Part shown: positions 1 through 64,000 of the stretch, one piece after another
Position numbering within the stretch: position 1 is the first letter of the stretch
Layout: each line of letters starts with the position of its first letter
Assembly (NCBI RefSeq): GCF_900105675.1
Contig: NZ_LT629786.1
Span: 5,890,001-5,954,000 of the forward strand
DNA length: 64,000 bases
Source of the DNA: Pseudomonas synxantha
Lineage (GTDB): Bacteria; Pseudomonadota; Gammaproteobacteria; Pseudomonadales; Pseudomonadaceae
Direction: 5' to 3'
Program-made: the position numbers and the translations under genes
Notes under the pieces: model-generated
Told to the model about the DNA's origin: nothing
Databases searched by the model: none
The model's input: the letters and a program-made list of their open reading frames with translations, nothing else

Positions 1-250
1 AGCCGGCGACGAAGCGCTTTTCAAACAGCCCGCTCAAACGCTGGGTACTTTCGCGCAAGGTGCTGTGGAAGGTATTGAGTTGGTCGGCAAGCAAACGCGC
101 CTCGCTGGCCAGGTGTTCCTCACGGGTGTCGAGGTTGGCTGAGTCGAGGGAGCGCAGAGCGAAGACGGTACTGCCGCTGATAACGATAGCCAGAATCACG
201 GCAAGTGCGAGACCTAACTGGGAGGCAATCCGGGCACGAGGTTGAGACAT
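1..250 (-). CDS. Membrane sensor N-terminus, probably methyl-accepting chemotaxis protein (partial)
   Basis: Only the first 83 codons are in the window; the 3' end lies off the left edge. The product opens MSQPRARIASQLGLALAVIL, a short basic stretch followed by one hydrophobic segment, then a hydrophilic helical region (STRESTQ-like, with HLASEARLLADQLN) as expected for the start of a periplasmic sensor domain. This layout fits a chemotaxis transducer, but no signalling domain is visible, so a sensor kinase or diguanylate cyclase is possible. The ATG at 250 is preceded by AGGAG at a good distance. Confidence 0.55.
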   Translation of the reverse strand, partial: MSQPRARIASQLGLALAVILAIVISGSTVFALRSLDSANLDTREEHLASEARLLADQLNTFHSTLRESTQRLSGLFEKRFVAG

Positions 251-426
251 GGGAGCTCCTGGCCGAGGCCAGGATCATCCTGATCTCATAGCGATGCTCG
301 GCAAATTATCTAGTGGGAAGCGTTGGTGCACGATAGTTCCAACATTCCTTCTTCGGCGGCATTTGCCAATACTTGAGCGAATCACAGGGGTATCGCGCAA
401 ACGATTGCACCATAGGCCTGCCACGC

Positions 427-1347
427 TCAATCGAGGTGCTCGACCCGGGGCAACTCCATCGCCTTGACTTCACCTTGAAGAAACTCCGCCAGCCTGCGCA
501 AACGCTCGCCACCGGGACGAGTTTTCGGCCACACCAGGTAATAATTTTCCCCACTCGCCACTGCCGTTGGCCACGGCAGGCTGAGTCGCCCTTGCGCCAC
601 ATCCTCAGCCACCATCAGCAGATCACCCATGGAAACGCCATAGCCTCGTGCCGCAGCGATCATGCCCAGTTCTAAGGTATCGAACACCTGCCCGCCCTTG
701 AGGGATACCTGGGACGACAACCCCATGCGTCCCAGCCAGTTGCGCCAGTCGCGACGGTCGGGGGTGGGGTGCAGCAACTCGGCACTCGCCAGTCGGGCTG
801 CGTCCCAGGGGCCATCGTCCAGCAGGTTCGGCGCGCCCACGGGAATCAGTAATTCCGGGAACAGATAGCTGGCTTCCCAGTCCGCCGGAAAGTGCCCGTA
901 GCTCAGCAACACCGCACAGTCGAAGGGCTCCTGGTTGAAGTCCACCTCGTCTACGCTCATCCACGCGCTGGTCAGTTGCACCTCATTGCCCGGCTGCAAT
1001 GCACGGAAGCGACTCAACCGCGCCAGCAGCCAGCGCATGGTCAATGTGGACGGCGCTTTCATGCGCAGGATGTCATCTTCGGCGTTCAGGGTATGACAGG
1101 CGCGCTCCAGCGCGGCGAACCCTTCGCGCACCCCGGGCAACAACAGACGTGCGGCTTCGGTGAGCTGCAGGTTGCGGCCGCTGCGCTGGAACAGGCGGCA
1201 AGCGAAATGCTCTTCAAGGGTGCGAATATGGCGGCTGATCGCACTCTGGGTAATGGACAATTCCTGCGCCGCACGGGTGAAGGAGTTGTGTCGCGAAGCG
1301 GCTTCAAATGCACGCAGGGCATACAGTGGAGGAAGACGACGAGACAT
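427..1347 (-). CDS. LysR-family transcriptional regulator
   Basis: A 306-residue LysR regulator of normal family length. The N-terminal winged HTH is clear (LRAFEAASRHNSFTRAAQEL, then TQSAISRHIRTLE), and the rest fits a GcvA-type effector domain ending in a conserved LAEFLQGE helix. An ATG at 1347 (MSRRLPPLYALRAF) is chosen over longer starts because family members begin just before this motif and GGAG lies upstream. It is divergent from the MATE pump with about 157 bp between them, so it may control the pump; the inducer cannot be read from sequence. Confidence 0.9.
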   Translation of the reverse strand: MSRRLPPLYALRAFEAASRHNSFTRAAQELSITQSAISRHIRTLEEHFACRLFQRSGRNLQLTEAARLLLPGVREGFAALERACHTLNAEDDILRMKAPSTLTMRWLLARLSRFRALQPGNEVQLTSAWMSVDEVDFNQEPFDCAVLLSYGHFPADWEASYLFPELLIPVGAPNLLDDGPWDAARLASAELLHPTPDRRDWRNWLGRMGLSSQVSLKGGQVFDTLELGMIAAARGYGVSMGDLLMVAEDVAQGRLSLPWPTAVASGENYYLVWPKTRPGGERLRRLAEFLQGEVKAMELPRVEHLD

Positions 1348-1504
1348 TGGGAAAGCTCCGACGGCGCAATATCGGCACCCTACCAGAATCAATCCAGCAT
1401 GAGTTTTAATCATGCGAATGATCGCATTTATCCTTTTGTGCAGTGGACGCAAAGCGCCGAGAATCAACCCTCTCCCAACACTCTGACTATTGAGCGTGAT
1501 GATC

Positions 1505-2902
1505 ATGCAACATCCGGCACGTACCGAGCTCTGGGCCATTCTGCGGCTGTCGGGGCCGTTGATTGCATCACAGCTGGCGCACATGCTGATGGTGTTGACC
1601 GACACCCTGATGATGGCGCGCCTGAGCCCCGAAGCCCTGGCCGGTGGTGGCCTGGGCGCGGCGAGCTATTCGTTCGTGGCGATCTTCTGCATCGGCGTGA
1701 TTGCCGCCGTAGGCACCCTGGTCGCCATTCGCCATGGCGCGGGCGATATCGACGGCGCCACCCGCCTGACCCAGGCCGGGCTGTGGCTGGCATGGTTGAT
1801 GGCTCTGGCGGCGGCATTGCTGCTGTGGAACTTGAAACCGGTGCTGCTGATGTTCGGCCAGACCGAAACCAACGTGCACGCGGCCGGGCAATTCCTGACG
1901 ATCCTGCCCTTCGCCCTGCCCGGCTACCTGAGCTTCATGGCACTGCGCGGCTTCACCAGCGCCATCGGCAAAGCCACGCCGGTAATGGTGATCAGCCTGT
2001 GCGGTACGGTAGTCAATTACCTGCTCAACCACGCGTTGATCGAAGGCATGTTCGGCCTGCCGAAGCTGGGCCTGATGGGTATTGGCCTGGTGACCGCCAT
2101 CGTTGCCAATGGCATGGCGCTGGCCCTGATGTGGTACATCCGCAGCAACCGCGCCTACGCGGCCTACCCGCTGAGCACCGGCCTGCTGCGCCTGAATACC
2201 CAATACCTGCGCGAGCTGTGGCGCCTGGGCCTGCCGATTGGCGGCACCTATGCGGTGGAGGTCGGGCTGTTCGCCTTTGCTGCGCTGTGCATGGGCACCA
2301 TGGGCAGTACGCAGTTGGCGGCGCATCAGATCGCCCTGCAGATTGTCTCGGTAGCGTTCATGGTGCCGGCGGGAATGTCCTACGCAGTGACCATGCGCAT
2401 CGGCCAGCATTACGGCGCCGGCCAGTTGCTGCAGGCACGCATGGCCGGCCGGGTCGGCATCGGCTTTGGCGCCATGGTGATGTTGGGGTTTGCCGTTGTG
2501 CTGTGGCTGTTTTCCGACCCGCTGATCGGGTTGTTCCTCGATCATGACGACCCGGCGTTCCATGACGTCATCGTCCTGGCCGTCAGCCTGTTGGCCGTCG
2601 CCGCCTGGTTCGAATTGTTCGACGGCGTGCAGACCATCGCCATGGGCTGCATCCGTGGCTTGAAGGACGCCAAGACCACCTTCCTGGTGGGGCTGGGCTG
2701 TTACTGGCTGATCGGTGCACCTTCGGCCTGGCTGATGGCGTTCACGTTAGGCTGGGGGCCAACCGGCGTGTGGTGGGGCCTGGCGCTGGGCCTGGCGTGT
2801 GCGGCAGTGAGCCTGACATGGGCGTTCGAGGCGAAGATGAAGCGGATGATTCGGCAGGAGCCTGAAATGCAGCCTGCCTTTCAGGCCGCACAAACAGAAT
2901 AA
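1505..2902 (+). CDS. MATE-family multidrug/cation antiporter
   Basis: A 465-residue, twelve-helix inner-membrane protein of the MATE (NorM/PmpM-like) family, which exports cationic drugs and metabolites in exchange for Na+ or H+. Diagnostic features are the N-terminal RLSGPLIASQLAHMLMVLTD segment and the internal repeat in the second half (LGLPIGGTYAVEVGLFAFAA). The start is ambiguous: an ATG lies at 1499 and another at 1505, with TTG and GTG just before, and none has a strong ribosome site. Divergent from the LysR gene upstream; a REP pair follows the stop. Confidence 0.9.
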   Translation: MQHPARTELWAILRLSGPLIASQLAHMLMVLTDTLMMARLSPEALAGGGLGAASYSFVAIFCIGVIAAVGTLVAIRHGAGDIDGATRLTQAGLWLAWLMALAAALLLWNLKPVLLMFGQTETNVHAAGQFLTILPFALPGYLSFMALRGFTSAIGKATPVMVISLCGTVVNYLLNHALIEGMFGLPKLGLMGIGLVTAIVANGMALALMWYIRSNRAYAAYPLSTGLLRLNTQYLRELWRLGLPIGGTYAVEVGLFAFAALCMGTMGSTQLAAHQIALQIVSVAFMVPAGMSYAVTMRIGQHYGAGQLLQARMAGRVGIGFGAMVMLGFAVVLWLFSDPLIGLFLDHDDPAFHDVIVLAVSLLAVAAWFELFDGVQTIAMGCIRGLKDAKTTFLVGLGCYWLIGAPSAWLMAFTLGWGPTGVWWGLALGLACAAVSLTWAFEAKMKRMIRQEPEMQPAFQAAQTE

Positions 2903-2921
2903 AGCCCTGCTCGGTCAGAAC

Positions 2922-3011
2922 TGTGGGAGGGGGCTTGCTCCCGATTGCTGAGTGTCAGTCACTGCATTTGCTGACTGACGCACCGCTATTGGGAGCAAGC
3001 CCCCTCCCACA
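2922..3011. repeat. REP doublet (REPIN-like) 1
   Basis: Two inverted copies of TGTGGGAGGGGGCTTGCTCC flank a 50-bp spacer that itself contains a small inverted repeat (GTCAGTCA/TGACTGAC). It lies between the convergent MATE and GGDEF/EAL genes. The same unit recurs at 7652 and 20981. In fluorescent pseudomonads such REP pairs are mobilised by RAYT transposases; no RAYT gene is in the window. Confidence 0.9.
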
Positions 3012-3031
3012 TTTTTAATGGCGTTCGCAAC

Positions 3032-4696
3032 TTAGCCCAGCAGTGCCTGCTGGCTTTGCCCAAACATCAGGTATTCGACCAATTCCGGCAATGGCAACGG
3101 TTTGCTGATCAGGTAACCCTGGGCCTGGTCGCACCCGAACAAGCGCAACAATGCCAACTGCTCCGGCGTCTCTACACCTTCAGCCACCACTTCCAGGTTG
3201 AGGTTGTGGGCCAGGTTGATCATCGCGTGCACCAACTTGCGGTTTTCCTCGCGTTCTTCCATGCCACCGACAAAACTCTTGTCGATCTTCAACAAGGCGA
3301 TCGGCAGGCTGTTGAGGTGCACGAACGACGAAAAGCCGGTGCCGAAGTCATCCAGGGAGAACCGCACACCGAGTCGGCCAAGGGCGTCCATGGTCTGCTT
3401 GACCAAGTCGCTGCGGCGCATCACGGCAGTTTCGGTCAGCTCGAACTCCAGCCATTGCGCTTCCACACCGCGCTCGGCAATCAGGCGACTGAGCGTTGAC
3501 AGTAATTGGCTGTCCTGGAACTGGCGGAACGACAGATTGACCGCCATGTGCAGCGGCGGCAGACCGCGTTCGCGCAGGTCTTGCATGTCGCGCAAGGCCC
3601 GGGAAATCACCCAGTAGCCCAATGGCACGATCAGGCCGCTCTGCTCGGCCAGCGGCACGAACTCGCTGGGCGGCAACAAGCCGCGCTCACCGTGGCGCCA
3701 ACGCACCAAGGCCTCGAGACCGACGATATGGCCGTCGTCCAGATCCAGGCGCGGCTGGTAGTGCAGTTCCAACTCATCGCGGCGCAGGGCCCGGCGCAGT
3801 TCACTTTCCAGATCGGCCAGGCTGCGAGCATTGCGGTTGATGCGTTCGTTGAAGATATGAAAGGTGCAGCCCTGGGTGCTTTTGGCCTGCTGCATGGCGA
3901 TATGGGCATGCCACATCAACGGGTCGGCGCCGGCTCGGGCACGGGCATGGGCCACGCCCAGGCTGCAGCCGATCAGCAGGCTTTCACCATCCACCCAATA
4001 GGGCTCGGCCATCACTTCGGTGATCCGCTCAGCCATCCACTCGGCACGCTGCGGCGCCCGGCGGGTATCGATCAGCAAGGCAAACTCATCGCTGCCCAGG
4101 CGTGCCAGTTGGTCGCCGGCTTCGAGCTGGCTCTTGAGCCGCGACACCACCTGCAGGATCAGGCGGTCGCCAGCCTGATGGCCGAGGGCGTCGTTGGCAT
4201 GACGGAAGTTGTCCAGATCCAGGTGGCCGAGAGCCAGGCCGCGGCCTTCGTTTTCCACCAGCCGCGCCGCCAGCAGGGTCTGGAAACCCTGGCGATTGGC
4301 GATACCGGTGAGCGGGTCCTGCTCGGCCAGGCGCTGCAAGGTGTTCTCCAGCACGCCGCGCTCGCGCACATGGCGCAAGCAGCGGCGCAGTGTGTCGGCG
4401 TCCAACGCATCCCGGATCAACCAGTCGCTGACACCCAGCGGCGCAACCAATGGTTCCTGCTCCAGCAGCAATACACACGGCAAGCTGCAACGGCCGGGGC
4501 CGGGTTGCAGGCTTGGTGTGGTCAATAGCACAGCACCCTGGTCGTCATCGAACAGACGACTCACCGAGTCCCAGTTGGGCGCACTGATCAGCACAGCCCC
4601 CTCGCCCATCGGCGCCAGGCACTCGCGCAACAACGCTGCCCACGCAGGCGTATCGGCCAGCAGCAGCAAACGCAAGGGTTCGACAGGCGTAGACAC
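3032..4696 (-). CDS. GGDEF/EAL-domain cyclic-di-GMP phosphodiesterase
   Basis: A 554-residue cytoplasmic protein. About 120 N-terminal residues look like a degenerate receiver domain. A GGDEF domain follows (DPLTGIANRQGF), whose active-site loop reads LGSDEF, with the second Gly replaced by Ser, so cyclase activity is doubtful. The C-terminal EAL domain has EALVRW, NLSFRQF, DDFGTGFSSF, KIDKSFV and EGVETPEQ, so it is probably an active c-di-GMP phosphodiesterase. The start is GTG at 4696 with AGGGAG upstream. It is divergent from rep and unlikely to be functionally linked to it. Confidence 0.9.
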   Translation of the reverse strand: MSTPVEPLRLLLLADTPAWAALLRECLAPMGEGAVLISAPNWDSVSRLFDDDQGAVLLTTPSLQPGPGRCSLPCVLLLEQEPLVAPLGVSDWLIRDALDADTLRRCLRHVRERGVLENTLQRLAEQDPLTGIANRQGFQTLLAARLVENEGRGLALGHLDLDNFRHANDALGHQAGDRLILQVVSRLKSQLEAGDQLARLGSDEFALLIDTRRAPQRAEWMAERITEVMAEPYWVDGESLLIGCSLGVAHARARAGADPLMWHAHIAMQQAKSTQGCTFHIFNERINRNARSLADLESELRRALRRDELELHYQPRLDLDDGHIVGLEALVRWRHGERGLLPPSEFVPLAEQSGLIVPLGYWVISRALRDMQDLRERGLPPLHMAVNLSFRQFQDSQLLSTLSRLIAERGVEAQWLEFELTETAVMRRSDLVKQTMDALGRLGVRFSLDDFGTGFSSFVHLNSLPIALLKIDKSFVGGMEEREENRKLVHAMINLAHNLNLEVVAEGVETPEQLALLRLFGCDQAQGYLISKPLPLPELVEYLMFGQSQQALLG

Positions 4697-4972
4697 GCTA
4701 ACTCCCTAGACTCGGCAAAATTTCGTTGGCGGTGGCATTATGACGTGCGGCCTGGCAATGATAAATGCATGACAAATGCATGGCAGATGATAGGTGTTAT
4801 CAAACACGCAGACTGTGAAAAATAGTCTGAGTATTCCCCACATCCTGCGGCAAAGTAGCAAAACCGGCAAATTTAGATCGAGTGGTACGTCACACCGTCG
4901 TTCTATGGCAGCAGAATCTTTCCAGCCTGTTAAAATGCCCGCCCTTTTGAACAACGACTCCTTAAATTCCGT

Positions 4973-6982
4973 ATGTCCCGACTCAATCCCCGGCAGCAAG
5001 AAGCCGTGAACTACGTCGGCGGCCCTCTATTGGTGCTCGCCGGCGCCGGCTCCGGCAAGACCAGCGTGATCACCCGCAAGATCGCGCACCTGATCCAGAA
5101 CTGCGGCATCCGTGCCCAGTACATCGTCGCCATGACCTTTACCAACAAGGCGGCGCGGGAAATGAAAGAGCGGGTCGGCACCTTGCTCAAGGGCGGCGAA
5201 GGCCGTGGCCTCACGGTGTGTACCTTTCACAACCTGGGCCTGAACATCATCCGCAAGGAGCATGTGCGGCTGGGCTACAAGCCGGGCTTCTCGATCTTCG
5301 ACGAGACCGACGTCAAGGCCCTGATGACCGACATCATGCAAAAGGAATACGCGGGCGACGACGGCGTCGACGAGATCAAGAACATGATCGGCGCCTGGAA
5401 AAACGACCTGATCCTGCCCGCCGAGGCCCTGGAAGCTGCACGCAACCCCAAGGAACAGACCGCTGCCATTGTCTACACCCACTACCAGCGCACGCTCAAG
5501 GCGTTCAACGCGGTGGACTTCGACGACCTGATCCTGCTGCCGGTCAAGCTGTTCCAGGAACACAAGGACATCCTGGAGAAGTGGCAGAACAAGGTGCGCT
5601 ACCTGCTGGTGGACGAATACCAGGACACCAACGCCAGCCAGTACCTGCTGGTGAAACTGCTGATCGGCACGCGCAACCAGTTCACCGTAGTGGGCGACGA
5701 CGACCAGTCGATCTACGCCTGGCGCGGCGCCCGCCCGGAAAACCTGATGCTGCTCAAGGTCGACTATCCGTCCTTGAAAGTGGTGATGCTGGAGCAGAAC
5801 TACCGCTCCACCAGTCGCATCCTGCGCTGCGCCAACGTGCTGATCTCCAACAACCCCCACGAGTTTGAAAAACAACTGTGGAGCGAGATGGGTCATGGCG
5901 ATGAGATCCGCGTGATCCGCTGCCGCAACGAGGATGCCGAAGCCGAACGCGTGGCCGTGGAAATCCTCAGCCTGCACCTGCGCACCGACCGGCCCTACAG
6001 CGATTTCGCAATCCTGTACCGCGGTAACTACCAGGCCAAGCTGATCGAGCTGAAATTGCAACACCACCAGGTGCCATATCGCCTGTCGGGCGGCAACAGC
6101 TTTTTCGGGCGCCAGGAAGTGAAAGACCTGATGGCCTACTTCCGGCTGATCGTGAACCCGGACGACGACAACGCTTTCCTGCGCGTGATCAACGTGCCGC
6201 GTCGGGAAATCGGCTCTACCACCCTGGAAAAGCTCGGCAACTACGCCACCGAACGCAAAATTTCCATGTATGCCGCCACCGACGAAATCGGCCTGGGCGA
6301 GCATCTGGATACACGCTTCACCGACCGGCTGTCGCGCTTCAAGCGCTTCATGGACAAGGTCCGCGAGCAATGCGCCGGCGAAGACCCGATCAGTGCCCTG
6401 CGCAGCATGGTCATGGACATCGACTATGAGAACTGGCTGCGCACCAACAGCTCCAGCGACAAAGCCGCGGATTACCGCATGGGCAACGTCTGGTTCCTGA
6501 TCGAAGCGCTGAAGAACACGCTGGAAAAAGACGAAGACGGCGAAATGACCGTCGAGGACGCCATCGGCAAGCTGGTACTGCGCGACATGCTCGAGCGCCA
6601 GCAGGAAGAGGAAGACGGCGCCGAAGGTGTGCAGATGATGACCTTGCATGCCTCCAAGGGCCTGGAATTCCCTTACGTGTTCATCATGGGCATGGAAGAG
6701 GAAATCCTCCCGCACCGCTCCAGCATCGAAGCCGACACCATCGAGGAAGAACGGCGCCTGGCCTACGTGGGTATTACCCGCGCGCGTCAGACCCTGGCCT
6801 TCACCTTCGCTGCCAAGCGCAAGCAATACGGCGAAATCATCGATTGTGCCCCTAGCCGTTTCCTTGACGAGCTGCCACCGGACGACCTCGCCTGGGAAGG
6901 CAACGACGACACCCCCACCGAGGTGAAGGCCGTGCGCGGCAACACCGCCTTGGCGGATATACGCGCGATGTTAAAGCGCTAG
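4973..6982 (+). CDS. rep: ATP-dependent DNA helicase Rep
   Basis: A 669-residue SF1A 3'-5' helicase (E. coli Rep is about 673) that removes proteins ahead of replication forks. All motifs are present in order: Walker A GAGSGKT at residues 24-30, motif Ia TFTNKAAREM, motif II DEYQDTN, motif III GDDDQSIYAWRGA, motif IV LEQNYRS, motif V LHASKGLEFP and motif VI RRLAYVGITRA. UvrD is excluded by length and by the LNPRQQEAVNYVGGPLLVLA opening typical of Rep. Followed 57 bp downstream by xpt on the same strand. Confidence 0.97.
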   Translation: MSRLNPRQQEAVNYVGGPLLVLAGAGSGKTSVITRKIAHLIQNCGIRAQYIVAMTFTNKAAREMKERVGTLLKGGEGRGLTVCTFHNLGLNIIRKEHVRLGYKPGFSIFDETDVKALMTDIMQKEYAGDDGVDEIKNMIGAWKNDLILPAEALEAARNPKEQTAAIVYTHYQRTLKAFNAVDFDDLILLPVKLFQEHKDILEKWQNKVRYLLVDEYQDTNASQYLLVKLLIGTRNQFTVVGDDDQSIYAWRGARPENLMLLKVDYPSLKVVMLEQNYRSTSRILRCANVLISNNPHEFEKQLWSEMGHGDEIRVIRCRNEDAEAERVAVEILSLHLRTDRPYSDFAILYRGNYQAKLIELKLQHHQVPYRLSGGNSFFGRQEVKDLMAYFRLIVNPDDDNAFLRVINVPRREIGSTTLEKLGNYATERKISMYAATDEIGLGEHLDTRFTDRLSRFKRFMDKVREQCAGEDPISALRSMVMDIDYENWLRTNSSSDKAADYRMGNVWFLIEALKNTLEKDEDGEMTVEDAIGKLVLRDMLERQQEEEDGAEGVQMMTLHASKGLEFPYVFIMGMEEEILPHRSSIEADTIEEERRLAYVGITRARQTLAFTFAAKRKQYGEIIDCAPSRFLDELPPDDLAWEGNDDTPTEVKAVRGNTALADIRAMLKR

Positions 6983-7612
<630 letters not shown>

Positions 7613-7651
7613 TTTGCTACACAGTAAATACCAAGTGAACACAGTTTAAAA

Positions 7652-7740
7652 TGTGGGAGGGGCTTGCTCCCGATAGCAGCGGGTCAGCCAACTTATTTGG
7701 TGACTGATACACCGCCATCGGGAGCAAGCCCCCTCCCACA
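7652..7740. repeat. REP doublet (REPIN-like) 2
   Basis: Inverted copies of TGTGGGAGGGGCTTGCTCC and its complement separated by about 50 bp, between the convergent xpt and acetyl-CoA hydrolase genes. Nearly identical to the units at 2922 and 20981; the left arm here has one G fewer. Confidence 0.9.
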
Positions 7741-7758
7741 TTGGGTTCAGGGTGTTTG

Positions 7759-9681
7759 TTAGTGCGCGGTGGCCTGTAGGCCCGCGAGCAGCAGGCGCTG
7801 GTACAAGTCTTCCTTCAATCCCTCTGGCTGGTCCAAGCGCATGCGCTTGAGATGCTCGGGAAACGCCTCCGGCTCCGGTGCATCCAGCGCCGCCTTGCCC
7901 AGCTCCAGAATCTCCGTCAGCTTGAATTTGCTCTTGAGCCAGTTCAGCGCCCGCAACAAATCCCGCTCTTCACCTGTGAAATCACTGCCCAGCGGGTATT
8001 CAGGGAAGAGTCGTCGATGCCTGGCTTGAATCGCTTGCAGCCGTTCCGGCGTGTTGTCGCCAAAGCGCGGATCCAGTTGGAAATCCTTGGGCAACTTGCC
8101 GGCCTTTTGCGCCTGTTCGATCAACTCGCCCTGGAACCGTGAGTCGGCGACATTCAGCAGCGCTTCGATCACCTTGGCATCCGTCTGACCCCGCAAATCG
8201 GCAATGCCGTACTCAGTAATGACAATATCCCGCAGGTGCCGGGGAATGGTGCAATGCCCGTACTCCCAGACGATATTGGAGCTGACCTCCCCCGCCGCCT
8301 CGCGCCAACTACGCAGGATCAGGATCGAACGCGCACCTTCCAGCGCATGCCCCTGGGCCACAAAGTTGTATTGCCCACCAACACCGCTGAGCACACGACC
8401 GTCTTCCAATTGGTCAGCCACACCTGCACCGAGCAATGTCACCATGATCGCGCTGTTGATAAATCGCGCATCCAGGCGTTGCAAACGCTTGAGTTCTTCC
8501 TGGCCGTATAGCTCGTTGATATAGCTGATGCCCGTCATGTTGAATTCGAGGCGCTTGGCGTGGGTCATTTCCTGCAAGCGCTGGTAAAAGCTGCGTGGCC
8601 CCAGGAAGAAACCGCCATGGATCGACACGCCATCGGGCTGGGCCGCATCATCCAGCAAGCCGGCATTAGCCTGCGCCTGGGTCGCCACATCCGGGTACAC
8701 CTTGCGCCGGATAATCCCGGCATCCGCCAGCACCAGCAGGCCGTTGACGAACATCTCGCTGCAACCGTAAAGGCCCCGGGCAAAAGGCTCGACACCGCCT
8801 TCACGACTGATCAACGGCGCCCACTGATACACATCCATGTCCGTCAGCAACAACCGGTAGGCTTCGTTATCGGCCTGGCGCGCCAGCAAGGCAGCGGTCA
8901 GCGCATCGCCCATGGAACCGATGCCGATCTGCAAGGTGCCGCCGTCACGCACCAGGGTGCTGGCATGCAGGCCGATAAAATGGTCCTGGAAACCCACCGG
9001 CATGTTCGGGGTAGAAAACAGCGTGGTGCTGTCTTTTTCATCGAGCAGGTAGTCGAAGGCGTCCATGCCCAGTTCGGCATCCCCAGGCATGTAGGGCAGA
9101 TCGCTGTGGACTTGGCCGACAACGAGGATGGTTTCACCGGCTTCGCGGCGCTTGGCGATCATCGGCAGCAGGTCGAGGGTGATATCCGGGTTGCAGCTCA
9201 GGCTCAGGCGGTCGGGATGCTCGGCGCTGCTGGCCACCAGTTGCGCCACCAGGTTCAGGCCCGCGGCGTTGATGTCGCGGGCGGCATGACTGTAGTTGCT
9301 GCTGACGTAATTCTGCTGCGCCGACGTGCTGTGGAGCAGGCTGCCGGGCTGCATGAAAAACTGCTGCACCTGGATATTCTTCGGCAGGCTGTCTTTATGC
9401 AGGTCGGCGAGAAAATCCAACTCGGGATAATCGCCAAACACCCGTTCGATGAAAGGTTCGAGGAAGCGCTTCTGCAAGCCATCGCCCAAGGTTGGCCGAC
9501 CCAGGCTCAAGGCGGTGTAGATCGTCAGTGCCCGCTCCGGCAACTTGGCGATGCGCCGGTATAGCGCATTGGCAAACAGGTTGGGCTTGCCCAGGCCCAG
9601 CGGCATACCCATGTGGATATGCGCAGGCAACCGCGCCAGTACGTCGTCAACTGCTTGCTCGATTGAACACAACTGCACCAT
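7759..9681 (-). CDS. Acetyl-CoA hydrolase/transferase family protein
   Basis: A 640-residue member of the acetyl-CoA hydrolase/transferase (CoA-transferase class I) family. Visible features are the GxG-type HMGMPLGLGKPN near the N-terminus, QIGIGSMGDALTAALL, and the C-terminal DIVITEYGIADLRGQTD, the most conserved stretch of the family. The C-terminus extends about 90 residues beyond that core. ATG 9681 is preferred because GGGAG precedes it; 18 bp upstream another ATG has only a weak site. Whether it hydrolyses acetyl-CoA or transfers CoA between acids is not shown. Confidence 0.9.
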   Translation of the reverse strand: MVQLCSIEQAVDDVLARLPAHIHMGMPLGLGKPNLFANALYRRIAKLPERALTIYTALSLGRPTLGDGLQKRFLEPFIERVFGDYPELDFLADLHKDSLPKNIQVQQFFMQPGSLLHSTSAQQNYVSSNYSHAARDINAAGLNLVAQLVASSAEHPDRLSLSCNPDITLDLLPMIAKRREAGETILVVGQVHSDLPYMPGDAELGMDAFDYLLDEKDSTTLFSTPNMPVGFQDHFIGLHASTLVRDGGTLQIGIGSMGDALTAALLARQADNEAYRLLLTDMDVYQWAPLISREGGVEPFARGLYGCSEMFVNGLLVLADAGIIRRKVYPDVATQAQANAGLLDDAAQPDGVSIHGGFFLGPRSFYQRLQEMTHAKRLEFNMTGISYINELYGQEELKRLQRLDARFINSAIMVTLLGAGVADQLEDGRVLSGVGGQYNFVAQGHALEGARSILILRSWREAAGEVSSNIVWEYGHCTIPRHLRDIVITEYGIADLRGQTDAKVIEALLNVADSRFQGELIEQAQKAGKLPKDFQLDPRFGDNTPERLQAIQARHRRLFPEYPLGSDFTGEERDLLRALNWLKSKFKLTEILELGKAALDAPEPEAFPEHLKRMRLDQPEGLKEDLYQRLLLAGLQATAH

Positions 9682-9775
9682 CCGACTGCTCCCGAACATT
9701 CCATGAATTGGAGTTGGACCGAGCTTGCCGGGTCTTTGCTGCAATGAACAGCCTCGAAACACAAATCGCACGCAC

Positions 9776-9801
9776 AAAAAAGCCGCTCGTAAGCGGCGTT
9801 T
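9776..9801 (-). terminator. Intrinsic terminator of the c5 cytochrome gene
   Basis: GCCGCT at 9782 and AGCGGC at 9792 form a stem with a four-base loop. On the minus strand it is followed by six T. It closes the cytochrome gene that ends at 9820; A and T runs on both sides would let it work both ways. Confidence 0.85.
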
Positions 9802-9819
9802 TTGGCGAAGATCGGCTGA

Positions 9820-10242
9820 TTACAGACCAGACATCTTCTTGATGGCGCCTTTGAGGTCATCATCCGAGCAATCAGCGCAGGTGCCTTTTGGTGGCATGGC
9901 GTTGATACCGGTGATGGCCTTGGCCAGGATGCCGTCGAGGCCGCCCTGATGATCGGCGCGCTCTTTCCAGGCAGCGGTGTCGCCAACTTTCGGCGCACCC
10001 AAGAGGCCAGTGCCGTGGCACGCGTTACAGTGCTTGGCGATAATCTCGTCCGGCGTCTTCGCACCGCCGCCACCCGCTGCCACGGCCACTTCCATGCCCT
10101 TGCACTCCTGGCCCTGGACGCACACCTGGCCCACGGGCTCCAGGCGCTTGGCAATATCATCATTGGTCGCAGCCTGGGCGCTGACAGCCCATAGGGCCAG
10201 TACGGTTGCTGGTGCAGCCAGCATTTTCATAATTAGGTTCAC
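9820..10242 (-). CDS. Cytochrome c5 family protein
   Basis: A 140-residue exported monohaem c-type cytochrome. A cleavable signal peptide ends near SAQA at residue 24. Haem attachment is CNACH at residues 72-76, with the probable distal ligand Met116 in INAMPPKG, followed by a TCADC cysteine pair as in the c5 family. Another cysteine pair (C41, C47) lies in the N-terminal extension. It is expected to shuttle electrons in the periplasm. The start could be GTG 10242, which has GAGGG upstream, or ATG 10230, which leaves a more compact signal peptide. Confidence 0.93.
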   Translation of the reverse strand: MNLIMKMLAAPATVLALWAVSAQAATNDDIAKRLEPVGQVCVQGQECKGMEVAVAAGGGGAKTPDEIIAKHCNACHGTGLLGAPKVGDTAAWKERADHQGGLDGILAKAITGINAMPPKGTCADCSDDDLKGAIKKMSGL

Positions 10243-10411
10243 GCGTTCACCCTCAATGGTGGCTATTCACGCCTGCGGCCACGGTTTCGCAGGCGGCGAA
10301 AGTATAACGGTTAGCCCGCCTGGCCGAAACAACCCTATTAAATAAAGGGAGATTCAACCTCGCGGAATACTGCACGGGCGTCTCTACAACGTTGGCAGGA
10401 CGCCTCTTCTG

Positions 10412-10960
10412 TTAAAAGTTCGCGGGCGTGGCTGCGCTGATTAGTCGCGCCGGCACGTCGAACGGGTTGCGAAAACGATGAGGCTTGGTGCTTTCAAAGT
10501 AGTAGCTATCGCCAGCTTCGAGCACAAAAGTTTCAAGACCGACCACCAGTTCCAGGCGACCCTCCAGCAGGATCCCGGTTTCTTCACCTTCGTGGGTGAG
10601 CATTTCTTCGCCTGTGTCGGCGCCCGGCGGGTAGATTTCGTTGAGAAATGCGATGGCCCGGCTCGGGTGTGCCCGGCCCACCAGTTTCATGGTGACGGCA
10701 CCGTCAGAGATGTCGATCAGCTCATTGGCTTTATAGACGATCTGCGTCGGTATTTCCTGGAGGATCTCCTCGGAAAAGAACTCGACCATGGACATAGGGA
10801 TACCGCCCAGCACCTTGCGCAAGGAGCTGATCGAGGGGCTGACGCTGTTTTTCTCGATCATCGAAATGGTGCTGTTGGTGACGCCCGCACGCTTGGCGAG
10901 CTCACGCTGGGAAAGACCTTTGAGTTTACGGATGGATTGCAGTCGTTCGCCGACGTCCAA
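10412..10960 (-). CDS. XRE-cupin transcriptional regulator, PuuR-like
   Basis: A 182-residue regulator with an N-terminal Cro/C1 HTH (LSQRELAKRAGVTNSTISMIE) and a C-terminal cupin (THEGEETGILLEGRLELVVG, then GDSYYFESTKPHRFRNP). E. coli PuuR, repressor of putrescine utilisation, has this architecture. The start codon is an unusual TTG at 10960, decided by a perfect AGGAGG (plus-strand CCTCCT at 10969-10974) eight bases upstream. It lies downstream of dadX and within 5 kb of PuuB- and PuuC-like genes, so amine or amino-acid catabolism is the likely target. Confidence 0.9.
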   Translation of the reverse strand: MDVGERLQSIRKLKGLSQRELAKRAGVTNSTISMIEKNSVSPSISSLRKVLGGIPMSMVEFFSEEILQEIPTQIVYKANELIDISDGAVTMKLVGRAHPSRAIAFLNEIYPPGADTGEEMLTHEGEETGILLEGRLELVVGLETFVLEAGDSYYFESTKPHRFRNPFDVPARLISAATPANF

Positions 10961-11076
10961 TGCAGGAGCCTCCTAGGATTCAGGCTTTGTTGTAATTGAG
11001 CGTTATCATGGCGACAGCGTTCAGTATTTACAACACTTGGGCCTAAATCCCGGACAGCTTGGTTCGTAGCCGGCGG

Positions 11077-12150
11077 CTAAGCCCCGGAATAGAGGCGTGG
11101 CACTCGGCGCAGGTTGCAGAAGATCTGGTAAGGAATGGTCTCAGCGGCCACGGCGACGTCACTGGCGAGGATAGTCTTGCCCCACAGTTCCACAGTGGAA
11201 CCGAGGCCCGCCTGGGGTACGTCGGTGAGGTCGACACAGAGCATGTCCATGGACACACGCCCCAGCAGTTGGCTGCGCTGGCCCGCCACCAGCACTGGCG
11301 TGCCGGTTGGCGCATGGCGCGGGTAGCCGTCGGCATAGCCCATGGCAACCACACCAACACGCATCGGCTTGGGCGTGACGAACTTGGCGCCATAGCCCAC
11401 GGGCTCACCGGCTGGTAGCTCGCGTACGCAGATAACTTTGGACTCAAGGGTCATCACTGGCTGCAAACGGGCAGCGAGCGCTTGATCTTCACCAAATGGC
11501 GTTGCGCCGTAGAGCATGATGCCCGGGCGCACCCAGTCGCTGGTCATCGTCGGCCAGCCCAGCACCGACGGCGAATTGCGCAGGCTGACTTCGGCCGCCA
11601 GGCCTTTTCGCGCCGCTTCGAATACGGCCACCTGTTCATCACTGCGCACGCAATCGAGTTCATCGGCGCGGGCGAAGTGGCTCATCAACACAATCTTGGC
11701 GACCTTGCCGCTGGCCAGCAGGCGCTGATAGGCCTCGTGGTAATCCTTGGGATGCAGGCCGACGCGGTGCATGCCCGAATCCAGCTTGAGCCAGACCGTC
11801 AACGGCTTGCTCAGGCGGGCCTGTTCGATGGCGTCCAACTGCCATAGCGAATGCACCACGCACCACAAGTCATGCTCGATGATCAGCGGCAGCTCGTCGG
11901 CCTCGAAAAACCCTTCCAGCAGCAGCACCGGCGCACGAATGCCGGCAGCACGCAATTCCAGGGCTTCCTCGATGCACGCCACGGCAAACCCGTCGGCCTC
12001 GGCTTCCAGCGCCTGGGCCACACGTACGGCACCATGGCCGTAGGCGTCTGCCTTGATCACGGCGAGGGCCTTGGCCCCCGTGACTTCACGGGCCAGTTGA
12101 TAGTTATGGCGCAGGGCTTGGAGGTCGATCAGGGCACGGGCTGGACGCAT
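11077..12150 (-). CDS. dadX: Catabolic alanine racemase DadX
   Basis: A 357-residue PLP enzyme that interconverts L- and D-alanine. The PLP lysine is K33 in [11 protein letters not shown]; the second catalytic residue is the tyrosine in [11 protein letters not shown] near residue 250. It is the third gene of a minus-strand dadA-ridA-dadX series, which supports the catabolic DadX rather than the biosynthetic Alr: L-alanine is racemised so that DadA can oxidise the D-form. Confidence 0.95.
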
Positions 12151-12229
12151 GGCGGCAGGCTTCTAGGCAGCAAGGTGAAGAAAAAACCGGTGCCGACCAA
12201 CAGCGTCGGCGCCGGGAGAGGGATCGTTA

Positions 12230-12583
12230 TTAAGGCAGCGCAGCCACGACGGACAGCTCAACCAGGATTTGCGGCTCGCAGAGCTTGGCTTCAACCGTGG
12301 CGCGGGCCGGGGCGACGCCCTTGGGCAGCCACTTGTCCCATACCGAATTCATGCCGGCGAAGTCAGCGTCGATGTCTTTCAAATAGATCGTCACCGACAG
12401 CAACTTGCTCTTGTCAGTGCCGGCCAGGTCCAGCAGACGCTCGATATTGGCCAGGGTTTCACGTGTCTGCTGTTCAATCCCGGCGCTCATGTCGTCGCCG
12501 ACTTGCCCTGCCAGATACACGGTACCGCTGTGGACAACGATCTGGCTCATGCGCTCATTGATGAGCTGGCGCTGGATTGACAT
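12230..12583 (-). CDS. RidA-family imine/enamine deaminase
   Basis: A 117-residue member of the RidA/YjgF family. Recognisable are [27 protein letters not shown] and the C-terminal [11 protein letters not shown] with the substrate-binding Arg. RidA proteins hydrolyse reactive imines and enamines made by amino-acid enzymes; DadA releases iminopyruvate, so a role in speeding its hydrolysis is plausible. ATG 12583 follows AGGAG. The gene overlaps the 3' end of dadA by 29 bp, showing tight coupling. Confidence 0.92.
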
Positions 12584-13856
12584 GTTTCGCGGACTCCTGG
12601 TGGTTGCCATAACGGGAAATATCGAGGCCTGCGGCGCTGATCTGCGGGGTTTTCCTGGCCATCAGGTCGGCCAGCAAGCGGCCGGAGCCACAGGCCATGG
12701 TCCAACCGAGCGTGCCGTGACCGGTATTCAGGAACAGGTTCTTGAATGGGGTCGCACCGACAATCGGCGTGCCGTCGGGCGTGGTCGGGCGCAAGCCGGT
12801 CCAGAAACTGGCTTGGGCCAAATCGCCGCCCTGAGGATAAAGGTCGTTGACGATCATCTCCAGGGTTTCACGTCGACGTGGGTTCAGCGACAGGTCAAAA
12901 CCGGCTATTTCAGCCATGCCACCAACACGAATGCGGTTGTCGAAACGGGTGATCGCGACTTTGTAGGTCTCGTCGAGAATAGTCGAGGTCGGCGCCATGG
13001 CCGGGTTGGTGATCGGTACGGTCAGCGAGTAGCCCTTGAGCGGGTACACCGGTGCCTTGATCCCCAATGGCTTGAGCAGCTTCGGCGAATAACTGCCAAG
13101 GGCCAGGACGTAGCGGTCGGCGGTTTCCAGCTTGCCGTCTATCCACACGCCGTTGATGCGATCACCTGCATAATCCAGGCGCTGGATGTCCTGTTCAAAG
13201 CGGAACTCCACACCCAACTGCTTGCACATATCAGCCAGGCGCGTGGTGAACATCTGGCAGTCGCCAGTCTGGTCATTCGGCAAACGCAGGGCACCGGCGA
13301 GGATATCCGTGACGCTGGCCAGGGCCGGCTCAACCCGAGCAATGCCGGCGCGATCAAGCAGTTCGAACGGCACGCCGGACTCCTGCAGCACGGCGATGTC
13401 CTTGGCGGCACCGTCGAGCTGGGCCTGGGTGCGGAACAGCTGGGTCGTACCGAGGCTACGGCCTTCGTAGGCAATGCCGGTCTCGGCGCGCAATTCGTCG
13501 AGGCAGTCACGACTGTACTCGGACAGGCGCACCATGCGCTCCTTGTTCACCGCATAGCGGCTGGCCGTGCAGTTACGCAGCATCTGCGCCATCCACAGGT
13601 ATTGATCGATGTCGGCGGTGGCCTTGATCGCCAGCGGCGCGTGGCGTTGCAACAGCCACTTGATGGCCTTGAGCGGCACGCCCGGCGCAGCCCATGGGGA
13701 TGCGTAGCCAGGAGAGACCTGGCCGGCGTTGGCGAAACTGGTTTCCATGGCAGCGGCAGGCTGACGATCGACCACGACAACATCGAAGCCGGCCCGCGCC
13801 AAATAGTAGGCACTGGTCACCCCAATGACGCCGCTACCCAAGACCAGAACGCGCAT
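12555..13856 (-). CDS. dadA: D-amino acid dehydrogenase small subunit
   Basis: A 433-residue FAD enzyme that oxidises D-alanine and other D-amino acids to 2-oxo acids, passing electrons to the respiratory chain. The dinucleotide-binding motif [19 protein letters not shown] starts at residue 4, [22 protein letters not shown] is partly visible as the DadA signature, and the C-terminal [16 protein letters not shown] closes the FAD domain. First gene of the dadA-ridA-dadX series; divergent from lrp/dadR across a 156-bp AT-rich region. Confidence 0.97.
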
Positions 13857-14012
13857 TTTTATATCCTCATCACGGGCTTAGCCGCTGACGTGTGTTATTC
13901 GAGCAATGATGGGCGCAGTATAAAAAGCAATCGCCAGTGCATTTCACTATATAAATGCCTATATTTGGCGACAATTCTCGGCAAAAACCCTTTTGACAGA
14001 GGCGTATCCCCT
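13857..14012. promoter_or_regulatory. Divergent dadA / lrp control region
   Basis: The 156 bp between the divergent dadA and lrp starts are AT-rich in the middle (TATAAAAAGC, CTATATAAATGCCTATATTT). Lrp-family proteins bind such sequences, and DadR is known to activate dadAX in response to alanine. I cannot place exact operators. Confidence 0.5.
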
Positions 14013-14501
14013 ATGCGTACCAACACCCAGACCAAGCGGGAGCTGGACAAGATCGACCGTAATATCCTGCGCATCCTGCAAACCGATGGGCGTATCTCGT
14101 TTACGGAGTTGGGAGAGAAGGTCGGGCTGTCCACCACTCCCTGTACCGAGCGGGTGCGACGCCTGGAGCGCGAAGGGATCATCATGGGCTACAACGCGCG
14201 TCTCAACCCCCAGCATTTGAAAGGAAGTTTGCTGGTATTTGTCGAGATCAGCCTCGATTACAAGTCGGGCGATACCTTCGAAGAGTTTCGCCGCGCCGTA
14301 CTGAAACTGCCCCATGTGCTGGAGTGCCATTTGGTGTCAGGGGACTTCGACTACCTGGTGAAGGCGCGGATTTCCGAGATGGCCTCGTACCGCAAATTGC
14401 TCGGCGATATCCTGCTCAAGTTGCCCCATGTGCGCGAATCCAAGAGCTATATCGTGATGGAAGAGGTGAAAGAGAGCCTTAACCTGCCGATTCCGGACTG
14501 A
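14013..14501 (+). CDS. lrp: Lrp/AsnC-family regulator (DadR/Lrp)
   Basis: A 162-residue Lrp-family regulator. The HTH (FTELGEKVGLSTTPCTERVRR) lies at about residues 30-50 and an RAM effector-binding domain follows (GDFDYLVKARI). Divergence from dadA matches DadR of Pseudomonas, the L-alanine-responsive activator of the dad operon. ATG 14013 (MRTNTQTKRELDKIDRN) is the family start; a much longer open frame upstream overlaps dadA antisense and is not real. Confidence 0.95.
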   Translation: MRTNTQTKRELDKIDRNILRILQTDGRISFTELGEKVGLSTTPCTERVRRLEREGIIMGYNARLNPQHLKGSLLVFVEISLDYKSGDTFEEFRRAVLKLPHVLECHLVSGDFDYLVKARISEMASYRKLLGDILLKLPHVRESKSYIVMEEVKESLNLPIPD

Positions 14502-14524
14502 CTCACCAGCACAACTCATCCAAA

Positions 14525-14544
14525 TGTGGGAGCAAGCCCCCACA
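14525..14544. repeat. Short REP-like hairpin
   Basis: TGTGGGAGCAAGCCCCCACA is a compact hairpin resembling a collapsed REP unit. It lies between the convergent lrp and YkgJ-family genes and may act as a transcription barrier. Confidence 0.6.
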
Positions 14545-14561
14545 TTGGCCGAGAACATCCG

Positions 14562-14915
14562 CTAGACCAATACCTGCCGGGTGCTCGCCATGTACTCATG
14601 AATCTGTTTTTCCACCCGTGGATGAATCAGCTCCACCGGTCCCCGTCCATTGGGGCATGGCAGGGTCTTGGTGGTGCCAAACAACCTGCAGATCAACGGC
14701 CGCTCGTCATACACCGTGCAACCGTTGGGCCCCAGGTGCACGCAGTTCAACTCGTCCATGGCCGCCTCCTGCTCTGCGGCGGTCTTGCGCGGCAGGCGCG
14801 ACATTTCCTCAGGCGACGTCGTCACCGGCCCACAGCAGTCGTGGCAACCTGGGACGCACTCGAACGAAGGAATCTGTCGACGCAGCGCGCTGATTTTCTG
14901 CCTGTTGCAACTCAT
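14562..14915 (-). CDS. YkgJ-family zinc/iron-chelating cysteine protein
   Basis: A 117-residue protein with the cysteine cluster of the YkgJ (CxxxCxxCC) family: CVPGCHDCCG near residue 20 and further cysteines in ELNCVHLGPNGCTVYDERP and LICRLFG. Metal binding is predicted for the family; no reaction is established. ATG 14915 (MSCNRQKI) is preferred over GTG 14927, although neither has a clear ribosome site. Divergent from the PuuB-like oxidase. Confidence 0.85.
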   Translation of the reverse strand: MSCNRQKISALRRQIPSFECVPGCHDCCGPVTTSPEEMSRLPRKTAAEQEAAMDELNCVHLGPNGCTVYDERPLICRLFGTTKTLPCPNGRGPVELIHPRVEKQIHEYMASTRQVLV

Positions 14916-15030
14916 CGAAACACACACCGAACCGCGAATAAGCGTGGATTCTGACGCAAAACGCTCTGCGCAGACAGCCTCGTCCGACCGCTGTATCCTG
15001 CGTCAAATTTTCCAAACAGGGATGCTCCCC

Positions 15031-16323
15031 ATGACCGCCAGCGCCCGGCACACCGCTTCCTACTATGCCGCCAGCAGCCTGCCGCAACCGGATTACCCGA
15101 CATTGACCGGCGATGTGCGTGCCGATGTGTGCGTGATCGGCGGTGGTTTCTCCGGGCTCAATGCCGCCCTGGAACTGGCCCAGCGCGGCTTCAGCGTGGT
15201 GTTGCTGGAAGCGCGCAAGATCGGCTGGGGCGCCAGCGGGCGCAATGGCGGCCAGTTGATTCGCGGCGTTGGCCACGGACTGGATCAGTTCGCCAATGTG
15301 ATTGGCAGCGACGGCGTGCGCCAGATGAAACTGATGGGTCTGGAAGCCGTGGAGATCGTGCGCGAGCGCGTGGAGCGTTTCCAGATTCCCTGTGACCTGA
15401 CTTGGGGCTACTGCGATCTGGCCAACAAACCCCGTGACCTGCAGGCCCTGGCCGAAGACGCCGAAGAGCTGCGCAGCCTGGGCTATCGACACGAGGTGCG
15501 CCTGCTGCAAGCCAGCGAGATGGGCAGTGTGATCGGCTCCGACCGCTATGTCGGCGGCATGATCGACATGGGCTCCGGCCACCTGCACCCGCTGAACCTC
15601 GCACTGGGTGAAGCCGGCGTCGCGCAGCAGTTGGGCGTGAAGCTGTATGAACAATCAGAAGTGACCCGCATCGACTACGGCCCCGAGGTCAAGGTGCACA
15701 CGGCCCAAGGCTGTGTGCGCGCCCAGACCCTGGTACTGGCCTGCAACGCCTACCTGAACGGGCTCAACCCGCAACTAAGCGGCAAGGTGCTGCCCGCTGG
15801 CAGCTATATCATCGCCACCGAACCCTTGAGCCAGGCGCAAGCCGCCAACCTGTTGCCGCAAAACATGGCCGTGTGCGACCAACGCGTGACGGTGGACTAC
15901 TTCCGTCTGTCCGCCGACCGCCGCCTGTTGTTCGGCGGCGCCTGCCACTATTCCGGTCGTGACCCGAAGGACATCGGCGCCTATATGCGGCCGAAGATGT
16001 TGCAGGTGTTCCCACAATTGACCGAGGTGAAGATCGACTACCAATGGGGCGGCATGATCGGCATCGGTGCCAATCGACTGCCACAGATTGGTCGCCTGGC
16101 CGATCACCCCAACGTGTATTACGCCCAGGCGTACGCCGGTCATGGCCTCAACGCCACCCACCTTGCGGGCAAGCTGTTGGCCGAGGCTATCAGCGGCGAG
16201 CAACAGGGGCGCTTCGACCTGTTCGCCCAGGTGCCACACATCACCTTTCCCGGCGGCAAGCACCTGCGCTCGCCGCTGCTGGCCCTGGGGATGCTCTGGC
16301 ACCGCCTCAAGGAACTGGTTTGA
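15031..16323 (+). CDS. puuB: FAD-dependent amine/glutamylputrescine oxidase, PuuB-like
   Basis: A 430-residue DAO-family oxidoreductase. The FAD-binding GGGFSG is at residues 37-42, followed by GWGASGRNGGQL, typical of PuuB/OrdL, and the C-terminal YAQAYAGHGLNATHLAGKL. PuuB oxidises gamma-glutamylputrescine to the aldehyde that PuuC then oxidises; a PuuC-like enzyme lies 5 kb downstream and a PuuR-like regulator 4 kb upstream, so polyamine catabolism is likely. ATG 15031 has AGGGA upstream. Other substrates of the OrdL group are not excluded. Confidence 0.85.
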   Translation: MTASARHTASYYAASSLPQPDYPTLTGDVRADVCVIGGGFSGLNAALELAQRGFSVVLLEARKIGWGASGRNGGQLIRGVGHGLDQFANVIGSDGVRQMKLMGLEAVEIVRERVERFQIPCDLTWGYCDLANKPRDLQALAEDAEELRSLGYRHEVRLLQASEMGSVIGSDRYVGGMIDMGSGHLHPLNLALGEAGVAQQLGVKLYEQSEVTRIDYGPEVKVHTAQGCVRAQTLVLACNAYLNGLNPQLSGKVLPAGSYIIATEPLSQAQAANLLPQNMAVCDQRVTVDYFRLSADRRLLFGGACHYSGRDPKDIGAYMRPKMLQVFPQLTEVKIDYQWGGMIGIGANRLPQIGRLADHPNVYYAQAYAGHGLNATHLAGKLLAEAISGEQQGRFDLFAQVPHITFPGGKHLRSPLLALGMLWHRLKELV

Positions 16324-16548
16324 TCAATCGCGCCAGAAGGGTTTCAAACCTTCATGGCGCGCCTGTTCAGCGCTAAGCCCTACGTCGCGCAGTTGCTCAC
16401 TGGTCAGGTCCAGCAGGGCTTTGCGTGTATGACGACTGCGCCAGAACATCCCCCAGCGACTCTCGGTCGGCGCGGTCATCGTCCGCGCTTGCCCCGCTTC
16501 CAGTTCCTGGCTGCGTAACGCCAGCCGCACATCGCTCATACCGTTCAT
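16324..16548 (-). CDS. DUF1127-family small protein
   Basis: A 74-residue protein ending with the DUF1127 (YjiS-like) signature: RHTRKALLDLTSEQLRDVGL followed by SAEQARHEGLKPFWRD. Family members are small basic proteins; some modulate phosphate or carbon metabolism through RNA, but no role is known here. ATG 16548 (MNGMSDVRLAL) is chosen because AGGGA precedes it. Its stop abuts the puuB-like stop, and it is divergent from a MocR regulator, a frequent DUF1127 arrangement. Confidence 0.85.
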   Translation of the reverse strand: MNGMSDVRLALRSQELEAGQARTMTAPTESRWGMFWRSRHTRKALLDLTSEQLRDVGLSAEQARHEGLKPFWRD

Positions 16549-16638
16549 TTTGCTGTCCCTCATTGGCGTGTTGCCTTGAGTGGACAGCATGCGCGGGCGG
16601 TCAAAACCATTACAGATTCAAACTATTTTTATTAAAAC

Positions 16639-16692
16639 AATACAGACACTGCCTATGGGCGGCTGAATCCTGTATTTTCCCCCTATCTGTAC
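16639..16692 (+). promoter_or_regulatory. Putative MocR autoregulatory operator
   Basis: Upstream of the MocR gene, AATACAG (16639-16645) and CTGTATT (16670-16676) form an inverted repeat, with a further CTGTA at 16687. MocR/PdxR regulators bind paired short repeats of this kind near their own promoter. Assignment is by position and symmetry only. Confidence 0.4.
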
Positions 16693-16714
16693 TGGTCCCT
16701 CGGGAGCGACCATC

Positions 16715-18139
16715 ATGACCCTCTACGTCAACCTTGCCGAATTGCTTGGCACCCGCATCGAGCAGGGTTTCTACCGTCCGGGGGATCGACTGCCTTCGGT
16801 GCGAGCCTTGAGTGTTGAACATGGGGTCAGCCTGAGCACCGTACAGCAAGCCTACCGGTTGCTCGAAGACAATGGCCTGGCGACGCCTAGACCCAAGTCT
16901 GGTTACTTTGTGCCAGCCAGCCGCGAGCTGCCGGCGCTGCCCGAGGTCGGTCGCCCGGCTCAGCGGCCGGTGGAAATCTCCCAATGGGACTTGGTGCTGG
17001 AGCTGATTCGCGCGGTGCCACGCAAGGGCGTCATACAGCTGGGCCGTGGCATGCCGGATGTACTGTCGCCCACCTTGAAGCCGCTGCTACGCAGCCTGGC
17101 CCGCGTAAGCCGGCGCCAGGATCTGCCGGGGCTGTATTACGACAACATCCTCGGCTGTATGGAGCTGCGCGAGCAAATTGCCCGGCTGTCATTGGACTCG
17201 GGCTGCCAGCTGAACGCCGAGGACATCGTGATCACGACCGGCTGTCACGAAGCGCTGTCCGCCAGTATCCATGCGATTTGCCAGCCTGGGGATATCGTCG
17301 CGGTGGATTCGCCCAGCTTCCACGGCGCTATGCAAACTCTCAAGGGCCTGGGCATGAAAGCCCTGGAGATCCCCACCGATCCGCTCACCGGCATCAGCCT
17401 CGAGGCCCTTGAGCTGGCGCTGGAGCAGTGGCCGATCAAAGTCATCCAGCTCACCCCGAACTGCAACAACCCGTTGGGCTACATCATGCCGGAGGCGCGT
17501 AAACGCGCCCTGCTGACCCTGGCCCAACGCTTCGACGTGGCCATCATTGAAGACGATGTGTATGGCGAACTGGCCTACAGCTACCCGCGCCCGCGCACGA
17601 TCAAATCCTTCGACGAAGATGGCCGCGTGCTGCTGTGCAGTTCGTTCTCGAAAACCCTGGCGCCAGGCCTGCGCATTGGCTGGGTCGCCCCGGGGCGCTA
17701 CCTGGAACGGGTACTGCACATGAAATACATCAGCACCGGCTCCACCGCCACCCAGCCGCAGATCGCAATTGCCGAATTTCTCAAGGGCGGCTATTTCGAG
17801 CCGCATTTGCGCAGGATGCGCACGCAATACCAGCGCAATCGCGACTTGATGCTCGACTGGGTCAGCCGCTACTTCCCCGCCGACACCCGCGCCAGTCGGC
17901 CTCAGGGCAGCTTCATGCTGTGGGTTGAACTGCCGGAGGGCTTCGACACCTTGAAGCTCAACCGTGTGCTGGTGGAACAAGGTGTACAAATAGCCGTAGG
18001 CAGTATCTTTTCGGCCTCCGGCAAGTACCGTAATTGCCTGCGCATGAACTACGCTGCCAAGCCAACACCACAGATTGAAGAGGCCGTGCGCAAGGTCGGC
18101 GCCGCCGCAAGCAAACTGCTGGCAGAAACGGCGGACTGA
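16715..18139 (+). CDS. MocR-family regulator (GntR HTH fused to aminotransferase domain)
   Basis: A 474-residue protein. Residues 1-65 form a GntR-type winged helix (GDRLPSVRALSVEHGVSLST); the rest is a fold-type I aminotransferase domain with the PLP lysine K313 in SSFSKTLAPG and NCNNPLGYIM. MocR proteins use PLP-bound amines or amino acids to control neighbouring genes. ATG 16715 follows GGGAG. Divergent from the DUF1127 gene, with the PLD lipoprotein downstream; either may be its target. Confidence 0.93.
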   Translation: MTLYVNLAELLGTRIEQGFYRPGDRLPSVRALSVEHGVSLSTVQQAYRLLEDNGLATPRPKSGYFVPASRELPALPEVGRPAQRPVEISQWDLVLELIRAVPRKGVIQLGRGMPDVLSPTLKPLLRSLARVSRRQDLPGLYYDNILGCMELREQIARLSLDSGCQLNAEDIVITTGCHEALSASIHAICQPGDIVAVDSPSFHGAMQTLKGLGMKALEIPTDPLTGISLEALELALEQWPIKVIQLTPNCNNPLGYIMPEARKRALLTLAQRFDVAIIEDDVYGELAYSYPRPRTIKSFDEDGRVLLCSSFSKTLAPGLRIGWVAPGRYLERVLHMKYISTGSTATQPQIAIAEFLKGGYFEPHLRRMRTQYQRNRDLMLDWVSRYFPADTRASRPQGSFMLWVELPEGFDTLKLNRVLVEQGVQIAVGSIFSASGKYRNCLRMNYAAKPTPQIEEAVRKVGAAASKLLAETAD

Positions 18140-18201
18140 CCTTTCCCGCTCAATTGCCGTCATATACCGACAAACGCCATGGTCTGGAAGTAGCTCCCTT
18201 G

Positions 18202-19770
18202 ATGATTCGACGGCTTTTACCGTTTTTCCTGTTGGGAGCCCTGGCCCTGGGTGGCTGCGCGACGGTCAACGTGCCGCGCATTCCCAGCGATGCCCTGCCG
18301 GCGACGCAGTCGTCATTCGGCCGCTCGATCCAGGCCCAGGCAGCGCCGTACCAGGGGCGTTCGGGCTTCCGCCTGCTGCCCAACAGCAGCGAGGCCTTCA
18401 TGGCCCGCGCCGAGTTGATCCGCAACGCCCAGACCAGCCTCGACCTGCAGTACTACATCGTGCACGACGGCATCAGCACGCGCATGCTCGTGGATGAACT
18501 GCTCAAGGCGGCTGACCGCGGGGTGCGCGTGCGTATCCTGCTGGATGACACCACCAGCGGCGGCCTCGATCAGGTCATAGCCACCCTCGCCGCCCACCCC
18601 CAGATCCAGATTCGCCTGTTCAACCCCCTGCACCTGGGCCGCAGCACCGGCATCACGCGTACCCTGGCGCGTGCGTTCGACCTGTCGCTGCAACATCGGC
18701 GCATGCATAACAAACTGTGGCTGGCGGACAACAGCGTGGCTATCGTTGGCGGACGCAACTTGGGCGATGAGTACTTCGACGCCGAGCCTAACCTGAATTT
18801 CACCGATATCGACATGCTCAGCGTCGGGCCGGTGGCCGAGCAGTTAGGCCACAGTTTCGACCAGTACTGGAACAGCGCCCTGAGCAAGCCGATCGACGAG
18901 TTCGTCTCCAACAAGCCCTCCAGGCTCGACCTCGCTACTGCCCGCGTGCGCCTGGAGGCATCACTGGCCGAATCGCGCCAGCAGAACCATGCCTTATATA
19001 ACCGCTTGCGTACCTACCAGACCCAGCCACGCATGGACATCTGGCGTCGCGAGCTGATCTGGGCCTGGAACCAGGCGCTGTGGGACGCACCGAGCAAAGT
19101 ACTGGCCAAGGCTGACCCTGACCCGCGCCTATTGCTCACCACCCAACTGGCACCGGAGCTGGAAGGGGTCAGCCAGGAGCTGATCATGATTTCGGCGTAT
19201 TTCGTTCCGGGGCCTTCCGGGCTGGTGTACCTGACGGGGCGCGCCGATGCGGGTGTCTCGGTAAGACTGCTGACCAACTCCCTTGAAGCCACCGACGTAC
19301 CGGCCGTGCATGGCGGCTACGCGCCCTATCGCAAGGCATTGCTGGAGCACGGGGTGAAACTCTACGAGCTGCGTCGGCAACCGGGCGATCCAAGCGCTGG
19401 CAGCGGCCCACACTTGTTTCGTCGAGGCAGCTTCCAGGGCTCGGACTCCAGCCTGCACAGCAAGGCGATGATCTTCGATCGAAAGAAGTCGTTTATCGGC
19501 TCGTTCAACTTCGATCCACGCTCAGTTCTGTGGAACACCGAAGTCGGCGTGATGGTAGACAGCCCCGAACTGGCGGAACACGTGCGCAACCTGGCACTGC
19601 AAGGTATGGCGCCGGCGTTGAGCTACGAGGCGAAACTGCAGGATGGCCAGATAGTGTGGGTGACCGAGGACAACGGCCAACTGCACACCCTGACCCGTGA
19701 GCCGGGCAGTTGGTGGCGCAGGTTCAATGCCTGGTTCGCCACTTCAATTGGCCTGGAACGCATGCTCTAA
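18202..19770 (+). CDS. Phospholipase D-family lipoprotein (ClsC/YmdC-like)
   Basis: A 522-residue lipoprotein with two phospholipase D domains. The signal MIRRLLPFFLLGALALGGC carries a lipobox (LGGC). Both HKD motifs are present: MHNKLWLADNS in the first half and LHSKAMIFDRK in the second, each followed by the conserved GGRN or GSFN. This matches cardiolipin synthase C-like proteins, which join phosphatidylglycerol with phosphatidylethanolamine. ATG 18202 gives the lipoprotein signal; an in-frame ATG at 18154 would spoil it. Confidence 0.9.
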   Translation: MIRRLLPFFLLGALALGGCATVNVPRIPSDALPATQSSFGRSIQAQAAPYQGRSGFRLLPNSSEAFMARAELIRNAQTSLDLQYYIVHDGISTRMLVDELLKAADRGVRVRILLDDTTSGGLDQVIATLAAHPQIQIRLFNPLHLGRSTGITRTLARAFDLSLQHRRMHNKLWLADNSVAIVGGRNLGDEYFDAEPNLNFTDIDMLSVGPVAEQLGHSFDQYWNSALSKPIDEFVSNKPSRLDLATARVRLEASLAESRQQNHALYNRLRTYQTQPRMDIWRRELIWAWNQALWDAPSKVLAKADPDPRLLLTTQLAPELEGVSQELIMISAYFVPGPSGLVYLTGRADAGVSVRLLTNSLEATDVPAVHGGYAPYRKALLEHGVKLYELRRQPGDPSAGSGPHLFRRGSFQGSDSSLHSKAMIFDRKKSFIGSFNFDPRSVLWNTEVGVMVDSPELAEHVRNLALQGMAPALSYEAKLQDGQIVWVTEDNGQLHTLTREPGSWWRRFNAWFATSIGLERML

Positions 19771-19796
19771 GACCAACGAAGCCCACGCCCACAAGT

Positions 19797-20939
19797 TCAG
19801 ACCGGTTGCGCTGCTCCAAACGCCCCCTGGCGCAGCAACAACACCACCAGCCCCAACGCCCCAACTGCCATCAGCAGCGGCAACGCATGCCCGCTGATCC
19901 ACTGGCTGCCCGCACCGGCCACCAGCGGCCCTACCAGGCAGCCAATGCCCCACAGCTGCGCCACATGAGCATTGGCACGCACCAGCGCATCGTCGCGGTA
20001 ACGCTCGCCAATCAAAATCAGCGACAAGGTAAACAACCCGCCGGCACTGGCGCCGAACAGCACCCACACCGGCCAGATCAGCAGTGTGTGCATCAACATC
20101 GGCACCGCCAGGCTCGACGCCAGCAACAGCAAGGCACAGCCCAGGAACAGCGTGCGCCGTGGCAGGTAGTCGGCCAGCGCGCCGATGGGCAATTGCAACA
20201 GCGCATCACCCACCACCACCGTGCTGACCATCGCCAAGGCGATTTCGGCAGTGAAGCCCTGTTGCAGGCAGTACACCGGCAACAGCGTCAGAATCATCGC
20301 TTCAAACGCAGCGAATAATGCCACCGCCCAGGCAATCGCCGGCAGACTCAGGCAGAACCGCCACAGCTCGCTGAACGTGACACTGAACGCATCCGCCGTC
20401 GGTGCCCCGGAACGCCCCAGCAACAGCAGCGGCGCCACCACCAACAGGCCCACGCCCACCCAGAAACCGTAGTCATGGTCAGTCCCCATCAGGCCCAGCA
20501 ACAATGGCCCCGACAGTTGGCTCAAGGCATAGGTACAGCCATACAGCGCCACCAGGCGGCCACGCCACTGCTCAACCACCAGCTGGTTGATCCAGCTTTC
20601 GCCCAGGATAAATACAATGGTGAGGATTACCCCGATCATCAATCGCAGCACCAGCCACACCGGGTAGCTGGGCAGGATCGCCAGCAGGCCGATGGACACC
20701 GCCCCGGCCCACAGGCACAGGCGCATCAGGTTGGCGGTGCCAAGCCAGGACGCCATTCGGCTGGAAACCTTGGCCCCCAGCAATACGCCGAACGCCGGCA
20801 TCGCCGCCATCACACCGATGGCGAAACTGCCGTAGCCCCAGCTTTCAAGGCGCAGGGATACCAACGGCATGCTGACGCCCAACGCCAGACCAACGCTGAG
20901 TACCGAGGCCAGGACGGCGAAGTAAGTCGCCCAACGCAT
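19797..20939 (-). CDS. MFS transporter (YcaD-like)
   Basis: A 380-residue major facilitator superfamily protein with about twelve hydrophobic segments. Notable stretches are the N-terminal ATYFAVLASVLSVGLALGVS, GESWINQLVVEQWRGR and ALYGCTYALSQLSGPLLL. It resembles the YcaD group; substrate unknown. ATG 20939 follows AGGAG. Convergent with the PLD gene (26 bp gap). Confidence 0.9.
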   Translation of the reverse strand: MRWATYFAVLASVLSVGLALGVSMPLVSLRLESWGYGSFAIGVMAAMPAFGVLLGAKVSSRMASWLGTANLMRLCLWAGAVSIGLLAILPSYPVWLVLRLMIGVILTIVFILGESWINQLVVEQWRGRLVALYGCTYALSQLSGPLLLGLMGTDHDYGFWVGVGLLVVAPLLLLGRSGAPTADAFSVTFSELWRFCLSLPAIAWAVALFAAFEAMILTLLPVYCLQQGFTAEIALAMVSTVVVGDALLQLPIGALADYLPRRTLFLGCALLLLASSLAVPMLMHTLLIWPVWVLFGASAGGLFTLSLILIGERYRDDALVRANAHVAQLWGIGCLVGPLVAGAGSQWISGHALPLLMAVGALGLVVLLLRQGAFGAAQPV

Positions 20940-20980
20940 TGCCACGCTCCTGTGGAGATTTAAAGGTTCACACAAAACAG

Positions 20981-21070
20981 TGTGGGAGGGGGCTTGCTCC
21001 CGATAGCTTGGTATCAGCCACCGCATGGGGTGACTGGTCTACCGCTATCGGGAGCAAGCCCCCTCCCACA
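20981..21070. repeat. REP doublet (REPIN-like) 3
   Basis: Inverted arms TGTGGGAGGGGGCTTGCTCC and its complement flank a 50-bp spacer, between the MFS gene start and the aldehyde dehydrogenase stop, both on the minus strand. Closely matches the unit at 2922. Confidence 0.9.
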
Positions 21071-21095
21071 TTTGCCTGCGGCGTTTTCTGCAGGT

Positions 21096-22589
21096 TTAGA
21101 GCTTGATCCAGGTCGCCTTAAGCTCCGTGTACTTGTCGAAGGCATGCAGCGACTTGTCGCGGCCATTACCCGACTGCTTGAACCCGCCAAACGGCGCGGT
21201 CATGTCGCCGCCGTCGTACTGGTTGACCCACACGCTACCGGCACGCAGGGCCTTGGCGGTCAGGTGCGCCTTGGAGATATCCGCCGTCCACACCGCCGCG
21301 GCCAGGCCGTATTGGGTGTCGTTGGCGATGGCGATGGCTTCTTCGGCGCTGTCAAACGTAAGCACCGACAGCACTGGGCCAAAGATCTCTTCCTGGGCAA
21401 TCTTCATGGCATTGGTCACGCCGTCGAAAATCGTCGGCTCAACGTAGGTGCCGCCGGACTCCTCCAGAGTGCGCTTGCCGCCTGCGACCAGCTTGGCGCC
21501 ATCGGCGTGACCGGCCTCGATGTACGAGAGCACGGTGTTCATCTGCTGCGTATCCACCAGTGCACCGACGTTGGTGGCCGGGTCCAGCGGGTTGCCCGGC
21601 TTCCAGCCCTTGAGCGCCTCGATTACCAGCGGCAGGAAGGTGTCCTTGATCGAACGCTCCACCAGCAGGCGCGAGCCGGCGGTGCAGACTTCGCCCTGGT
21701 TGAAGGCGATGGCGCCAGCGGCAGACTCAGCGGCCGCTTGCAGGTCCGGCGCATCGGCAAACACGATGTTCGGGCTCTTGCCGCCGGCTTCCAGCCACAC
21801 ACGCTTCATGTTCGACTCGCCGGAGCGGATCAACAGTTGCTTGGCGATCTTGGTAGAACCGGTGAATACCAGGGTATCGACGTCCATATGCACTGCCAGG
21901 GCATTGCCCACGGTGTGACCATAGCCCGGCAATACGTTGAACACGCCTTTTGGAATGCCGGCTTCAACGGCCAGGGCAGCAATACGGATGGCCGTCAGCG
22001 GGGACTTTTCAGACGGCTTGAGGATCACAGAGTTACCGGTGGACAACGCCGGACCGAGTTTCCAGCAGGCCATCATCAACGGGAAGTTCCACGGCACGAT
22101 GGCGCCTACCACGCCGACTGGCTCGCGGGTCACCAGGCCCAATTGGTCGTGCGGAGTAGCTGCGACTTCATCGTAGATCTTGTCGATGGCCTCGCCGCTC
22201 CAGCTCAGGGCATTCGCCGCGCCCGGAACGTCGATGTTCAGGGAATCGCTGATGGGCTTGCCCATGTCCAGGGTTTCAAGCAACGCCAGCTCTTCGGCAT
22301 TGGCCTTGAGCAGCGCGGCGAAACGGATCATCACTGACTTGCGCTTGGCCGGCGCCAGGCGCGACCAGACACCGGAGTTGAAGGTGGCACGGGCATTTTC
22401 CACGGCACGCTGGGCATCGCTGGCGTCACAGCTGGCAACGGTGGCCAGCAAGCGGCCATCCACCGGGCTGATGCACTCGAAGGTGTCGCCGGAAACGGCG
22501 GCGGTGTATTCGCCATTGATATAGGCACGGCCTTCGATCTTCAGATCCTTGGCGCGTTGTTCCCAGTCGGCACGGGTCAGGGTGGTCAT
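21096..22589 (-). CDS. puuC: Aldehyde dehydrogenase, PuuC/KauB-like
   Basis: A 497-residue NAD(P)+-dependent aldehyde dehydrogenase. The catalytic cysteine is C302 in NQGEVCTAGSR, the general base is in LEAGGKSPNI, and the cofactor pocket includes VPWNFPLMM and FTGSTKIAKQ. Overall sequence and length match gamma-glutamyl-gamma-aminobutyraldehyde dehydrogenase (PuuC; KauB in P. aeruginosa), which oxidises aldehydes from putrescine and other polyamines. It would act after the PuuB-like oxidase at 15.0 kb. Strong ATG with GAGGA just upstream. Confidence 0.92.
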   Translation of the reverse strand: MTTLTRADWEQRAKDLKIEGRAYINGEYTAAVSGDTFECISPVDGRLLATVASCDASDAQRAVENARATFNSGVWSRLAPAKRKSVMIRFAALLKANAEELALLETLDMGKPISDSLNIDVPGAANALSWSGEAIDKIYDEVAATPHDQLGLVTREPVGVVGAIVPWNFPLMMACWKLGPALSTGNSVILKPSEKSPLTAIRIAALAVEAGIPKGVFNVLPGYGHTVGNALAVHMDVDTLVFTGSTKIAKQLLIRSGESNMKRVWLEAGGKSPNIVFADAPDLQAAAESAAGAIAFNQGEVCTAGSRLLVERSIKDTFLPLVIEALKGWKPGNPLDPATNVGALVDTQQMNTVLSYIEAGHADGAKLVAGGKRTLEESGGTYVEPTIFDGVTNAMKIAQEEIFGPVLSVLTFDSAEEAIAIANDTQYGLAAAVWTADISKAHLTAKALRAGSVWVNQYDGGDMTAPFGGFKQSGNGRDKSLHAFDKYTELKATWIKL

Positions 22590-22818
22590 GCGAGTGTCCT
22601 CCTCTTATTGAATACAAGGGGCCTGGGGTTCAACCCGGCACCTTTACGAATTCTTGCCCGGCCAGCCTGCTGTTCGGCTCAAGGCAGCTGCCACCCTAAA
22701 CCAGCGGCTGGGGATGTTTCAATATATTTGACATAACGGCGGCAAACGCCCTTGCGATGTTCATTTTAATAAACATAGACTTTGGGCTCTCCAACCCCAG
22801 GCCAGACGGGACACGCAA

Positions 22819-23181
22819 ATGAGCATCCAGGATATCGTCGATTTCAGCCAAGCCAACACGGCCCCCGACCGCTACCGCCCCGCCGCCGAAAAAGTTCTCA
22901 AGGGCGATCCGGAGCAGACGCTCTATAACCACTACAACAGTCCGTGCGGGCAGATGAATGCCGGGGTGTGGGAAGGCGAAGTCGGGCAATGGAAGGTCAA
23001 CTACACCGAACATGAGTACTGCGAGATTGTGCAGGGGGTTTCGGTGCTGCGCGACGCCGAGGGCAACGCCAAGACCTTGCGTGCTGGCGACCGCTTTGTG
23101 ATTCCCGCTGGTTTCAGCGGTACCTGGGAAGTACTGGAGCCGTGCCGCAAGATCTATGTGGTATTCGAACAAAAAGCCTGA
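22819..23181 (+). CDS. Cupin-domain protein
   Basis: A 120-residue single-domain cupin (DUF861/Cupin_3-like). The barrel shows WKVNYTEHEYCEIVQGVSVL as first motif and LRAGDRFVIPAGFSGTWEV as second. Such proteins often accompany amine-oxidation genes, and this one is divergent from puuC across 229 bp. Function unknown. A shared terminator separates it from rpmG. Confidence 0.85.
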   Translation: MSIQDIVDFSQANTAPDRYRPAAEKVLKGDPEQTLYNHYNSPCGQMNAGVWEGEVGQWKVNYTEHEYCEIVQGVSVLRDAEGNAKTLRAGDRFVIPAGFSGTWEVLEPCRKIYVVFEQKA

Positions 23182-23197
23182 TCAGCAAATCACAGGC

Positions 23198-23234
23198 AAA
23201 AAAAAGCCCGCATCGTGAGATACGGGCTTTTTTT
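23198..23234. terminator. Bidirectional terminator between cupin gene and rpmG
   Basis: AAAAAAAGCCCG and CGGGCTTTTTTT form a strong stem, with A and T runs on both sides serving both converging transcripts. Confidence 0.9.
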
Positions 23235-23252
23235 CACAAGGAAGAAAATCAA

Positions 23253-23408
23253 TTACTTGATTTTGCCTTCTTTGTAGATCACGTGCTTGCGAACGCGCGG
23301 GTCGAACATTTTCTTTTCGAGCTTGTCCGGGGTAGTACGCTTGTTCTTGTCGGTAGTGTAGAAGTGACCAGTACCGGCGCTAGAGATCATTCGAATCAAT
23401 TCACGCAT
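23253..23408 (-). CDS. rpmG: 50S ribosomal protein L33
   Basis: A 51-residue ribosomal protein L33 ([20 protein letters not shown] at the start, then [20 protein letters not shown]). This is the cysteine-free form common in pseudomonads. AAGGAG precedes the ATG. Cotranscribed downstream of rpmB with an 11-bp gap. Confidence 0.97.
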
Positions 23409-23419
23409 GATAGAGCTCC

Positions 23420-23653
23420 TTAGATCTTGCCAGCGGCGCGGATTTCGGCCAGCACGACAGTGATGCCGCGCTTGTCGATGATACGCATGCCTTTGGCAGA
23501 TACACGCAGGCGAACAAAACGTTTCTCTTCTTCAACCCAGAAGCGGTGATGCTGCAGGTTCGGCAGGAAACGACGACGGGTTTTGTTATTTGCGTGGGAA
23601 ATGTTATTCCCAGTCACCGGACCCTTACCGGTAACTTGACAGACTCTCGACAT
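23420..23653 (-). CDS. rpmB: 50S ribosomal protein L28
   Basis: A 77-residue ribosomal protein L28 ([20 protein letters not shown] at the start, [15 protein letters not shown] in the middle), normal length for the family. First gene of the rpmB-rpmG operon, transcribed from a good sigma-70 promoter about 150 bp upstream. Confidence 0.97.
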
Positions 23654-24111
23654 GCCTCAGCCCTCTAAAACCACATGCCCAACCCGGCATGGGTTGGCCG
23701 CTTAATCTCTCAGTCATTTGGCGCCAGGCGCCGCGTTTCTTTAGGGTCTTACCGGCTACACCTACAAGCGAAGGAACCGGGCCCCTAGAAAAGAGCGCTG
23801 CTTTATACCAGAAAGACCCCAGTGCAACAACAGCTCGTGTGTTTTTACCACCGTAAATCTTAGTGGCAGACGCCTGAACCACTGCCAGGAGGGGCCGCTG
23901 TGACAGCCGACCGCTCGTCGCACAGAATGATTTACAGCGCCCACAGGCACGGCGAAGTACACGGCGAAACGCGCTGAGGCGCCATCAAAACAGCATTTTG
24001 GCCAAAAGCACAGGCAAAAATGGGCTAGTCATTTATCAATCAGACCTCTACGGTAGGCTTTTTCCAGACTGCACTCGCAGATGGGCCTTCGATCTGCACA
24101 GGAAACCGAAT
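23654..24111. other. Intergenic region between rpmB and the binding-protein gene
   Basis: The 458 bp between divergent genes hold the rpmBG promoter at 23802-23830. The rest contains no open frame with a credible ribosome site and no strong hairpin; it presumably carries the promoter of the solute-binding protein near its right end. Confidence 0.6.
23802..23830 (-). promoter_or_regulatory. Probable sigma-70 promoter of rpmBG
   Basis: On the minus strand, TTGTTG (plus-strand 23825-23830) and TATAAA (23802-23807) are separated by exactly 17 bp, giving a 5' leader of about 140 nt before rpmB. Confidence 0.6.
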
Positions 24112-25704
24112 ATGCGCCTCGCTGCCCTACCGCTATTGCTTGCTCCTCTCTTTATCGCGCCGACAGCTATCGCGGCCACCAACCTGAGCGTCTGCACCGA
24201 GGCCAGCCCCGAGGGGTTCGATGTGGTGCAGTACAACTCGCTGACTACCACCAATGCCTCAGCAGACGTGCTGATGAACCGCCTGGTGGACTTCGACGCA
24301 GCCAGCGGCAAACTGGTACCGAGCCTGGCGGACAGTTGGGAAGTCTCATCCGATGGCCTGACCTACACCTTCAAGCTGCACCCGGGCGTGAAATTCCACC
24401 GCACCAACTATTTCAACCCCAGCCGTACGTTGACCGCCGAAGACGTACGCTTCAGCTTCGAGCGCATGCTTGATCCGGCCAACCCGTGGCACAAGATCGC
24501 CCAGAGCGGCTTCCCCCACGCCCAATCCCTGCAATTGCCGGCACTGGTCAAGAAGATTGACGCCCTTGACCCGTTGACCGTGCGTTTCACCCTCGACCAC
24601 GCCGACTCCACCTTCCTTGCGTCGCTGAGCATGGGCTTTGCCTCGATCTACCCGGCTGAATATGCCGATAAACTGCTCAAGGCCGGCACTCCCGAGAAGC
24701 TCAACAGCCAGCCAATCGGCACCGGTCCGTTCGTTTTCGTGCGTTTTCAGAAAGATGCCGTGGTGCGCTACAAGGCCAACCCGGACTACTTCGCCGGCAA
24801 GCCGGCGGTGGATAACTTGATCTTCGCCATTACTCCGGATGCCAACGTACGCCTGCAGAAGCTGCACCGCGATGAATGCCAGATCGCTCTTTCGCCCAAG
24901 CCATTGGATGTGGGCGAGGCCGAAAAAGACCCAGCCTTGAAGGTGGAAAAAACCGCCGCCTTCATGACTGCATTCGTCGCCATCAACAGCCAGCACCCAC
25001 CGTTGGACAAGCCCGAGGTGCGCCAGGCGATCAACTTGGCCTTTGACAAGAACAGCTACCTCAAGGCCGTATTCGAAGGCACCGGCGAAGCAGCCAATGG
25101 TGTCTACCCGCCGAACACCTGGAGCTATGCCCAGGATTTGCCGGGCTATCCACAAGATCTCGCCAAAGCCAAGGCGCTGCTCGACCGTGCCGGGCTCAAG
25201 GACGGCTTCAAGACCACGATATGGACTCGCCCTACCGGTAGCCTGCTGAACCCCAACCCGAATCTTGGCGCACAGCTGTTGCAGGCCGACCTGGCCAAGG
25301 TCGGCATCCAGGCCGAAATCCGTGTGATCGAATGGGGCGAGTTGATTCGCCGCGCCAAGGCCGGCGAGCACGACCTGCTGTTCATGGGCTGGGCTGGCGA
25401 CAACGGCGACCCGGATAACTTCCTGACCCCGCAGTTCTCCTGCGCAGCAGTGAAGTCCGGCACCAACTTCGCCCGCTATTGCGATCCCGCGCTGGATAAA
25501 TTGATCCGCGCCGGCAAGACCACCAGCGAGCAAGGCGTGCGCACCAAGCTGTATCAACAGGCCCAGGCGCAGATCCAGCAGCAGGCCCTGTGGCTGCCGC
25601 TGGCACATCCGACGGCGTTTGCCCTGGCCCGCAAGAATGTCGAGGGCTATCAGGTGAGCCCGTTCGGGCGTCAGGATTATTCGAAAGTCAGTGTCAAACC
25701 GTAA
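24112..25704 (+). CDS. ABC transporter substrate-binding protein, DppA-like (family 5)
   Basis: A 530-residue periplasmic solute-binding protein for peptides. Signal peptide MRLAALPLLLAPLFIAPTAIA is cleaved before ATNLSVCTEASPEGFD. The SBP_bac_5 core is clear: PSLADSWEVSSDGLTYTFKL, GTGPFVFVRF, and LFMGWAGDNGDPDNF near the C-terminus, a hallmark of DppA. No permease genes are adjacent, so it is a free-standing binding protein that may feed a dpp permease elsewhere. ATG 24112 follows AGGAAA. A REP pair and then the truncated radC follow. Confidence 0.93.
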   Translation: MRLAALPLLLAPLFIAPTAIAATNLSVCTEASPEGFDVVQYNSLTTTNASADVLMNRLVDFDAASGKLVPSLADSWEVSSDGLTYTFKLHPGVKFHRTNYFNPSRTLTAEDVRFSFERMLDPANPWHKIAQSGFPHAQSLQLPALVKKIDALDPLTVRFTLDHADSTFLASLSMGFASIYPAEYADKLLKAGTPEKLNSQPIGTGPFVFVRFQKDAVVRYKANPDYFAGKPAVDNLIFAITPDANVRLQKLHRDECQIALSPKPLDVGEAEKDPALKVEKTAAFMTAFVAINSQHPPLDKPEVRQAINLAFDKNSYLKAVFEGTGEAANGVYPPNTWSYAQDLPGYPQDLAKAKALLDRAGLKDGFKTTIWTRPTGSLLNPNPNLGAQLLQADLAKVGIQAEIRVIEWGELIRRAKAGEHDLLFMGWAGDNGDPDNFLTPQFSCAAVKSGTNFARYCDPALDKLIRAGKTTSEQGVRTKLYQQAQAQIQQQALWLPLAHPTAFALARKNVEGYQVSPFGRQDYSKVSVKP

Positions 25705-25723
25705 GGCGCAACACCTTGCACTG

Positions 25724-25818
25724 TAAGAGCGAGCTTGCTCGCGAAGATCGTTAACGATAATGCGAAAATCCTGGTGCCCCGCGAGATCATCAGGTTTTCG
25801 CGAGCAAGCTCGCTCCTA
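25724..25818. repeat. REP doublet of a second family
   Basis: GAGCGAGCTTGCTCGCGAA near 25729 and its complement TTCGCGAGCAAGCTCGCTC ending near 25816 form a long-range inverted pair. The arm differs from the units at 2922, 7652 and 20981. It lies between the binding-protein gene and radC and is the last REP seen before the island. Confidence 0.9.
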
Positions 25819-25831
25819 GATACGGGTGTCG

Positions 25832-25990
25832 TTATATCCACCCGTATTCAGCCATCGACAGCGGGTCACCATCTCCAACGATGATGTGATCCAACACGCG
25901 CACATCCACCGCCTCCAAGGCCTTTTGCAGCAACTTGGTCAATTTTCGATCAGCTGCGCTGGGCTCTACATTCCCGGACGGATGGTTGTG
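25832..25990 (-). pseudogene. radC: radC 3' fragment interrupted by the island
   Basis: The last 52 codons of RadC/YicR-type DNA repair protein (JAB1/MPN-like metalloprotease fold): it begins at the metal-binding HNHPSG and runs through [13 protein letters not shown] and [12 protein letters not shown] to the C-terminal SMAEYGWI and stop. Immediately upstream of HNHPSG the expected residues (normally a hydrophobic run ending FAHNHPSG) are replaced by unrelated island sequence (NIYHKC), so the gene is split. The 5' part should lie at the far end of the island, outside the window. Confidence 0.9.
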
Positions 25991-26036
25991 ACACTTATGG
26001 TATATGTTCGGAAACGTTGCAGATCTGGAGCTACCG

Positions 26037-27233
26037 ATGCCAGACGTCCCTTTCTGCGAGATCCGAATGATTCGTACTGCCTCCAGCGGCCTCAGGCCAT
26101 ACCTGCTGGTGCAGGGGGTTCCAGTGATCCTAGCAAACCTCTGGGCGGAGGATTTGCTCCACAGATCGCGTCTCAATACCGTCGAAAATTACCTACGTGA
26201 CATCGCTATCGCGTACGAGTGGGCTCTCAGCCGAGGTTCTCCACTGGAAGCGAAGCTTGAGCGCCTAGCGGTGTTCAGCTCAGCGGAACTGACATCGCTG
26301 GCCGAACGCCTCTGCTCCACCAAACGCGGTGCGGGTGCGAGCCAATCGACATGCACCCGACGACTCGAAGCTGTCAAATCATTCATAGATTTCTCCTTCG
26401 AGCACTACGTTGAGCTCAATCGACTAGGTCTACTTGAGCAAAGCCAAGCGGAAAAAAACAAAGCCAAGAATCTGCGAAATCTTCAAAAAAAAATCACCAA
26501 GATTGCATATCAATCAGAACCGCCGCTACCAGCAACGCCACTTGACTCCGGCGGACAAGCCTTATTCAAAGGGGTGCTCAGTCCTGATGACTTTAGGAAC
26601 CCATTCCAAAGTAAACAGATACAGGCACGCAATTACTGTCTGTTCTTAGTAATGCTTGAAACACTTGCCAGGCGTGGCGAAGTGGTTCTCATAGAACTCG
26701 ACGACGTTGACCTTGGTCCCTCACCTACAATACGCATCAAGCGCCCAAGCGATATCAACAGGGAGCGGAGACTGGACGGGGCTAGTCTCAAGACGCGCGG
26801 TCGGATAGTCCCCATAACCGCATCGGTAGCCGCGGTTCTGAACGAATACATTTCCGATCATCGCCCTAAACTGATCAAACCAAAAAGACCTTGTACAGCC
26901 CTATTCGTGAGTTCCCGTGACGGGAGACGGCTATCTGCGCGAACCGTAAACACCATTCTTCGTACCGTTGCAGCCAGCCTCGGCTTGCCAAACTTTTCAA
27001 CACGAATTCATCCGCACGGCTTGAGGGCGACAGGGGCAAATATAGCTCGCAAAAAGTTTGAAAAAAGTGGCGCCAACAGCATTAATGTAAAAGATGCTCT
27101 GGCGTATCTGGGCGGATGGAGCCCCAGCAGCGAAAGTGTTCAGCGCTACTCTCGACAGGCCATATCTGATCGGCTCGGCGAAATAATCAGAAGCTCAGAC
27201 AGCTCAAATTTTCGAGGCAATGAAGATGATTAA
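26037..27233 (+). CDS. ginA: Tyrosine recombinase GinA (first of trio)
   Basis: A 398-residue site-specific tyrosine recombinase. The catalytic set is complete: R212/R213 in [11 protein letters not shown]252 in [11 protein letters not shown]327 and R330 in HPHGLR, W361 in LGGW, and the nucleophile Y371 in VQRYSR. An N-terminal SAM-like DNA-binding domain spans about residues 40-135. ATG 26037 has GGAG six bases upstream; ATG 26004 would add 11 residues. The coding start is only about 46 bp from the radC break, as expected if attachment-site and gene promoter overlap. It overlaps ginB by 14 bp. Confidence 0.9.
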
Positions 27234-28833
27234 AATTTCGCCTGCCGAACTCGTAGCCGAGATTGAATGTCGCTTCGGCATCGAGGCCGATGCCTTTCCT
27301 TCCACAGTCAAATCCACCTTCGGTCAGGCTATAACAATTCACAACAATGATGCGTGGGTTGAGAGAATAACGGTAGAGATTGTCGGGTGTGCTCCGATGA
27401 ATATTGCGTGGAGCAAGCCCCTACATTCTAACTTGTTAGTTGAGTGGCTACTCAGAGGGTGGTTCATCGACAGACTCCAAACCCACATCGACCTTAGGCC
27501 TCTGATTGTCGTCCAGCGGCTTCTGGCCCAGCATAAATTTTCGGGAAATGACGCGGATACTATTGGCAATAGGTTATCGACATTTGCTGTACGTGAATGC
27601 ACTCGATTAAAAGCATCAAGCTGGTATGAGGAGCTAGTTGCTCTTCGAGTATTTTATCGATGGTGCTTGGATGAAGAAGTCCCAGGCTTCAACGAACATG
27701 ACAGCCTTGAACTATCACAGCTTACAGTAAAGGCGCATGATAACAGGCATTTAGTCACGATGCGAGATGATGACTTTGGCCCTTTCACTCGCGTACAACT
27801 CGCGAACATTGAGATGAAGCTTGCCAACAATCCGCTCATCACTCATGCCCAACGCACGCTTTTTTTGCTCTGTCGCGACTGGGCTCTTCGCCCTATACAG
27901 TTGGCCCTAATGCAGGTTACTGACTTCGGGATCGATGAGGGCGGCCCCTTTGTAAAGGTGCCGAGTGTTAAAGGAATTAGACGTTCAAGGCTCAGGAGGC
28001 ATCCGAGCAACCTGGTAAAACGTTACATCGCTAACGATACTGCAGAGGCAGTAGAACTTCAGTGCACTTTAGCTGAGACCCAATGCAATGCCGCATCGAA
28101 GGAAATCAACGCGATATGTGCCAGGCATGGAATAAGCACTCCAGTACTTCCTACGCCGTTGTTTCCCTCGGCGTACACAACCGAAAACCGCCTTTTACGC
28201 TTCCTCACCAACCCCAAGCTGACACCATTCACATTACATCTCGACAACCATAGAATAAGTTATGCGCTAACATCTCTCACTTGGATACTCCAGTTACCAG
28301 ACCCTCATCGACCCATACAAAAAACAGAGCCCTTCATGCGGATCACCGCGTACCGACTGCGCAGGACCAAGGCTACTTCAATGGTTCTTTCCGGTGCATC
28401 CCCTGAAGAGGTCGCTGAAGCTTTAGATCATTCAAATCTGAACTCTATAAAGCACTACTTCCATTACAACCTTGAGCTGCAAGAGTTCATAAATACGACC
28501 CACATGGCAAGCCCGGAGATCAATGCAGCCGTGCAGATGTGGTGCGGCAAATTCATGGAAGAAATCCCTGACAGATCCGCGCTAAGGCCAATAAGTGGCT
28601 TAGGATCATGCAATTCTGAAGAGCCATGTCCTTACCACCCGACGGTCACTTGCTATGCATGCCCTAAATTCAGACCTAGCCGTCATGCTAATCATGAAGG
28701 GGCTTTAGCAGACATCACTAAATTCCAGCAGATGCTCGGGAGCAATTCCACTGGCGCTATGGCCCAACAGGTCGAAGCAGCAATTCACGGCGCTAAGTCA
28801 GTAATCATTGCTGTGAAGGAGTTGAAAGAATGA
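27220..28833 (+). CDS. ginB: Tyrosine recombinase GinB (second of trio)
   Basis: A 537-residue tyrosine recombinase-like protein. R224 lies in ALRPIQL, box II reads YRLRRT (R381, with Y378 where most enzymes have His), H404 is in ALDHS, and the nucleophile is Y413 in KHYFHYN. After the catalytic domain comes a cysteine-rich tail (CNSEEPCPYHPTVTCYACPK) that may bind metal. It overlaps ginC by the ATGA of stop and start. In the related Tn554 system two recombinases and a small protein act together; here a third recombinase is present. Confidence 0.85.
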   Translation: MKMIKISPAELVAEIECRFGIEADAFPSTVKSTFGQAITIHNNDAWVERITVEIVGCAPMNIAWSKPLHSNLLVEWLLRGWFIDRLQTHIDLRPLIVVQRLLAQHKFSGNDADTIGNRLSTFAVRECTRLKASSWYEELVALRVFYRWCLDEEVPGFNEHDSLELSQLTVKAHDNRHLVTMRDDDFGPFTRVQLANIEMKLANNPLITHAQRTLFLLCRDWALRPIQLALMQVTDFGIDEGGPFVKVPSVKGIRRSRLRRHPSNLVKRYIANDTAEAVELQCTLAETQCNAASKEINAICARHGISTPVLPTPLFPSAYTTENRLLRFLTNPKLTPFTLHLDNHRISYALTSLTWILQLPDPHRPIQKTEPFMRITAYRLRRTKATSMVLSGASPEEVAEALDHSNLNSIKHYFHYNLELQEFINTTHMASPEINAAVQMWCGKFMEEIPDRSALRPISGLGSCNSEEPCPYHPTVTCYACPKFRPSRHANHEGALADITKFQQMLGSNSTGAMAQQVEAAIHGAKSVIIAVKELKE

Positions 28834-31232
28834 GCATATCAATGATGGTCTTAGACGACCGATACAAACATGCAGAGCAACAATTTAATGACCTCAAGGC
28901 CAACGGATTAGTAGCAGGAGATTTCGAGGGCAAGGTATGGCAGTATCGATCGAGTAATATTCCCTTCACATCACTCGATCCTCTCAACAGGCGAAATCAA
29001 GACCAACCCCCTCTCCCGCTAGTGATTGGCAAGCTTGCGCGCTGCTTTATAGTTAAAGAAATTCTGGCACATCCGTCAGCAGAGCTGATTATCGGCAGAA
29101 TGGCCTCGATTAGGCATCTATCCGCAGTAATGGATAGCGAAAACATTGAGTGGAGCGACATAACGCGCAAAGTCTTCGACCGCACCGTAGACTCGATCAG
29201 GCATGGACGTTCAGACTCTACCATTTACCATAGAGCAAATGCCCTCAAGGCATTTGTTGATTTCCTCAACCAACTTAGCGTAATGGTCGATGGAGTACTG
29301 CTGCGATTCGTCGATAGGTTTATCAAATGGCAAACTGGGATACCCAACCCGACTCATAGTGCGCTTGAACTCACATCACGAGAGTTTCAGCAAAGAGAAG
29401 AAAATCTATACTCTTCTGACTTGCACAAAGGGATTGCACAAGCCAGGTGGTTGATCAAGCAGAACCCACATTTGGAGCCAACTGCGGGCTTCGATAGAAT
29501 TCGACTTGAGGCGACCTGCTTTGGAATGGCGCTCGGTTTGAGAGTTGGTGAGATCGCGAATCTTCCAAAGAGTTGCCTTTTCCAAGATCCCAACACTCAC
29601 ACGACGTTCGTACGAGTGCCTGTAGAAAAAAACTGCATCCCCAACGCCGTACCCGTCGCAGACCTATGGAGCGCACCACTCACCGAAGCGTACGAGTACT
29701 TGCTGGCTGTCACTCAGGATGCTAGAGAGCGTGCTCTTGACATTGAAACCAATGGTTTCTCATTTATAGATAAAGCACTCGCAGCCTATCGCGCTAACCA
29801 TCCGTTAGATCCCGGCGCGGTGGATCAACTCTCATCGTTGGATCTGCCCGTAGAACATCACTACTTTGTTGAGGAGATATGTAAGTGCTTCCCCGTATCT
29901 CCAAAAGAGCTCTACAGTGGTGGGCGATTTTACAGCAGCAGCGTTGAACTCCCTAGAATAACGGCCGCTCGAATCGCAATTTGGATAGATGAACGAATGC
30001 ATAATTGGGATTGGTCTAATTTTCTCAATGAGTACAAAAAGAACTGTTATAGCGTATCCGTCATTGACATTGCAAAACACACAAAATCCTCCGAGGCGTC
30101 AGTAAAAAAGAGCAAATGGTTTGTAGATCACCTGCGCACCTTTCTCAAGGGAATGGTTCACGACGGGCTTTTCAAGCCTGGAAACAATCCTTCACATGCG
30201 CAACTCTTCGACATCCGGAATGAGTGGGCAAGCATCAGAGAACTTATGTTATCTCAAAGAGGATTCGGGGCGGGAGTACCATCCCTGGTCATAGATATCA
30301 GACTGCTCAAGCGCCTTTTAGAAGATAAATACAGATTTCACCTGCGACGCCATTTTGAAGAACAATTTTCAATGCCTGGTGATGGAAGTGAAGCACCTTA
30401 TCATGCGAAGCACACTGCCAAAGGTTATCCTAGCAAGCTGAGTGACAACTTACTTGTAATCTGGGAAAACCAGTTTGACTCGATATCTGAGCTAGGGATC
30501 ATCCCCCGCCCCCTATTTAGAGCCGATCTCTACAACTATCTCTCTTCGAACTCCTCAAAAAAAACAATCTTTCAGCGCCTTGACCTACGAGGGCAAGACG
30601 GTGAAATCTTTTCCATCACTCCTCATCAAATCCGTCGTTGGGTTACCACGGCAATTCTTCGTTCTGGTCCCTCTGAAACAGCTGTGGACCTATGGATGGG
30701 GCGAACCCCACGCCAAAGCCGTCAATATGACTACCGTACTGCCAAAGAGCGAGCAGAATATGTGAGATCTTTATACTTGGCCGTTGACCCTCCCCCAGAC
30801 TTTTTGGGCAGGCTAGTAATCCGATGGCGGGAGGAGTCAATCGCTGACGAACAAATCGAAGAGATGATCATCGAGAAACTCAGCATTCTCAACCTAACGC
30901 CTTGGGGCGGGTGTACACGTGAGCTCTATATCAGTCCGTGCGACAGGGGCCTCATGTGTATCAGAGGCTTCGGTACAGATTCTGGATGTAAATCCTTTCA
31001 CCTGAACCCTGATGATCTGGAAGCAAAGGCCGCTATCGAGAGCTTACTCAGCGAGTACGAGAAAATTTTGAGGGCAATTTTTGACAACCAAACTGACATC
31101 ACGTCTAGTATTGAGGCTGAGCTCGATAATACTCACGCTTTCGATCAGCACGTTCTGTTTGTGATGGATATGGTTACGAGCTGCAAAACGGCCTTAGAAG
31201 CTTACTCAAAACCTAAGAAGGCTTCATCATGA
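28830..31232 (+). CDS. ginC: Large tyrosine recombinase GinC (third of trio)
   Basis: An 800-residue protein with a tyrosine-recombinase catalytic domain in its second half. R238 is in GLRVGEI, H599 and R602 are in HQIRRW, W622 is in LWMGR, and Y633 is the probable nucleophile in SRQYDY. Like ginB it has a C-terminal cysteine cluster (CTRELYISPCDRGLMCIRG, then GC). Its size and the long insertion between box I and box II are typical of the largest member of such trios. GGAG precedes ATG 28830. Overlaps ginD by 4 bp. Confidence 0.85.
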   Translation: MSISMMVLDDRYKHAEQQFNDLKANGLVAGDFEGKVWQYRSSNIPFTSLDPLNRRNQDQPPLPLVIGKLARCFIVKEILAHPSAELIIGRMASIRHLSAVMDSENIEWSDITRKVFDRTVDSIRHGRSDSTIYHRANALKAFVDFLNQLSVMVDGVLLRFVDRFIKWQTGIPNPTHSALELTSREFQQREENLYSSDLHKGIAQARWLIKQNPHLEPTAGFDRIRLEATCFGMALGLRVGEIANLPKSCLFQDPNTHTTFVRVPVEKNCIPNAVPVADLWSAPLTEAYEYLLAVTQDARERALDIETNGFSFIDKALAAYRANHPLDPGAVDQLSSLDLPVEHHYFVEEICKCFPVSPKELYSGGRFYSSSVELPRITAARIAIWIDERMHNWDWSNFLNEYKKNCYSVSVIDIAKHTKSSEASVKKSKWFVDHLRTFLKGMVHDGLFKPGNNPSHAQLFDIRNEWASIRELMLSQRGFGAGVPSLVIDIRLLKRLLEDKYRFHLRRHFEEQFSMPGDGSEAPYHAKHTAKGYPSKLSDNLLVIWENQFDSISELGIIPRPLFRADLYNYLSSNSSKKTIFQRLDLRGQDGEIFSITPHQIRRWVTTAILRSGPSETAVDLWMGRTPRQSRQYDYRTAKERAEYVRSLYLAVDPPPDFLGRLVIRWREESIADEQIEEMIIEKLSILNLTPWGGCTRELYISPCDRGLMCIRGFGTDSGCKSFHLNPDDLEAKAAIESLLSEYEKILRAIFDNQTDITSSIEAELDNTHAFDQHVLFVMDMVTSCKTALEAYSKPKKASS

Positions 31233-31588
31233 AGCAGGAAAAAAAATGGAAGGACCACGTGCGGTCCATTCTCGCCGAATATGAGGCCGGACGGGTTCAG
31301 GAACCGCTCACCCAAAGTGGCCTTGCCCAGCAGGCGGGTGTTAGTCGTCAAACGCTCTGGAGAGATGAGGAAATACGATCTTTATATACGGCCACTCAGA
31401 CCCATCTTAAAGACTTCAAAAAGGTCGGGCGTAAAAATAGTGATGCGAGAATTTATGCTCTCGAAGCACAGCTACAAAAAGCACGCATGGAGAACAATCG
31501 ATTAATTCAGACAATCGTCAAAGCCGCTCAGCTAATGACCGAGGATGCAATTGACCCAAGACGATACTTCGAAGATACCACGAGCTGA
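31229..31588 (+). CDS. ginD: GinD-like small HTH/coiled-coil recombination protein
   Basis: A 119-residue protein: an HTH-like segment (SGLAQQAGVSRQTLWRDEEI, residues 29-48) and a C-terminal coiled coil (DARIYALEAQLQKARMENNR). GinD in GInts and TnpC in Tn554 have this size and position and assist recombination. It ends the four-gene ATGA-coupled operon; eight bases later the stop of the next, convergent gene follows. Confidence 0.85.
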   Translation: MKQEKKWKDHVRSILAEYEAGRVQEPLTQSGLAQQAGVSRQTLWRDEEIRSLYTATQTHLKDFKKVGRKNSDARIYALEAQLQKARMENNRLIQTIVKAAQLMTEDAIDPRRYFEDTTS

Positions 31589-31596
31589 CTCACCAG

Positions 31597-32019
31597 CTAT
31601 CCTCGTCTGTAAAGTTCCTTGAAGAAGCCATACTCACGGCACTCGGAGCTGTTAGGCTGGTAATACCGACGACCGCCTTGAACGGTGTAACACCTGTACA
31701 AACGATCCTCGCTTTCATGAATGACCTCCAGATGCTCCATCGCCCACCCGCTACTACCGTTCATCCACCCGGGAGTAACAATCTGAAGGGATAACTCAAC
31801 GGCACCATTCAGGGTTAAACGCGTGAACTGCTCCAGCCCACGCATGTCCTCCAGAAAGAAGACCTCCACACACGTGTCCTCTCCCCGCTCCCTCGTCACC
31901 GTGATGTGAATCCATGGCGATGACAGCCGTTGCTCCACGAAATGCCAAGCCTGCTGATCCTCAGCCAGCCAGGCGAAGGAGCGATCCACCTCTGCCCATC
32001 GGTTGGTGATAAACATCAT
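31597..32019 (-). CDS. Hypothetical protein, divergent from XRE regulator
   Basis: A 140-residue soluble protein of unknown function, rich in Trp and Glu (AWLAEDQQAWHFVEQRL near the start, GWMNGSSGWAMEHLEV in the middle). No known motif is recognised. The start could be ATG 32019 or 32016. It shares a promoter region with the XRE regulator, including a symmetrical operator candidate, so it may be that regulator's target. Confidence 0.6.
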   Translation of the reverse strand: MMFITNRWAEVDRSFAWLAEDQQAWHFVEQRLSSPWIHITVTRERGEDTCVEVFFLEDMRGLEQFTRLTLNGAVELSLQIVTPGWMNGSSGWAMEHLEVIHESEDRLYRCYTVQGGRRYYQPNSSECREYGFFKELYRRG

Positions 32020-32033
32020 GACCCCCTCTCAAA

Positions 32034-32066
32034 TGAACAGCATACATTGTAGTCATATACTGTTCA
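32034..32066. promoter_or_regulatory. Putative operator between divergent genes
   Basis: TGAACAG (32034-32040) and CTGTTCA (32060-32066) are perfect inverted arms 19 bp apart, extended inward by ATA/TAT. It lies between the 140-residue gene and the XRE regulator gene. Confidence 0.5.
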
Positions 32067-32102
32067 CGGGTGCCTCATCTTTCCTTTTGCGGAAGATGCA
32101 AA

Positions 32103-32423
32103 GTGGAATTGAGACAGGCATTCGGTCGGGTTCTGAAGTGGATGCGAGTCCAGCAAAAGCTGACCCAAGAAGACTTCGCGACGGTGAGCAGTCGTACCTA
32201 CATCAGCACGCTGGAAAGGGGACGATACGTCCCGACCATCGAGAAACTGGACACCATCGCACCAGTGCTGGGAGTTCATCCGATCACATTACTGGTTGGG
32301 AGCTATGCCCTCAAAGAGAACCGAGCAGTGGCAGAGTTACTCGCTCAAATCACTCAAGAAGCTGAACGCATGGACCTTGCAACGGCCTTCCCGGACTCAA
32401 GCAAAACCTCACACCAGAGCTGA
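32103..32423 (+). CDS. XRE-family HTH transcriptional regulator
   Basis: A 106-residue regulator with a Cro/C1 HTH (LTQEDFATVSSRTYISTLER) followed by a short helical tail. The start is uncertain: GTG 32103 (MELRQAFGRVLKWMR) has GGAAG upstream and matches the usual start of this group; GTG 32070 would add 11 residues containing CGRC. Small island-borne XRE proteins of this kind usually repress their own divergent promoter, consistent with the inverted repeat at 32034. Confidence 0.8.
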   Translation: MELRQAFGRVLKWMRVQQKLTQEDFATVSSRTYISTLERGRYVPTIEKLDTIAPVLGVHPITLLVGSYALKENRAVAELLAQITQEAERMDLATAFPDSSKTSHQS

Positions 32424-32572
32424 TCACCACCTGCTAATGCCGCGAAGCGATTGCCCAAGCGCCAATGGGGGGACTGGATTTTGCTCTATTGCAGGGCTGT
32501 TTAGGCCACAAGATACTTAGCACGCTTTCTGTCTAGCCTGATAAAATCTCAGGCCACTTCTTGGAGAATCTC

Positions 32573-32932
32573 ATGTCCCGTCTCGCTGAATTTCGCCTTC
32601 TCGAACAACAGCTCGCCGCGCAGCTCGCCGAACTGGAAGCACTGAAGAATGATTCCGCCCTGAAGCAGGAAATGGAATTCGAAACGAAGCTCCGCAACCT
32701 GCTCAACGATTACGGCTACAGCCTGCGTCACGTGATCCAGATCATTGATCCGCAGCCCGTAGATTCCGGATCTATTGCACAAAAACCTGCACGGAAACCA
32801 CGAGTAGTGAAAACCTACAAGAACCCGCATAGCGGAGAAGTCGTTGAGACGAAGGGGGGCAATCAGCGCACTCTGAAGGCCTGGAAGGCAGAGTACGGTG
32901 CCGAGGTGGTTGAGTCCTGGTTAGCCAACTGA
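32573..32932 (+). CDS. MvaT-family H-NS-like xenogeneic silencer
   Basis: A 119-residue member of the MvaT/MvaU/Pmr family. N-terminal coiled coil (LLEQQLAAQLAELEALKND) for oligomerisation, a linker rich in Lys/Arg, and the C-terminal DNA-binding domain with YKNPHSGEVVETKGGNQ, whose GGN forms the AT-pincer in MvaT. These proteins coat AT-rich foreign DNA. An island-encoded copy could silence cargo or modify host silencing. GGAG precedes ATG 32573; a terminator follows. Confidence 0.93.
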   Translation: MSRLAEFRLLEQQLAAQLAELEALKNDSALKQEMEFETKLRNLLNDYGYSLRHVIQIIDPQPVDSGSIAQKPARKPRVVKTYKNPHSGEVVETKGGNQRTLKAWKAEYGAEVVESWLAN

Positions 32933-32970
32933 CTGTGCTGTAGTCGACCTGTGGCAGGAGCATAAACGTG

Positions 32971-33018
32971 AATCGTCGCCAAATGCGAATTCCCATTCTG
33001 GGGCGCGACGATTTTTTT
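32971..33018 (+). terminator. Intrinsic terminator after the MvaT-like gene
   Basis: AATCGTCGC and GCGACGATT pair across a 27-bp loop and are followed by seven T, 38 bp after the stop. Confidence 0.75.
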
Positions 33019-33087
33019 GGTAGGTGGTAATGACACACCATTTATGCGCATTAAATAGAGGTCCACTTCAGAAACGGACGCTCCAAA

Positions 33088-33243
33088 ATGCGCAATGCTC
33101 TCGTCACAATCTCAGTAAACACCCTCGCAAGCATCCTGGCTGGTCTCATGCTCCACTGGATCACCCCCCCTCCTACTGCCGAAGCCATTCGATCCGGGAT
33201 CGCGACGCCTGTCTCACCGTCTAAGTCGGTTACCGAGCCTTGA
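33088..33243 (+). CDS. Small membrane protein (candidate)
   Basis: A 51-residue open frame (MRNALVTISVNTLASILAGL, then MLHWITPPPTAEAIRSG) with one predicted transmembrane helix near the N-terminus and a short polar tail. No homologue is recognised and the ribosome site is weak (GGACG). Listed because a clean short frame with a membrane segment sits in an otherwise gene-poor stretch. Confidence 0.35.
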   Translation: MRNALVTISVNTLASILAGLMLHWITPPPTAEAIRSGIATPVSPSKSVTEP

Positions 33244-33358
33244 CATCTGCACCTCCGAATCATGTGGCCGGCTTACCCAGTGGATGCCTCAAAAAAGCAG
33301 AACTTGGGGACCAGTTCGCGCCCCGCCCGAAGCGCATGAAGTGATGTTCCGTTTTTAG

Positions 33359-33593
33359 ACCAAGCGAGAGCACGCCAGGCTTACAAGTCAGTTGCATGAT
33401 CAGCTGAACGAATTGCTGGAGCATTTCGTAAACCTCAACGAGGGGCTGTACTTCGGGGGCGGATGTCACGGTATTGCAGAATTTCACTATGCTCGATGCG
33501 GAGGATGAAGACTTCGTGCATTACAGCCTGCACGACTGGTTCAGTTTTGGAGACGCCATAGAAGACGACGATTTGCTGATTGAGCGGCCTTGA
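33359..33593 (+). pseudogene. Decayed coding sequence (frameshifted fragments)
   Basis: Two adjacent plus-strand fragments read like protein but in different frames: one contains LTSQLHDQLNELLEHFVNLN then EGLYFGGG, ending near 33470, the next MLDAEDEDFVHYSLHDWFSF then GDAIEDDDLLIERP with a stop at 33593. Acidic, plausible composition and abutting positions suggest one gene broken by a frameshift. Family unknown. Confidence 0.35.
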
Positions 33594-33879
33594 TCGACGG
33601 TGCTGGGCCATAGCTGACGGCTGGTCTGCCTACCAACTGATCCGTTCCGTGGCAGGTGTTATTTTCTCTACAAGAATAGCCTCCACGCCTCGGGCGGGTC
33701 CCAGACCTGCACTGCGCACCAGGGGGTTAGTTGTTTCTGGGGCTCACAGACTCCTTACGGGGTAATCCCATGCTTCTGGCAAGGCCTGCCACCGGAGGGT
33801 GACCACCTAAGGGGCAGATAGGCCTTCCTGCTACCGAACTTCGCTGGGTACGATCAATAAACCCTCTATTGATACGGTT
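33594..33879. other. Non-coding stretch with a possible structured RNA
   Basis: The 286 bp upstream of the 309-residue gene hold no credible gene. At 33781-33826 the arms AAGGCCT and AGGCCTT, extended by GCC/GGC with a small bulge, enclose a GC-rich inner segment (GGAGGGTGACCACCT). This could be a leader RNA or a relic of a mobile element. No known RNA family is recognised. Confidence 0.4.
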
Positions 33880-34809
33880 TTGGCAAAGATGGATGTGTAC
33901 AAGCTCCGCATTGAAGACACTGAAAGCAAAACCATAGACAAGGATCGGTTCGAGTCTGAGACCTTCCGCAGGGAGCCGTGGTATCAGCCCGGAAGCGCGG
34001 GCAAGCTGGCTCAGTTCGCGGTGTGCCCGGCATGCGACAACCCTGTCCAGCTGGTAGGGCTGTATGAGTTACCCCCAAACGTAAAAAATCCCTTCGGAAA
34101 GCACGCGACGAAGAGCATTCGCGGTATCGCTCCATTTGATGGAGAGGCCCGTAACGATTGCCCATACTTCCAGCCCCGTCAGCACAAGAAGACCGACCGA
34201 AAAACCGGTTTTGACGGCGTACCGCGGAAGATTCTCAGGCTTTTGATAGAACAGTTTGACCGCGTGGTTTACATCCTGGAGAAGGAAACCCAGGTGGTGC
34301 TCTCGGAGAAAGCCTTGCGAGGCATGCTGCAGCGTTACAAAGGGGAGCGCGGCTACCTCTATACCGGTGCGACGCTACGCAACGTGCCATGGATCTTCGC
34401 CTATATGTCGGACGCCACTCGGCTCTTTGGCCAGAAGATAGGTGGGAATGCTGAGCTTGTGAAAGCGATAGAGTCTCAAGTGCCAGGGGCGGAAATCAGC
34501 ACCAAAGGCCGGCTGGAGGCGAAGAGCCTTCCTGGGATGAAAGGCCCCTACTTCGATCTCAAGATGAGTTTCATCCGCCACCGGATCTCTAAGGATAACG
34601 AGGAATCCGGCCTGGTTGAGAGCATGGAGTTTGTAGTGTCCCAGCTTCGCAAAGGTGAGCTTGAGCACATTCACAAGCAGGTGCTCAAATTCGATCCGGC
34701 TTGGTTCGAGAGCCTCATCCGAATGCCTGTTGATCATCCCTATCGCAGGATGGACCGAGTGGATATGGCCCGTGAAGAGCTAGGCGATTTGCTGGTGTCG
34801 AACGGGTAG
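33880..34809 (+). CDS. Hypothetical island protein with N-terminal zinc-ribbon-like cysteines
   Basis: A 309-residue cytoplasmic protein, not recognised. It contains a CPAC motif (AVCPACDNPVQLVGLYELP near residue 45) with a further cysteine in NDCPYFQPRQHKKTDRK, which may form a zinc-binding site, then a mostly alpha-helical remainder. Such proteins occur on Pseudomonas islands next to mobility genes, but I have no function for it. ATG 33880 could also be read from ATG 33889. A 61-bp palindrome follows the stop. Confidence 0.7.
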   Translation: MAKMDVYKLRIEDTESKTIDKDRFESETFRREPWYQPGSAGKLAQFAVCPACDNPVQLVGLYELPPNVKNPFGKHATKSIRGIAPFDGEARNDCPYFQPRQHKKTDRKTGFDGVPRKILRLLIEQFDRVVYILEKETQVVLSEKALRGMLQRYKGERGYLYTGATLRNVPWIFAYMSDATRLFGQKIGGNAELVKAIESQVPGAEISTKGRLEAKSLPGMKGPYFDLKMSFIRHRISKDNEESGLVESMEFVVSQLRKGELEHIHKQVLKFDPAWFESLIRMPVDHPYRRMDRVDMAREELGDLLVSNG

Positions 34810-34821
34810 AGGTGAGCATCG

Positions 34822-34882
34822 TGTAAACCTATTTTTTTACCTGTTAACTACAGTGGTTAACAGGTAAAAAAACTGGTTTACA
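34822..34882. terminator. 61-bp near-perfect palindrome, bidirectional terminator candidate
   Basis: Symmetrical about 34852: outer arms TGTAAACC/GGTTTACA, inner arms TTTTTTACCTGTTAAC and GTTAACAGGTAAAAAA around a seven-base loop. T and A runs inside the arms would terminate both the 309-residue gene and the converging hydrolase operon. The length exceeds that of a usual terminator. Confidence 0.7.
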
Positions 34883-34939
34883 GGGACAGCGCTCGGCAGC
34901 TGTCCAGAACTGCTGCCAAGCGATAGCTCTATACCGCTA

Positions 34940-36769
34940 TCAGCTACCAGCTGGTGCTTGGACGACCGTTAGCTGAATCCTGGAGGGCCGCTTAGCCCCC
35001 ATATGTACGGTATTTCGAGCAGTCCTTTTTTTGTTCGCGCAGCCTTCCGGCTCACCGCTGTTGGGGTTTACGTCGAACCGTGGGAAATTGCTGCCGGCAA
35101 TCTCAAGGCGCAAGCTGTGACCGCGCTTGAACAGGTTGCAGGTTGCAAACGGTTCGATCTGCACCTTGAAACATTCCCCAGGTACCGTCGGCTTCGGATC
35201 GTTCCAGCTGTCCCGGTATCGGCAACGAATGATGCCGTCTGTAATGTTCATGGCATACCCCTCTGGGAAGTCATCGCTTGGCGGATAGACGTCGACCACC
35301 TTAGCGGTAAAGTCAGTGTCTAAGCCGTCGGTCTCGACCCACAGCTGGATCGTTACCGGACCGGCGACAGCAAGGTCAGCTTCAAGCGGCTCAGTTTCGA
35401 AACACAGCACATCGCTGCGCTGGCAGATGGCGCTGCCATCTCCGCGCGCGCCGAAGAAGCGTGGTGTTTCTCGCTGATCAAACGCTCCGCCTTCGAAGAC
35501 AGGAGCGCCGGAAGTCAGCGCGCCGCCGATGGTCGGTACTGGATTAGATGGATCGGCGAGGAAGTGGCAAGCAGCATCGGTTGCCGCTGGCCCCCCTTTG
35601 CTCAACTGACCGTCAGGATGAAGATAAAGATCCAACCGCTGGCTGCCAGGTAATGGCCACTGCTGTGCATCAAGCCACTGACCACCATGATCTATTCGCG
35701 TGTCCTGAAGCTTGCGACCACTACCACCGCCCATCATGAATACCTGCACCTGTTGGGCTGGTGCAGTGATCTGTAGCTGCAGATGGTTTACAAACCACTC
35801 AATACGACAGGACAGCCAATCCTGCGCCACTTGCCCATCGAAAGCGGCGGCTGGGCCAAACTCGGCATCGCCGCTGTGGCTAATGTTGCGGTCGCCATGC
35901 AGCCAAGGGCCCATCACGAGTCGTTGTGGTGCCTTACCGTTCGCGACGAAGGCAGCAAAGTTATCCAGGGTTGAGCTGACATAGGCGTCATACCAGCTCG
36001 ACATGTGCAGCACCGGAATATCGGGAATGTTGCTGCGATAGTGATCGGCGCAAATGCCCAACTGTTGCCAATAGGCATCGAAACAGCCGCGGCCCCATTG
36101 GTCGAACAGGTAGTCCTCATACGCTGGCGCATGACGCAGCGGTGAAAATCCTGGACGCCACGGCATATGGGCGAACCAATGCCGGATGTCTTCCTGCTCC
36201 AATGCTTCGCGCAATAGTGGATCGGCTTTGGCTGCCGGACTTTCCTTGGCCTGCTTGTATGCCCATGTGGCCTGTTTGAGCTCGAATGCGCCTCCTTGGC
36301 GGATGCCACATTGATAAGCGTTGGCGAAGCCTCCAGAGTCCAGCACCATCGTCTTCAGCCCTGGAGGATTTAAGCAGGCCATAGCGAGCTGAGTATGGGC
36401 TGCATAAGAAAGACCCATGCTTCCGACCTTCCCATTGCACCAAGGCTGCTCGACCAACCAGGCCAAAGTGTCGTAGCCGTCTTCTGCTTCGTTGACGTAC
36501 TTGATGAATTCGCCTTCGGAGGCGTAGCGACCGCGGCAGTCCTGAAACACAGTGACGAAGCCATGTTCGGCAAAGGCTTGGGCCATCTCTTCACGCCCTA
36601 AGTGATGACCATTCAGGCATTTCTCCGAGCGTGAGGGCTTGCTCTTGTCGTATGGAGTGCGTTCGATCACCACTGGCCACACGCCGGTACTTTCATCAGG
36701 CAGGTAGACATCGGTGGCCAACCGAACGCCATCGCGCATCGGGACCATCAGGTTTCTGAGGATTTGCAT
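34940..36769 (-). CDS. CocE/NonD-family serine hydrolase (X-Pro dipeptidyl-peptidase-like)
   Basis: A 609-residue alpha/beta hydrolase of the CocE/NonD family. The nucleophile is S121 in GSMGLSYAAH, an acid lies in SSWYDAYVSS, the histidine in GPWLHGD, and the C-terminal third is the jelly-roll domain (HSLRLEIAGSNFPRFD). Family members cleave esters, beta-lactam side-chain amides, or Xaa-Pro peptides; no signal peptide is seen, so it acts in the cytoplasm. The start may be ATG 36769 or GTG 36778. Last gene after the YfcC-type transporter, 44 bp gap. Confidence 0.88.
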   Translation of the reverse strand: MQILRNLMVPMRDGVRLATDVYLPDESTGVWPVVIERTPYDKSKPSRSEKCLNGHHLGREEMAQAFAEHGFVTVFQDCRGRYASEGEFIKYVNEAEDGYDTLAWLVEQPWCNGKVGSMGLSYAAHTQLAMACLNPPGLKTMVLDSGGFANAYQCGIRQGGAFELKQATWAYKQAKESPAAKADPLLREALEQEDIRHWFAHMPWRPGFSPLRHAPAYEDYLFDQWGRGCFDAYWQQLGICADHYRSNIPDIPVLHMSSWYDAYVSSTLDNFAAFVANGKAPQRLVMGPWLHGDRNISHSGDAEFGPAAAFDGQVAQDWLSCRIEWFVNHLQLQITAPAQQVQVFMMGGGSGRKLQDTRIDHGGQWLDAQQWPLPGSQRLDLYLHPDGQLSKGGPAATDAACHFLADPSNPVPTIGGALTSGAPVFEGGAFDQRETPRFFGARGDGSAICQRSDVLCFETEPLEADLAVAGPVTIQLWVETDGLDTDFTAKVVDVYPPSDDFPEGYAMNITDGIIRCRYRDSWNDPKPTVPGECFKVQIEPFATCNLFKRGHSLRLEIAGSNFPRFDVNPNSGEPEGCANKKRTARNTVHMGAKRPSRIQLTVVQAPAGS

Positions 36770-36813
36770 GTTTGACACTCAAAGCAGTAGGGCCGCATAC
36801 GCGGCCCGAGATT

Positions 36814-38253
36814 TCAGTAGCCGGTCAGAACGGCAATGGAGAGGAGGCACATGGCGATGGCCGCGAATACCAGGCACAACGGCCAGATGAATCGCGCCCA
36901 TTGACCCCATCCGACTTGAGCGGTCGCAAGCAGCACTAGTAGGCCACTTGAGGTAGGAGTGATCAGGTTTGTTAGACCATTGCCCAGCAAAAAGGCATAC
37001 ACAGTGGTCTGAGCGCTCACACCTGACAATTGCCCCAACGGTCCGAAGATTGGCATGGTCACTGCTGCTTGCCCCGACGTGGACGGGATCAGGACATCCA
37101 GCCCGAGTTGTGCGAAGAACATGCCGTACGCCGAAACTAGAGGGCCGTGATCGCTGACCAGGTTGGAAAGGTTGTTGACGATAGTGTCGAGCACCTGGCC
37201 AGTGCTGAGGATGATCTCCACCGCAGTGGCGAGACCGATCAGCACGCCGGCCATTAGCACCTTCTTCATTCCGTCGACGAATGCGCCGGCAGCCTCGCTG
37301 GCACCGATGCCAGCCACCACACTGAACACCATGCTCATCGCCAAGTAGTACGCAGACAACTCTGGGTACTTCCAGTGCCAGCGATTGGAGGCATAAACCA
37401 GGAAGGCGACGCCCGCTCCCAGCAGTAGAAGGTTGAGACTGTGGCGTGGCGCTAGCGGTGTGCGCTTAAAAGTAAACTCAGCACTGGCGTCGTAACCCAG
37501 TCGGCGTACAGTCATTAACACGAAGCCAATGCCGACCAGCAGAAACACCAAGTAGGCTGCCACACGCATATTCAGCCCGCTGAACATTGGAACGCCCACT
37601 AGCGGCTGGGCAACCGCCAATGCCACGGGGTTGGTAATCGAACCCAGATAGCCGATTTTCACCGAGATCACCACGATCGCCAGACCAACAATGTTGGGCA
37701 GCCCCAGGCGATTGGCCATCGCTACCATTAGCGGGACGATCAGGATGAACTCTTTGGCCAGTCCCATGAACGTGCTACCGGCCGAGAACACCAGCATCAA
37801 GCAGGGTACCAGCACGTAGATGTTGCCCCGGGTAAGGCCAAGTATCCGCTCAAGACCAGCATCGATTGCCCCGGCCTTGTTCAGCACGCCAAACATTCCG
37901 CCGATGAACAAAACCATGAAGATCAGGCCGGCTCGCTTCTCGATGCCCTGTGGAATGGCCATGAAAGCCTCAACCAAGGAGACCGGACGTGCAGCAGAAT
38001 CGGTTGTGGCACGCGGCTCTGTGGAAAATAGCTGGCTTAGAGAGGCGTCCTTTTCCAAGGTCTGGTACGAACCGGGGACAACAGCGATGTCTTTGCGCTG
38101 GAACTGGCCTGAATCGACGAAGTAGGTGAAGGCCAGAGCCATGAAAACAATGCTCAACAGGATCAACGCAGGATTGAGCTGCTTGGCCGGGCGAGGGATG
38201 TCTGCTTTTCCAGCAGGCGCGGCTTGCGCCGCCGGTGCATGAGGTAGGTTCAT
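36814..38253 (-). CDS. YfcC/DcuC-family transporter
   Basis: A 479-residue inner-membrane carrier with about twelve helices, of the YfcC family (DcuC superfamily), which includes carriers for amino acids, peptides and C4-dicarboxylates. Diagnostic: LIFMVLFIGGMFGVLNKAGA, GSTFMGLAKEFI and PSTSGQAAVTMPIFGPLGQL with the family's SGQ. It sits between the LysR regulator and the hydrolase on the same strand and likely imports the hydrolase's substrate. ATG 38253. Confidence 0.88.
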   Translation of the reverse strand: MNLPHAPAAQAAPAGKADIPRPAKQLNPALILLSIVFMALAFTYFVDSGQFQRKDIAVVPGSYQTLEKDASLSQLFSTEPRATTDSAARPVSLVEAFMAIPQGIEKRAGLIFMVLFIGGMFGVLNKAGAIDAGLERILGLTRGNIYVLVPCLMLVFSAGSTFMGLAKEFILIVPLMVAMANRLGLPNIVGLAIVVISVKIGYLGSITNPVALAVAQPLVGVPMFSGLNMRVAAYLVFLLVGIGFVLMTVRRLGYDASAEFTFKRTPLAPRHSLNLLLLGAGVAFLVYASNRWHWKYPELSAYYLAMSMVFSVVAGIGASEAAGAFVDGMKKVLMAGVLIGLATAVEIILSTGQVLDTIVNNLSNLVSDHGPLVSAYGMFFAQLGLDVLIPSTSGQAAVTMPIFGPLGQLSGVSAQTTVYAFLLGNGLTNLITPTSSGLLVLLATAQVGWGQWARFIWPLCLVFAAIAMCLLSIAVLTGY

Positions 38254-38365
38254 GGTGCGCGATCTCGATTATTGTTTTGTAGGGGCCCAGGGCTACAGGG
38301 CGCACACTAGTTCAATCGGATGCAGTCACTCAACGTTATGAGTAAATCGGGTTGGGCTATGCAAT

Positions 38366-39277
38366 TTATTGCGTTGGCGTAGAACCATTCACCTCTGTGA
38401 GCCTGTTACGCATGTGCTCCGCGAAACTCTCAACCAGCAAAGAGCGTGGCTGGTCTTTGCGGAAAATCAGGCCAAAACGATAGCAAAGCGCAGGTCTCAG
38501 CGGCTTGGCGATCAAAGGAAGGCCACCAAACTCTTTGGCCAAAAGACCATTGATAATTGAGACCCCCATACCCTCTGCAACGAATGCGCAAGCAGCACTG
38601 ACCGAGTGGACCTCTACGCGAACTTGAGGGGTAATTTCAGCCTCTCGGAAACGCAGGTCGAGTTCAGATCGAAGGCTCCTTTGCCGCCCCAGAAGCACGA
38701 GGGGTTCATACCGCAATGCTTCGAGACTGACCTCCGATAGCTCCGCCAGTGGATGGCTTTGGTGCATGACGCACATCCCTTCGGTCTCCAGTACCGGTAG
38801 CACTTCAAAATGCTGAAGTTCCGTAGGCAAACGCACGAAAGCGAAGTCAGCGCTTTTGTCGAGTACGGCCCTTTCCAGCGCATCGTATCCGCCGGTGATG
38901 ACCTCTACGACGACGTCCTCACGGCCCTGCATGAATTCGGCAACGATCCTCGGTAGCAAGTGTTGAGACATGCTGGTCGGTACTGCAACCTTGAGCAGAC
39001 TCCGGCGCGAATGACCCAGTCTCAGCTCATCTGCCATGCGTTGTACGCGCTGGAGGTTGTCTACGAGCTCCGCCACCTGTCCAAGGAGTTCTTCCGCCTC
39101 AGGAGTCGCCATCAATCTGCCCTTACGTCGAAGGAAGAGCGCGAGGCCTAAGTGATCTTCGAGCTGAGTTAACAAGCGGCTGACGGCCGATTGGGACAAG
39201 CCCATACGGGTAGCAGCTCCGATGGTAGAGCCCGTTGTCATGATGGCTTGAAAAGCTTCGAGTTGTTTGAGGTTCAC
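38366..39277 (-). CDS. LysR-family regulator of the hydrolase/transporter/porin cassette
   Basis: A 303-residue LysR regulator of normal length: HTH at the N-terminus (LEAFQAIMTTGSTIGAATRM, then LSQSAVSRLLTQLE) and an effector domain related to opine/arginine regulators (VAVPTSMSQHLLPRIVAEF). Start GTG 39277 with GGAG upstream. Same strand as the transporter and hydrolase and divergent from the OprD-like porin, so it probably controls both sides. Confidence 0.88.
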   Translation of the reverse strand: MNLKQLEAFQAIMTTGSTIGAATRMGLSQSAVSRLLTQLEDHLGLALFLRRKGRLMATPEAEELLGQVAELVDNLQRVQRMADELRLGHSRRSLLKVAVPTSMSQHLLPRIVAEFMQGREDVVVEVITGGYDALERAVLDKSADFAFVRLPTELQHFEVLPVLETEGMCVMHQSHPLAELSEVSLEALRYEPLVLLGRQRSLRSELDLRFREAEITPQVRVEVHSVSAACAFVAEGMGVSIINGLLAKEFGGLPLIAKPLRPALCYRFGLIFRKDQPRSLLVESFAEHMRNRLTEVNGSTPTQ

Positions 39278-39479
39278 AAGATACTCCGAGGTTTCTTACC
39301 AACTAAACGCATAGCCTCATGCGTATTACTCATAACGTTGTTGCCGATTCCACGACGGGTTAGTGTCCGCCGCATGAGTGAATCCCGTCCAGCATGACGC
39401 TGCGTAATCTGCGATGGATAGTACTGGGTCGCTCCATTTTGATGCTGCCAAAAATCACAATACACAGCAGAGATTTCCG

Positions 39480-40706
39480 ATGAACACCCTCACAACATCG
39501 CGCACACTCGCGTGTGCAAGCGTCATTGCTAGCTTGTTCCCCAATTTTGCTGAAGCAGACTTCTTCAAAGACTCCGAGGGCCGGCTGGCTCTGCGAAATT
39601 ACTATTTCAATGATGGATTTCGTGATGGGGGCGAAGATCGCAAAGAGTGGGCGCAGGGTTTTCTGCTCAAGCTACAGTCAGGTTACACCGAAGGACCTGT
39701 AGGCTTTGGTTTGGAGGCACTGGGACTTTCAGGAATCCGGCTCGACTCAAGCGCTAAGCATGCGGGGACAGGCCTTCTGCCGGTCCACGACGATGGTCGG
39801 GCAGCTAGCGAATATTCGAGTCTTGGCATTACCGCTAAGGCCAAATGGAATGACCTTTTGGTCAGTGGTGGCACTCTCCTCCCCAAAATCCCCGTCCTGG
39901 TTTACAACGATGGTCGACTACTACCTCAAACGTTCCGAGGTACCCAAGCGGAGTACACCGGTGTTGATCGGTTGTACCTTCAAGCTGGGCATCTAGACAA
40001 ATTCAAAGCCCGAAACTCTACCGATAGCGTCGATATATTTCCTCAGGGATATTCCGGAGGTGGCGGTACGGACTTTGATTTTGCGGGGATGCGCTACGAC
40101 CTCACCAAACAGCTCAGTTTTAGCAGCTACTACGGGGAACTTCGGGATTTCTACCGCCAACAATTTTTCGGGTTGGTTTACACACTGCCGCTTGGCCCAG
40201 GCAAGCTAACTAGCGATCTACGTTACTTTATCAGTGATGATGCTGGCGCAGCCCGTAATGGTGTAGTTGATAGCGATATGTTTAGCGGTTTACTCAGTTA
40301 TCGTCTGGGTGGCCACACGTTCAGTGCTGGATATCAAAAGGTTGATGGCAGCACCGCACTTCCGTACGTGAGCGTAAGCACGGTCTACTCGTTCAGCAAT
40401 GCTAGCGTTGGCAAATTCATTCAGCCCGGAGAGCGGACCTGGATGGCGAGGTACGACTACGATTTTACTAGCATGGGAATTCCTGGACTGAGCTTCATGA
40501 CCCGCTACTACAAGGGCGAGGATGGGGTCTATCGTGGTCAGGAAGCCCGGGAGCACGAGTCCAATACGAACCTGAAATATGTGATCCAGGACGGGCTCTT
40601 CAAAGGTGTGGGGGCTGAGTTTCGATATGCAGTGGCCAGGAGCACGTACAGCAGCGACCGGGATAACTACCGCTTGTATCTGACGTACGACATTGCATTG
40701 TGGTGA
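39480..40706 (+). CDS. OprD-family outer-membrane porin
   Basis: A 408-residue porin of the OprD family. Signal peptide ends at NFAEA, followed by the family opening DFFKDSEGRLALRNYYFNDG; RKEWAQGF and the C-terminal YRLYLTYDIALW with terminal aromatic residue are also typical. OprD-type channels take up basic amino acids, dipeptides or organic acids. Divergent from the LysR gene; the cassette suggests uptake of a small peptide, amide or ester. ATG 39480. A terminator follows. Confidence 0.93.
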   Translation: MNTLTTSRTLACASVIASLFPNFAEADFFKDSEGRLALRNYYFNDGFRDGGEDRKEWAQGFLLKLQSGYTEGPVGFGLEALGLSGIRLDSSAKHAGTGLLPVHDDGRAASEYSSLGITAKAKWNDLLVSGGTLLPKIPVLVYNDGRLLPQTFRGTQAEYTGVDRLYLQAGHLDKFKARNSTDSVDIFPQGYSGGGGTDFDFAGMRYDLTKQLSFSSYYGELRDFYRQQFFGLVYTLPLGPGKLTSDLRYFISDDAGAARNGVVDSDMFSGLLSYRLGGHTFSAGYQKVDGSTALPYVSVSTVYSFSNASVGKFIQPGERTWMARYDYDFTSMGIPGLSFMTRYYKGEDGVYRGQEAREHESNTNLKYVIQDGLFKGVGAEFRYAVARSTYSSDRDNYRLYLTYDIALW

Positions 40707-40737
40707 TAGCTTCAAGTTCCCCTTGAAGCCGTCATCT

Positions 40738-40771
40738 AAAGGCAGCTCCCGCAGTCGGGAGCTGCCTTGTT
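40738..40771. terminator. Intrinsic terminator after the OprD-like gene
   Basis: GGCAGCTCCCG and CGGGAGCTGCC form an 11-bp stem with a four-base loop, followed by TTGTT. It may also serve the small convergent gene at 40775-40903. Confidence 0.85.
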
Positions 40772-40774
40772 AAC

Positions 40775-40903
40775 CTACTCCCCCTTTTTGTGCTTGTGGG
40801 GTTTCAGGTCCGGATGGTCCTTCTGCTTCTCAGGCGTGACTCGCTGCCTTTTATCCGGAGTGCCATCTTCGTTAGTTCGTTTAGGGCCTGGCTTGATGCT
40901 CAT
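40775..40903 (-). CDS. Small basic protein (candidate)
   Basis: A 42-residue frame (MSIKPGPKRTNEDGTPDKRQ, then RVTPEKQKDHPDLKPHKHKK with GE) with AAGGA nine bases upstream of ATG 40903. Very basic and likely disordered. It ends at the shared terminator and starts 52 bp from the IS66 left end. No homologue is recognised. Confidence 0.45.
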   Translation of the reverse strand: MSIKPGPKRTNEDGTPDKRQRVTPEKQKDHPDLKPHKHKKGE

Positions 40904-41058
40904 GCGAGATTTCCTTTATCGCTTGGGTTGGTGGGTGCTGCTATGTAGTTAGTCCGTATGCGTCCGGCCAACACACCTTCCTGACCCCGACGCCAAAGGC
41001 GATGGTGTCCACCTGATTTAAGTGGACACCATTTCTAGCCTTTATAAGCGGGTCTTTC

Positions 41059-41391
41059 ATGCAGCCACAACGCCGTTCTTACTCCAAATCCTTCAAGGCC
41101 CAGGTCATTCAAGAGTGTTCCCAGCCCGGGGCCTCGATTGCCAGCGTTGCGCTGAGCCACAGCCTCAACGCGAACCTCGTCCATAAATGGATTCGAGTGC
41201 AAACGCAGAAAGCCATGGCGCTGCAACCTGCTTTCATTCCGCTGCCCTTGCAGTTAGCCGGAGCAAATTCGCAAGCCACGTCATCGACTATCTGCCTCGA
41301 AATCCCACACCCGCGCGGCACCGTGAAAGTGAACTGGCCGACCGAAAGCGCCGCTGCCTGTGCCACCTTTCTGCGAGATCTGTTGCGATGA
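41059..41391 (+). CDS. tnpA: IS66 accessory protein TnpA
   Basis: A 110-residue HTH protein (SKSFKAQVIQECSQPGASIA, then HSLNANLVHKWIR) typical of IS66 TnpA. Its stop overlaps the tnpB start by ATGA, indicating translational coupling. It is required with TnpB for IS66 transposition. Confidence 0.93.
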   Translation: MQPQRRSYSKSFKAQVIQECSQPGASIASVALSHSLNANLVHKWIRVQTQKAMALQPAFIPLPLQLAGANSQATSSTICLEIPHPRGTVKVNWPTESAAACATFLRDLLR

Positions 41392-41723
41392 TCCGCATCG
41401 ACGCCATCTGGCTCGCCACTGAGCCCATGGACATGCGCGCCGGTACCGAGACCGCGCTAGCCAGAGTGATCGCGGTCTTCGGTGCGGCGAAGCCGCACTG
41501 CGCTTATTTGTTTGCCAATCGCCGGGCCAATCGCATGAAAGTGCTGGTACACGATGGGATTGGTATTTGGTTGGCCGCACGTCGCTTGAACCAGGGCAAG
41601 TTTCACTGGCCAAGCCTTCGACAAAGCAGCGAAATGCAGTTGGATACCGAACAACTTCAGGCCTTAGTGCTCGGACTACCTTGGCAACGTGTTGGAGCCG
41701 GCGGTGCAATCACGCTGCTTTAA
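41388..41723 (+). CDS. tnpB: IS66 accessory protein TnpB
   Basis: A 111-residue protein with the family signature PMDMRAGTETALARV and NRRANRMKVLVHDGIGIWL (the IS66 Orf2 fold). ATG 41388 is coupled to tnpA. Not related to the RNA-guided TnpB of IS200/IS605 despite its name. Confidence 0.93.
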   Translation: MIRIDAIWLATEPMDMRAGTETALARVIAVFGAAKPHCAYLFANRRANRMKVLVHDGIGIWLAARRLNQGKFHWPSLRQSSEMQLDTEQLQALVLGLPWQRVGAGGAITLL

Positions 41724-41784
41724 AAACTGTAATTAGCGTCTTGGCTGGCTGTCGCAAGTGGCCTGCTTTGGTAAAATCCACGGC

Positions 41785-43353
41785 ATGACGTCCTCACCCA
41801 ATCTCGATCAAATGACTCCCGACCAGCTACGTGCATTCGCTGCGCAGTTGCTGTCGCAAGTCGAGACCCTGGGCAAGACGGTTGAAACCATGGGCAAGAC
41901 AGTTGACACCATGGGCAAGAAGATCAACCGCGATCAAACGGTGATCGAGAAACTGACCCACGAAATCGCGCAACTCAAGCGTTTGAAGTTTGCCAAGCGT
42001 AGCGAGCAGATGAATCCTGAGCAGGCCAGTCTGCTCGATGACCTGATCGATACCGATATCGCGGCGATTGAGGCCGAGCTTCAAGCCTTGCAAATAGCGC
42101 CAGCGACGACCGAGAAAAAGCAAAAGCCCAAGCGCACGGCATTGCCGGCGGAATTCCCACGCACGTTGATCCATCATGAACCGGACAACACTCGCTGCCC
42201 TTGTGGCTGCGCACTCAAGCGTATCGGTGAAGACGTCAGCGAAAAGCTGGACTACACACCCGGCGTGTTCACCGTCGAACGCCATGTTCGTGGCAAGTGG
42301 GTTTGCGATGACTGCGAAACGCTGATCCAAGCGCCCGTACCGGCGCAGGTCATCGACAAAGGTATCCCAACGGCAGGCTTACTTGCCCACGTCATGATCG
42401 CGAAGTTCGCTGACCATTTGCCGCTCTACCGCCAGGAATCGATTTTCGGTCGCGCCGGCTTGGCGATTCCACGCTCCACTTTGGCTCAATGGGTTGGAAT
42501 GACGGGTGTGCAATTACAGCCCCTGGTCGATGCCCTGCGTGACGTAGTGATGGGACAGCAAGTCATCCACGCGGATGAAACACCGGTACAGATGCTTGCT
42601 CCAGGTTCGAAGAAAACCCACCGGTCTTATGTTTGGGCTTACGCCACGAGCCAGTTCTGCGAAACAGCCGCTGTCGTCTACGACTTCAGCCCCAGCCGCG
42701 CCGGTGAGCATGCTCGCAACTTCCTGCAAGGCTGGAAAGGTAAGTTGGTCTGCGACGACTTTGGCGGTTACAAGGCCAGCTTCGAACTCGGCGTGACCGA
42801 GATCGGCTGCATGGCCCATGCCCGACGCAAGTTTTTCGAATTGCACGCGACCAACAAAAGCCAGATCGCCGAGCAGGCCCTGCGCTACATCCAGTTGCTG
42901 TACGAAATCGAGAGCGAAGTGCGTGATCTGGAACCGGATTTACGGTGCCGAATACGACAAGAAAAAGCCGCTCCGGTGATGGATAGATTGCATGTCTGGA
43001 TGATCGCCCAGCGTGATCTTGTGCCCGAAGGTTCGGCCATCAGCAGAGCACTCGATTACAGTCTCAAACGCTGGGCAGCGCTGTCGCGCTACCTCGATGA
43101 TGGGGCCGTCCCCATTGATAATAACTGGGCGGAGAACCAGATCCGGCCGTGGGCTCTTGGACGCAAAAACTGGCTCTTCGCTGGGTCGCTACGTAGCGGA
43201 AAACGGGCGGCAGCGATCATGAGTTTGATCCAGTCTGCGCGGCTGAATGGTCATGACCCGTACGCCTATCTAAAGGATGTTCTCACGCGTTTACCGACGC
43301 AGCGGGCGAGTGAAATCGAGCTGCTGCTTCCGCATAAGTGGCAGCCGGTTTAA
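41785..43353 (+). CDS. tnpC: IS66 transposase TnpC (DDE)
   Basis: A 522-residue DDE transposase. N-terminal leucine-zipper repeat (LGKTVETMGKTVDTMGKKI), zinc-finger CPCGCALKRIGEDV, then the catalytic Asp in IHADETPVQML, the second in CDDFGGYKA and the Glu in NWAENQIRPWALGRKNW. ATG 41785 is preferred over an in-frame ATG at 41758. Complete and normal length. Confidence 0.95.
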   Translation: MTSSPNLDQMTPDQLRAFAAQLLSQVETLGKTVETMGKTVDTMGKKINRDQTVIEKLTHEIAQLKRLKFAKRSEQMNPEQASLLDDLIDTDIAAIEAELQALQIAPATTEKKQKPKRTALPAEFPRTLIHHEPDNTRCPCGCALKRIGEDVSEKLDYTPGVFTVERHVRGKWVCDDCETLIQAPVPAQVIDKGIPTAGLLAHVMIAKFADHLPLYRQESIFGRAGLAIPRSTLAQWVGMTGVQLQPLVDALRDVVMGQQVIHADETPVQMLAPGSKKTHRSYVWAYATSQFCETAAVVYDFSPSRAGEHARNFLQGWKGKLVCDDFGGYKASFELGVTEIGCMAHARRKFFELHATNKSQIAEQALRYIQLLYEIESEVRDLEPDLRCRIRQEKAAPVMDRLHVWMIAQRDLVPEGSAISRALDYSLKRWAALSRYLDDGAVPIDNNWAENQIRPWALGRKNWLFAGSLRSGKRAAAIMSLIQSARLNGHDPYAYLKDVLTRLPTQRASEIELLLPHKWQPV

Positions 43354-43465
43354 TCACGCAAGATGTGATGCCCGGACGCATACGTTAGTCCAGCTTCTTA
43401 TAGCTGTCAAAGCGGACGGGAGCAGAAGCACTTGGCATCCCAGAGGGGCCATCCTACTTCGTGTC

Positions 43466-45163
43466 TTAGAGGCCTGAGTAAGAGCCTCCTGGCAAGGGCT
43501 TGCACGGGGCAGTGAAATCCAAGGCTGAGCGGTACGAGGACGTCTGGACATTCATCATCCCGAGCACTGTGTGAAACAGGTTGTCGTGGCTAAGAGGTGA
43601 GCTTGCTTGAGCTTTCAAACAGCCGACGTTGAGCCTTTCACTCTTCGCAAGAGAATCGGACATCCAAAGCACCAATGGCACCTTGGTTTGCTCTTCAGGA
43701 GCCATCGCATAAGGCAGCCCATGCAGGTAGAGCCCACCCTCACCCAGTGATTCTCCGTGGTCAGAAACGTACAGGAGCCCAGTGTCGAATTTGGTGTTCG
43801 CTGCCAGGATGTCGATCAGCCCGGCTGTAACGTAGTCGGTGTAAAGGATCGAGTTATCGTAGGCATTGAGCACTTCCTGCTGCTTACATTTGTCGAGCTC
43901 GTTGGTCTCGCACACCGGCGCGAATTTCTTGAATTGCGCGGGGTAGCGCTTGTAGTAGGCCGGGCCATGGCTACCTTTGTAGTGGAGCACCAGGACAGCA
44001 TCGCCTTCTTGACGCTTGATGAAGTCTTGCATCTCCGAGAGCAGCACCCCGTCCTTACACTCCTCGCTGGTGCAAAGTTGGGGATCCGCGTGAGAGGCAG
44101 CCTTGTGGTTGGGAACCCTGTCGCAGGCCCCTTTGCACCCCGAGTTGTTGTCAGTCCACATGACACTAATGCCTGCGCGTTGAAGCACGTCGAGCAGCCC
44201 TTCTCGGCTCTTGGCCAAGCCATCTTTGTACTCGGCCTTACCCACATCCAGGAACATGCATGGCAACGAAACTGCGGTGGCGGTGCCGCAGGAGCTGACG
44301 TTGGAGAAGCTGATGACGTTGCGTTTTTCCAGCTCCGGGTTCGTTTCACGGGTGTAGCCATTGAGGGAGAAGTTGGCGGAGCGGGCGGTCTCTCCTACAG
44401 CCAGTACCAGCAGCCTAGGTTTACGGGCCGCCCCCTGTCGATTAACTACCGCATCAGTTCCAATGGCCGTCAGCGTTTTAGGTGTGGCCAGCTGGCGCTT
44501 CAGGTAACCATGGCCAGCCGCAAACAAGTTGGTGGGTACCAGGATCAGTCGGATCTCCCGATTGTTGCGCAGCAAGGAGGCATATGACTGGTATTGACTC
44601 AGCACGATGCCAGACAAGGTCAACAGAGCGAGCGACAGAGCAATGACCCTGCTGACCAAAGCTCTGGCCCAAGGCTTGCGCCGGAGGGGAACCCGGGAGA
44701 TCAGGTAGACGGGCAACACCCCAACCATTGCGACCCACAGACCGAGCTTCCAATTCAGCAGCTCGGTTGCCTCAGCGACGTCTGTCTCCACAACGTTGGT
44801 GAACATTGTGTAATCGATCACGATGCCATAGGCATTCATGAAGTAACTCGCAAAAGCCGCGCTGATCAGTACGAGACATAGAAAAGGTTTGGTCAGCCGC
44901 GCCCATGACAGCAAGCTCAGAACCGTAAACACCCATGCGAATACTATGACTGGGAGGCTAGCTGCTAGCAGCCAGTTCACTTCATCGGTTTTGAATACCA
45001 GCTTCCAGAGCACGCTCCAGAGCTCAGCATTCGCGAATAGCAGCAACCAAAGAGTTACCAGCCCAATGAGCAGATTAGTGCTGATGCCTTCCTGTCGGGC
45101 AGTGCGAATAGCAAAGATCCATTTACTTAACAGGGTGTGAACAATGGATTTTGAAGGTGTCAT
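43466..45163 (-). CDS. eptA: Phosphoethanolamine transferase EptA-like (lipid A)
   Basis: A 565-residue inner-membrane enzyme. Five N-terminal helices are followed by a periplasmic sulfatase-like domain with VGETARSANFSLNGYTRETN, the catalytic Thr in SSCGTATAVSLPC, SDHGESLGEGG and LHGLPYAMAP. EptA adds phosphoethanolamine to lipid A, lowering negative charge and reducing polymyxin or metal binding. Start ATG 45163; TTG 45169 is also possible. Unlike core copies it lies in a metal island, and its upstream region carries the shared box at 45392-45407. Confidence 0.93.
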   Translation of the reverse strand: MTPSKSIVHTLLSKWIFAIRTARQEGISTNLLIGLVTLWLLLFANAELWSVLWKLVFKTDEVNWLLAASLPVIVFAWVFTVLSLLSWARLTKPFLCLVLISAAFASYFMNAYGIVIDYTMFTNVVETDVAEATELLNWKLGLWVAMVGVLPVYLISRVPLRRKPWARALVSRVIALSLALLTLSGIVLSQYQSYASLLRNNREIRLILVPTNLFAAGHGYLKRQLATPKTLTAIGTDAVVNRQGAARKPRLLVLAVGETARSANFSLNGYTRETNPELEKRNVISFSNVSSCGTATAVSLPCMFLDVGKAEYKDGLAKSREGLLDVLQRAGISVMWTDNNSGCKGACDRVPNHKAASHADPQLCTSEECKDGVLLSEMQDFIKRQEGDAVLVLHYKGSHGPAYYKRYPAQFKKFAPVCETNELDKCKQQEVLNAYDNSILYTDYVTAGLIDILAANTKFDTGLLYVSDHGESLGEGGLYLHGLPYAMAPEEQTKVPLVLWMSDSLAKSERLNVGCLKAQASSPLSHDNLFHTVLGMMNVQTSSYRSALDFTAPCKPLPGGSYSGL

Positions 45164-45651
45164 TATCAAACTCTGAGAGGCTGCTTATCCATGCGTTAGC
45201 TGTGGAGTTAGCGGGAGCTGCTTGGCAAACCATCGACAGATGCTGAGCGATTGCGCAATGTGCGGAGCGCCAGAGGCCTTAGGGCCTAGGCGTTGGAGAC
45301 GCTTAGAATGTGTGAGGCATAGGGACAAAAGAGAAATAAATCTCGCTGAGCGCATTATTTCCGGCGCCTGATAACGACACGATGACCTCGTGATTACAAT
45401 GCTGACAGAAATGCAATAACTGCTGTTTTAATTGCCATCGACCAGGCTATGATAAAAATTAGGGCGACACCATCTATTAAACGCAGAGCACCGCTCAGCT
45501 AGATAAATTTAATTTCACAAACAAAACGGCTTCGTTTTGACGTAGGCTAATTTTGAACTTTCACTTTAACTTACAAGTCTTTCTCGCGAGCAGAACATTC
45601 TTTTCAACTTTTGCTCGTTAATATGTCACCCATCAATGAGGGGCGAATACC
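45164..45651. other. Intergenic region between eptA and the zinc-ribbon gene
   Basis: A 488-bp AT-rich stretch between divergent genes with no credible gene. It holds the shared box at 45392-45407, preceded by GATAACG at 45370, and a small hairpin AAAACG-GCTT-CGTTTT near 45523. Confidence 0.7.
45392..45407 (-). promoter_or_regulatory. Shared box upstream of eptA
   Basis: On the minus strand TGTCAGCATTGTAATC, pointing to eptA 229 bp away. The identical 16-mer occurs at 54814-54829 before the gtr operon; related copies are at 48026, 51292, 51400 and 61734. Confidence 0.6.
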
Positions 45652-45990
45652 ATGAGCTTTTTCAAAAATATCCTGGGCGGGCACCATGGCCGTGGAAACC
45701 ACGGTGGAGGCAAGCACCACAGCGGGGGACATGGGGCCGAGCAATACGATCGCCATGGCCGGCAGCAGGGCTGCGACGGCGGCAACCAGGTGTATGACGG
45801 CGGGCGCCATGCCACTCCAGCCCCCATTAAAGATCTGCAGGGCTGCAGGCAGTGCCGGACGGCCAACGATCCGTCAGCACGCTTTTGTCTAAACTGCGGA
45901 ACACCACTATCGAGTGGTTGCACCGCCTGTGGCTCGTTGCTGAGCGCAGGAGCAAAATTCTGCAGTCAGTGTGGCCAAGCGACGCTCTAA
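45652..45990 (+). CDS. His/Gly-rich double zinc-ribbon protein
   Basis: A 112-residue protein. The first half is rich in His and Gly (GGHHGRGNHGGGKHHSGGHG), the second half has two zinc-ribbon pairs: CRQC with CLNC, and CTAC with CSQC. No signal peptide is evident. A histidine-rich tract beside a CDF exporter gene fits a cytoplasmic metal buffer or chaperone, but this is inference. GAGGGG lies before ATG 45652. czcD follows 54 bp downstream on the same strand. Confidence 0.8.
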   Translation: MSFFKNILGGHHGRGNHGGGKHHSGGHGAEQYDRHGRQQGCDGGNQVYDGGRHATPAPIKDLQGCRQCRTANDPSARFCLNCGTPLSSGCTACGSLLSAGAKFCSQCGQATL

Positions 45991-46044
45991 CGATAGGCAG
46001 ACAGGAAGGCCAACGAGACCACAACCCTGCGCAAGGAGAAATAC

Positions 46045-46950
46045 GTGGGTTCAAATCATGACCATGGCAGCGCTGCAGTACGCGAGGGGCATCAGAAGAA
46101 GCTAATCATGGCGCTCGCCTTGACTGGCAGCTTCATGATTGCAGAAGTGATCGGTGCGTGGATTACCGGCAGCCTGGCGCTGCTGTCTGACGCATCCCAC
46201 ATGTTCACAGATACTGCCGCCTTGGCGATCTCACTGATTGCACTTCAGATAGCCAAGCGCCCGGCGGATCAGAAAAGAACCTTCGGCTATGCGCGCCTGG
46301 AGATTCTGGCTTCGACGTTCAACGCCGTGCTGCTCTTCCTGGTGGCGATGTACATCTTGTACGAGGCCTACCAGCGCTTTTTCATGCCGGCGGAGATCGC
46401 TACCGGGGCGATGATGTGGATCGCAATCGCCGGCCTGATCATCAACCTAATCTCGATGCGCCTTCTGGCATCTGCGAGCAACGAGAGCCTTAACGTCAAA
46501 GGCGCCTACCTCGAAGTTTGGAGCGACATGCTCGGCTCGCTAGGCGTAATCATTGCAGCACTCATCATCCGCTTCACGGGCTGGACCTGGGTCGACACGA
46601 TTGTCGCTGTGGCAATCGGACTTTGGGTACTGCCGCGGACGTGGCAGTTGCTTCGCGAAAGCCTGGGGATTCTCATGGAGGGTGTGCCGAGGGGGCTCGA
46701 CGTTACGGCAATCGAGGCCACCATCCGCGGCGTAGATGGGGTCACGGACGTTCATGACTTGCACGTCTGGGCCGTCAGCAGTGGCAGCAACGTGATGACG
46801 TCGCACGTAGTGGTACGGGATTCTGCAGATGGGGATGCTGTGTTGGCGGCCGTCGTGGATGCTGTCAGCGATGGATTTGAAATCCATCACTGCACCATCC
46901 AGATCGAGCGGGCAGCTTTCCACGAGAGCGTTCCCTCGCCCTCGCACTGA
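46045..46950 (+). CDS. czcD: CDF-family metal exporter CzcD-like
   Basis: A 301-residue cation diffusion facilitator that exports Zn2+, Co2+ or Cd2+ from the cytoplasm. Six helices are visible, with the metal site SDASHMFTDTAAL in helix 2 and YLEVWSDMLGSLGVI in helix 5, then a C-terminal cytoplasmic domain (DLHVWAVSSGSNVMTSHV). The N-terminus is His-rich (GSNHDHG). GTG 46045 has AGGAG seven bases upstream, which decides the start. Probably in one transcript with the zinc-ribbon gene. Confidence 0.95.
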   Translation: MGSNHDHGSAAVREGHQKKLIMALALTGSFMIAEVIGAWITGSLALLSDASHMFTDTAALAISLIALQIAKRPADQKRTFGYARLEILASTFNAVLLFLVAMYILYEAYQRFFMPAEIATGAMMWIAIAGLIINLISMRLLASASNESLNVKGAYLEVWSDMLGSLGVIIAALIIRFTGWTWVDTIVAVAIGLWVLPRTWQLLRESLGILMEGVPRGLDVTAIEATIRGVDGVTDVHDLHVWAVSSGSNVMTSHVVVRDSADGDAVLAAVVDAVSDGFEIHHCTIQIERAAFHESVPSPSH

Positions 46951-47107
46951 TCGATCGGTAAACACCATGCAGACACATCCCCTTCCTGGCTGAGGGGGAT
47001 GTTGTAGAAGAAATGCGATGAGGGATGGCGTAAACGGCAGGAGCACTTCGAGAGGGGTTGGAGAATGGCTTCACCTCCCCCGTCCACAATCCCCAGAAGG
47101 TTCAGCG

Positions 47108-47458
47108 ATGGCTTGGATCATCACGAAGTACCTACTCACTGCCGGAATAGTGATTCTCGTATCAGAGCTGGCGAAACGCAGTGACAAGCTGGGCGGCCTG
47201 GTCGCCGCCCTACCCCTGGTCACTGTCTTGACGCTGGTCTGGCTCTATTTGGAGAACCAGAGCATGGAGAAGATCTCCAATCATGCTTGGTACACGTTCT
47301 GGTACGTGCTTCCTACACTGCCGATGTTTATCGCGTTCCCGTTGCTGCTACCTAAGCTCGGCTTCTGGCCGACCCTTATCAGCAGCATCCTCATCACAAT
47401 GGCCAGTTTCGGATGTTTCGCCGTACTGCTGCGCCGGTTCGGCATTGAGCTTCTATGA
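47108..47458 (+). CDS. DUF3147-family membrane protein
   Basis: A 116-residue inner-membrane protein with four predicted helices (ITKYLLTAGIVILVSELAKR, then DKLGGLVAALPLVTVLTLVW). It matches DUF3147, a family often found next to czc/cus efflux genes; role unknown. ATG 47108 follows AAGG. 157 bp downstream of czcD and probably in the same operon. Confidence 0.85.
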   Translation: MAWIITKYLLTAGIVILVSELAKRSDKLGGLVAALPLVTVLTLVWLYLENQSMEKISNHAWYTFWYVLPTLPMFIAFPLLLPKLGFWPTLISSILITMASFGCFAVLLRRFGIELL

Positions 47459-47490
47459 TCCGGCGACCGCAGACATCATCTTGATGAGCC

Positions 47491-47817
47491 TTAACGGCTG
47501 TTAATACACTCGCCCTTCACCAGGTAGCGAACCATGTGCAGCTCGCCTTTCGAGTCTTCGTAGGTCATCATACTTCTTACATTACCGCAGTACCGCACGC
47601 TGGGTGATACATACACCAACTTACCAACGTCAAGGTCCATACCGTAGGCATAGTCTTCAAGTTGAGGCATGGGCTTTTTTACGCGCTGAGCATAATCCGC
47701 AGTAGCCTCTCTAGCAGAACGCTCAATGCGTTGGTTTATTTCCATACCGCTTTGTGCATTGGCTGTTAGTGATGTGAAGAGCATAAACACGGCGATCGCT
47801 GATACAGTAGTGTTCAT
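47491..47817 (-). CDS. DUF2790-family periplasmic protein 1
   Basis: A 108-residue exported protein: signal peptide ending at TANA, then YAQRVKKPMPQLEDYAYGMD, LDVGKLVYVSPSVRYCG, MMTYEDSKGELHMVRYL and a conserved C-terminal cysteine (GECINS). This is the DUF2790 family, abundant in Pseudomonas and often induced by metals; function unknown. AGGGA precedes ATG 47817. Its 5' leader holds three hairpins, the last followed by a T-run just before the ribosome site. Confidence 0.9.
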   Translation of the reverse strand: MNTTVSAIAVFMLFTSLTANAQSGMEINQRIERSAREATADYAQRVKKPMPQLEDYAYGMDLDVGKLVYVSPSVRYCGNVRSMMTYEDSKGELHMVRYLVKGECINSR

Positions 47818-47837
47818 AAGAAGTCCCTTAATAAAAA

Positions 47838-47967
47838 AGCGCCCGTAGGGGGGCGCTAAAATTCACCTACCAAAGGAGCGTATGGTTTACAGGTGAATGC
47901 ATTGACGAGAACAACTGCCCGCTGCTCTTGCCAAGCTGCTTTGAAATGAGACAATTTCCAAAGCAGC
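47838..47967 (-). promoter_or_regulatory. Structured leader with terminator before DUF2790 gene 1 (attenuator candidate)
   Basis: Read on the minus strand towards the gene: hairpin A, GCTGCTTTG with CAAAGCAGC (plus-strand 47935-47967); hairpin B, ATTCACCT with AGGTGAAT (47861-47898); hairpin C, AGCGCCC with GGGCGCT (47838-47856), followed by TTTTTT and then the AGGGA ribosome site. Hairpin C plus T-run is an intrinsic terminator sitting in the gene's own leader. A short frame MHSPVNHTLLW overlaps hairpin B. No known riboswitch class is recognised. Confidence 0.6.
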
Positions 47968-48025
47968 GATGCCTCTTCCGCTGCCCTTAAACTAGCAAAG
48001 GAGGCTAACACCAAGATGATCGCGC

Positions 48026-48041
48026 AATTACAATTTGGACA
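48026..48041 (-). promoter_or_regulatory. Shared box upstream of DUF2790 gene 1
   Basis: On the minus strand TGTCCAAATTGTAATT, 12 of 16 positions identical to the eptA box, pointing to the DUF2790 gene 209 bp away. Confidence 0.5.
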
Positions 48042-48318
48042 TGTAATAGATTGTAAGGTAATTATTCGGGAGACTACTGAGCCACCAAGTGAACTAATTC
48101 GCAGAAAGGCGTAGCAGTTCGCGGCCGTGCATGGGGACTGCCTGCGTGGCGCACTCGATGCAAGGCCAGCGCCAGTCTCTGCAAGCTGGCGACCGAAATA
48201 CTGCCTGTCATGGCCGATTCCGCCTGTCAGGCGAAGCTGTCATACACCGTCGCAGACCCCAGAATCCGCTAAGCTCAGAGCTGGAGCCTGCATGACTGTC
48301 AGAAATCTTGCGGCTACA

Positions 48319-48332
48319 TTACAAATTTGTAG
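48319..48332. promoter_or_regulatory. Palindromic box upstream of czcR
   Basis: TACAAATTTGTA (48320-48331) is a perfect 12-bp palindrome sharing the TTGTA half of the other boxes. It lies about 175 bp before czcR and may be an autoregulatory site. Confidence 0.45.
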
Positions 48333-48506
48333 GATTTCGCCGCGGCCAGCTTCTTCGCGTTAAGATTCAAGCGTCCTCAGGTGACCCGGCGTATGGACAG
48401 AGGTAGCGACTACCACATGCCATACCCTCAGCCTATCTTTCGAACAGCCTGCAACCATAATCTTGGCGGATTAGGCCAACTCCTTCCTCACACCTTGAGA
48501 TAAGTT

Positions 48507-49181
48507 ATGCGCGTTCTAGTTGTGGAAGACGAAATTAAAACTGCCGAATATCTTCAGCAGGGCCTATCCGAAAGCGGGTATGTCGTAGATATCGTGCACA
48601 ACGGTGTAGATGCCCTGCACTTGTTCAACACTAATGTCTATTCGTTGGTCCTTCTGGACGTGAACCTCCCCGGTATCGACGGCTGGGACCTGCTGGAAAC
48701 CATCCGTAAGACCAGCCGGGTCCGCATCATCATGCTGACCGCCCGCGGACGCATCAATGACAAGCTCAAGGGCTTGGACGGCGGCGCGGATGACTACCTT
48801 GTGAAGCCATTCGAATTCCCTGAACTGCTTGCTCGCATCCGTTCGCTGCAACGCCGTGGTGATGAGTTGGTCGAGAAGAGCTCGCTGAAAATTGCGGATC
48901 TGGAACTCGACTCCGTCCGCCATCGCGTCTTCCGCGGTGGCACACGCATCGATCTCACCACCAAGGAATTTGCGCTTCTGCACCTGCTCATGAGCCGAAC
49001 GGGCGAAGCGCTGACTCGTTCCCAGATCATCTCGTTGGTCTGGGATATGAATTTCGATTGCGACACCAATGTCATCGATGTAGCCATCCGGCGCTTGCGC
49101 TCGAAGATCGATGACCCGTTTGAAACCAAGCTCATTCACACGCTTCGTGGCGTTGGGTACGTTTTTGAGGAACGCGCATGA
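48507..49181 (+). CDS. czcR: OmpR-family response regulator, CzcR-like
   Basis: A 224-residue response regulator. Receiver domain with acidic pocket E7/D8, phosphorylation site D51 in [12 protein letters not shown] and the conserved Lys in DYLVKPFEF; the C-terminal OmpR winged helix contains [16 protein letters not shown] and [12 protein letters not shown]. It matches the CzcR/CopR/CusR metal-responsive group. ATG 48507. It overlaps the sensor gene by ATGA. Plausible reader of the shared boxes in this region. Confidence 0.9.
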
Positions 49182-50596
49182 GGCCATTCAGCCTGGCTGC
49201 AAAGCTGGGGTTAAAAGTTGGGTTGATGAGCGCAGCGTTGCTGCTTCTGTTCGCCACCTTTGGCTATCTGATGGTAGGTAAGGCTCTGGAAAGAAATGCC
49301 CGAGCGGACCTGGAAGTAAAGATGGCGGGGATGGCTCACAACCTGTCCACCATCCCGGATATCTCCGGCGTCAACGCAGATGCACATCAGCTTGTCGATT
49401 TGGTCATGGGCCACAACAACCTGTATGTGAGCATATTCGATACCTCACAGAATCAGACTCCTCTGCTCTCGATTGGCTCGAAACAGGTCAATCTGGAGGT
49501 GCACAAGTTTCAGCCGGCGGCCCAGCCTAAAGAGCATGAATGGCGTGATACGCAGGACCGTCCTCTGCTGAGTGCTTCTCGGATCATGCGCTTGGGCGAT
49601 GGAACAGAGGTCAGCGTCTATATGACCATGGACCAGTCATCCAGTGAGGCACTGCTTGATGCGTTGCTGACTTGGGCCTTGATGATGTCCCCCGTCATCC
49701 TCGCACTGATCTTGGCCATTGGCTGGTGGACCGTGCGCAGAGGCCTGCTGCCGCTGACCAAATTCCTCAAGGTGGCGTCAAAGATCTCAACGGAGAGCCT
49801 CGACCATCGTCTTCCGACTGATGGGATGCCGGCAGAACTCAAGAAGCTCGCCGACGGCATCAACATCATGCTGGCTCGCCTGGATGATGGCGTTCAGCAG
49901 CTCTCGCAGTTCTCTGACGACCTTGCCCACGAACTTCGAGCACCGCTTTCCAACCTGATGGGCAAGGCCCAGGTTGCCTTGACCAGAGAAAGATCGCTTT
50001 CCGAGTACCGGGAGGTTCTAGAGTCGTGCACAGAAGAGTTGGACCGCATGAGCCGCATGGTTTCCGACATGCTGTTCTTGGCCCAGGTCAGTCACCCTGC
50101 GTCCATGGTGGAGTTCGAACCGGTGTCCCTGGTCGACGAGGTTCAGCGCGTATGCGACCTCTTCAGCATTTCGGCAGAGGAAGGCGAGATCCAGCTGCAG
50201 ATTTCTGGGAGTGATGATGTGGTACGCGGGAACCGCCTGATGGTTCAACGGGCCGTCTCAAACCTCGTGTCGAACGCGATCCGCTACTGCCCTCGCGGCC
50301 GCACGGTCTACGTGAAGGTGCAGCATAGTGCGAGCGGTACGACCTTGAGTGTCGGCAACCCCGGCCGCGGTATTGCCAAGGAACACCATGCGCACTTATT
50401 TGAGCGGTTCTACCGTGTGGACAAGAGCCGAGCACGGAGCGAAGGCGGTACCGGTCTTGGCTTGGCCATTGTGCAGTCGATCATGAGCCTGCACCAAGGG
50501 TCGGCGAGCGTGGAGGTGACCGAAGAAAACTTCACCTGGTTCCACCTTCACTTTCCCGCAGCCCAGCAACTGCAGCCAGCAATGACCGCCGCTTAA
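49178..50596 (+). CDS. czcS: Heavy-metal sensor histidine kinase, CzcS-like
   Basis: A 472-residue inner-membrane sensor kinase: helix 1 at about residues 12-33, a periplasmic sensing domain of about 130 residues, helix 2 near 165-185, HAMP, then the H-box [15 protein letters not shown]-box [11 protein letters not shown] and G-box [12 protein letters not shown]. Length and the [12 protein letters not shown] form fit the heavy-metal sensor subfamily (CzcS/CopS/CusS). Coupled to czcR. A terminator follows at 50615-50640. Confidence 0.92.
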
Positions 50597-50614
50597 ACCG
50601 CGCAGACATGATTA

Positions 50615-50640
50615 GGCCCGTCCATCGACGGGCCTTTTTG
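50615..50640 (+). terminator. Intrinsic terminator after czcS
   Basis: GGCCCGTC and GACGGGCC form an 8-bp stem with a four-base loop, followed by five T. Confidence 0.9.
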
Positions 50641-50653
50641 TTTGCTCAATGCA

Positions 50654-51241
50654 TCAGTGCCGGAGGACCACAGGGTCCATAGGCGACCGCAGAATCACCG
50701 ACTTGATGATCTTCTGCTCGTCAGGATTGGCGTTCTTCCACAGGTGTGAGAAGTACTGAGCATTCACTTTCTCTTGAGCACTTACGCTGCCGGCGGCATC
50801 GATCAGGCGCATGGTCGAGTAGACACAGATCAGCGCCAGAATGAAGAACGACGTGGCGACCACCATCACATAACGCTTGGCCAGCACCGGTGCCCGCTTG
50901 AGCTCCTGGATAGAGGCGTCCGCCGCCTTTGTCGCTGCTGTAAGCTCCGAGATCAGTGGCTGGATGGCGGTGTCGACTCCGCGGCATGCAGCTGAATACG
51001 CTGATGCAGCGGCGCGCAAGGCAACCTCCTCCGCGTTCGACCAAGCCTTCTCCGCCTTTCGCACCTCCTCCTGAATCTGCCGGCCGACAGCGTCCACCTG
51101 CTCCACCAGTTCGTTCGACCTCTCCAGAACAGCGCTGGAGGTCCGCGTCTGCGAGGTCAGCTCATCGAGCTGGACAGTGAGTTTTTCAGTGCAGCGGCGA
51201 AAGTCACCGATAGCAACTGCCCAGGGCTCTATGTCATTCAT
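50654..51241 (-). CDS. Hypothetical coiled-coil membrane protein
   Basis: A 195-residue protein, not recognised. Residues 1-115 are predicted alpha-helical coiled coil (TEKLTVQLDELTSQTRTSSA and VDAVGRQIQEEVRKAEKAWS), then one transmembrane helix (YVMVVATSFFILALICVYS) and a short C-terminal part. AGGAG precedes ATG 51241. A shared-type box lies 51 bp upstream. Its position in the metal module is the only hint to its role. Confidence 0.75.
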   Translation of the reverse strand: MNDIEPWAVAIGDFRRCTEKLTVQLDELTSQTRTSSAVLERSNELVEQVDAVGRQIQEEVRKAEKAWSNAEEVALRAAASAYSAACRGVDTAIQPLISELTAATKAADASIQELKRAPVLAKRYVMVVATSFFILALICVYSTMRLIDAAGSVSAQEKVNAQYFSHLWKNANPDEQKIIKSVILRSPMDPVVLRH

Positions 51242-51291
51242 GGCTATCTCCTAGGGCGGCCAACAACGCCGCGCTGAATTAACGCGCTAGA

Positions 51292-51307
51292 TATCAAAAT
51301 TGTAATT
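51292..51307 (+). promoter_or_regulatory. Shared-type box 1 before the PtrA-like gene
   Basis: TATCAAAATTGTAATT, 12 of 16 positions as in the eptA box, oriented towards the gene at 51508; it also lies directly upstream of the divergent coiled-coil gene. Confidence 0.5.
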
Positions 51308-51399
51308 TAAGAGAAAATTCTTAGTCGCCCTCGACAGTGCCGAGATAGACATGATCCTTCCAGATTTGAGGATTTAACGCATCCTGCCTGCCGCCAAAA

Positions 51400-51415
51400 T
51401 TACGGAATTGTAATT
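51400..51415 (+). promoter_or_regulatory. Shared-type box 2 before the PtrA-like gene
   Basis: TTACGGAATTGTAATT, 11 of 16 positions as in the eptA box, oriented towards the gene 93 bp downstream. Confidence 0.5.
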
Positions 51416-51507
51416 ATTGACTCACCTTGTCGTTAGCTTCGCGTTCCTAAACTACAAACCAACAAAGGCCGCTAATCAGGCAGGCCTAGTATGAACCGAG
51501 GTTCACA

Positions 51508-51729
51508 ATGAAATTTGTCAAATCTATCGCTATTGGCAGCCTGCTGCTGGGTCTCATGGGTACCGCTTACGCTGAAGGTGGCTTCGAGCGAGCGAAACAG
51601 TTCAATGAAAACTTCCGAACCGAACAGGCTCGCCTATGGAGCGATGACTCTTCGGACCAGAACAAACAACAAGTCGCTCAAGAGCAAAAGAAAGAAAGCA
51701 AGGATGGTAAGGAACAAGCCGACAATTAA
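51508..51729 (+). CDS. Small exported protein, PtrA-like
   Basis: A 73-residue protein: signal peptide MKFVKSIAIGSLLLGLMGTA ending at AYA, then EGGFERAKQFNENFRTEQAR and a highly charged Lys/Gln/Asp-rich tail. The EGGxER start of the mature part resembles the N-terminal domain of PtrA, a metal-inducible small periplasmic protein of Pseudomonas; this match is from memory and weak. Two shared-type boxes lie upstream. Confidence 0.7.
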   Translation: MKFVKSIAIGSLLLGLMGTAYAEGGFERAKQFNENFRTEQARLWSDDSSDQNKQQVAQEQKKESKDGKEQADN

Positions 51730-51770
51730 TCGGCGGTTAAATAGGACTTCAAATGACGAAAGAAATCGAC

Positions 51771-51800
51771 AAAAAAGCCAGGATAAAACCTGGCTTTTTT
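51771..51800. terminator. Bidirectional terminator
   Basis: AAAAAAGCCAGG and CCTGGCTTTTTT form a strong stem with A and T runs on either side. It serves both the PtrA-like gene and the converging glycosyltransferase operon. Confidence 0.9.
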
Positions 51801-51811
51801 GTGCTTGGAAT

Positions 51812-53266
51812 TTAGCCTTCGTTCTTGCGAGGCGTTTCCGCATTGCTTTCTCCAGCCAGACCCTCGGCACCTTGTACGGTACGTTTCCAATGGCACAGCA
51901 TGAGCTGGCTGGCGTTCGCTTCGGTGATCGCTGTACATGCTAGATCAGCGGGCAGACCATCCTTGCTGTCTCGCAAGCGCCTGGACAGATAGAACGAGCC
52001 ATCCTGCGGCCACTTGGCAGGATCCTTGATGTTCTCGGACTTTCCGCTGCTGTAAAACTCCGACGAGTATGAGCGGCGGCCAGGATAGATCAGGGGAGCG
52101 GAATGAGCAGACTGCACATTGAGCCAGGCTTGAACCACATCTCGCTGATTCTGAGGTCGCTCCTCAAGTACCCCGGCGTAGATGATGCCCGCACCGATGA
52201 TTGGTAACACCAATGCACTCGCCGCGGCAGCCCATGTAGTCTTCGGGCCAACATCGCTGATCCGTCCGGATAGCAGCAATGCCCAGGCTGGCAGCGCAGG
52301 TAGCAGGTAGGTCCACAGAATGTTGCCTGCAAATGTGAAGAAGACCGGTGTCGCCAAGGCCCACAGCCAGAGGTAAGCCTCGAAGCGCTGCATTGATTCA
52401 CGCTTGCGGATCAGTAATGGTAAGAAAAAGGCCCACGGCAGTAGCGACAGTCCGAGCTGGATCCAGATGGTGCCATATGGCTTGGCATGAGCACTGCCGT
52501 ATAGGTCGCCCGCCCAGTTACTGACGACGTAGCGGCTCCAGTGCTCACCAACGAAGAAGTACTCCATGAAGCCGGGCGTTTTCATCTCGGCCGCGACATA
52601 CCAAGGCACGGATATACCGAACATGAGTACAAGGCCGCTGATCCAGGGAAGCCTCAGTACCCGTCCCCATTCCTTGTAGATAACGAACCAGGCGAATGCC
52701 GGCGCCCCCATAAGCACTAGGGTCAGAGGGCCTTTGGCAAGCAAGCCCAGCCCGAGACCTGCGAACATCAGGTAGGCATCCGCCTTGCTGGCGCACTTCA
52801 TCCAACGCCAGAAACCGTAGCTGGCCAGCAGAATCGAGAACGACAAAACAGGGTCGGTCAGCACGACACCGCTGGAGACTAGGCCAAGGGTGGTGCTGGA
52901 AAAGATAATGGCGGCCCAGATGCCGGCGTTACGGGAAATCTGCTGCGTGCCGAGTTTGATGATGATGAAACAGCTTGCCAGGTGCAGCAGCCACGCCGGG
53001 AAACGCGCAGCGAACTCGTTAACGCCGAAGACCGTCATGCTTGCGGCCTGGGTCCAGAAGGACAACGGTGGCTTGCCCCAGAACGGTACCCCGTAGTCGA
53101 ACATGGGCGTGATCCAGTCATTCAACTCGACCATCTTGCGAGCCATTTCAGCGTAGCGAGCCTCCGATGTGTCCATCAGTGGATAGATGCCCAGCCCCAC
53201 CAAACGCAAGAGCAAAATCGAACCCAGGATCCACCACAGCGTCCGCTCGTTTTTCAGGCTCAGCAT
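51812..53266 (-). CDS. ArnT/PMT-family (GT39) membrane glycosyltransferase
   Basis: A 484-residue membrane glycosyltransferase with about ten to twelve helices. The ArnT/PMT signature DTSEARYAEMARKM follows the first helix (the DE-type acidic pair that binds the acceptor), and WGKPPLSFW and GLGLLAKGPLTLVLMG are typical of the family. ArnT transfers aminoarabinose from undecaprenyl phosphate to lipid A; this shorter protein may move another sugar. It follows the GtrB-like gene with a 7-bp overlap. Confidence 0.85.
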   Translation of the reverse strand: MLSLKNERTLWWILGSILLLRLVGLGIYPLMDTSEARYAEMARKMVELNDWITPMFDYGVPFWGKPPLSFWTQAASMTVFGVNEFAARFPAWLLHLASCFIIIKLGTQQISRNAGIWAAIIFSSTTLGLVSSGVVLTDPVLSFSILLASYGFWRWMKCASKADAYLMFAGLGLGLLAKGPLTLVLMGAPAFAWFVIYKEWGRVLRLPWISGLVLMFGISVPWYVAAEMKTPGFMEYFFVGEHWSRYVVSNWAGDLYGSAHAKPYGTIWIQLGLSLLPWAFFLPLLIRKRESMQRFEAYLWLWALATPVFFTFAGNILWTYLLPALPAWALLLSGRISDVGPKTTWAAAASALVLPIIGAGIIYAGVLEERPQNQRDVVQAWLNVQSAHSAPLIYPGRRSYSSEFYSSGKSENIKDPAKWPQDGSFYLSRRLRDSKDGLPADLACTAITEANASQLMLCHWKRTVQGAEGLAGESNAETPRKNEG

Positions 53267-54243
53267 TTCTTACCCTCGATCGAGGCCATCGAAGGGTGGA
53301 GTGACACGGGATCCGCCTTGCTGCTGTGCTTCAGGAAATAGAGAGGCCGGCGCTTCACTTCCGCGAGTGTCACGCCCAGGTACTCCCCCACCATGGCGAC
53401 ACCGACGCACATGAATGAAGCCATTCCGACGATCAGGTGATGGATGTCGAAACTTCCTGCCACAAGCGACGCAAGCATGTAGCAGATGCTGGAGACGAAA
53501 AGACCGAAACTGATGAGGCTGAAAATGCGCAGCGGTTTGCGAGAGAAGCTGACGATGCTTTCGATGGCCAGATTGAACAGGCCAGCTGCATTCCACTTGG
53601 TGCTGCCGGCATGGCGAACGGTGCGATTGTAGGGCAGCTCGATGGTACGGAAGCCTACCCAGCCGATCATGCCTTTGAGAATCCTGGAGCGTTCGTCCAG
53701 CGCCCGCAGTGCTGCCAGCGGCGCAGGCCCAATCAATCGGAAATCGCTGACATCGGCCGGCATGTCCACCTTCTCCACCAGGCGCTGCATGACCCAGTAG
53801 TAAGCCCGGGCACTCATGCGCTTAAACCACGAATCACCGACTCTCAGGTTGCGTTGCATGTTCACCACGTCGTAACCGCGTTGCCAGTGGTCCACCATGG
53901 CCGAGATGAGCTCTGGTGGGTCCTGCAGGTCGACATCGATGAAGATCAGCGCACTGCCACGGGCATGGTCTATCCCGGCGCTGAGTGCAGCCTCTTTGCC
54001 GAAGTTGCGACTCAGGGACAGACAACGTACAGATGACCCATCCTGATAGTGGCGAAGAATGTCGGCCGTTCGGTCGTTACTGCCATCGTCGATATAGAGG
54101 ATTTCGCAGGAGACGGGTAAGCGCTTCACGACGCGGGTGATCCGCTGGTGGAACTCGGGGATGGTTTCCTCTTCCTGGAAGCAAGGGACGACGATGGTTA
54201 ACAAGGGATCAGGGCGCTCGGGAAAGCGATGTAATGTCTGCAT
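53260..54243 (-). CDS. gtrB: GtrB/ArnC-like polyprenyl-phosphate glycosyltransferase (GT2)
   Basis: A 327-residue GT2 enzyme: LLTIVVPCFQEEETIPEFHQ, then the nucleotide site YIDDGSNDRT and metal-binding DVDLQDPPEL, followed by two C-terminal helices (SLISFGLFVSSICYMLASLV and VGMASFMCVGVAMVGEYLGV). It should load a sugar onto undecaprenyl phosphate at the inner face of the membrane. ATG 54243; overlaps gtrA by 35 bp. Middle gene of a gtrA-gtrB-GT39 operon. Confidence 0.9.
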   Translation of the reverse strand: MQTLHRFPERPDPLLTIVVPCFQEEETIPEFHQRITRVVKRLPVSCEILYIDDGSNDRTADILRHYQDGSSVRCLSLSRNFGKEAALSAGIDHARGSALIFIDVDLQDPPELISAMVDHWQRGYDVVNMQRNLRVGDSWFKRMSARAYYWVMQRLVEKVDMPADVSDFRLIGPAPLAALRALDERSRILKGMIGWVGFRTIELPYNRTVRHAGSTKWNAAGLFNLAIESIVSFSRKPLRIFSLISFGLFVSSICYMLASLVAGSFDIHHLIVGMASFMCVGVAMVGEYLGVTLAEVKRRPLYFLKHSSKADPVSLHPSMASIEGKKC

Positions 54244-54628
54244 GATTGAATGTCCAAAAACGATGTGCAATGAATCCAAGTGCAGTGAGGCTTAAGGTCA
54301 CTACAAGTTGGGAGATGAGCGGTGACAGATTCGACTTGATGAGGAACCACATACCCACGCCATTGCCGAAGTTTGTGGCTAACGCGACCAGTGCAAACCT
54401 GACAGGCTGAAACTTACGAGAGCCATCTGACACAAAGCAGAGCGCCCTATTTCCAATAAAGCTTGCGATAGCGCCAACCATGCCTCCACAGATACTGGCT
54501 AGCAATGGAGTAGATAATTCTGTCGTAACCAGCACTAGGAACACCGCATAATGGATTCCCGTTGCTATGAAGCCGATCCCCAGATAACGAATCAGTAAGG
54601 TAGTAAGAGGTAGGGTTTGATTTTCCAT
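54209..54628 (-). CDS. gtrA: GtrA-family flippase-like membrane protein
   Basis: A 139-residue protein with four predicted helices (LIRYLGIGFIATGIHYAVFL, then GAIASFIGNRALCFVSDG) and a C-terminal FIAHRFWTFNH typical of GtrA. GtrA proteins are thought to flip the lipid-linked sugar made by GtrB. First gene of the operon. ATG 54628 is preferred to TTG 54634. The identical 16-bp box found before eptA lies 185 bp upstream. Confidence 0.88.
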   Translation of the reverse strand: MENQTLPLTTLLIRYLGIGFIATGIHYAVFLVLVTTELSTPLLASICGGMVGAIASFIGNRALCFVSDGSRKFQPVRFALVALATNFGNGVGMWFLIKSNLSPLISQLVVTLSLTALGFIAHRFWTFNHADITSLSRAP

Positions 54629-54813
54629 GCCCAAAGCCTATGGAGGCAAAGGTGAAAAAAAAGTGAACCAAATGTAAATGCGTAATTGGCTAAATTTAGA
54701 TCTGCCAAGTAATGAAATTGGCGCGCTAGGCTAGCACGCTACAATATCAGCAAGATTGCTCGAAAATTACGCTTTCGAAATAAAACCTTCCGATAACGCA
54801 TGCATGACCTGCG

Positions 54814-54829
54814 GATTACAATGCTGACA
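54814..54829 (-). promoter_or_regulatory. Shared box upstream of the gtr operon
   Basis: On the minus strand TGTCAGCATTGTAATC, identical to the eptA box. Beyond it, ATGACCT and GATAACG occur at the same spacings as near eptA (GATAACG 22 bp to the left of the box start on the plus strand in both). It also lies 57 bp before the divergent LysR gene. Confidence 0.6.
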
Positions 54830-54885
54830 AGATAAGGAAATGCTGGGTGGCATTGAGATAGATTCCCCGAATTAAGGGGGACCCA

Positions 54886-55854
54886 ATGGTTACACAAAAT
54901 GAAACATTTACAAGCAGCGTTGTTCCTTACAGTCCTGACATATTGGATGATCTGCCAATTGATGATCAGCTGGCCGTAGAGTTTTTCGCAACAGCACGTT
55001 GTGCCAGTTTCAAACAGGCTGCCCGGGGGCTCAATGTGCCAGTGGTAGGCCTTCGGAAACGCTTGGAGAAACTGGAAGAGCACATTGGTGCTCCCGTGTT
55101 TGTATACAAACACAACAAGCTTGCCCTGACCCGCACTGGCGAGAGGGTCAGCCATTACCTGTGCCAGCTCTTCGGCCCAGACGGCCTTGGCAAGTCCGGT
55201 GAAAAGGAAGTCCCCAGGCTTACCATCGCGATCACGGAGCCAGTGTTGAGCGACATCGTAAACCGCGATCTAGTCGCCTACGTGCGCGATCATGCCGAAA
55301 TGCAGCTTGAAATCCATTCAGAGTGCACAACGCAGATGCTCTCTGAGTGTGAAGTCGATGTGGGTATCGCTTTCGTGAGCCCAGATGATGAGGGCGCGTT
55401 TGATCGCCATCCTACGTATAGGTTTGAACGGCTTGGCCGGATTGGGCACTCGCTGTTCATTTCCAGCCGCTACTCAAGAAGCGTCACCCTTCCAGTGCAG
55501 AGCCTGGATTTGCACAACTTCATGCTCGTTATCCCTTGGGATGAAGAGATTTTGGCGGGCTCACGAAAGTGGGCATCGATAATGGCTGAGCATCAGGGCG
55601 GTACCACTCGGGTAAAGAACTATAACTTATCCCGTGGCCTTGTCGTAGGAGGCGCGTGTATCGGTGTGCTGCCCGACTATAGTCGAAAGATGGAGAGGAA
55701 TATTCTGCCGGTGCCGGGTTTTTTGGACGATCTGGAGGAGAAAGATGTCTATCTTGTTATCAAAACCAAGCTTGCCCGCAACCCGCACGTTCTGGAAATC
55801 CGTAGATTGATCAAGAAGAGCTTCTTTGATAAGAAGGACTGGCTTGTTCGGTAA
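54886..55854 (+). CDS. LysR-type regulator with N-terminal extension
   Basis: A 322-residue regulator. The LysR HTH (ATARCASFKQAARGLNVPVV, then LRKRLEKLEEHIGAPVF) starts only at residue 28, so it has an extra N-terminal stretch of about 27 residues (MVTQNETFTSSVVPYSPDIL). Effector domain follows (RLTIAITEPVLSDIV). GGGGG precedes ATG 54886. Same strand as the OprP-like porin 210 bp downstream, which it may control; divergent from the gtr operon. Confidence 0.82.
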   Translation: MVTQNETFTSSVVPYSPDILDDLPIDDQLAVEFFATARCASFKQAARGLNVPVVGLRKRLEKLEEHIGAPVFVYKHNKLALTRTGERVSHYLCQLFGPDGLGKSGEKEVPRLTIAITEPVLSDIVNRDLVAYVRDHAEMQLEIHSECTTQMLSECEVDVGIAFVSPDDEGAFDRHPTYRFERLGRIGHSLFISSRYSRSVTLPVQSLDLHNFMLVIPWDEEILAGSRKWASIMAEHQGGTTRVKNYNLSRGLVVGGACIGVLPDYSRKMERNILPVPGFLDDLEEKDVYLVIKTKLARNPHVLEIRRLIKKSFFDKKDWLVR

Positions 55855-56064
55855 CAGTTTTGTTAGGTTTCAAACTCTCCTGTTAACACTACAGAAACAC
55901 AACTGTCATATTCGCTTGCAATCTAGTCAGAGTGCTTAGAACAAAGGCATCTTGTTACAGCAGGTGACAACCGTGGCCTGCTCCCATCTGCAAGATAAAT
56001 TTAGGCCGACGAAGGGCGAAATACAACGTCGGTAGCTAAGCACTTAACATACGAGAGGCAAGCA

Positions 56065-57372
56065 ATGATCCGTTCTTCGAACATGCGGGAAAAGCTGTTG
56101 GCTGCCGCAATAATAGGCACATTTTCCTCGCAAGCATTCTCCGGAACAGTAACCACTGACGGAGCTGACATCGTTCTGAAGACCAAGGGCGGTCTTGAAG
56201 TATCGACTTCTGACAAGGAATTCAGTTTCAAACTGGGCGGTCGCGTTCAGGCCGACTACGGCCGTTTCGATGGTGTCTTCACCAAGAATGGCGATACCGC
56301 TGACGCCGGCTACTTCCGTCGCGCCTACCTTGAGCTCGGCGGCGTTCTGTACCGCGACTGGAAGTATCAGCTCAACTACGACCTTTCCCGCAACACGGGC
56401 AACGACTCCGACGGTTACTTCGACGAGGCCAGCCTGACCTACACCGGTTTCAAGCCCGTCCAACTGCGATTCGGTCGTTTCTACACCGACTTCGGTCTTG
56501 AGAAAGCCACCAGTTCGAAGTGGACCACTGCCATGGAGCGGAACCTCTCGTACGACCTGGCGGACTGGATCAACGACAACGCCGGCATGGGTGTTCAAGC
56601 CACCAGCACCATCGCTGACATGGCTTATGTCTCCGGTAGCGTTTTCAGCGAAACCAACAACAACTCGGATGGCGACAGCACCAAGCGCTACAACGCACGT
56701 GCCGTGTTCGCACCGCTGCACAGTGATGGCAACGTCCTGCACGTCGGTGCTCAGTACGCTTACCGCGACCTCAAAAACAGTGCGGTCGATACCCGGATTC
56801 GTTCGCGTCTTGGCGTTCGCGGTGTAGATACCAATGGCGGCGGCGATGCCGGCACCAACGGCAACCGCATGCTGTTTGGCGGTGCCGCCGCACAAGATGG
56901 CCTGTGGAAGGACGATTCGGTCTGGGGTCTCGAAGGTGCCTGGGCCACCGGCCCGTTCTCGGTGCAAGCGGAATACCTTCGCCGCAAGCTGAAAGCTGAC
57001 CAGGCCAACAGCGACATGAAGGCCTCTGGTTACTACGCCCAGATGGCTTACACCCTGACCGGCGAGCCGCGTATCTACAAGCTCGACGGTGCCAAGTTCG
57101 ACACTATCAAACCAGAGAACAAGGAACTGGGGGCCTGGGAAGTTTTCTACCGCTTTGACGATATCAAGGTCGAAGACGGCAACCTGGTCACCGCAGCGGA
57201 TCAATCGAACGAGCGCAAGGCCAAGAGCCACACTGTGGGTGTGAACTGGTATGTCAACGAGGCAGTGAAACTCAGTGCCAACTACATCAACGTGCGTACT
57301 GACAATAACGAGAACACCGTGGGCGACGACAGCGGCAATGCAATCGTGACCCGCCTGCAATACGTCTTCTGA
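56065..57372 (+). CDS. OprP/OprO-family phosphate/anion-selective porin
   Basis: A 435-residue outer-membrane protein of the phosphate-selective porin family. Signal peptide ends near SQAFS; the mature part opens [20 protein letters not shown], then [37 protein letters not shown] and the terminal TRLQYVF with final Phe. In P. aeruginosa OprP/OprO take up (poly)phosphate under limitation. Here it sits in a metal module, so an oxyanion role is possible. A terminator follows. Confidence 0.92.
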
Positions 57373-57397
57373 TCCCTCTCATCAGTCTGACGTGAGA

Positions 57398-57428
57398 AAG
57401 CCGGAAGCGCTCAATGTGCTTCCGGCTT
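57398..57428 (+). terminator. Intrinsic terminator after the OprP-like gene
   Basis: AAGCCGGAAGC and GCTTCCGGCTT form an 11-bp stem with a nine-base loop, 25 bp after the stop. T-run is weak. Confidence 0.7.
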
Positions 57429-57670
57429 CCCTGTTTCTGACGTGATCGAGCTTGGAGCGTCCTCCTCCTACCTGCTCTCGCTCACCTGATGACCTCTCTT
57501 GCCAAAACTCGGCGAATCTGGTGTGATTGCCGCGTCGGGTTTTGCATGGTGGCCGTGCAAGCAAACCAAACCTGACTCCTACTCATGATTGAACCTGATT
57601 CGACGTCCAGCTTCGCGTCTAACGGCCCTACAAGCGCAGCTACCCCAACGTCGCTCATTAGGGGATAGTC

Positions 57671-58696
57671 ATGTCTGCCAAAAAGCTGCTTCAACCTCTC
57701 GCTGCTCAGCTGCACGCCTCATTCTCGGCTTCCGGTCGCCCGTACGCTCACCAGCACATTCACCAGTTGCTCCACGCTGCCATTGGCTCCGTCTCCCCAG
57801 AAGTTGACTCCCAAGACAATCTGCCAATCCAGGTATGCCGTGACAGCGACAGGCAGTACAACCTCTACGAGACGATTGAGCGGGCGAAAAAGTGCTTGGG
57901 ATTGACCGATCTTCAAGCAGTCGGCGTGGCTGAAGAAGTCATCGAAGTACTACGAGCTGCAGGGATAGGCGTGAACCAGGTTCGCCTGCTCCTCGACCCC
58001 TCCTTCACCTCGAAGACTCGTAAAAAGGCATTCAAAGCCCTTTGCAAGAATCTGGATCTGAACGAGCTCGGCGATCGATTCGTCCCGAAAACGGCGACGC
58101 TGGCCATTGCGGCGGGTATGGCACCGCCTCCGAAAATCACGTGGAAAGATCGCTTCGCACTGGCTGCAGATTTCCCTATACGGGGACAGAGCCAGCTCGT
58201 CGAAATGGTGACTCGAAGCGAGTGCTATCTGTGGGTATTTCCGCCGACTGATCATCAAGCTACGGCTTCGGCGAGTCACGACCGCTATTTCGGTGAACAG
58301 ACCCATCCGAGCGCTGAGATGGGCATGGGGTTCACTATCATCGATTCCGGATCGACCCGCCCTAAATTTCCGATGCTCTCCAAACAGCCGGAAGAGACCT
58401 TCATCCAGTATTCACTTTCGGCGCCGATGTGGTTCTGGCGCGCACAAAGTAACACCTGGCGGCTGGGAAACATCCTGCGCTCCAAGATCCTTGACGGGGC
58501 TCCTTGGCATAACGAGCCCTTGAGCGATGTGCTGCCAGGTGGTCTGAAGTCTCTGCCGCGGATTTATGGGTGCACCACCTGCCAAACGCTGTTCGTCGAG
58601 AAACACAGCGGCTATCCGGATGTACCCACTCAGTGCCAATGCGGTGAGGCGAGCAGCACGCGTGACCAAAACGAGTCACCTGCTCTCAATAGCTGA
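57671..58696 (+). CDS. Hypothetical protein with C-terminal zinc-ribbon-like motif
   Basis: A 341-residue soluble protein, not recognised. Helical N-terminal region (SGRPYAHQHIHQLLHAAIGS), a middle region, and a C-terminal CTTCQTLFVEK with CQCGEAS that may bind zinc. AGGGGA precedes ATG 57671. Together with the small gene at 58824 it lies between the porin and czcP; similar unknowns are common on integrative elements, so this may be backbone rather than metal cargo. Confidence 0.7.
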   Translation: MSAKKLLQPLAAQLHASFSASGRPYAHQHIHQLLHAAIGSVSPEVDSQDNLPIQVCRDSDRQYNLYETIERAKKCLGLTDLQAVGVAEEVIEVLRAAGIGVNQVRLLLDPSFTSKTRKKAFKALCKNLDLNELGDRFVPKTATLAIAAGMAPPPKITWKDRFALAADFPIRGQSQLVEMVTRSECYLWVFPPTDHQATASASHDRYFGEQTHPSAEMGMGFTIIDSGSTRPKFPMLSKQPEETFIQYSLSAPMWFWRAQSNTWRLGNILRSKILDGAPWHNEPLSDVLPGGLKSLPRIYGCTTCQTLFVEKHSGYPDVPTQCQCGEASSTRDQNESPALNS

Positions 58697-58823
58697 TTTT
58701 CCTTACGGTGGCGGGCTATGCCCCCCGTTAGGGATTGGCTATGGGAGCGGGATTCGCTCACCCCAAACCTGAAGGCGCCGCCATCTAACCGAGCGATATG
58801 AGCTGAATGCTCGCGGAGTAGAT

Positions 58824-59048
58824 ATGCAGAACAGTACCAACAAACAAGACACCCTGGCGGCGATCAATGCACTTGTGGAGATTGCGTATGATCAGGGATT
58901 TGCGAACGGACAAGGGGTCGGCAATCAAGTCGGTTTCGTAGCCGGTGTCATGAGTCTCAAAGCTGCGTTGGCCTGCGGCTTAAGGCACGGCTCACCTGAG
59001 TGTGGGAAGGCCCTTGAAAGCCTCAAGCGCATCGGGATCGACGAGTGA
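58824..59048 (+). CDS. Small hypothetical protein
   Basis: A 74-residue protein of unknown function (TNKQDTLAAINALVEIAYDQ, then GFANGQGVGNQVGFVAG). Predicted mostly helical, no signal peptide. GGAG precedes ATG 58824. Followed directly by a long hairpin at 59052-59090. Confidence 0.65.
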   Translation: MQNSTNKQDTLAAINALVEIAYDQGFANGQGVGNQVGFVAGVMSLKAALACGLRHGSPECGKALESLKRIGIDE

Positions 59049-59051
59049 GAA

Positions 59052-59090
59052 AAGTACGGGTCGTGCGCTGATCGCGCACGACCCGTACTT
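59052..59090. terminator. Long hairpin between the small gene and czcP
   Basis: AAGTACGGGTCGTGCGC and its complement form a 17-bp perfect stem with a short loop. The following T-run is weak, but its place between convergent genes fits a terminator. Confidence 0.7.
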
Positions 59091-59138
59091 CTACTTCAAG
59101 TCATTTCCCTGCTTAGCTTCATGATTGAAGCTCAGGGA

Positions 59139-61136
59139 TCAGGAGCTTCTGCGGTAGGCCAACAACCGCAAGGCGTTGAAGACGACCAGCAGTGTGGAGC
59201 CCTCATGGATCGCAACGGCGGCACCAATGCTCAAGCCCATGATGGTAGACGGAACCAAGATGGCCACAATCCCCAAGCTGACGAACAGGTTCTGGCGGAT
59301 GATCGATCGCGTGTGACGGCTCAGCCCCACCGCAAATGGGAGTTGCCTGATGTCGTCAGCCATAAGCGCGATATCAGCCGTTTCCAGGGCGACATCAGAT
59401 CCGGCAGCCCCCATTGCGATGCCAACGCTCGAATTGGCCATGGCAGGGGCATCATTCACGCCGTCACCCACCATGGCCACCCTGGCGCTGAGGCGCAGGT
59501 TCTTGATGGCCTTGACCTTGTCTTCCGGCATTAGGTCTCCCCACGCCTCATCTAAGCCAACTTGTTTGGCTACCGCCTCTGCAACGCGGTTGTGGTCCCC
59601 AGAAATCATGACCATGCGGTCGATGCCCATCTCTCTGAGTTTCTGGAGTGCCTCTTTGGCACCCTCTCGGGGTGTGTCCAATAGCCCGATAGCGCCCAGA
59701 TCCTTGTCAGCGCGACGTACCACCATGGTTGTGCGGCCCGACTGACGCAGACGCTCCGCAGCCTCCAAGGCTGCCTTGCTCAGTGCGGGAATACCATTGG
59801 TACCGAACATCTCGACCTTGCCAATCCAGACGAACTGCCCATCAAGCTCGGCACGTACGCCGCGGCCAATCATGTTGCTCATGTTCTTGGCTTGCAATCG
59901 GCGCCGTGTGCCAATCATCTCTTCACCGTCACGCACAATTGCCGCAGCCAGCGGATGGTCGCTCATCGACTCCACAGCGATGGCGACGTTTAGTAGATCC
60001 TCGATCTGCGTGCCGCCTACCGGTATTACATCGGTGATGCGTGGGCGCCCTTCGGTCAGGGTACCGGTCTTGTCGAATGCCATGGCATTCAAGGAGCCGA
60101 GCTCTTCAAGCGGTGCACCGCCCTTGATCAGCACGCCACCTCGGGCTGCCCTGGCGATGCCAGATAGAATGGCGCTTGGTGTTGCGATCGCCAGCGCGCA
60201 GGGGCTGGCTGCAACCAGTACGGCCATCGCCCGGTAGAACGAGTCACGGAACGGCTCATCAAGGAAAATGCCGGCAAATAGCAGCCCGACTACCAGCAGC
60301 AAAACCAACGGGACGAATATGCGTTGGAAGCGGTCCGTGAATCGCTGGGTCGGTGACTTCCTGACTTCGGCTTCACTGACCATCTTGATGACCCGCGCCA
60401 GGGTACTTTCCGTAGAGCGCCGTGTTACCTCAACCTCGATGAGCGTTTCGCCATTGATGGTACCGGCGAAGACTTTCGAGGCTGCATCCACTGCATCTGG
60501 CTTGCTGCGTGCGAGTTCGGCATCAGGGACAGGTTGCTTGTCCACGGGGACGCTCTCACCGGTTACTGGCGCCTGGTTGATACTTGAGGAGCCCACTACA
60601 ACAAAACCATCGGCCGGTAGGCGGTCATTGGGGCGCACGATGACAACGTCACCGGGAACCAGCAGCTCCACAGGCATTTCCAACGTGCCATTTGCTCTGC
60701 GTACGATCGCGGTGGCTGGTGCGAGCTTGGACAGTGCCTCAATCGCTTTCTTGGCCCGCCCCATCGCGTAGCTTTCAAGGGAATGCCCCAGACTGAACAG
60801 GAACAGCAGCAGAGCCCCCTCCGCCCAGGCGCCAATGCTCGCGGCACCGGCTGCGGCGAGAAGCATCAGCGAATCGATCTCGAAGCGTTTCTGGCGGATG
60901 TTGCTGATCGCTTCCTTGGTGGTGAACCATCCACCGAACACATAGGCCGACACGTACAGAATCAGGGGCAGTCGATCAATCAGGTCAAGTTGTCCTGCGA
61001 GAGCTCCGGCACCCAGGAGGGCACCACAGATCAGCGCGAAAATCAGCTCCGTGTTCATGCCAAAAATGCCGCCATGCTCATGGCTATGACCTTCATGCCC
61101 AGCTTGGTCATCAGGGCGTTCAAGCAAACTCTTCAT
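59139..61136 (-). CDS. czcP: P1B-type heavy-metal ATPase, CzcP-like
   Basis: A 665-residue metal-exporting P-type ATPase. It has a His-rich N-terminus (HEGHSHEHGG), no HMA domain, the actuator motif TGES, the transmembrane motif SPC (AASPCALAIATPSA), phosphorylation DKTGTLTEG, MVGDGVNDAPAMA and a C-terminal HEGST in the last helices. SPC with HEGST marks the P1B-4 class (CzcP, CoaT, CtpD) that exports Zn2+, Co2+ or Cd2+; CadA/ZntA have CPC. AAGGGACG precedes ATG 61136. Confidence 0.92.
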   Translation of the reverse strand: MKSLLERPDDQAGHEGHSHEHGGIFGMNTELIFALICGALLGAGALAGQLDLIDRLPLILYVSAYVFGGWFTTKEAISNIRQKRFEIDSLMLLAAAGAASIGAWAEGALLLFLFSLGHSLESYAMGRAKKAIEALSKLAPATAIVRRANGTLEMPVELLVPGDVVIVRPNDRLPADGFVVVGSSSINQAPVTGESVPVDKQPVPDAELARSKPDAVDAASKVFAGTINGETLIEVEVTRRSTESTLARVIKMVSEAEVRKSPTQRFTDRFQRIFVPLVLLLVVGLLFAGIFLDEPFRDSFYRAMAVLVAASPCALAIATPSAILSGIARAARGGVLIKGGAPLEELGSLNAMAFDKTGTLTEGRPRITDVIPVGGTQIEDLLNVAIAVESMSDHPLAAAIVRDGEEMIGTRRRLQAKNMSNMIGRGVRAELDGQFVWIGKVEMFGTNGIPALSKAALEAAERLRQSGRTTMVVRRADKDLGAIGLLDTPREGAKEALQKLREMGIDRMVMISGDHNRVAEAVAKQVGLDEAWGDLMPEDKVKAIKNLRLSARVAMVGDGVNDAPAMANSSVGIAMGAAGSDVALETADIALMADDIRQLPFAVGLSRHTRSIIRQNLFVSLGIVAILVPSTIMGLSIGAAVAIHEGSTLLVVFNALRLLAYRRSS

Positions 61137-61275
61137 AACTCGTCCCTTCTGGGGTCAAGGCTTCCAATTGCCCTCTGCAGTTGGGAGCCGTCGCGGTTGG
61201 TTAGCTAAGACCTATTGCACGGTTTGCCCCGGCCCAGGCGTTAACATGTCAAAACCATGGGGCATCGGGCGTAAT

Positions 61276-61304
61276 AAAAAATGCCAGGCACTGCCTGGCA
61301 TTTA
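61276..61304 (-). terminator. Intrinsic terminator of DUF2790 gene 2
   Basis: TGCCAGGCA and TGCCTGGCA pair around a short loop; on the minus strand six T follow. It separates DUF2790 gene 2 from czcP, so the two are not one simple transcript. Confidence 0.85.
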
Positions 61305-61337
61305 TGAATTCTCTAATTGTTCTGTTCAAATCGTTTA

Positions 61338-61661
61338 CTACTTGTTGTTGATGCATTGCGAATACATCGAGTAACGAACAGTCTTGAGCGTGCCCTGGGA
61401 GTCCTCGAAGGTCATCAACCGTGGGTAGACCTGGCAGGTACGTGGGTCCTGCGACTGACGTACGAACTTAGCAACGTCTATCTTCATGCCATATTTGTAA
61501 TCCTGAATCTCTGGCATTGGCTTGCCATTTTTCTCCGCGTACTTGGCCACTGCGGTCTGGTGCTCCTTGGTGTATTGCAGCTGCTTGCTCTCGGAAAAAG
61601 TGTTGGCCTGCGAAGCCACCGAGAAAACAACAAGTGCAGCAGCGATAATTAGCTTTTTCAT
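61338..61661 (-). CDS. DUF2790-family periplasmic protein 2
   Basis: A 107-residue exported protein: signal peptide ending at SQA, then YAEKNGKPMPEIQDYKYGMK, IDVAKFVRQSQDPRTCQ, LMTFEDSQGTLKTVRY and a C-terminal SQCINNK. A paralogue of the protein at 47491-47817, with both cysteines conserved. GAGAGGG precedes ATG 61661. A shared-type box lies 73 bp upstream, with no structured leader like that of paralogue 1. Confidence 0.9.
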   Translation of the reverse strand: MKKLIIAAALVVFSVASQANTFSESKQLQYTKEHQTAVAKYAEKNGKPMPEIQDYKYGMKIDVAKFVRQSQDPRTCQVYPRLMTFEDSQGTLKTVRYSMYSQCINNK

Positions 61662-61733
61662 AAAACCCTCTCAATTTCAAAACTTCTCGGGCGTAACCTT
61701 AGCAATGCATAGGCATCACCGGCATGACGAGAA

Positions 61734-61749
61734 ACTTACAATTTTGAAA
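61734..61749 (-). promoter_or_regulatory. Shared-type box upstream of DUF2790 gene 2
   Basis: On the minus strand TTTCAAAATTGTAAGT, 11 of 16 positions as in the eptA box, 73 bp from the DUF2790 start. Confidence 0.5.
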
Positions 61750-61780
61750 GGTAAGTGCATCTACTTCACTTTAAACAAAA

Positions 61781-61806
61781 AAGCCCACAACACGTGTTGT
61801 GGGCTT
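61781..61806 (-). terminator. Intrinsic terminator of czcA
   Basis: GCCCACAACACGTGTTGTGGGC is a 22-bp perfect palindrome at 61783-61804; on the minus strand six T follow. It ends the czcA transcript. Confidence 0.9.
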
Positions 61807-61823
61807 CTCTTTAGCGGAGCCTG

Positions 61824-64000
<2,177 letters not shown>

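Follow-up and report, generated by a model that had tools for sequence, protein, structure and literature searches.

Within the 64,000-bp window of the Pseudomonas synxantha genome analysed here, a 16-bp box recurs in the intergenic regions of the eptA/czc/gtr module, which raises the questions of what this box is, which genes it joins and which regulator reads it. All seven positions given in a preliminary description were found, at 45392, 48026, 54814 and 61734 on the minus strand, at 51292 and 51400 on the plus strand and at 48319, and TTGTA of the proposed common core (A)TTGTA is present in all of them. The palindrome described before czcR is present at 48319, but matrix scoring showed its better half to be directed away from czcR. 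The motif is more frequent than expected by chance: with up to three mismatches, the 16-mer has 12 matches in the window, compared to a mean of 1.96 and a maximum of 5 in 100 shuffles. These 12 comprise six of the described sites (the czcR palindrome is excluded), a second gtr site at 54765 and five others (20610, 29972, 41719, 49050 and 61487) that seem to be chance occurrences.

In the 6.84-Mb genome, TNTCANNATTGTAA has eight exact matches, four within the module and four at 140, 305, 306 and 314 kb, each of the latter near a gene for a CopR/CzcR-type regulator or a DUF2790, gtr or CDF gene. The excess lies mostly among exact matches, since allowing one mismatch gave 27 genome matches and the reversed control gave 14. 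A matrix was trained on 12 sites, all from outside the window, as an 18-bp box model and a 40-bp model, with the highest score reached in 20 random windows as background. The training sites are not fully independent of the window sites, because they are partly located in a paralogous island. The eight top matches of the matrix in the window were the seven boxes and one missed site at 54744–54781. With the 18-bp model the seven sites rank first in the window, the weakest three (19.4, 19.0 and 18.0 bits) scoring about as high as the random-window maximum of 19.2; the random-window maximum of the 40-bp model is 17.7, which every one of the seven surpasses, though only just in the case of site 51292 (18.7). 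When the seven were aligned with 12 other sites, C at −5 was found in 19/19; TTGTAA, also in 19/19, was the selection criterion. Judged by its sequence, the box belongs to the known CzcR/CopR/AgrR type, aTTAC-N6-GTAAT, and the boxes lie near CopR/CzcR-type regulator or metal-resistance genes, a property by which operators of this type were recognised. The earlier idea of one shared CopR/CzcR-type operator and one regulon is well supported: the operator precedes lipid A/LPS-modification, DUF2790 and small secreted-protein genes, and just beyond the window also czcC and porin genes. The local czcRS, proposed earlier as the simplest regulator of this set, is one candidate among the nine family members of the genome.

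We consider it probable that the 16-bp box forms the upstream half of a set of four half-sites, aTTAC-N6-GTAAT-N6-RYCAY-N6-GWTAT, which follow each other at an 11-bp pitch, a −10-like hexamer lying some 10 bp beyond them, and that phosphorylated CopR/CzcR-family regulators bind them as tandem dimers and activate. The sites, their spacing, their conservation and their association with metal loci were seen directly. Box matrix scores along the sites peak at shifts 11 and 22; the first half scored alone gave no standout at shift 22. A genome search for TTGTAAT-N(6-28)-GTTA gave about as many matches as the control (19 versus 17), with N=17 in 10 of the 19 and all ten of these in metal loci. With one mismatch, TTGTAAT-N17-GTTA matched 43 times compared to 32 in the control. 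Of 117 distinct matches in the genus, 80 have CA in register at the third half-site, the next best shift reaching 21. Searched alone, the downstream part has nine exact matches in the genome, eight known sites and a new one that precedes an OprD-type porin gene and carries CTGAC-N6 upstream; all nine precede czc, porin, DUF2790, gtr or eptA genes. TANNNT occupies the 38–40 slot in 12 of the genome's own 20 sites (mean elsewhere 1.4). Many of the sites are paralogous or orthologous and hence not independent. RYCAY and GWTAT in the 11-bp register are found overall; they are absent at 51292 and weak at 48319 and 61734, and counting against the four-part model are the site before the small-protein operator, which lacks a downstream pair, and the czcR and second DUF2790 sites with weak ones. 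The PhoB pho box consists of tandem 11-bp direct half-sites over the −35 region. Its arrangement is alike, but half-site sequence and regulator differ, and we regard this as a likeness and not as membership.

Upstream of eptA, the operator (45371–45408, minus strand) reads CTGTC-N6-GTAAT-N6-GTCAT-N6-GTTAT and is followed by AATAAT as −10 candidate. The gene itself (43466–45169, minus strand) encodes an EptA-type phosphoethanolamine–lipid A transferase (NF028537, 639 bits, cut-off 500) and is without a second close copy in this genome. At 313.9 kb an operator stands alone; the idea that remains of an eptA gene follow it was considered and found unconvincing, with one 30-residue translated match (E 5e-4) and no DNA match. 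The four-half-site operator before the first DUF2790 gene (47491–47817, PF10976) spans 48005–48042 on the minus strand by half-site alignment and matrix scores. That of czcR (48296–48333, minus strand) contains the palindrome ATTAC-AAATTT-GTAGG and weak third and fourth half-sites; it lies upstream of czcR (48507–49181, plus strand; TIGR01387, 342 bits, cut-off 279), a CopR/CzcR-family response regulator gene, and czcS (49178–50596, plus strand; TIGR01386, 448 bits, cut-off 292.55), a heavy metal sensor kinase gene. Between a 195-aa ORF (50654–51241) and the gene at 51508 lies a box with the upstream pair only (51291–51306, plus strand), for which matrix and alignment gave no good third or fourth half-site downstream. 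It is followed by a complete operator (51399–51436, plus strand; ATTAC-N6-GTAAT-N6-CTCAC-N6-GTTAG) with the −10 candidate TAAACT at 51448–51453 on the same strand. The gene downstream (51508–51729, plus strand) encodes a 73-aa small protein with, in our reading, a signal-peptide-like start. Among its 25 homologues the legible names are hypothetical or secreted protein. The earlier label ‘PtrA-like’ was given up, as the protein matches no Pfam family and none of the homologue names shown is of that kind. The gtrA-gtrB-arnT-like operon (51812–54634, minus strand; GtrA and GT2 by Pfam) has an ArnT-like protein scoring 132 bits with NF009784, below the cut-off of 567. Its distal four-half-site operator (54793–54830, minus strand) was placed by alignment and matrix scores, and its proximal one (54744–54781, minus strand; ATTTC-N6-GTAAT-N6-GCAAT-N6-GATAT) by matrix match. 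The operator before the second DUF2790 gene (61338–61661, Pfam match) is a matrix match at 61713–61750 on the minus strand with a weak fourth half-site (GATGC). The third and fourth half-sites, the second gtr operator and a ColR site at 54652–54667 had been missed in the preliminary description.

The sites are kept in relatives whose flanks have diverged. In 29/29 close relatives, TTGTAA of the eptA box is present at positions −230 to −233 relative to the gene, and in diverged relatives no stretch before eptA is better conserved than the operator. Both operators before gtrA are conserved, the proximal one also at loci L113 and L115 and at plasmid locus L199. A genus scan gave at least three matches in 21 of 199 genomes and in none of the control; at least one match was found in 114 genomes, compared to 108 in the control. 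Loci with the third half-site adjoin porin, DUF2790, czc, eptA or small-protein homologues in 22 of 23 cases, loci without it in 0 of 7. Beyond the genus, the strict form occurs in 1 of 284 genomes, before what we read as a CopC-like ORF and with TATAAA at the −10 place.

The boxes published for CzcR, CopR, CusR and AgrR, as given in the passages concerned, all fit the upstream pair. This pair is already known; the downstream pair and the four half-sites at 11-bp pitch look new. The CzcR box of P. putida KT2440 (aTTAC-N6-GTAAT; PMC8469834) has the same upstream pair, the same spacing and related metal genes, czcC1 and czcC2, but its consensus as published is one pair, whereas the sites analysed here add a downstream pair in the 11-bp register, and the targets eptA, gtr, DUF2790 and a small protein. 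A 36-bp footprint at one KT2440 promoter, described in words as having three motifs that resemble half-sites, would be compatible with more than two half-sites. The P. aeruginosa CzcR motif (GAAAC-N6-GTAAT; PMC13209446, PMC10581170) shares the GTAAT half and the spacing, but differs in its first half and is given as 16 bp only; according to the section on it, many PAO1 positions match (PMC13209446). For CopR/CusR sites (CTGACA-N5-GTAAT; ATTCATnnATGTAAT; PMC11195947), the eptA site and a porin site at 241 kb fit CTGNC-N6-GTAAT; there one site is common to three regulators, and the passages on it mention no downstream pair. The AgrR box of Cupriavidus metallidurans (ATKACANNNNTGTMAT; PMC7380067) shares the core and has extra in-phase direct repeats, of which a promoter-proximal one is described as contributing to activation and as required for its full level; the class II position is likewise a common feature. 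Those extras stand up- and/or downstream at some operators, whereas here two downstream half-sites stand at a fixed 11-bp pitch at most promoters. In a literature search, mostly at listing level, neither CzcR control of eptA, gtr or DUF2790 nor a four-half-site rule for Pseudomonas was found.

The −35 and −10 hexamers of sigma-70 promoters are usually 17 bp apart. A rival reading, in which the operator has just two half-sites, the second also serves as −35 and GTTATC 17 bp downstream is the −10 hexamer, would match this general spacing; position 26, inside GTTATC, has the best weighted −10 score (6.1, position 40 scoring 5.9), and the published boxes are one pair, with footprints of no more than about 25 bp, as long as a single pair, described at KT2440 czcC1 and czcC2 (PMC8469834). 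However, this reading leaves RYCAY in the 11-bp register (80/117) and the separate TANNNT slot (12/20 sites) unexplained, and GWTAKC makes a poor −10, so that we regard it as rather unlikely. That the repeats merely reflect common descent of duplicated promoters, without function, could draw on the paralogous island at 296–314 kb in the same genome, but seems hardly credible given the fixed register across promoters of unrelated genes, the conservation of operators while flanks diverge and the match at a porin distant from both islands; the N=17 spacing, conservation and CA register of the aligned sequences already appear to disfavour it. It also seems very improbable that the envelope genes answer zinc via ColRS, with the CzcR-type boxes incidental there. 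The minus-strand site at 54652–54667 before gtrA matches exactly the ColR consensus (T/C)(T/C)NA(C/G)NN(T/C)TTTTT(C/G)AC, searched in the form ending CAC, and 50 bp around it are 48/50 identical to the site region of PP0035, a footprinted ColR target (PMC2689224, PMC4074579, in the parts on this site). The window, however, holds no second exact match; the sole other match has one mismatch and lies inside a coding ORF, and eptA is therefore without a ColR site. Moreover, both CzcR-type operators before gtrA are conserved. Metal induction of PP_0033, PP_0035 and opdT1 has been published for KT2440, as has zinc activation of the PP0035 promoter, which persists in part without ColR; the CzcR-type operators, additional to the ColR system here, may explain this ColR-independent response.

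Compatible with the four-half-site explanation, and carrying in our estimate slightly less than an even chance, is the reading that the operator is real but read chiefly by another family member (a CopR, a core CzcRS such as the PP_1438 type or the orphan CzcR next to the window), with the local czcRS minor or repressive. Nine CopR/CzcR-family members of the genome exceed the curated cut-off, several with a nearly identical recognition region. The window pair resembles PP_0029 (czcRS1) by gene order, unlike PP_1438, named CzcR3, to which the passages on KT2440 footprints of aTTAC-N6-GTAAT refer (PMC8469834). One site is common to CusR, CopR and CzcR in P. paraeruginosa, as far as described, czcRS1 of strain X4 is published as constitutive and repressed by Zn and Cd, and the strict operator beyond the genus precedes the putative CopC-like ORF. 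On the other hand, local CzcR is 95–100% conserved in relatives carrying it, compared to 59–82% for neighbouring proteins (best tblastn segments), and for strain X4 a lowered metal resistance in czcS1 mutants and a positive effect of czcS1 on czcA have been published. An equation of the 36-bp CzcR3 footprint (−133 to −98) with the promoter of the orphan regulator beside the window (site −135 to −97) was dropped, because CzcR3 is PP_1438 in the relevant part of PMC8469834 and not PP_0047.

For the four-half-site operator, binding, cooperativity, activation, the inducer and the identity of the acting paralogue are predictions from the sites. Phosphorylated CopR/CzcR-family response regulators most likely occupy the four half-sites as two tandem dimers; the downstream pair overlaps the putative −35 region, where the bound regulator would recruit RNA polymerase under zinc or cadmium, possibly also copper, stress. 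Within the module the predicted targets are eptA, the two DUF2790 genes, the gene of the 73-aa secreted protein and the gtrA-gtrB-arnT-like operon, which carries two operators and a ColR site; czcC, a 49-aa ORF and an OprD-type porin gene just beyond the window are predicted as well.

Tentatively, and with somewhat less confidence than in the architecture itself, we propose that throughout Pseudomonas CzcR/CopR-family regulators activate via a four-half-site, 11-bp-pitch operator, that on islands and conjugative plasmids eptA, an ArnT-like operon, porins and small secreted proteins join the metal switch of czcCBA, and that the downstream pair decides which box-bearing promoters are activated. 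Such a four-part rule would be more selective than the widely matching one-pair motif, given the nine exact matches of the downstream part in 6.84 Mb, and it suggests a cause, open to test, for why zinc activates PP0035 partly without ColR. Through the operator, surface-charge genes borne by conjugative plasmids would be linked to metal exposure; if lipid A/LPS modification is indeed under the czcCBA metal switch, metal exposure alone would therefore alter cell-surface charge.

The window lies at C1:5890001-5954000 of a 6.84 Mb single-contig genome. Curated models place in it an EptA-type phosphoethanolamine-lipid A transferase, a CDF transporter, CzcR (48507-49181) and CzcS, and Pfam adds two DUF2790 proteins, GtrA, GT2, LysR, an OprO/P porin, a P-type ATPase and an RND pump. 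The preliminary description had proposed seven boxes, upstream of eptA (45392, -), the two DUF2790 genes (48026, -; 61734, -), czcR (48319), the 73-aa small-protein gene 51508 (51292 and 51400, both +) and gtrA (54814, -). All seven were found at these positions, each containing TTGTA. The motif is commoner than in shuffled sequence: the 16-mer, allowing up to three mismatches, had 12 matches in the window compared with a shuffle mean of 1.96. Exact matches to TNTCANNATTGTAA number eight in the genome, four in the window and the others at 140, 305, 306 and 314 kb; every one lies among metal genes. At one mismatch, 27 matches were observed versus 14 for the reversed control, so the signal sits in the strict matches. 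In the matrix scan that had been suggested as a check, a box-only model of 12 sites from outside the window ranked the seven boxes top, the three lowest-scoring lying close to the random maximum. A 40-bp model from 12 outside sites placed all seven above the random maximum and revealed an eighth window site (54743-54782). With a 20-site matrix, all eight scored above 15 bits, and no such match occurred in 29 own-genome loci distant from metal genes (87,616 bases).

At many sites, GTTA lies 17 bp downstream of TTGTAAT. The genome total for TTGTAAT-N(6-28)-GTTA shows no excess over the reversed control (19 versus 17); it is the spacing that carries the evidence: N is 17 in ten of the 19, all ten within metal loci. 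At one mismatch, TTGTAAT-N17-GTTA gave 43 genome matches versus 32 in the control. Between the two elements RYCAY stands in register, with CA in 80 of 117 distinct genus matches (runner-up shift, 21); the spacer was left out of the search pattern, and the count omits one listed row, itself without CA. Sliding the box matrix downstream gave its top two scores at shifts 11 and 22, and the first half-site alone had no standout at shift 22. From its sequence, the operator looks like four N-T-N-A-Y half-sites with an 11-bp pitch, aTTAC-N6-GTAAT-N6-RYCAY-N6-GWTAT, the box being half of it. Upstream of the first DUF2790 gene (48027-48057), extra half-site-like elements (ATGTAAT, GATTGTAA) flank the box and are kept in 10 relatives, except for one base in L115. 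Another recurring promoter-like sequence, at three loci of other genomes (L139, L147, L153), fits TTGTAAT-N17-GTTATT without the third half-site, and in each a 336-aa ORF with a similar start follows.

Searching the genome with the downstream part, GTAAT-N6-RYCAY-N6-GWTA, returned nine exact matches, eight known sites and a new one before an OprD-type porin at 241405, where CTGAC-N6 precedes the searched pattern. One mismatch gave 28 matches versus 9 in the control. Across 199 genomes of the genus, a search that left the spacer with the third half-site free gave 225 matches versus 124 in the control; genomes with at least one match equalled the control (114 and 108), and at least three occurred in 21 versus none. 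Among the matches listed, 23 of 30 genus loci carry the third half-site, and 22 of these 23 adjoin porin, DUF2790, czc, eptA or small-protein homologues, compared with none of the seven lacking it (Fisher p 4e-6, many of these loci being orthologous porins and thus not independent). In an order-wide scan the strict form was present in 4 of 293 genomes: 3 of the 9 from the genus, counting the window's own, and 1 of the 284 from outside it. The outside match has TATAAA at the -10 place and lies upstream of an ORF read, without a family search, as CopC-like, beside a kinase-like ORF read likewise.

Conservation was assessed at 36 eptA loci, 29 close (83-100%) and 7 distant (37-43%). TTGTAA of the box is found at -230 to -233 of eptA in all 29 close relatives and at that place in none of the distant loci, three of which have TTGTAA elsewhere. 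In three loci of other genomes (L115-L117), the 450 bp before eptA align mainly over 43 bp, which is the operator; a weaker 40 bp near the gene and 11 bp are lesser matches. The boxes of the first DUF2790 gene, czcR, 51508 and gtrA are likewise conserved where 7 to 12 sequences were aligned, the best-conserved stretch running from the operator end into the -10 candidate upstream of 51508 and being the ColR site upstream of gtrA. Of 20 own sites, 12 have TANNNT 38-40 bp past the first T of TTGTAAT, compared with a mean of 1.4 in other slots. A weighted -10 score peaks at position 26, within GTTATC (6.1), followed by position 40 (5.9). Provided that the predicted start is correct, the later -10 would leave eptA a leader of roughly 180-190 nt (45164-45350), a region poorly conserved in L115-L117. 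The gene has a single close copy in its own genome; 28 of its 29 closest relatives are labelled Pseudomonas and one is an Idiomarinaceae MAG. All eight plasmid records with a match are from Pseudomonas, and module and operators are present on the conjugative plasmids pKF715B and pXWY, the gtr part being absent from the pXWY stretch read.

The proposal of one regulon is well supported. Control of the predicted operators by the CopR/CzcR family is very probable. Nine regulators in the genome exceed the TIGR01387 cut-off and have similar recognition regions, and one such site is described as common to CusR, CopR and CzcR (PMC11195947). That the local czcRS is the sole controller, the simplest form of the proposal, seems rather unlikely. 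Among relatives that have the local CzcR, its identity is 95-100% (best tblastn segment), compared with values down to 59-82% for its neighbours, which fits a regulator needing to match many operators. By gene order in published papers, the local pair resembles czcRS1 (PP_0029), reported there as constitutive both in KT2440 (PMC6066579) and in strain X4, where Zn and Cd repress it (PMC4581181). The KT2440 footprints were done with the PP_1438 protein (PMC8469834). The sole sequence link to KT2440 is the PP0035 ColR-site region, 48/50 identical to window 54636-54685.

At four czcR-type loci (48319-, 5959727-, 297224+, 312467+) the better half faces away from the regulator gene, and at 140428- it faces it. 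Two of the four away-facing sites lead into similar 49-aa ORFs (L032, C1 5959631, -; L030, 297324, +) with HWCSHELHR conserved, both preceded by an operator that diverges from a czcR gene; the pair is a possible unannotated metal-related micropeptide. C1:296-314 kb (L030, L031) holds another metal island, which is paralogous and has operators of its own; the one at 313935 has no evident downstream gene. The czcR of this island, 82% identical to the window copy, has uncommon residues where the sequence is otherwise conserved, and may be in decay.

The window boxes belong to the already known CopR/CzcR/AgrR kind. Extra in-phase half-sites were already described at some AgrR operators (PMC7380067), whereas the form proposed for the window has a fixed four. 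In the accessible text of the published work searched, neither this fixed form nor its recurrence across the genus was found, nor were eptA, gtr, DUF2790 or small-protein genes as targets of this box; within that literature, the form, the recurrence and these predicted targets appear to be new. The genome has eight DUF2790 genes (L057-L064), three of them boxed; those at 140, 1165 and 2230 kb adjoin OmpR-type regulators and the 241 kb copy adjoins an OprD-type porin. The family may be tied to metals more generally. Upstream of the gtr operon lie two predicted operators and an exact ColR site. Zinc at 1.5 mM reportedly induced PP_0035 127-fold, PP_0033 54-fold and opdT1 97-fold (PMC6066579), and, of the ColR-activated promoters tested, PP0035 alone is described as being activated by zinc partly without ColR (PMC4074579). 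The predicted gtr operators would offer a ready explanation for this ColR-independent zinc response, the zinc data coming from P. putida strains, not P. synxantha.
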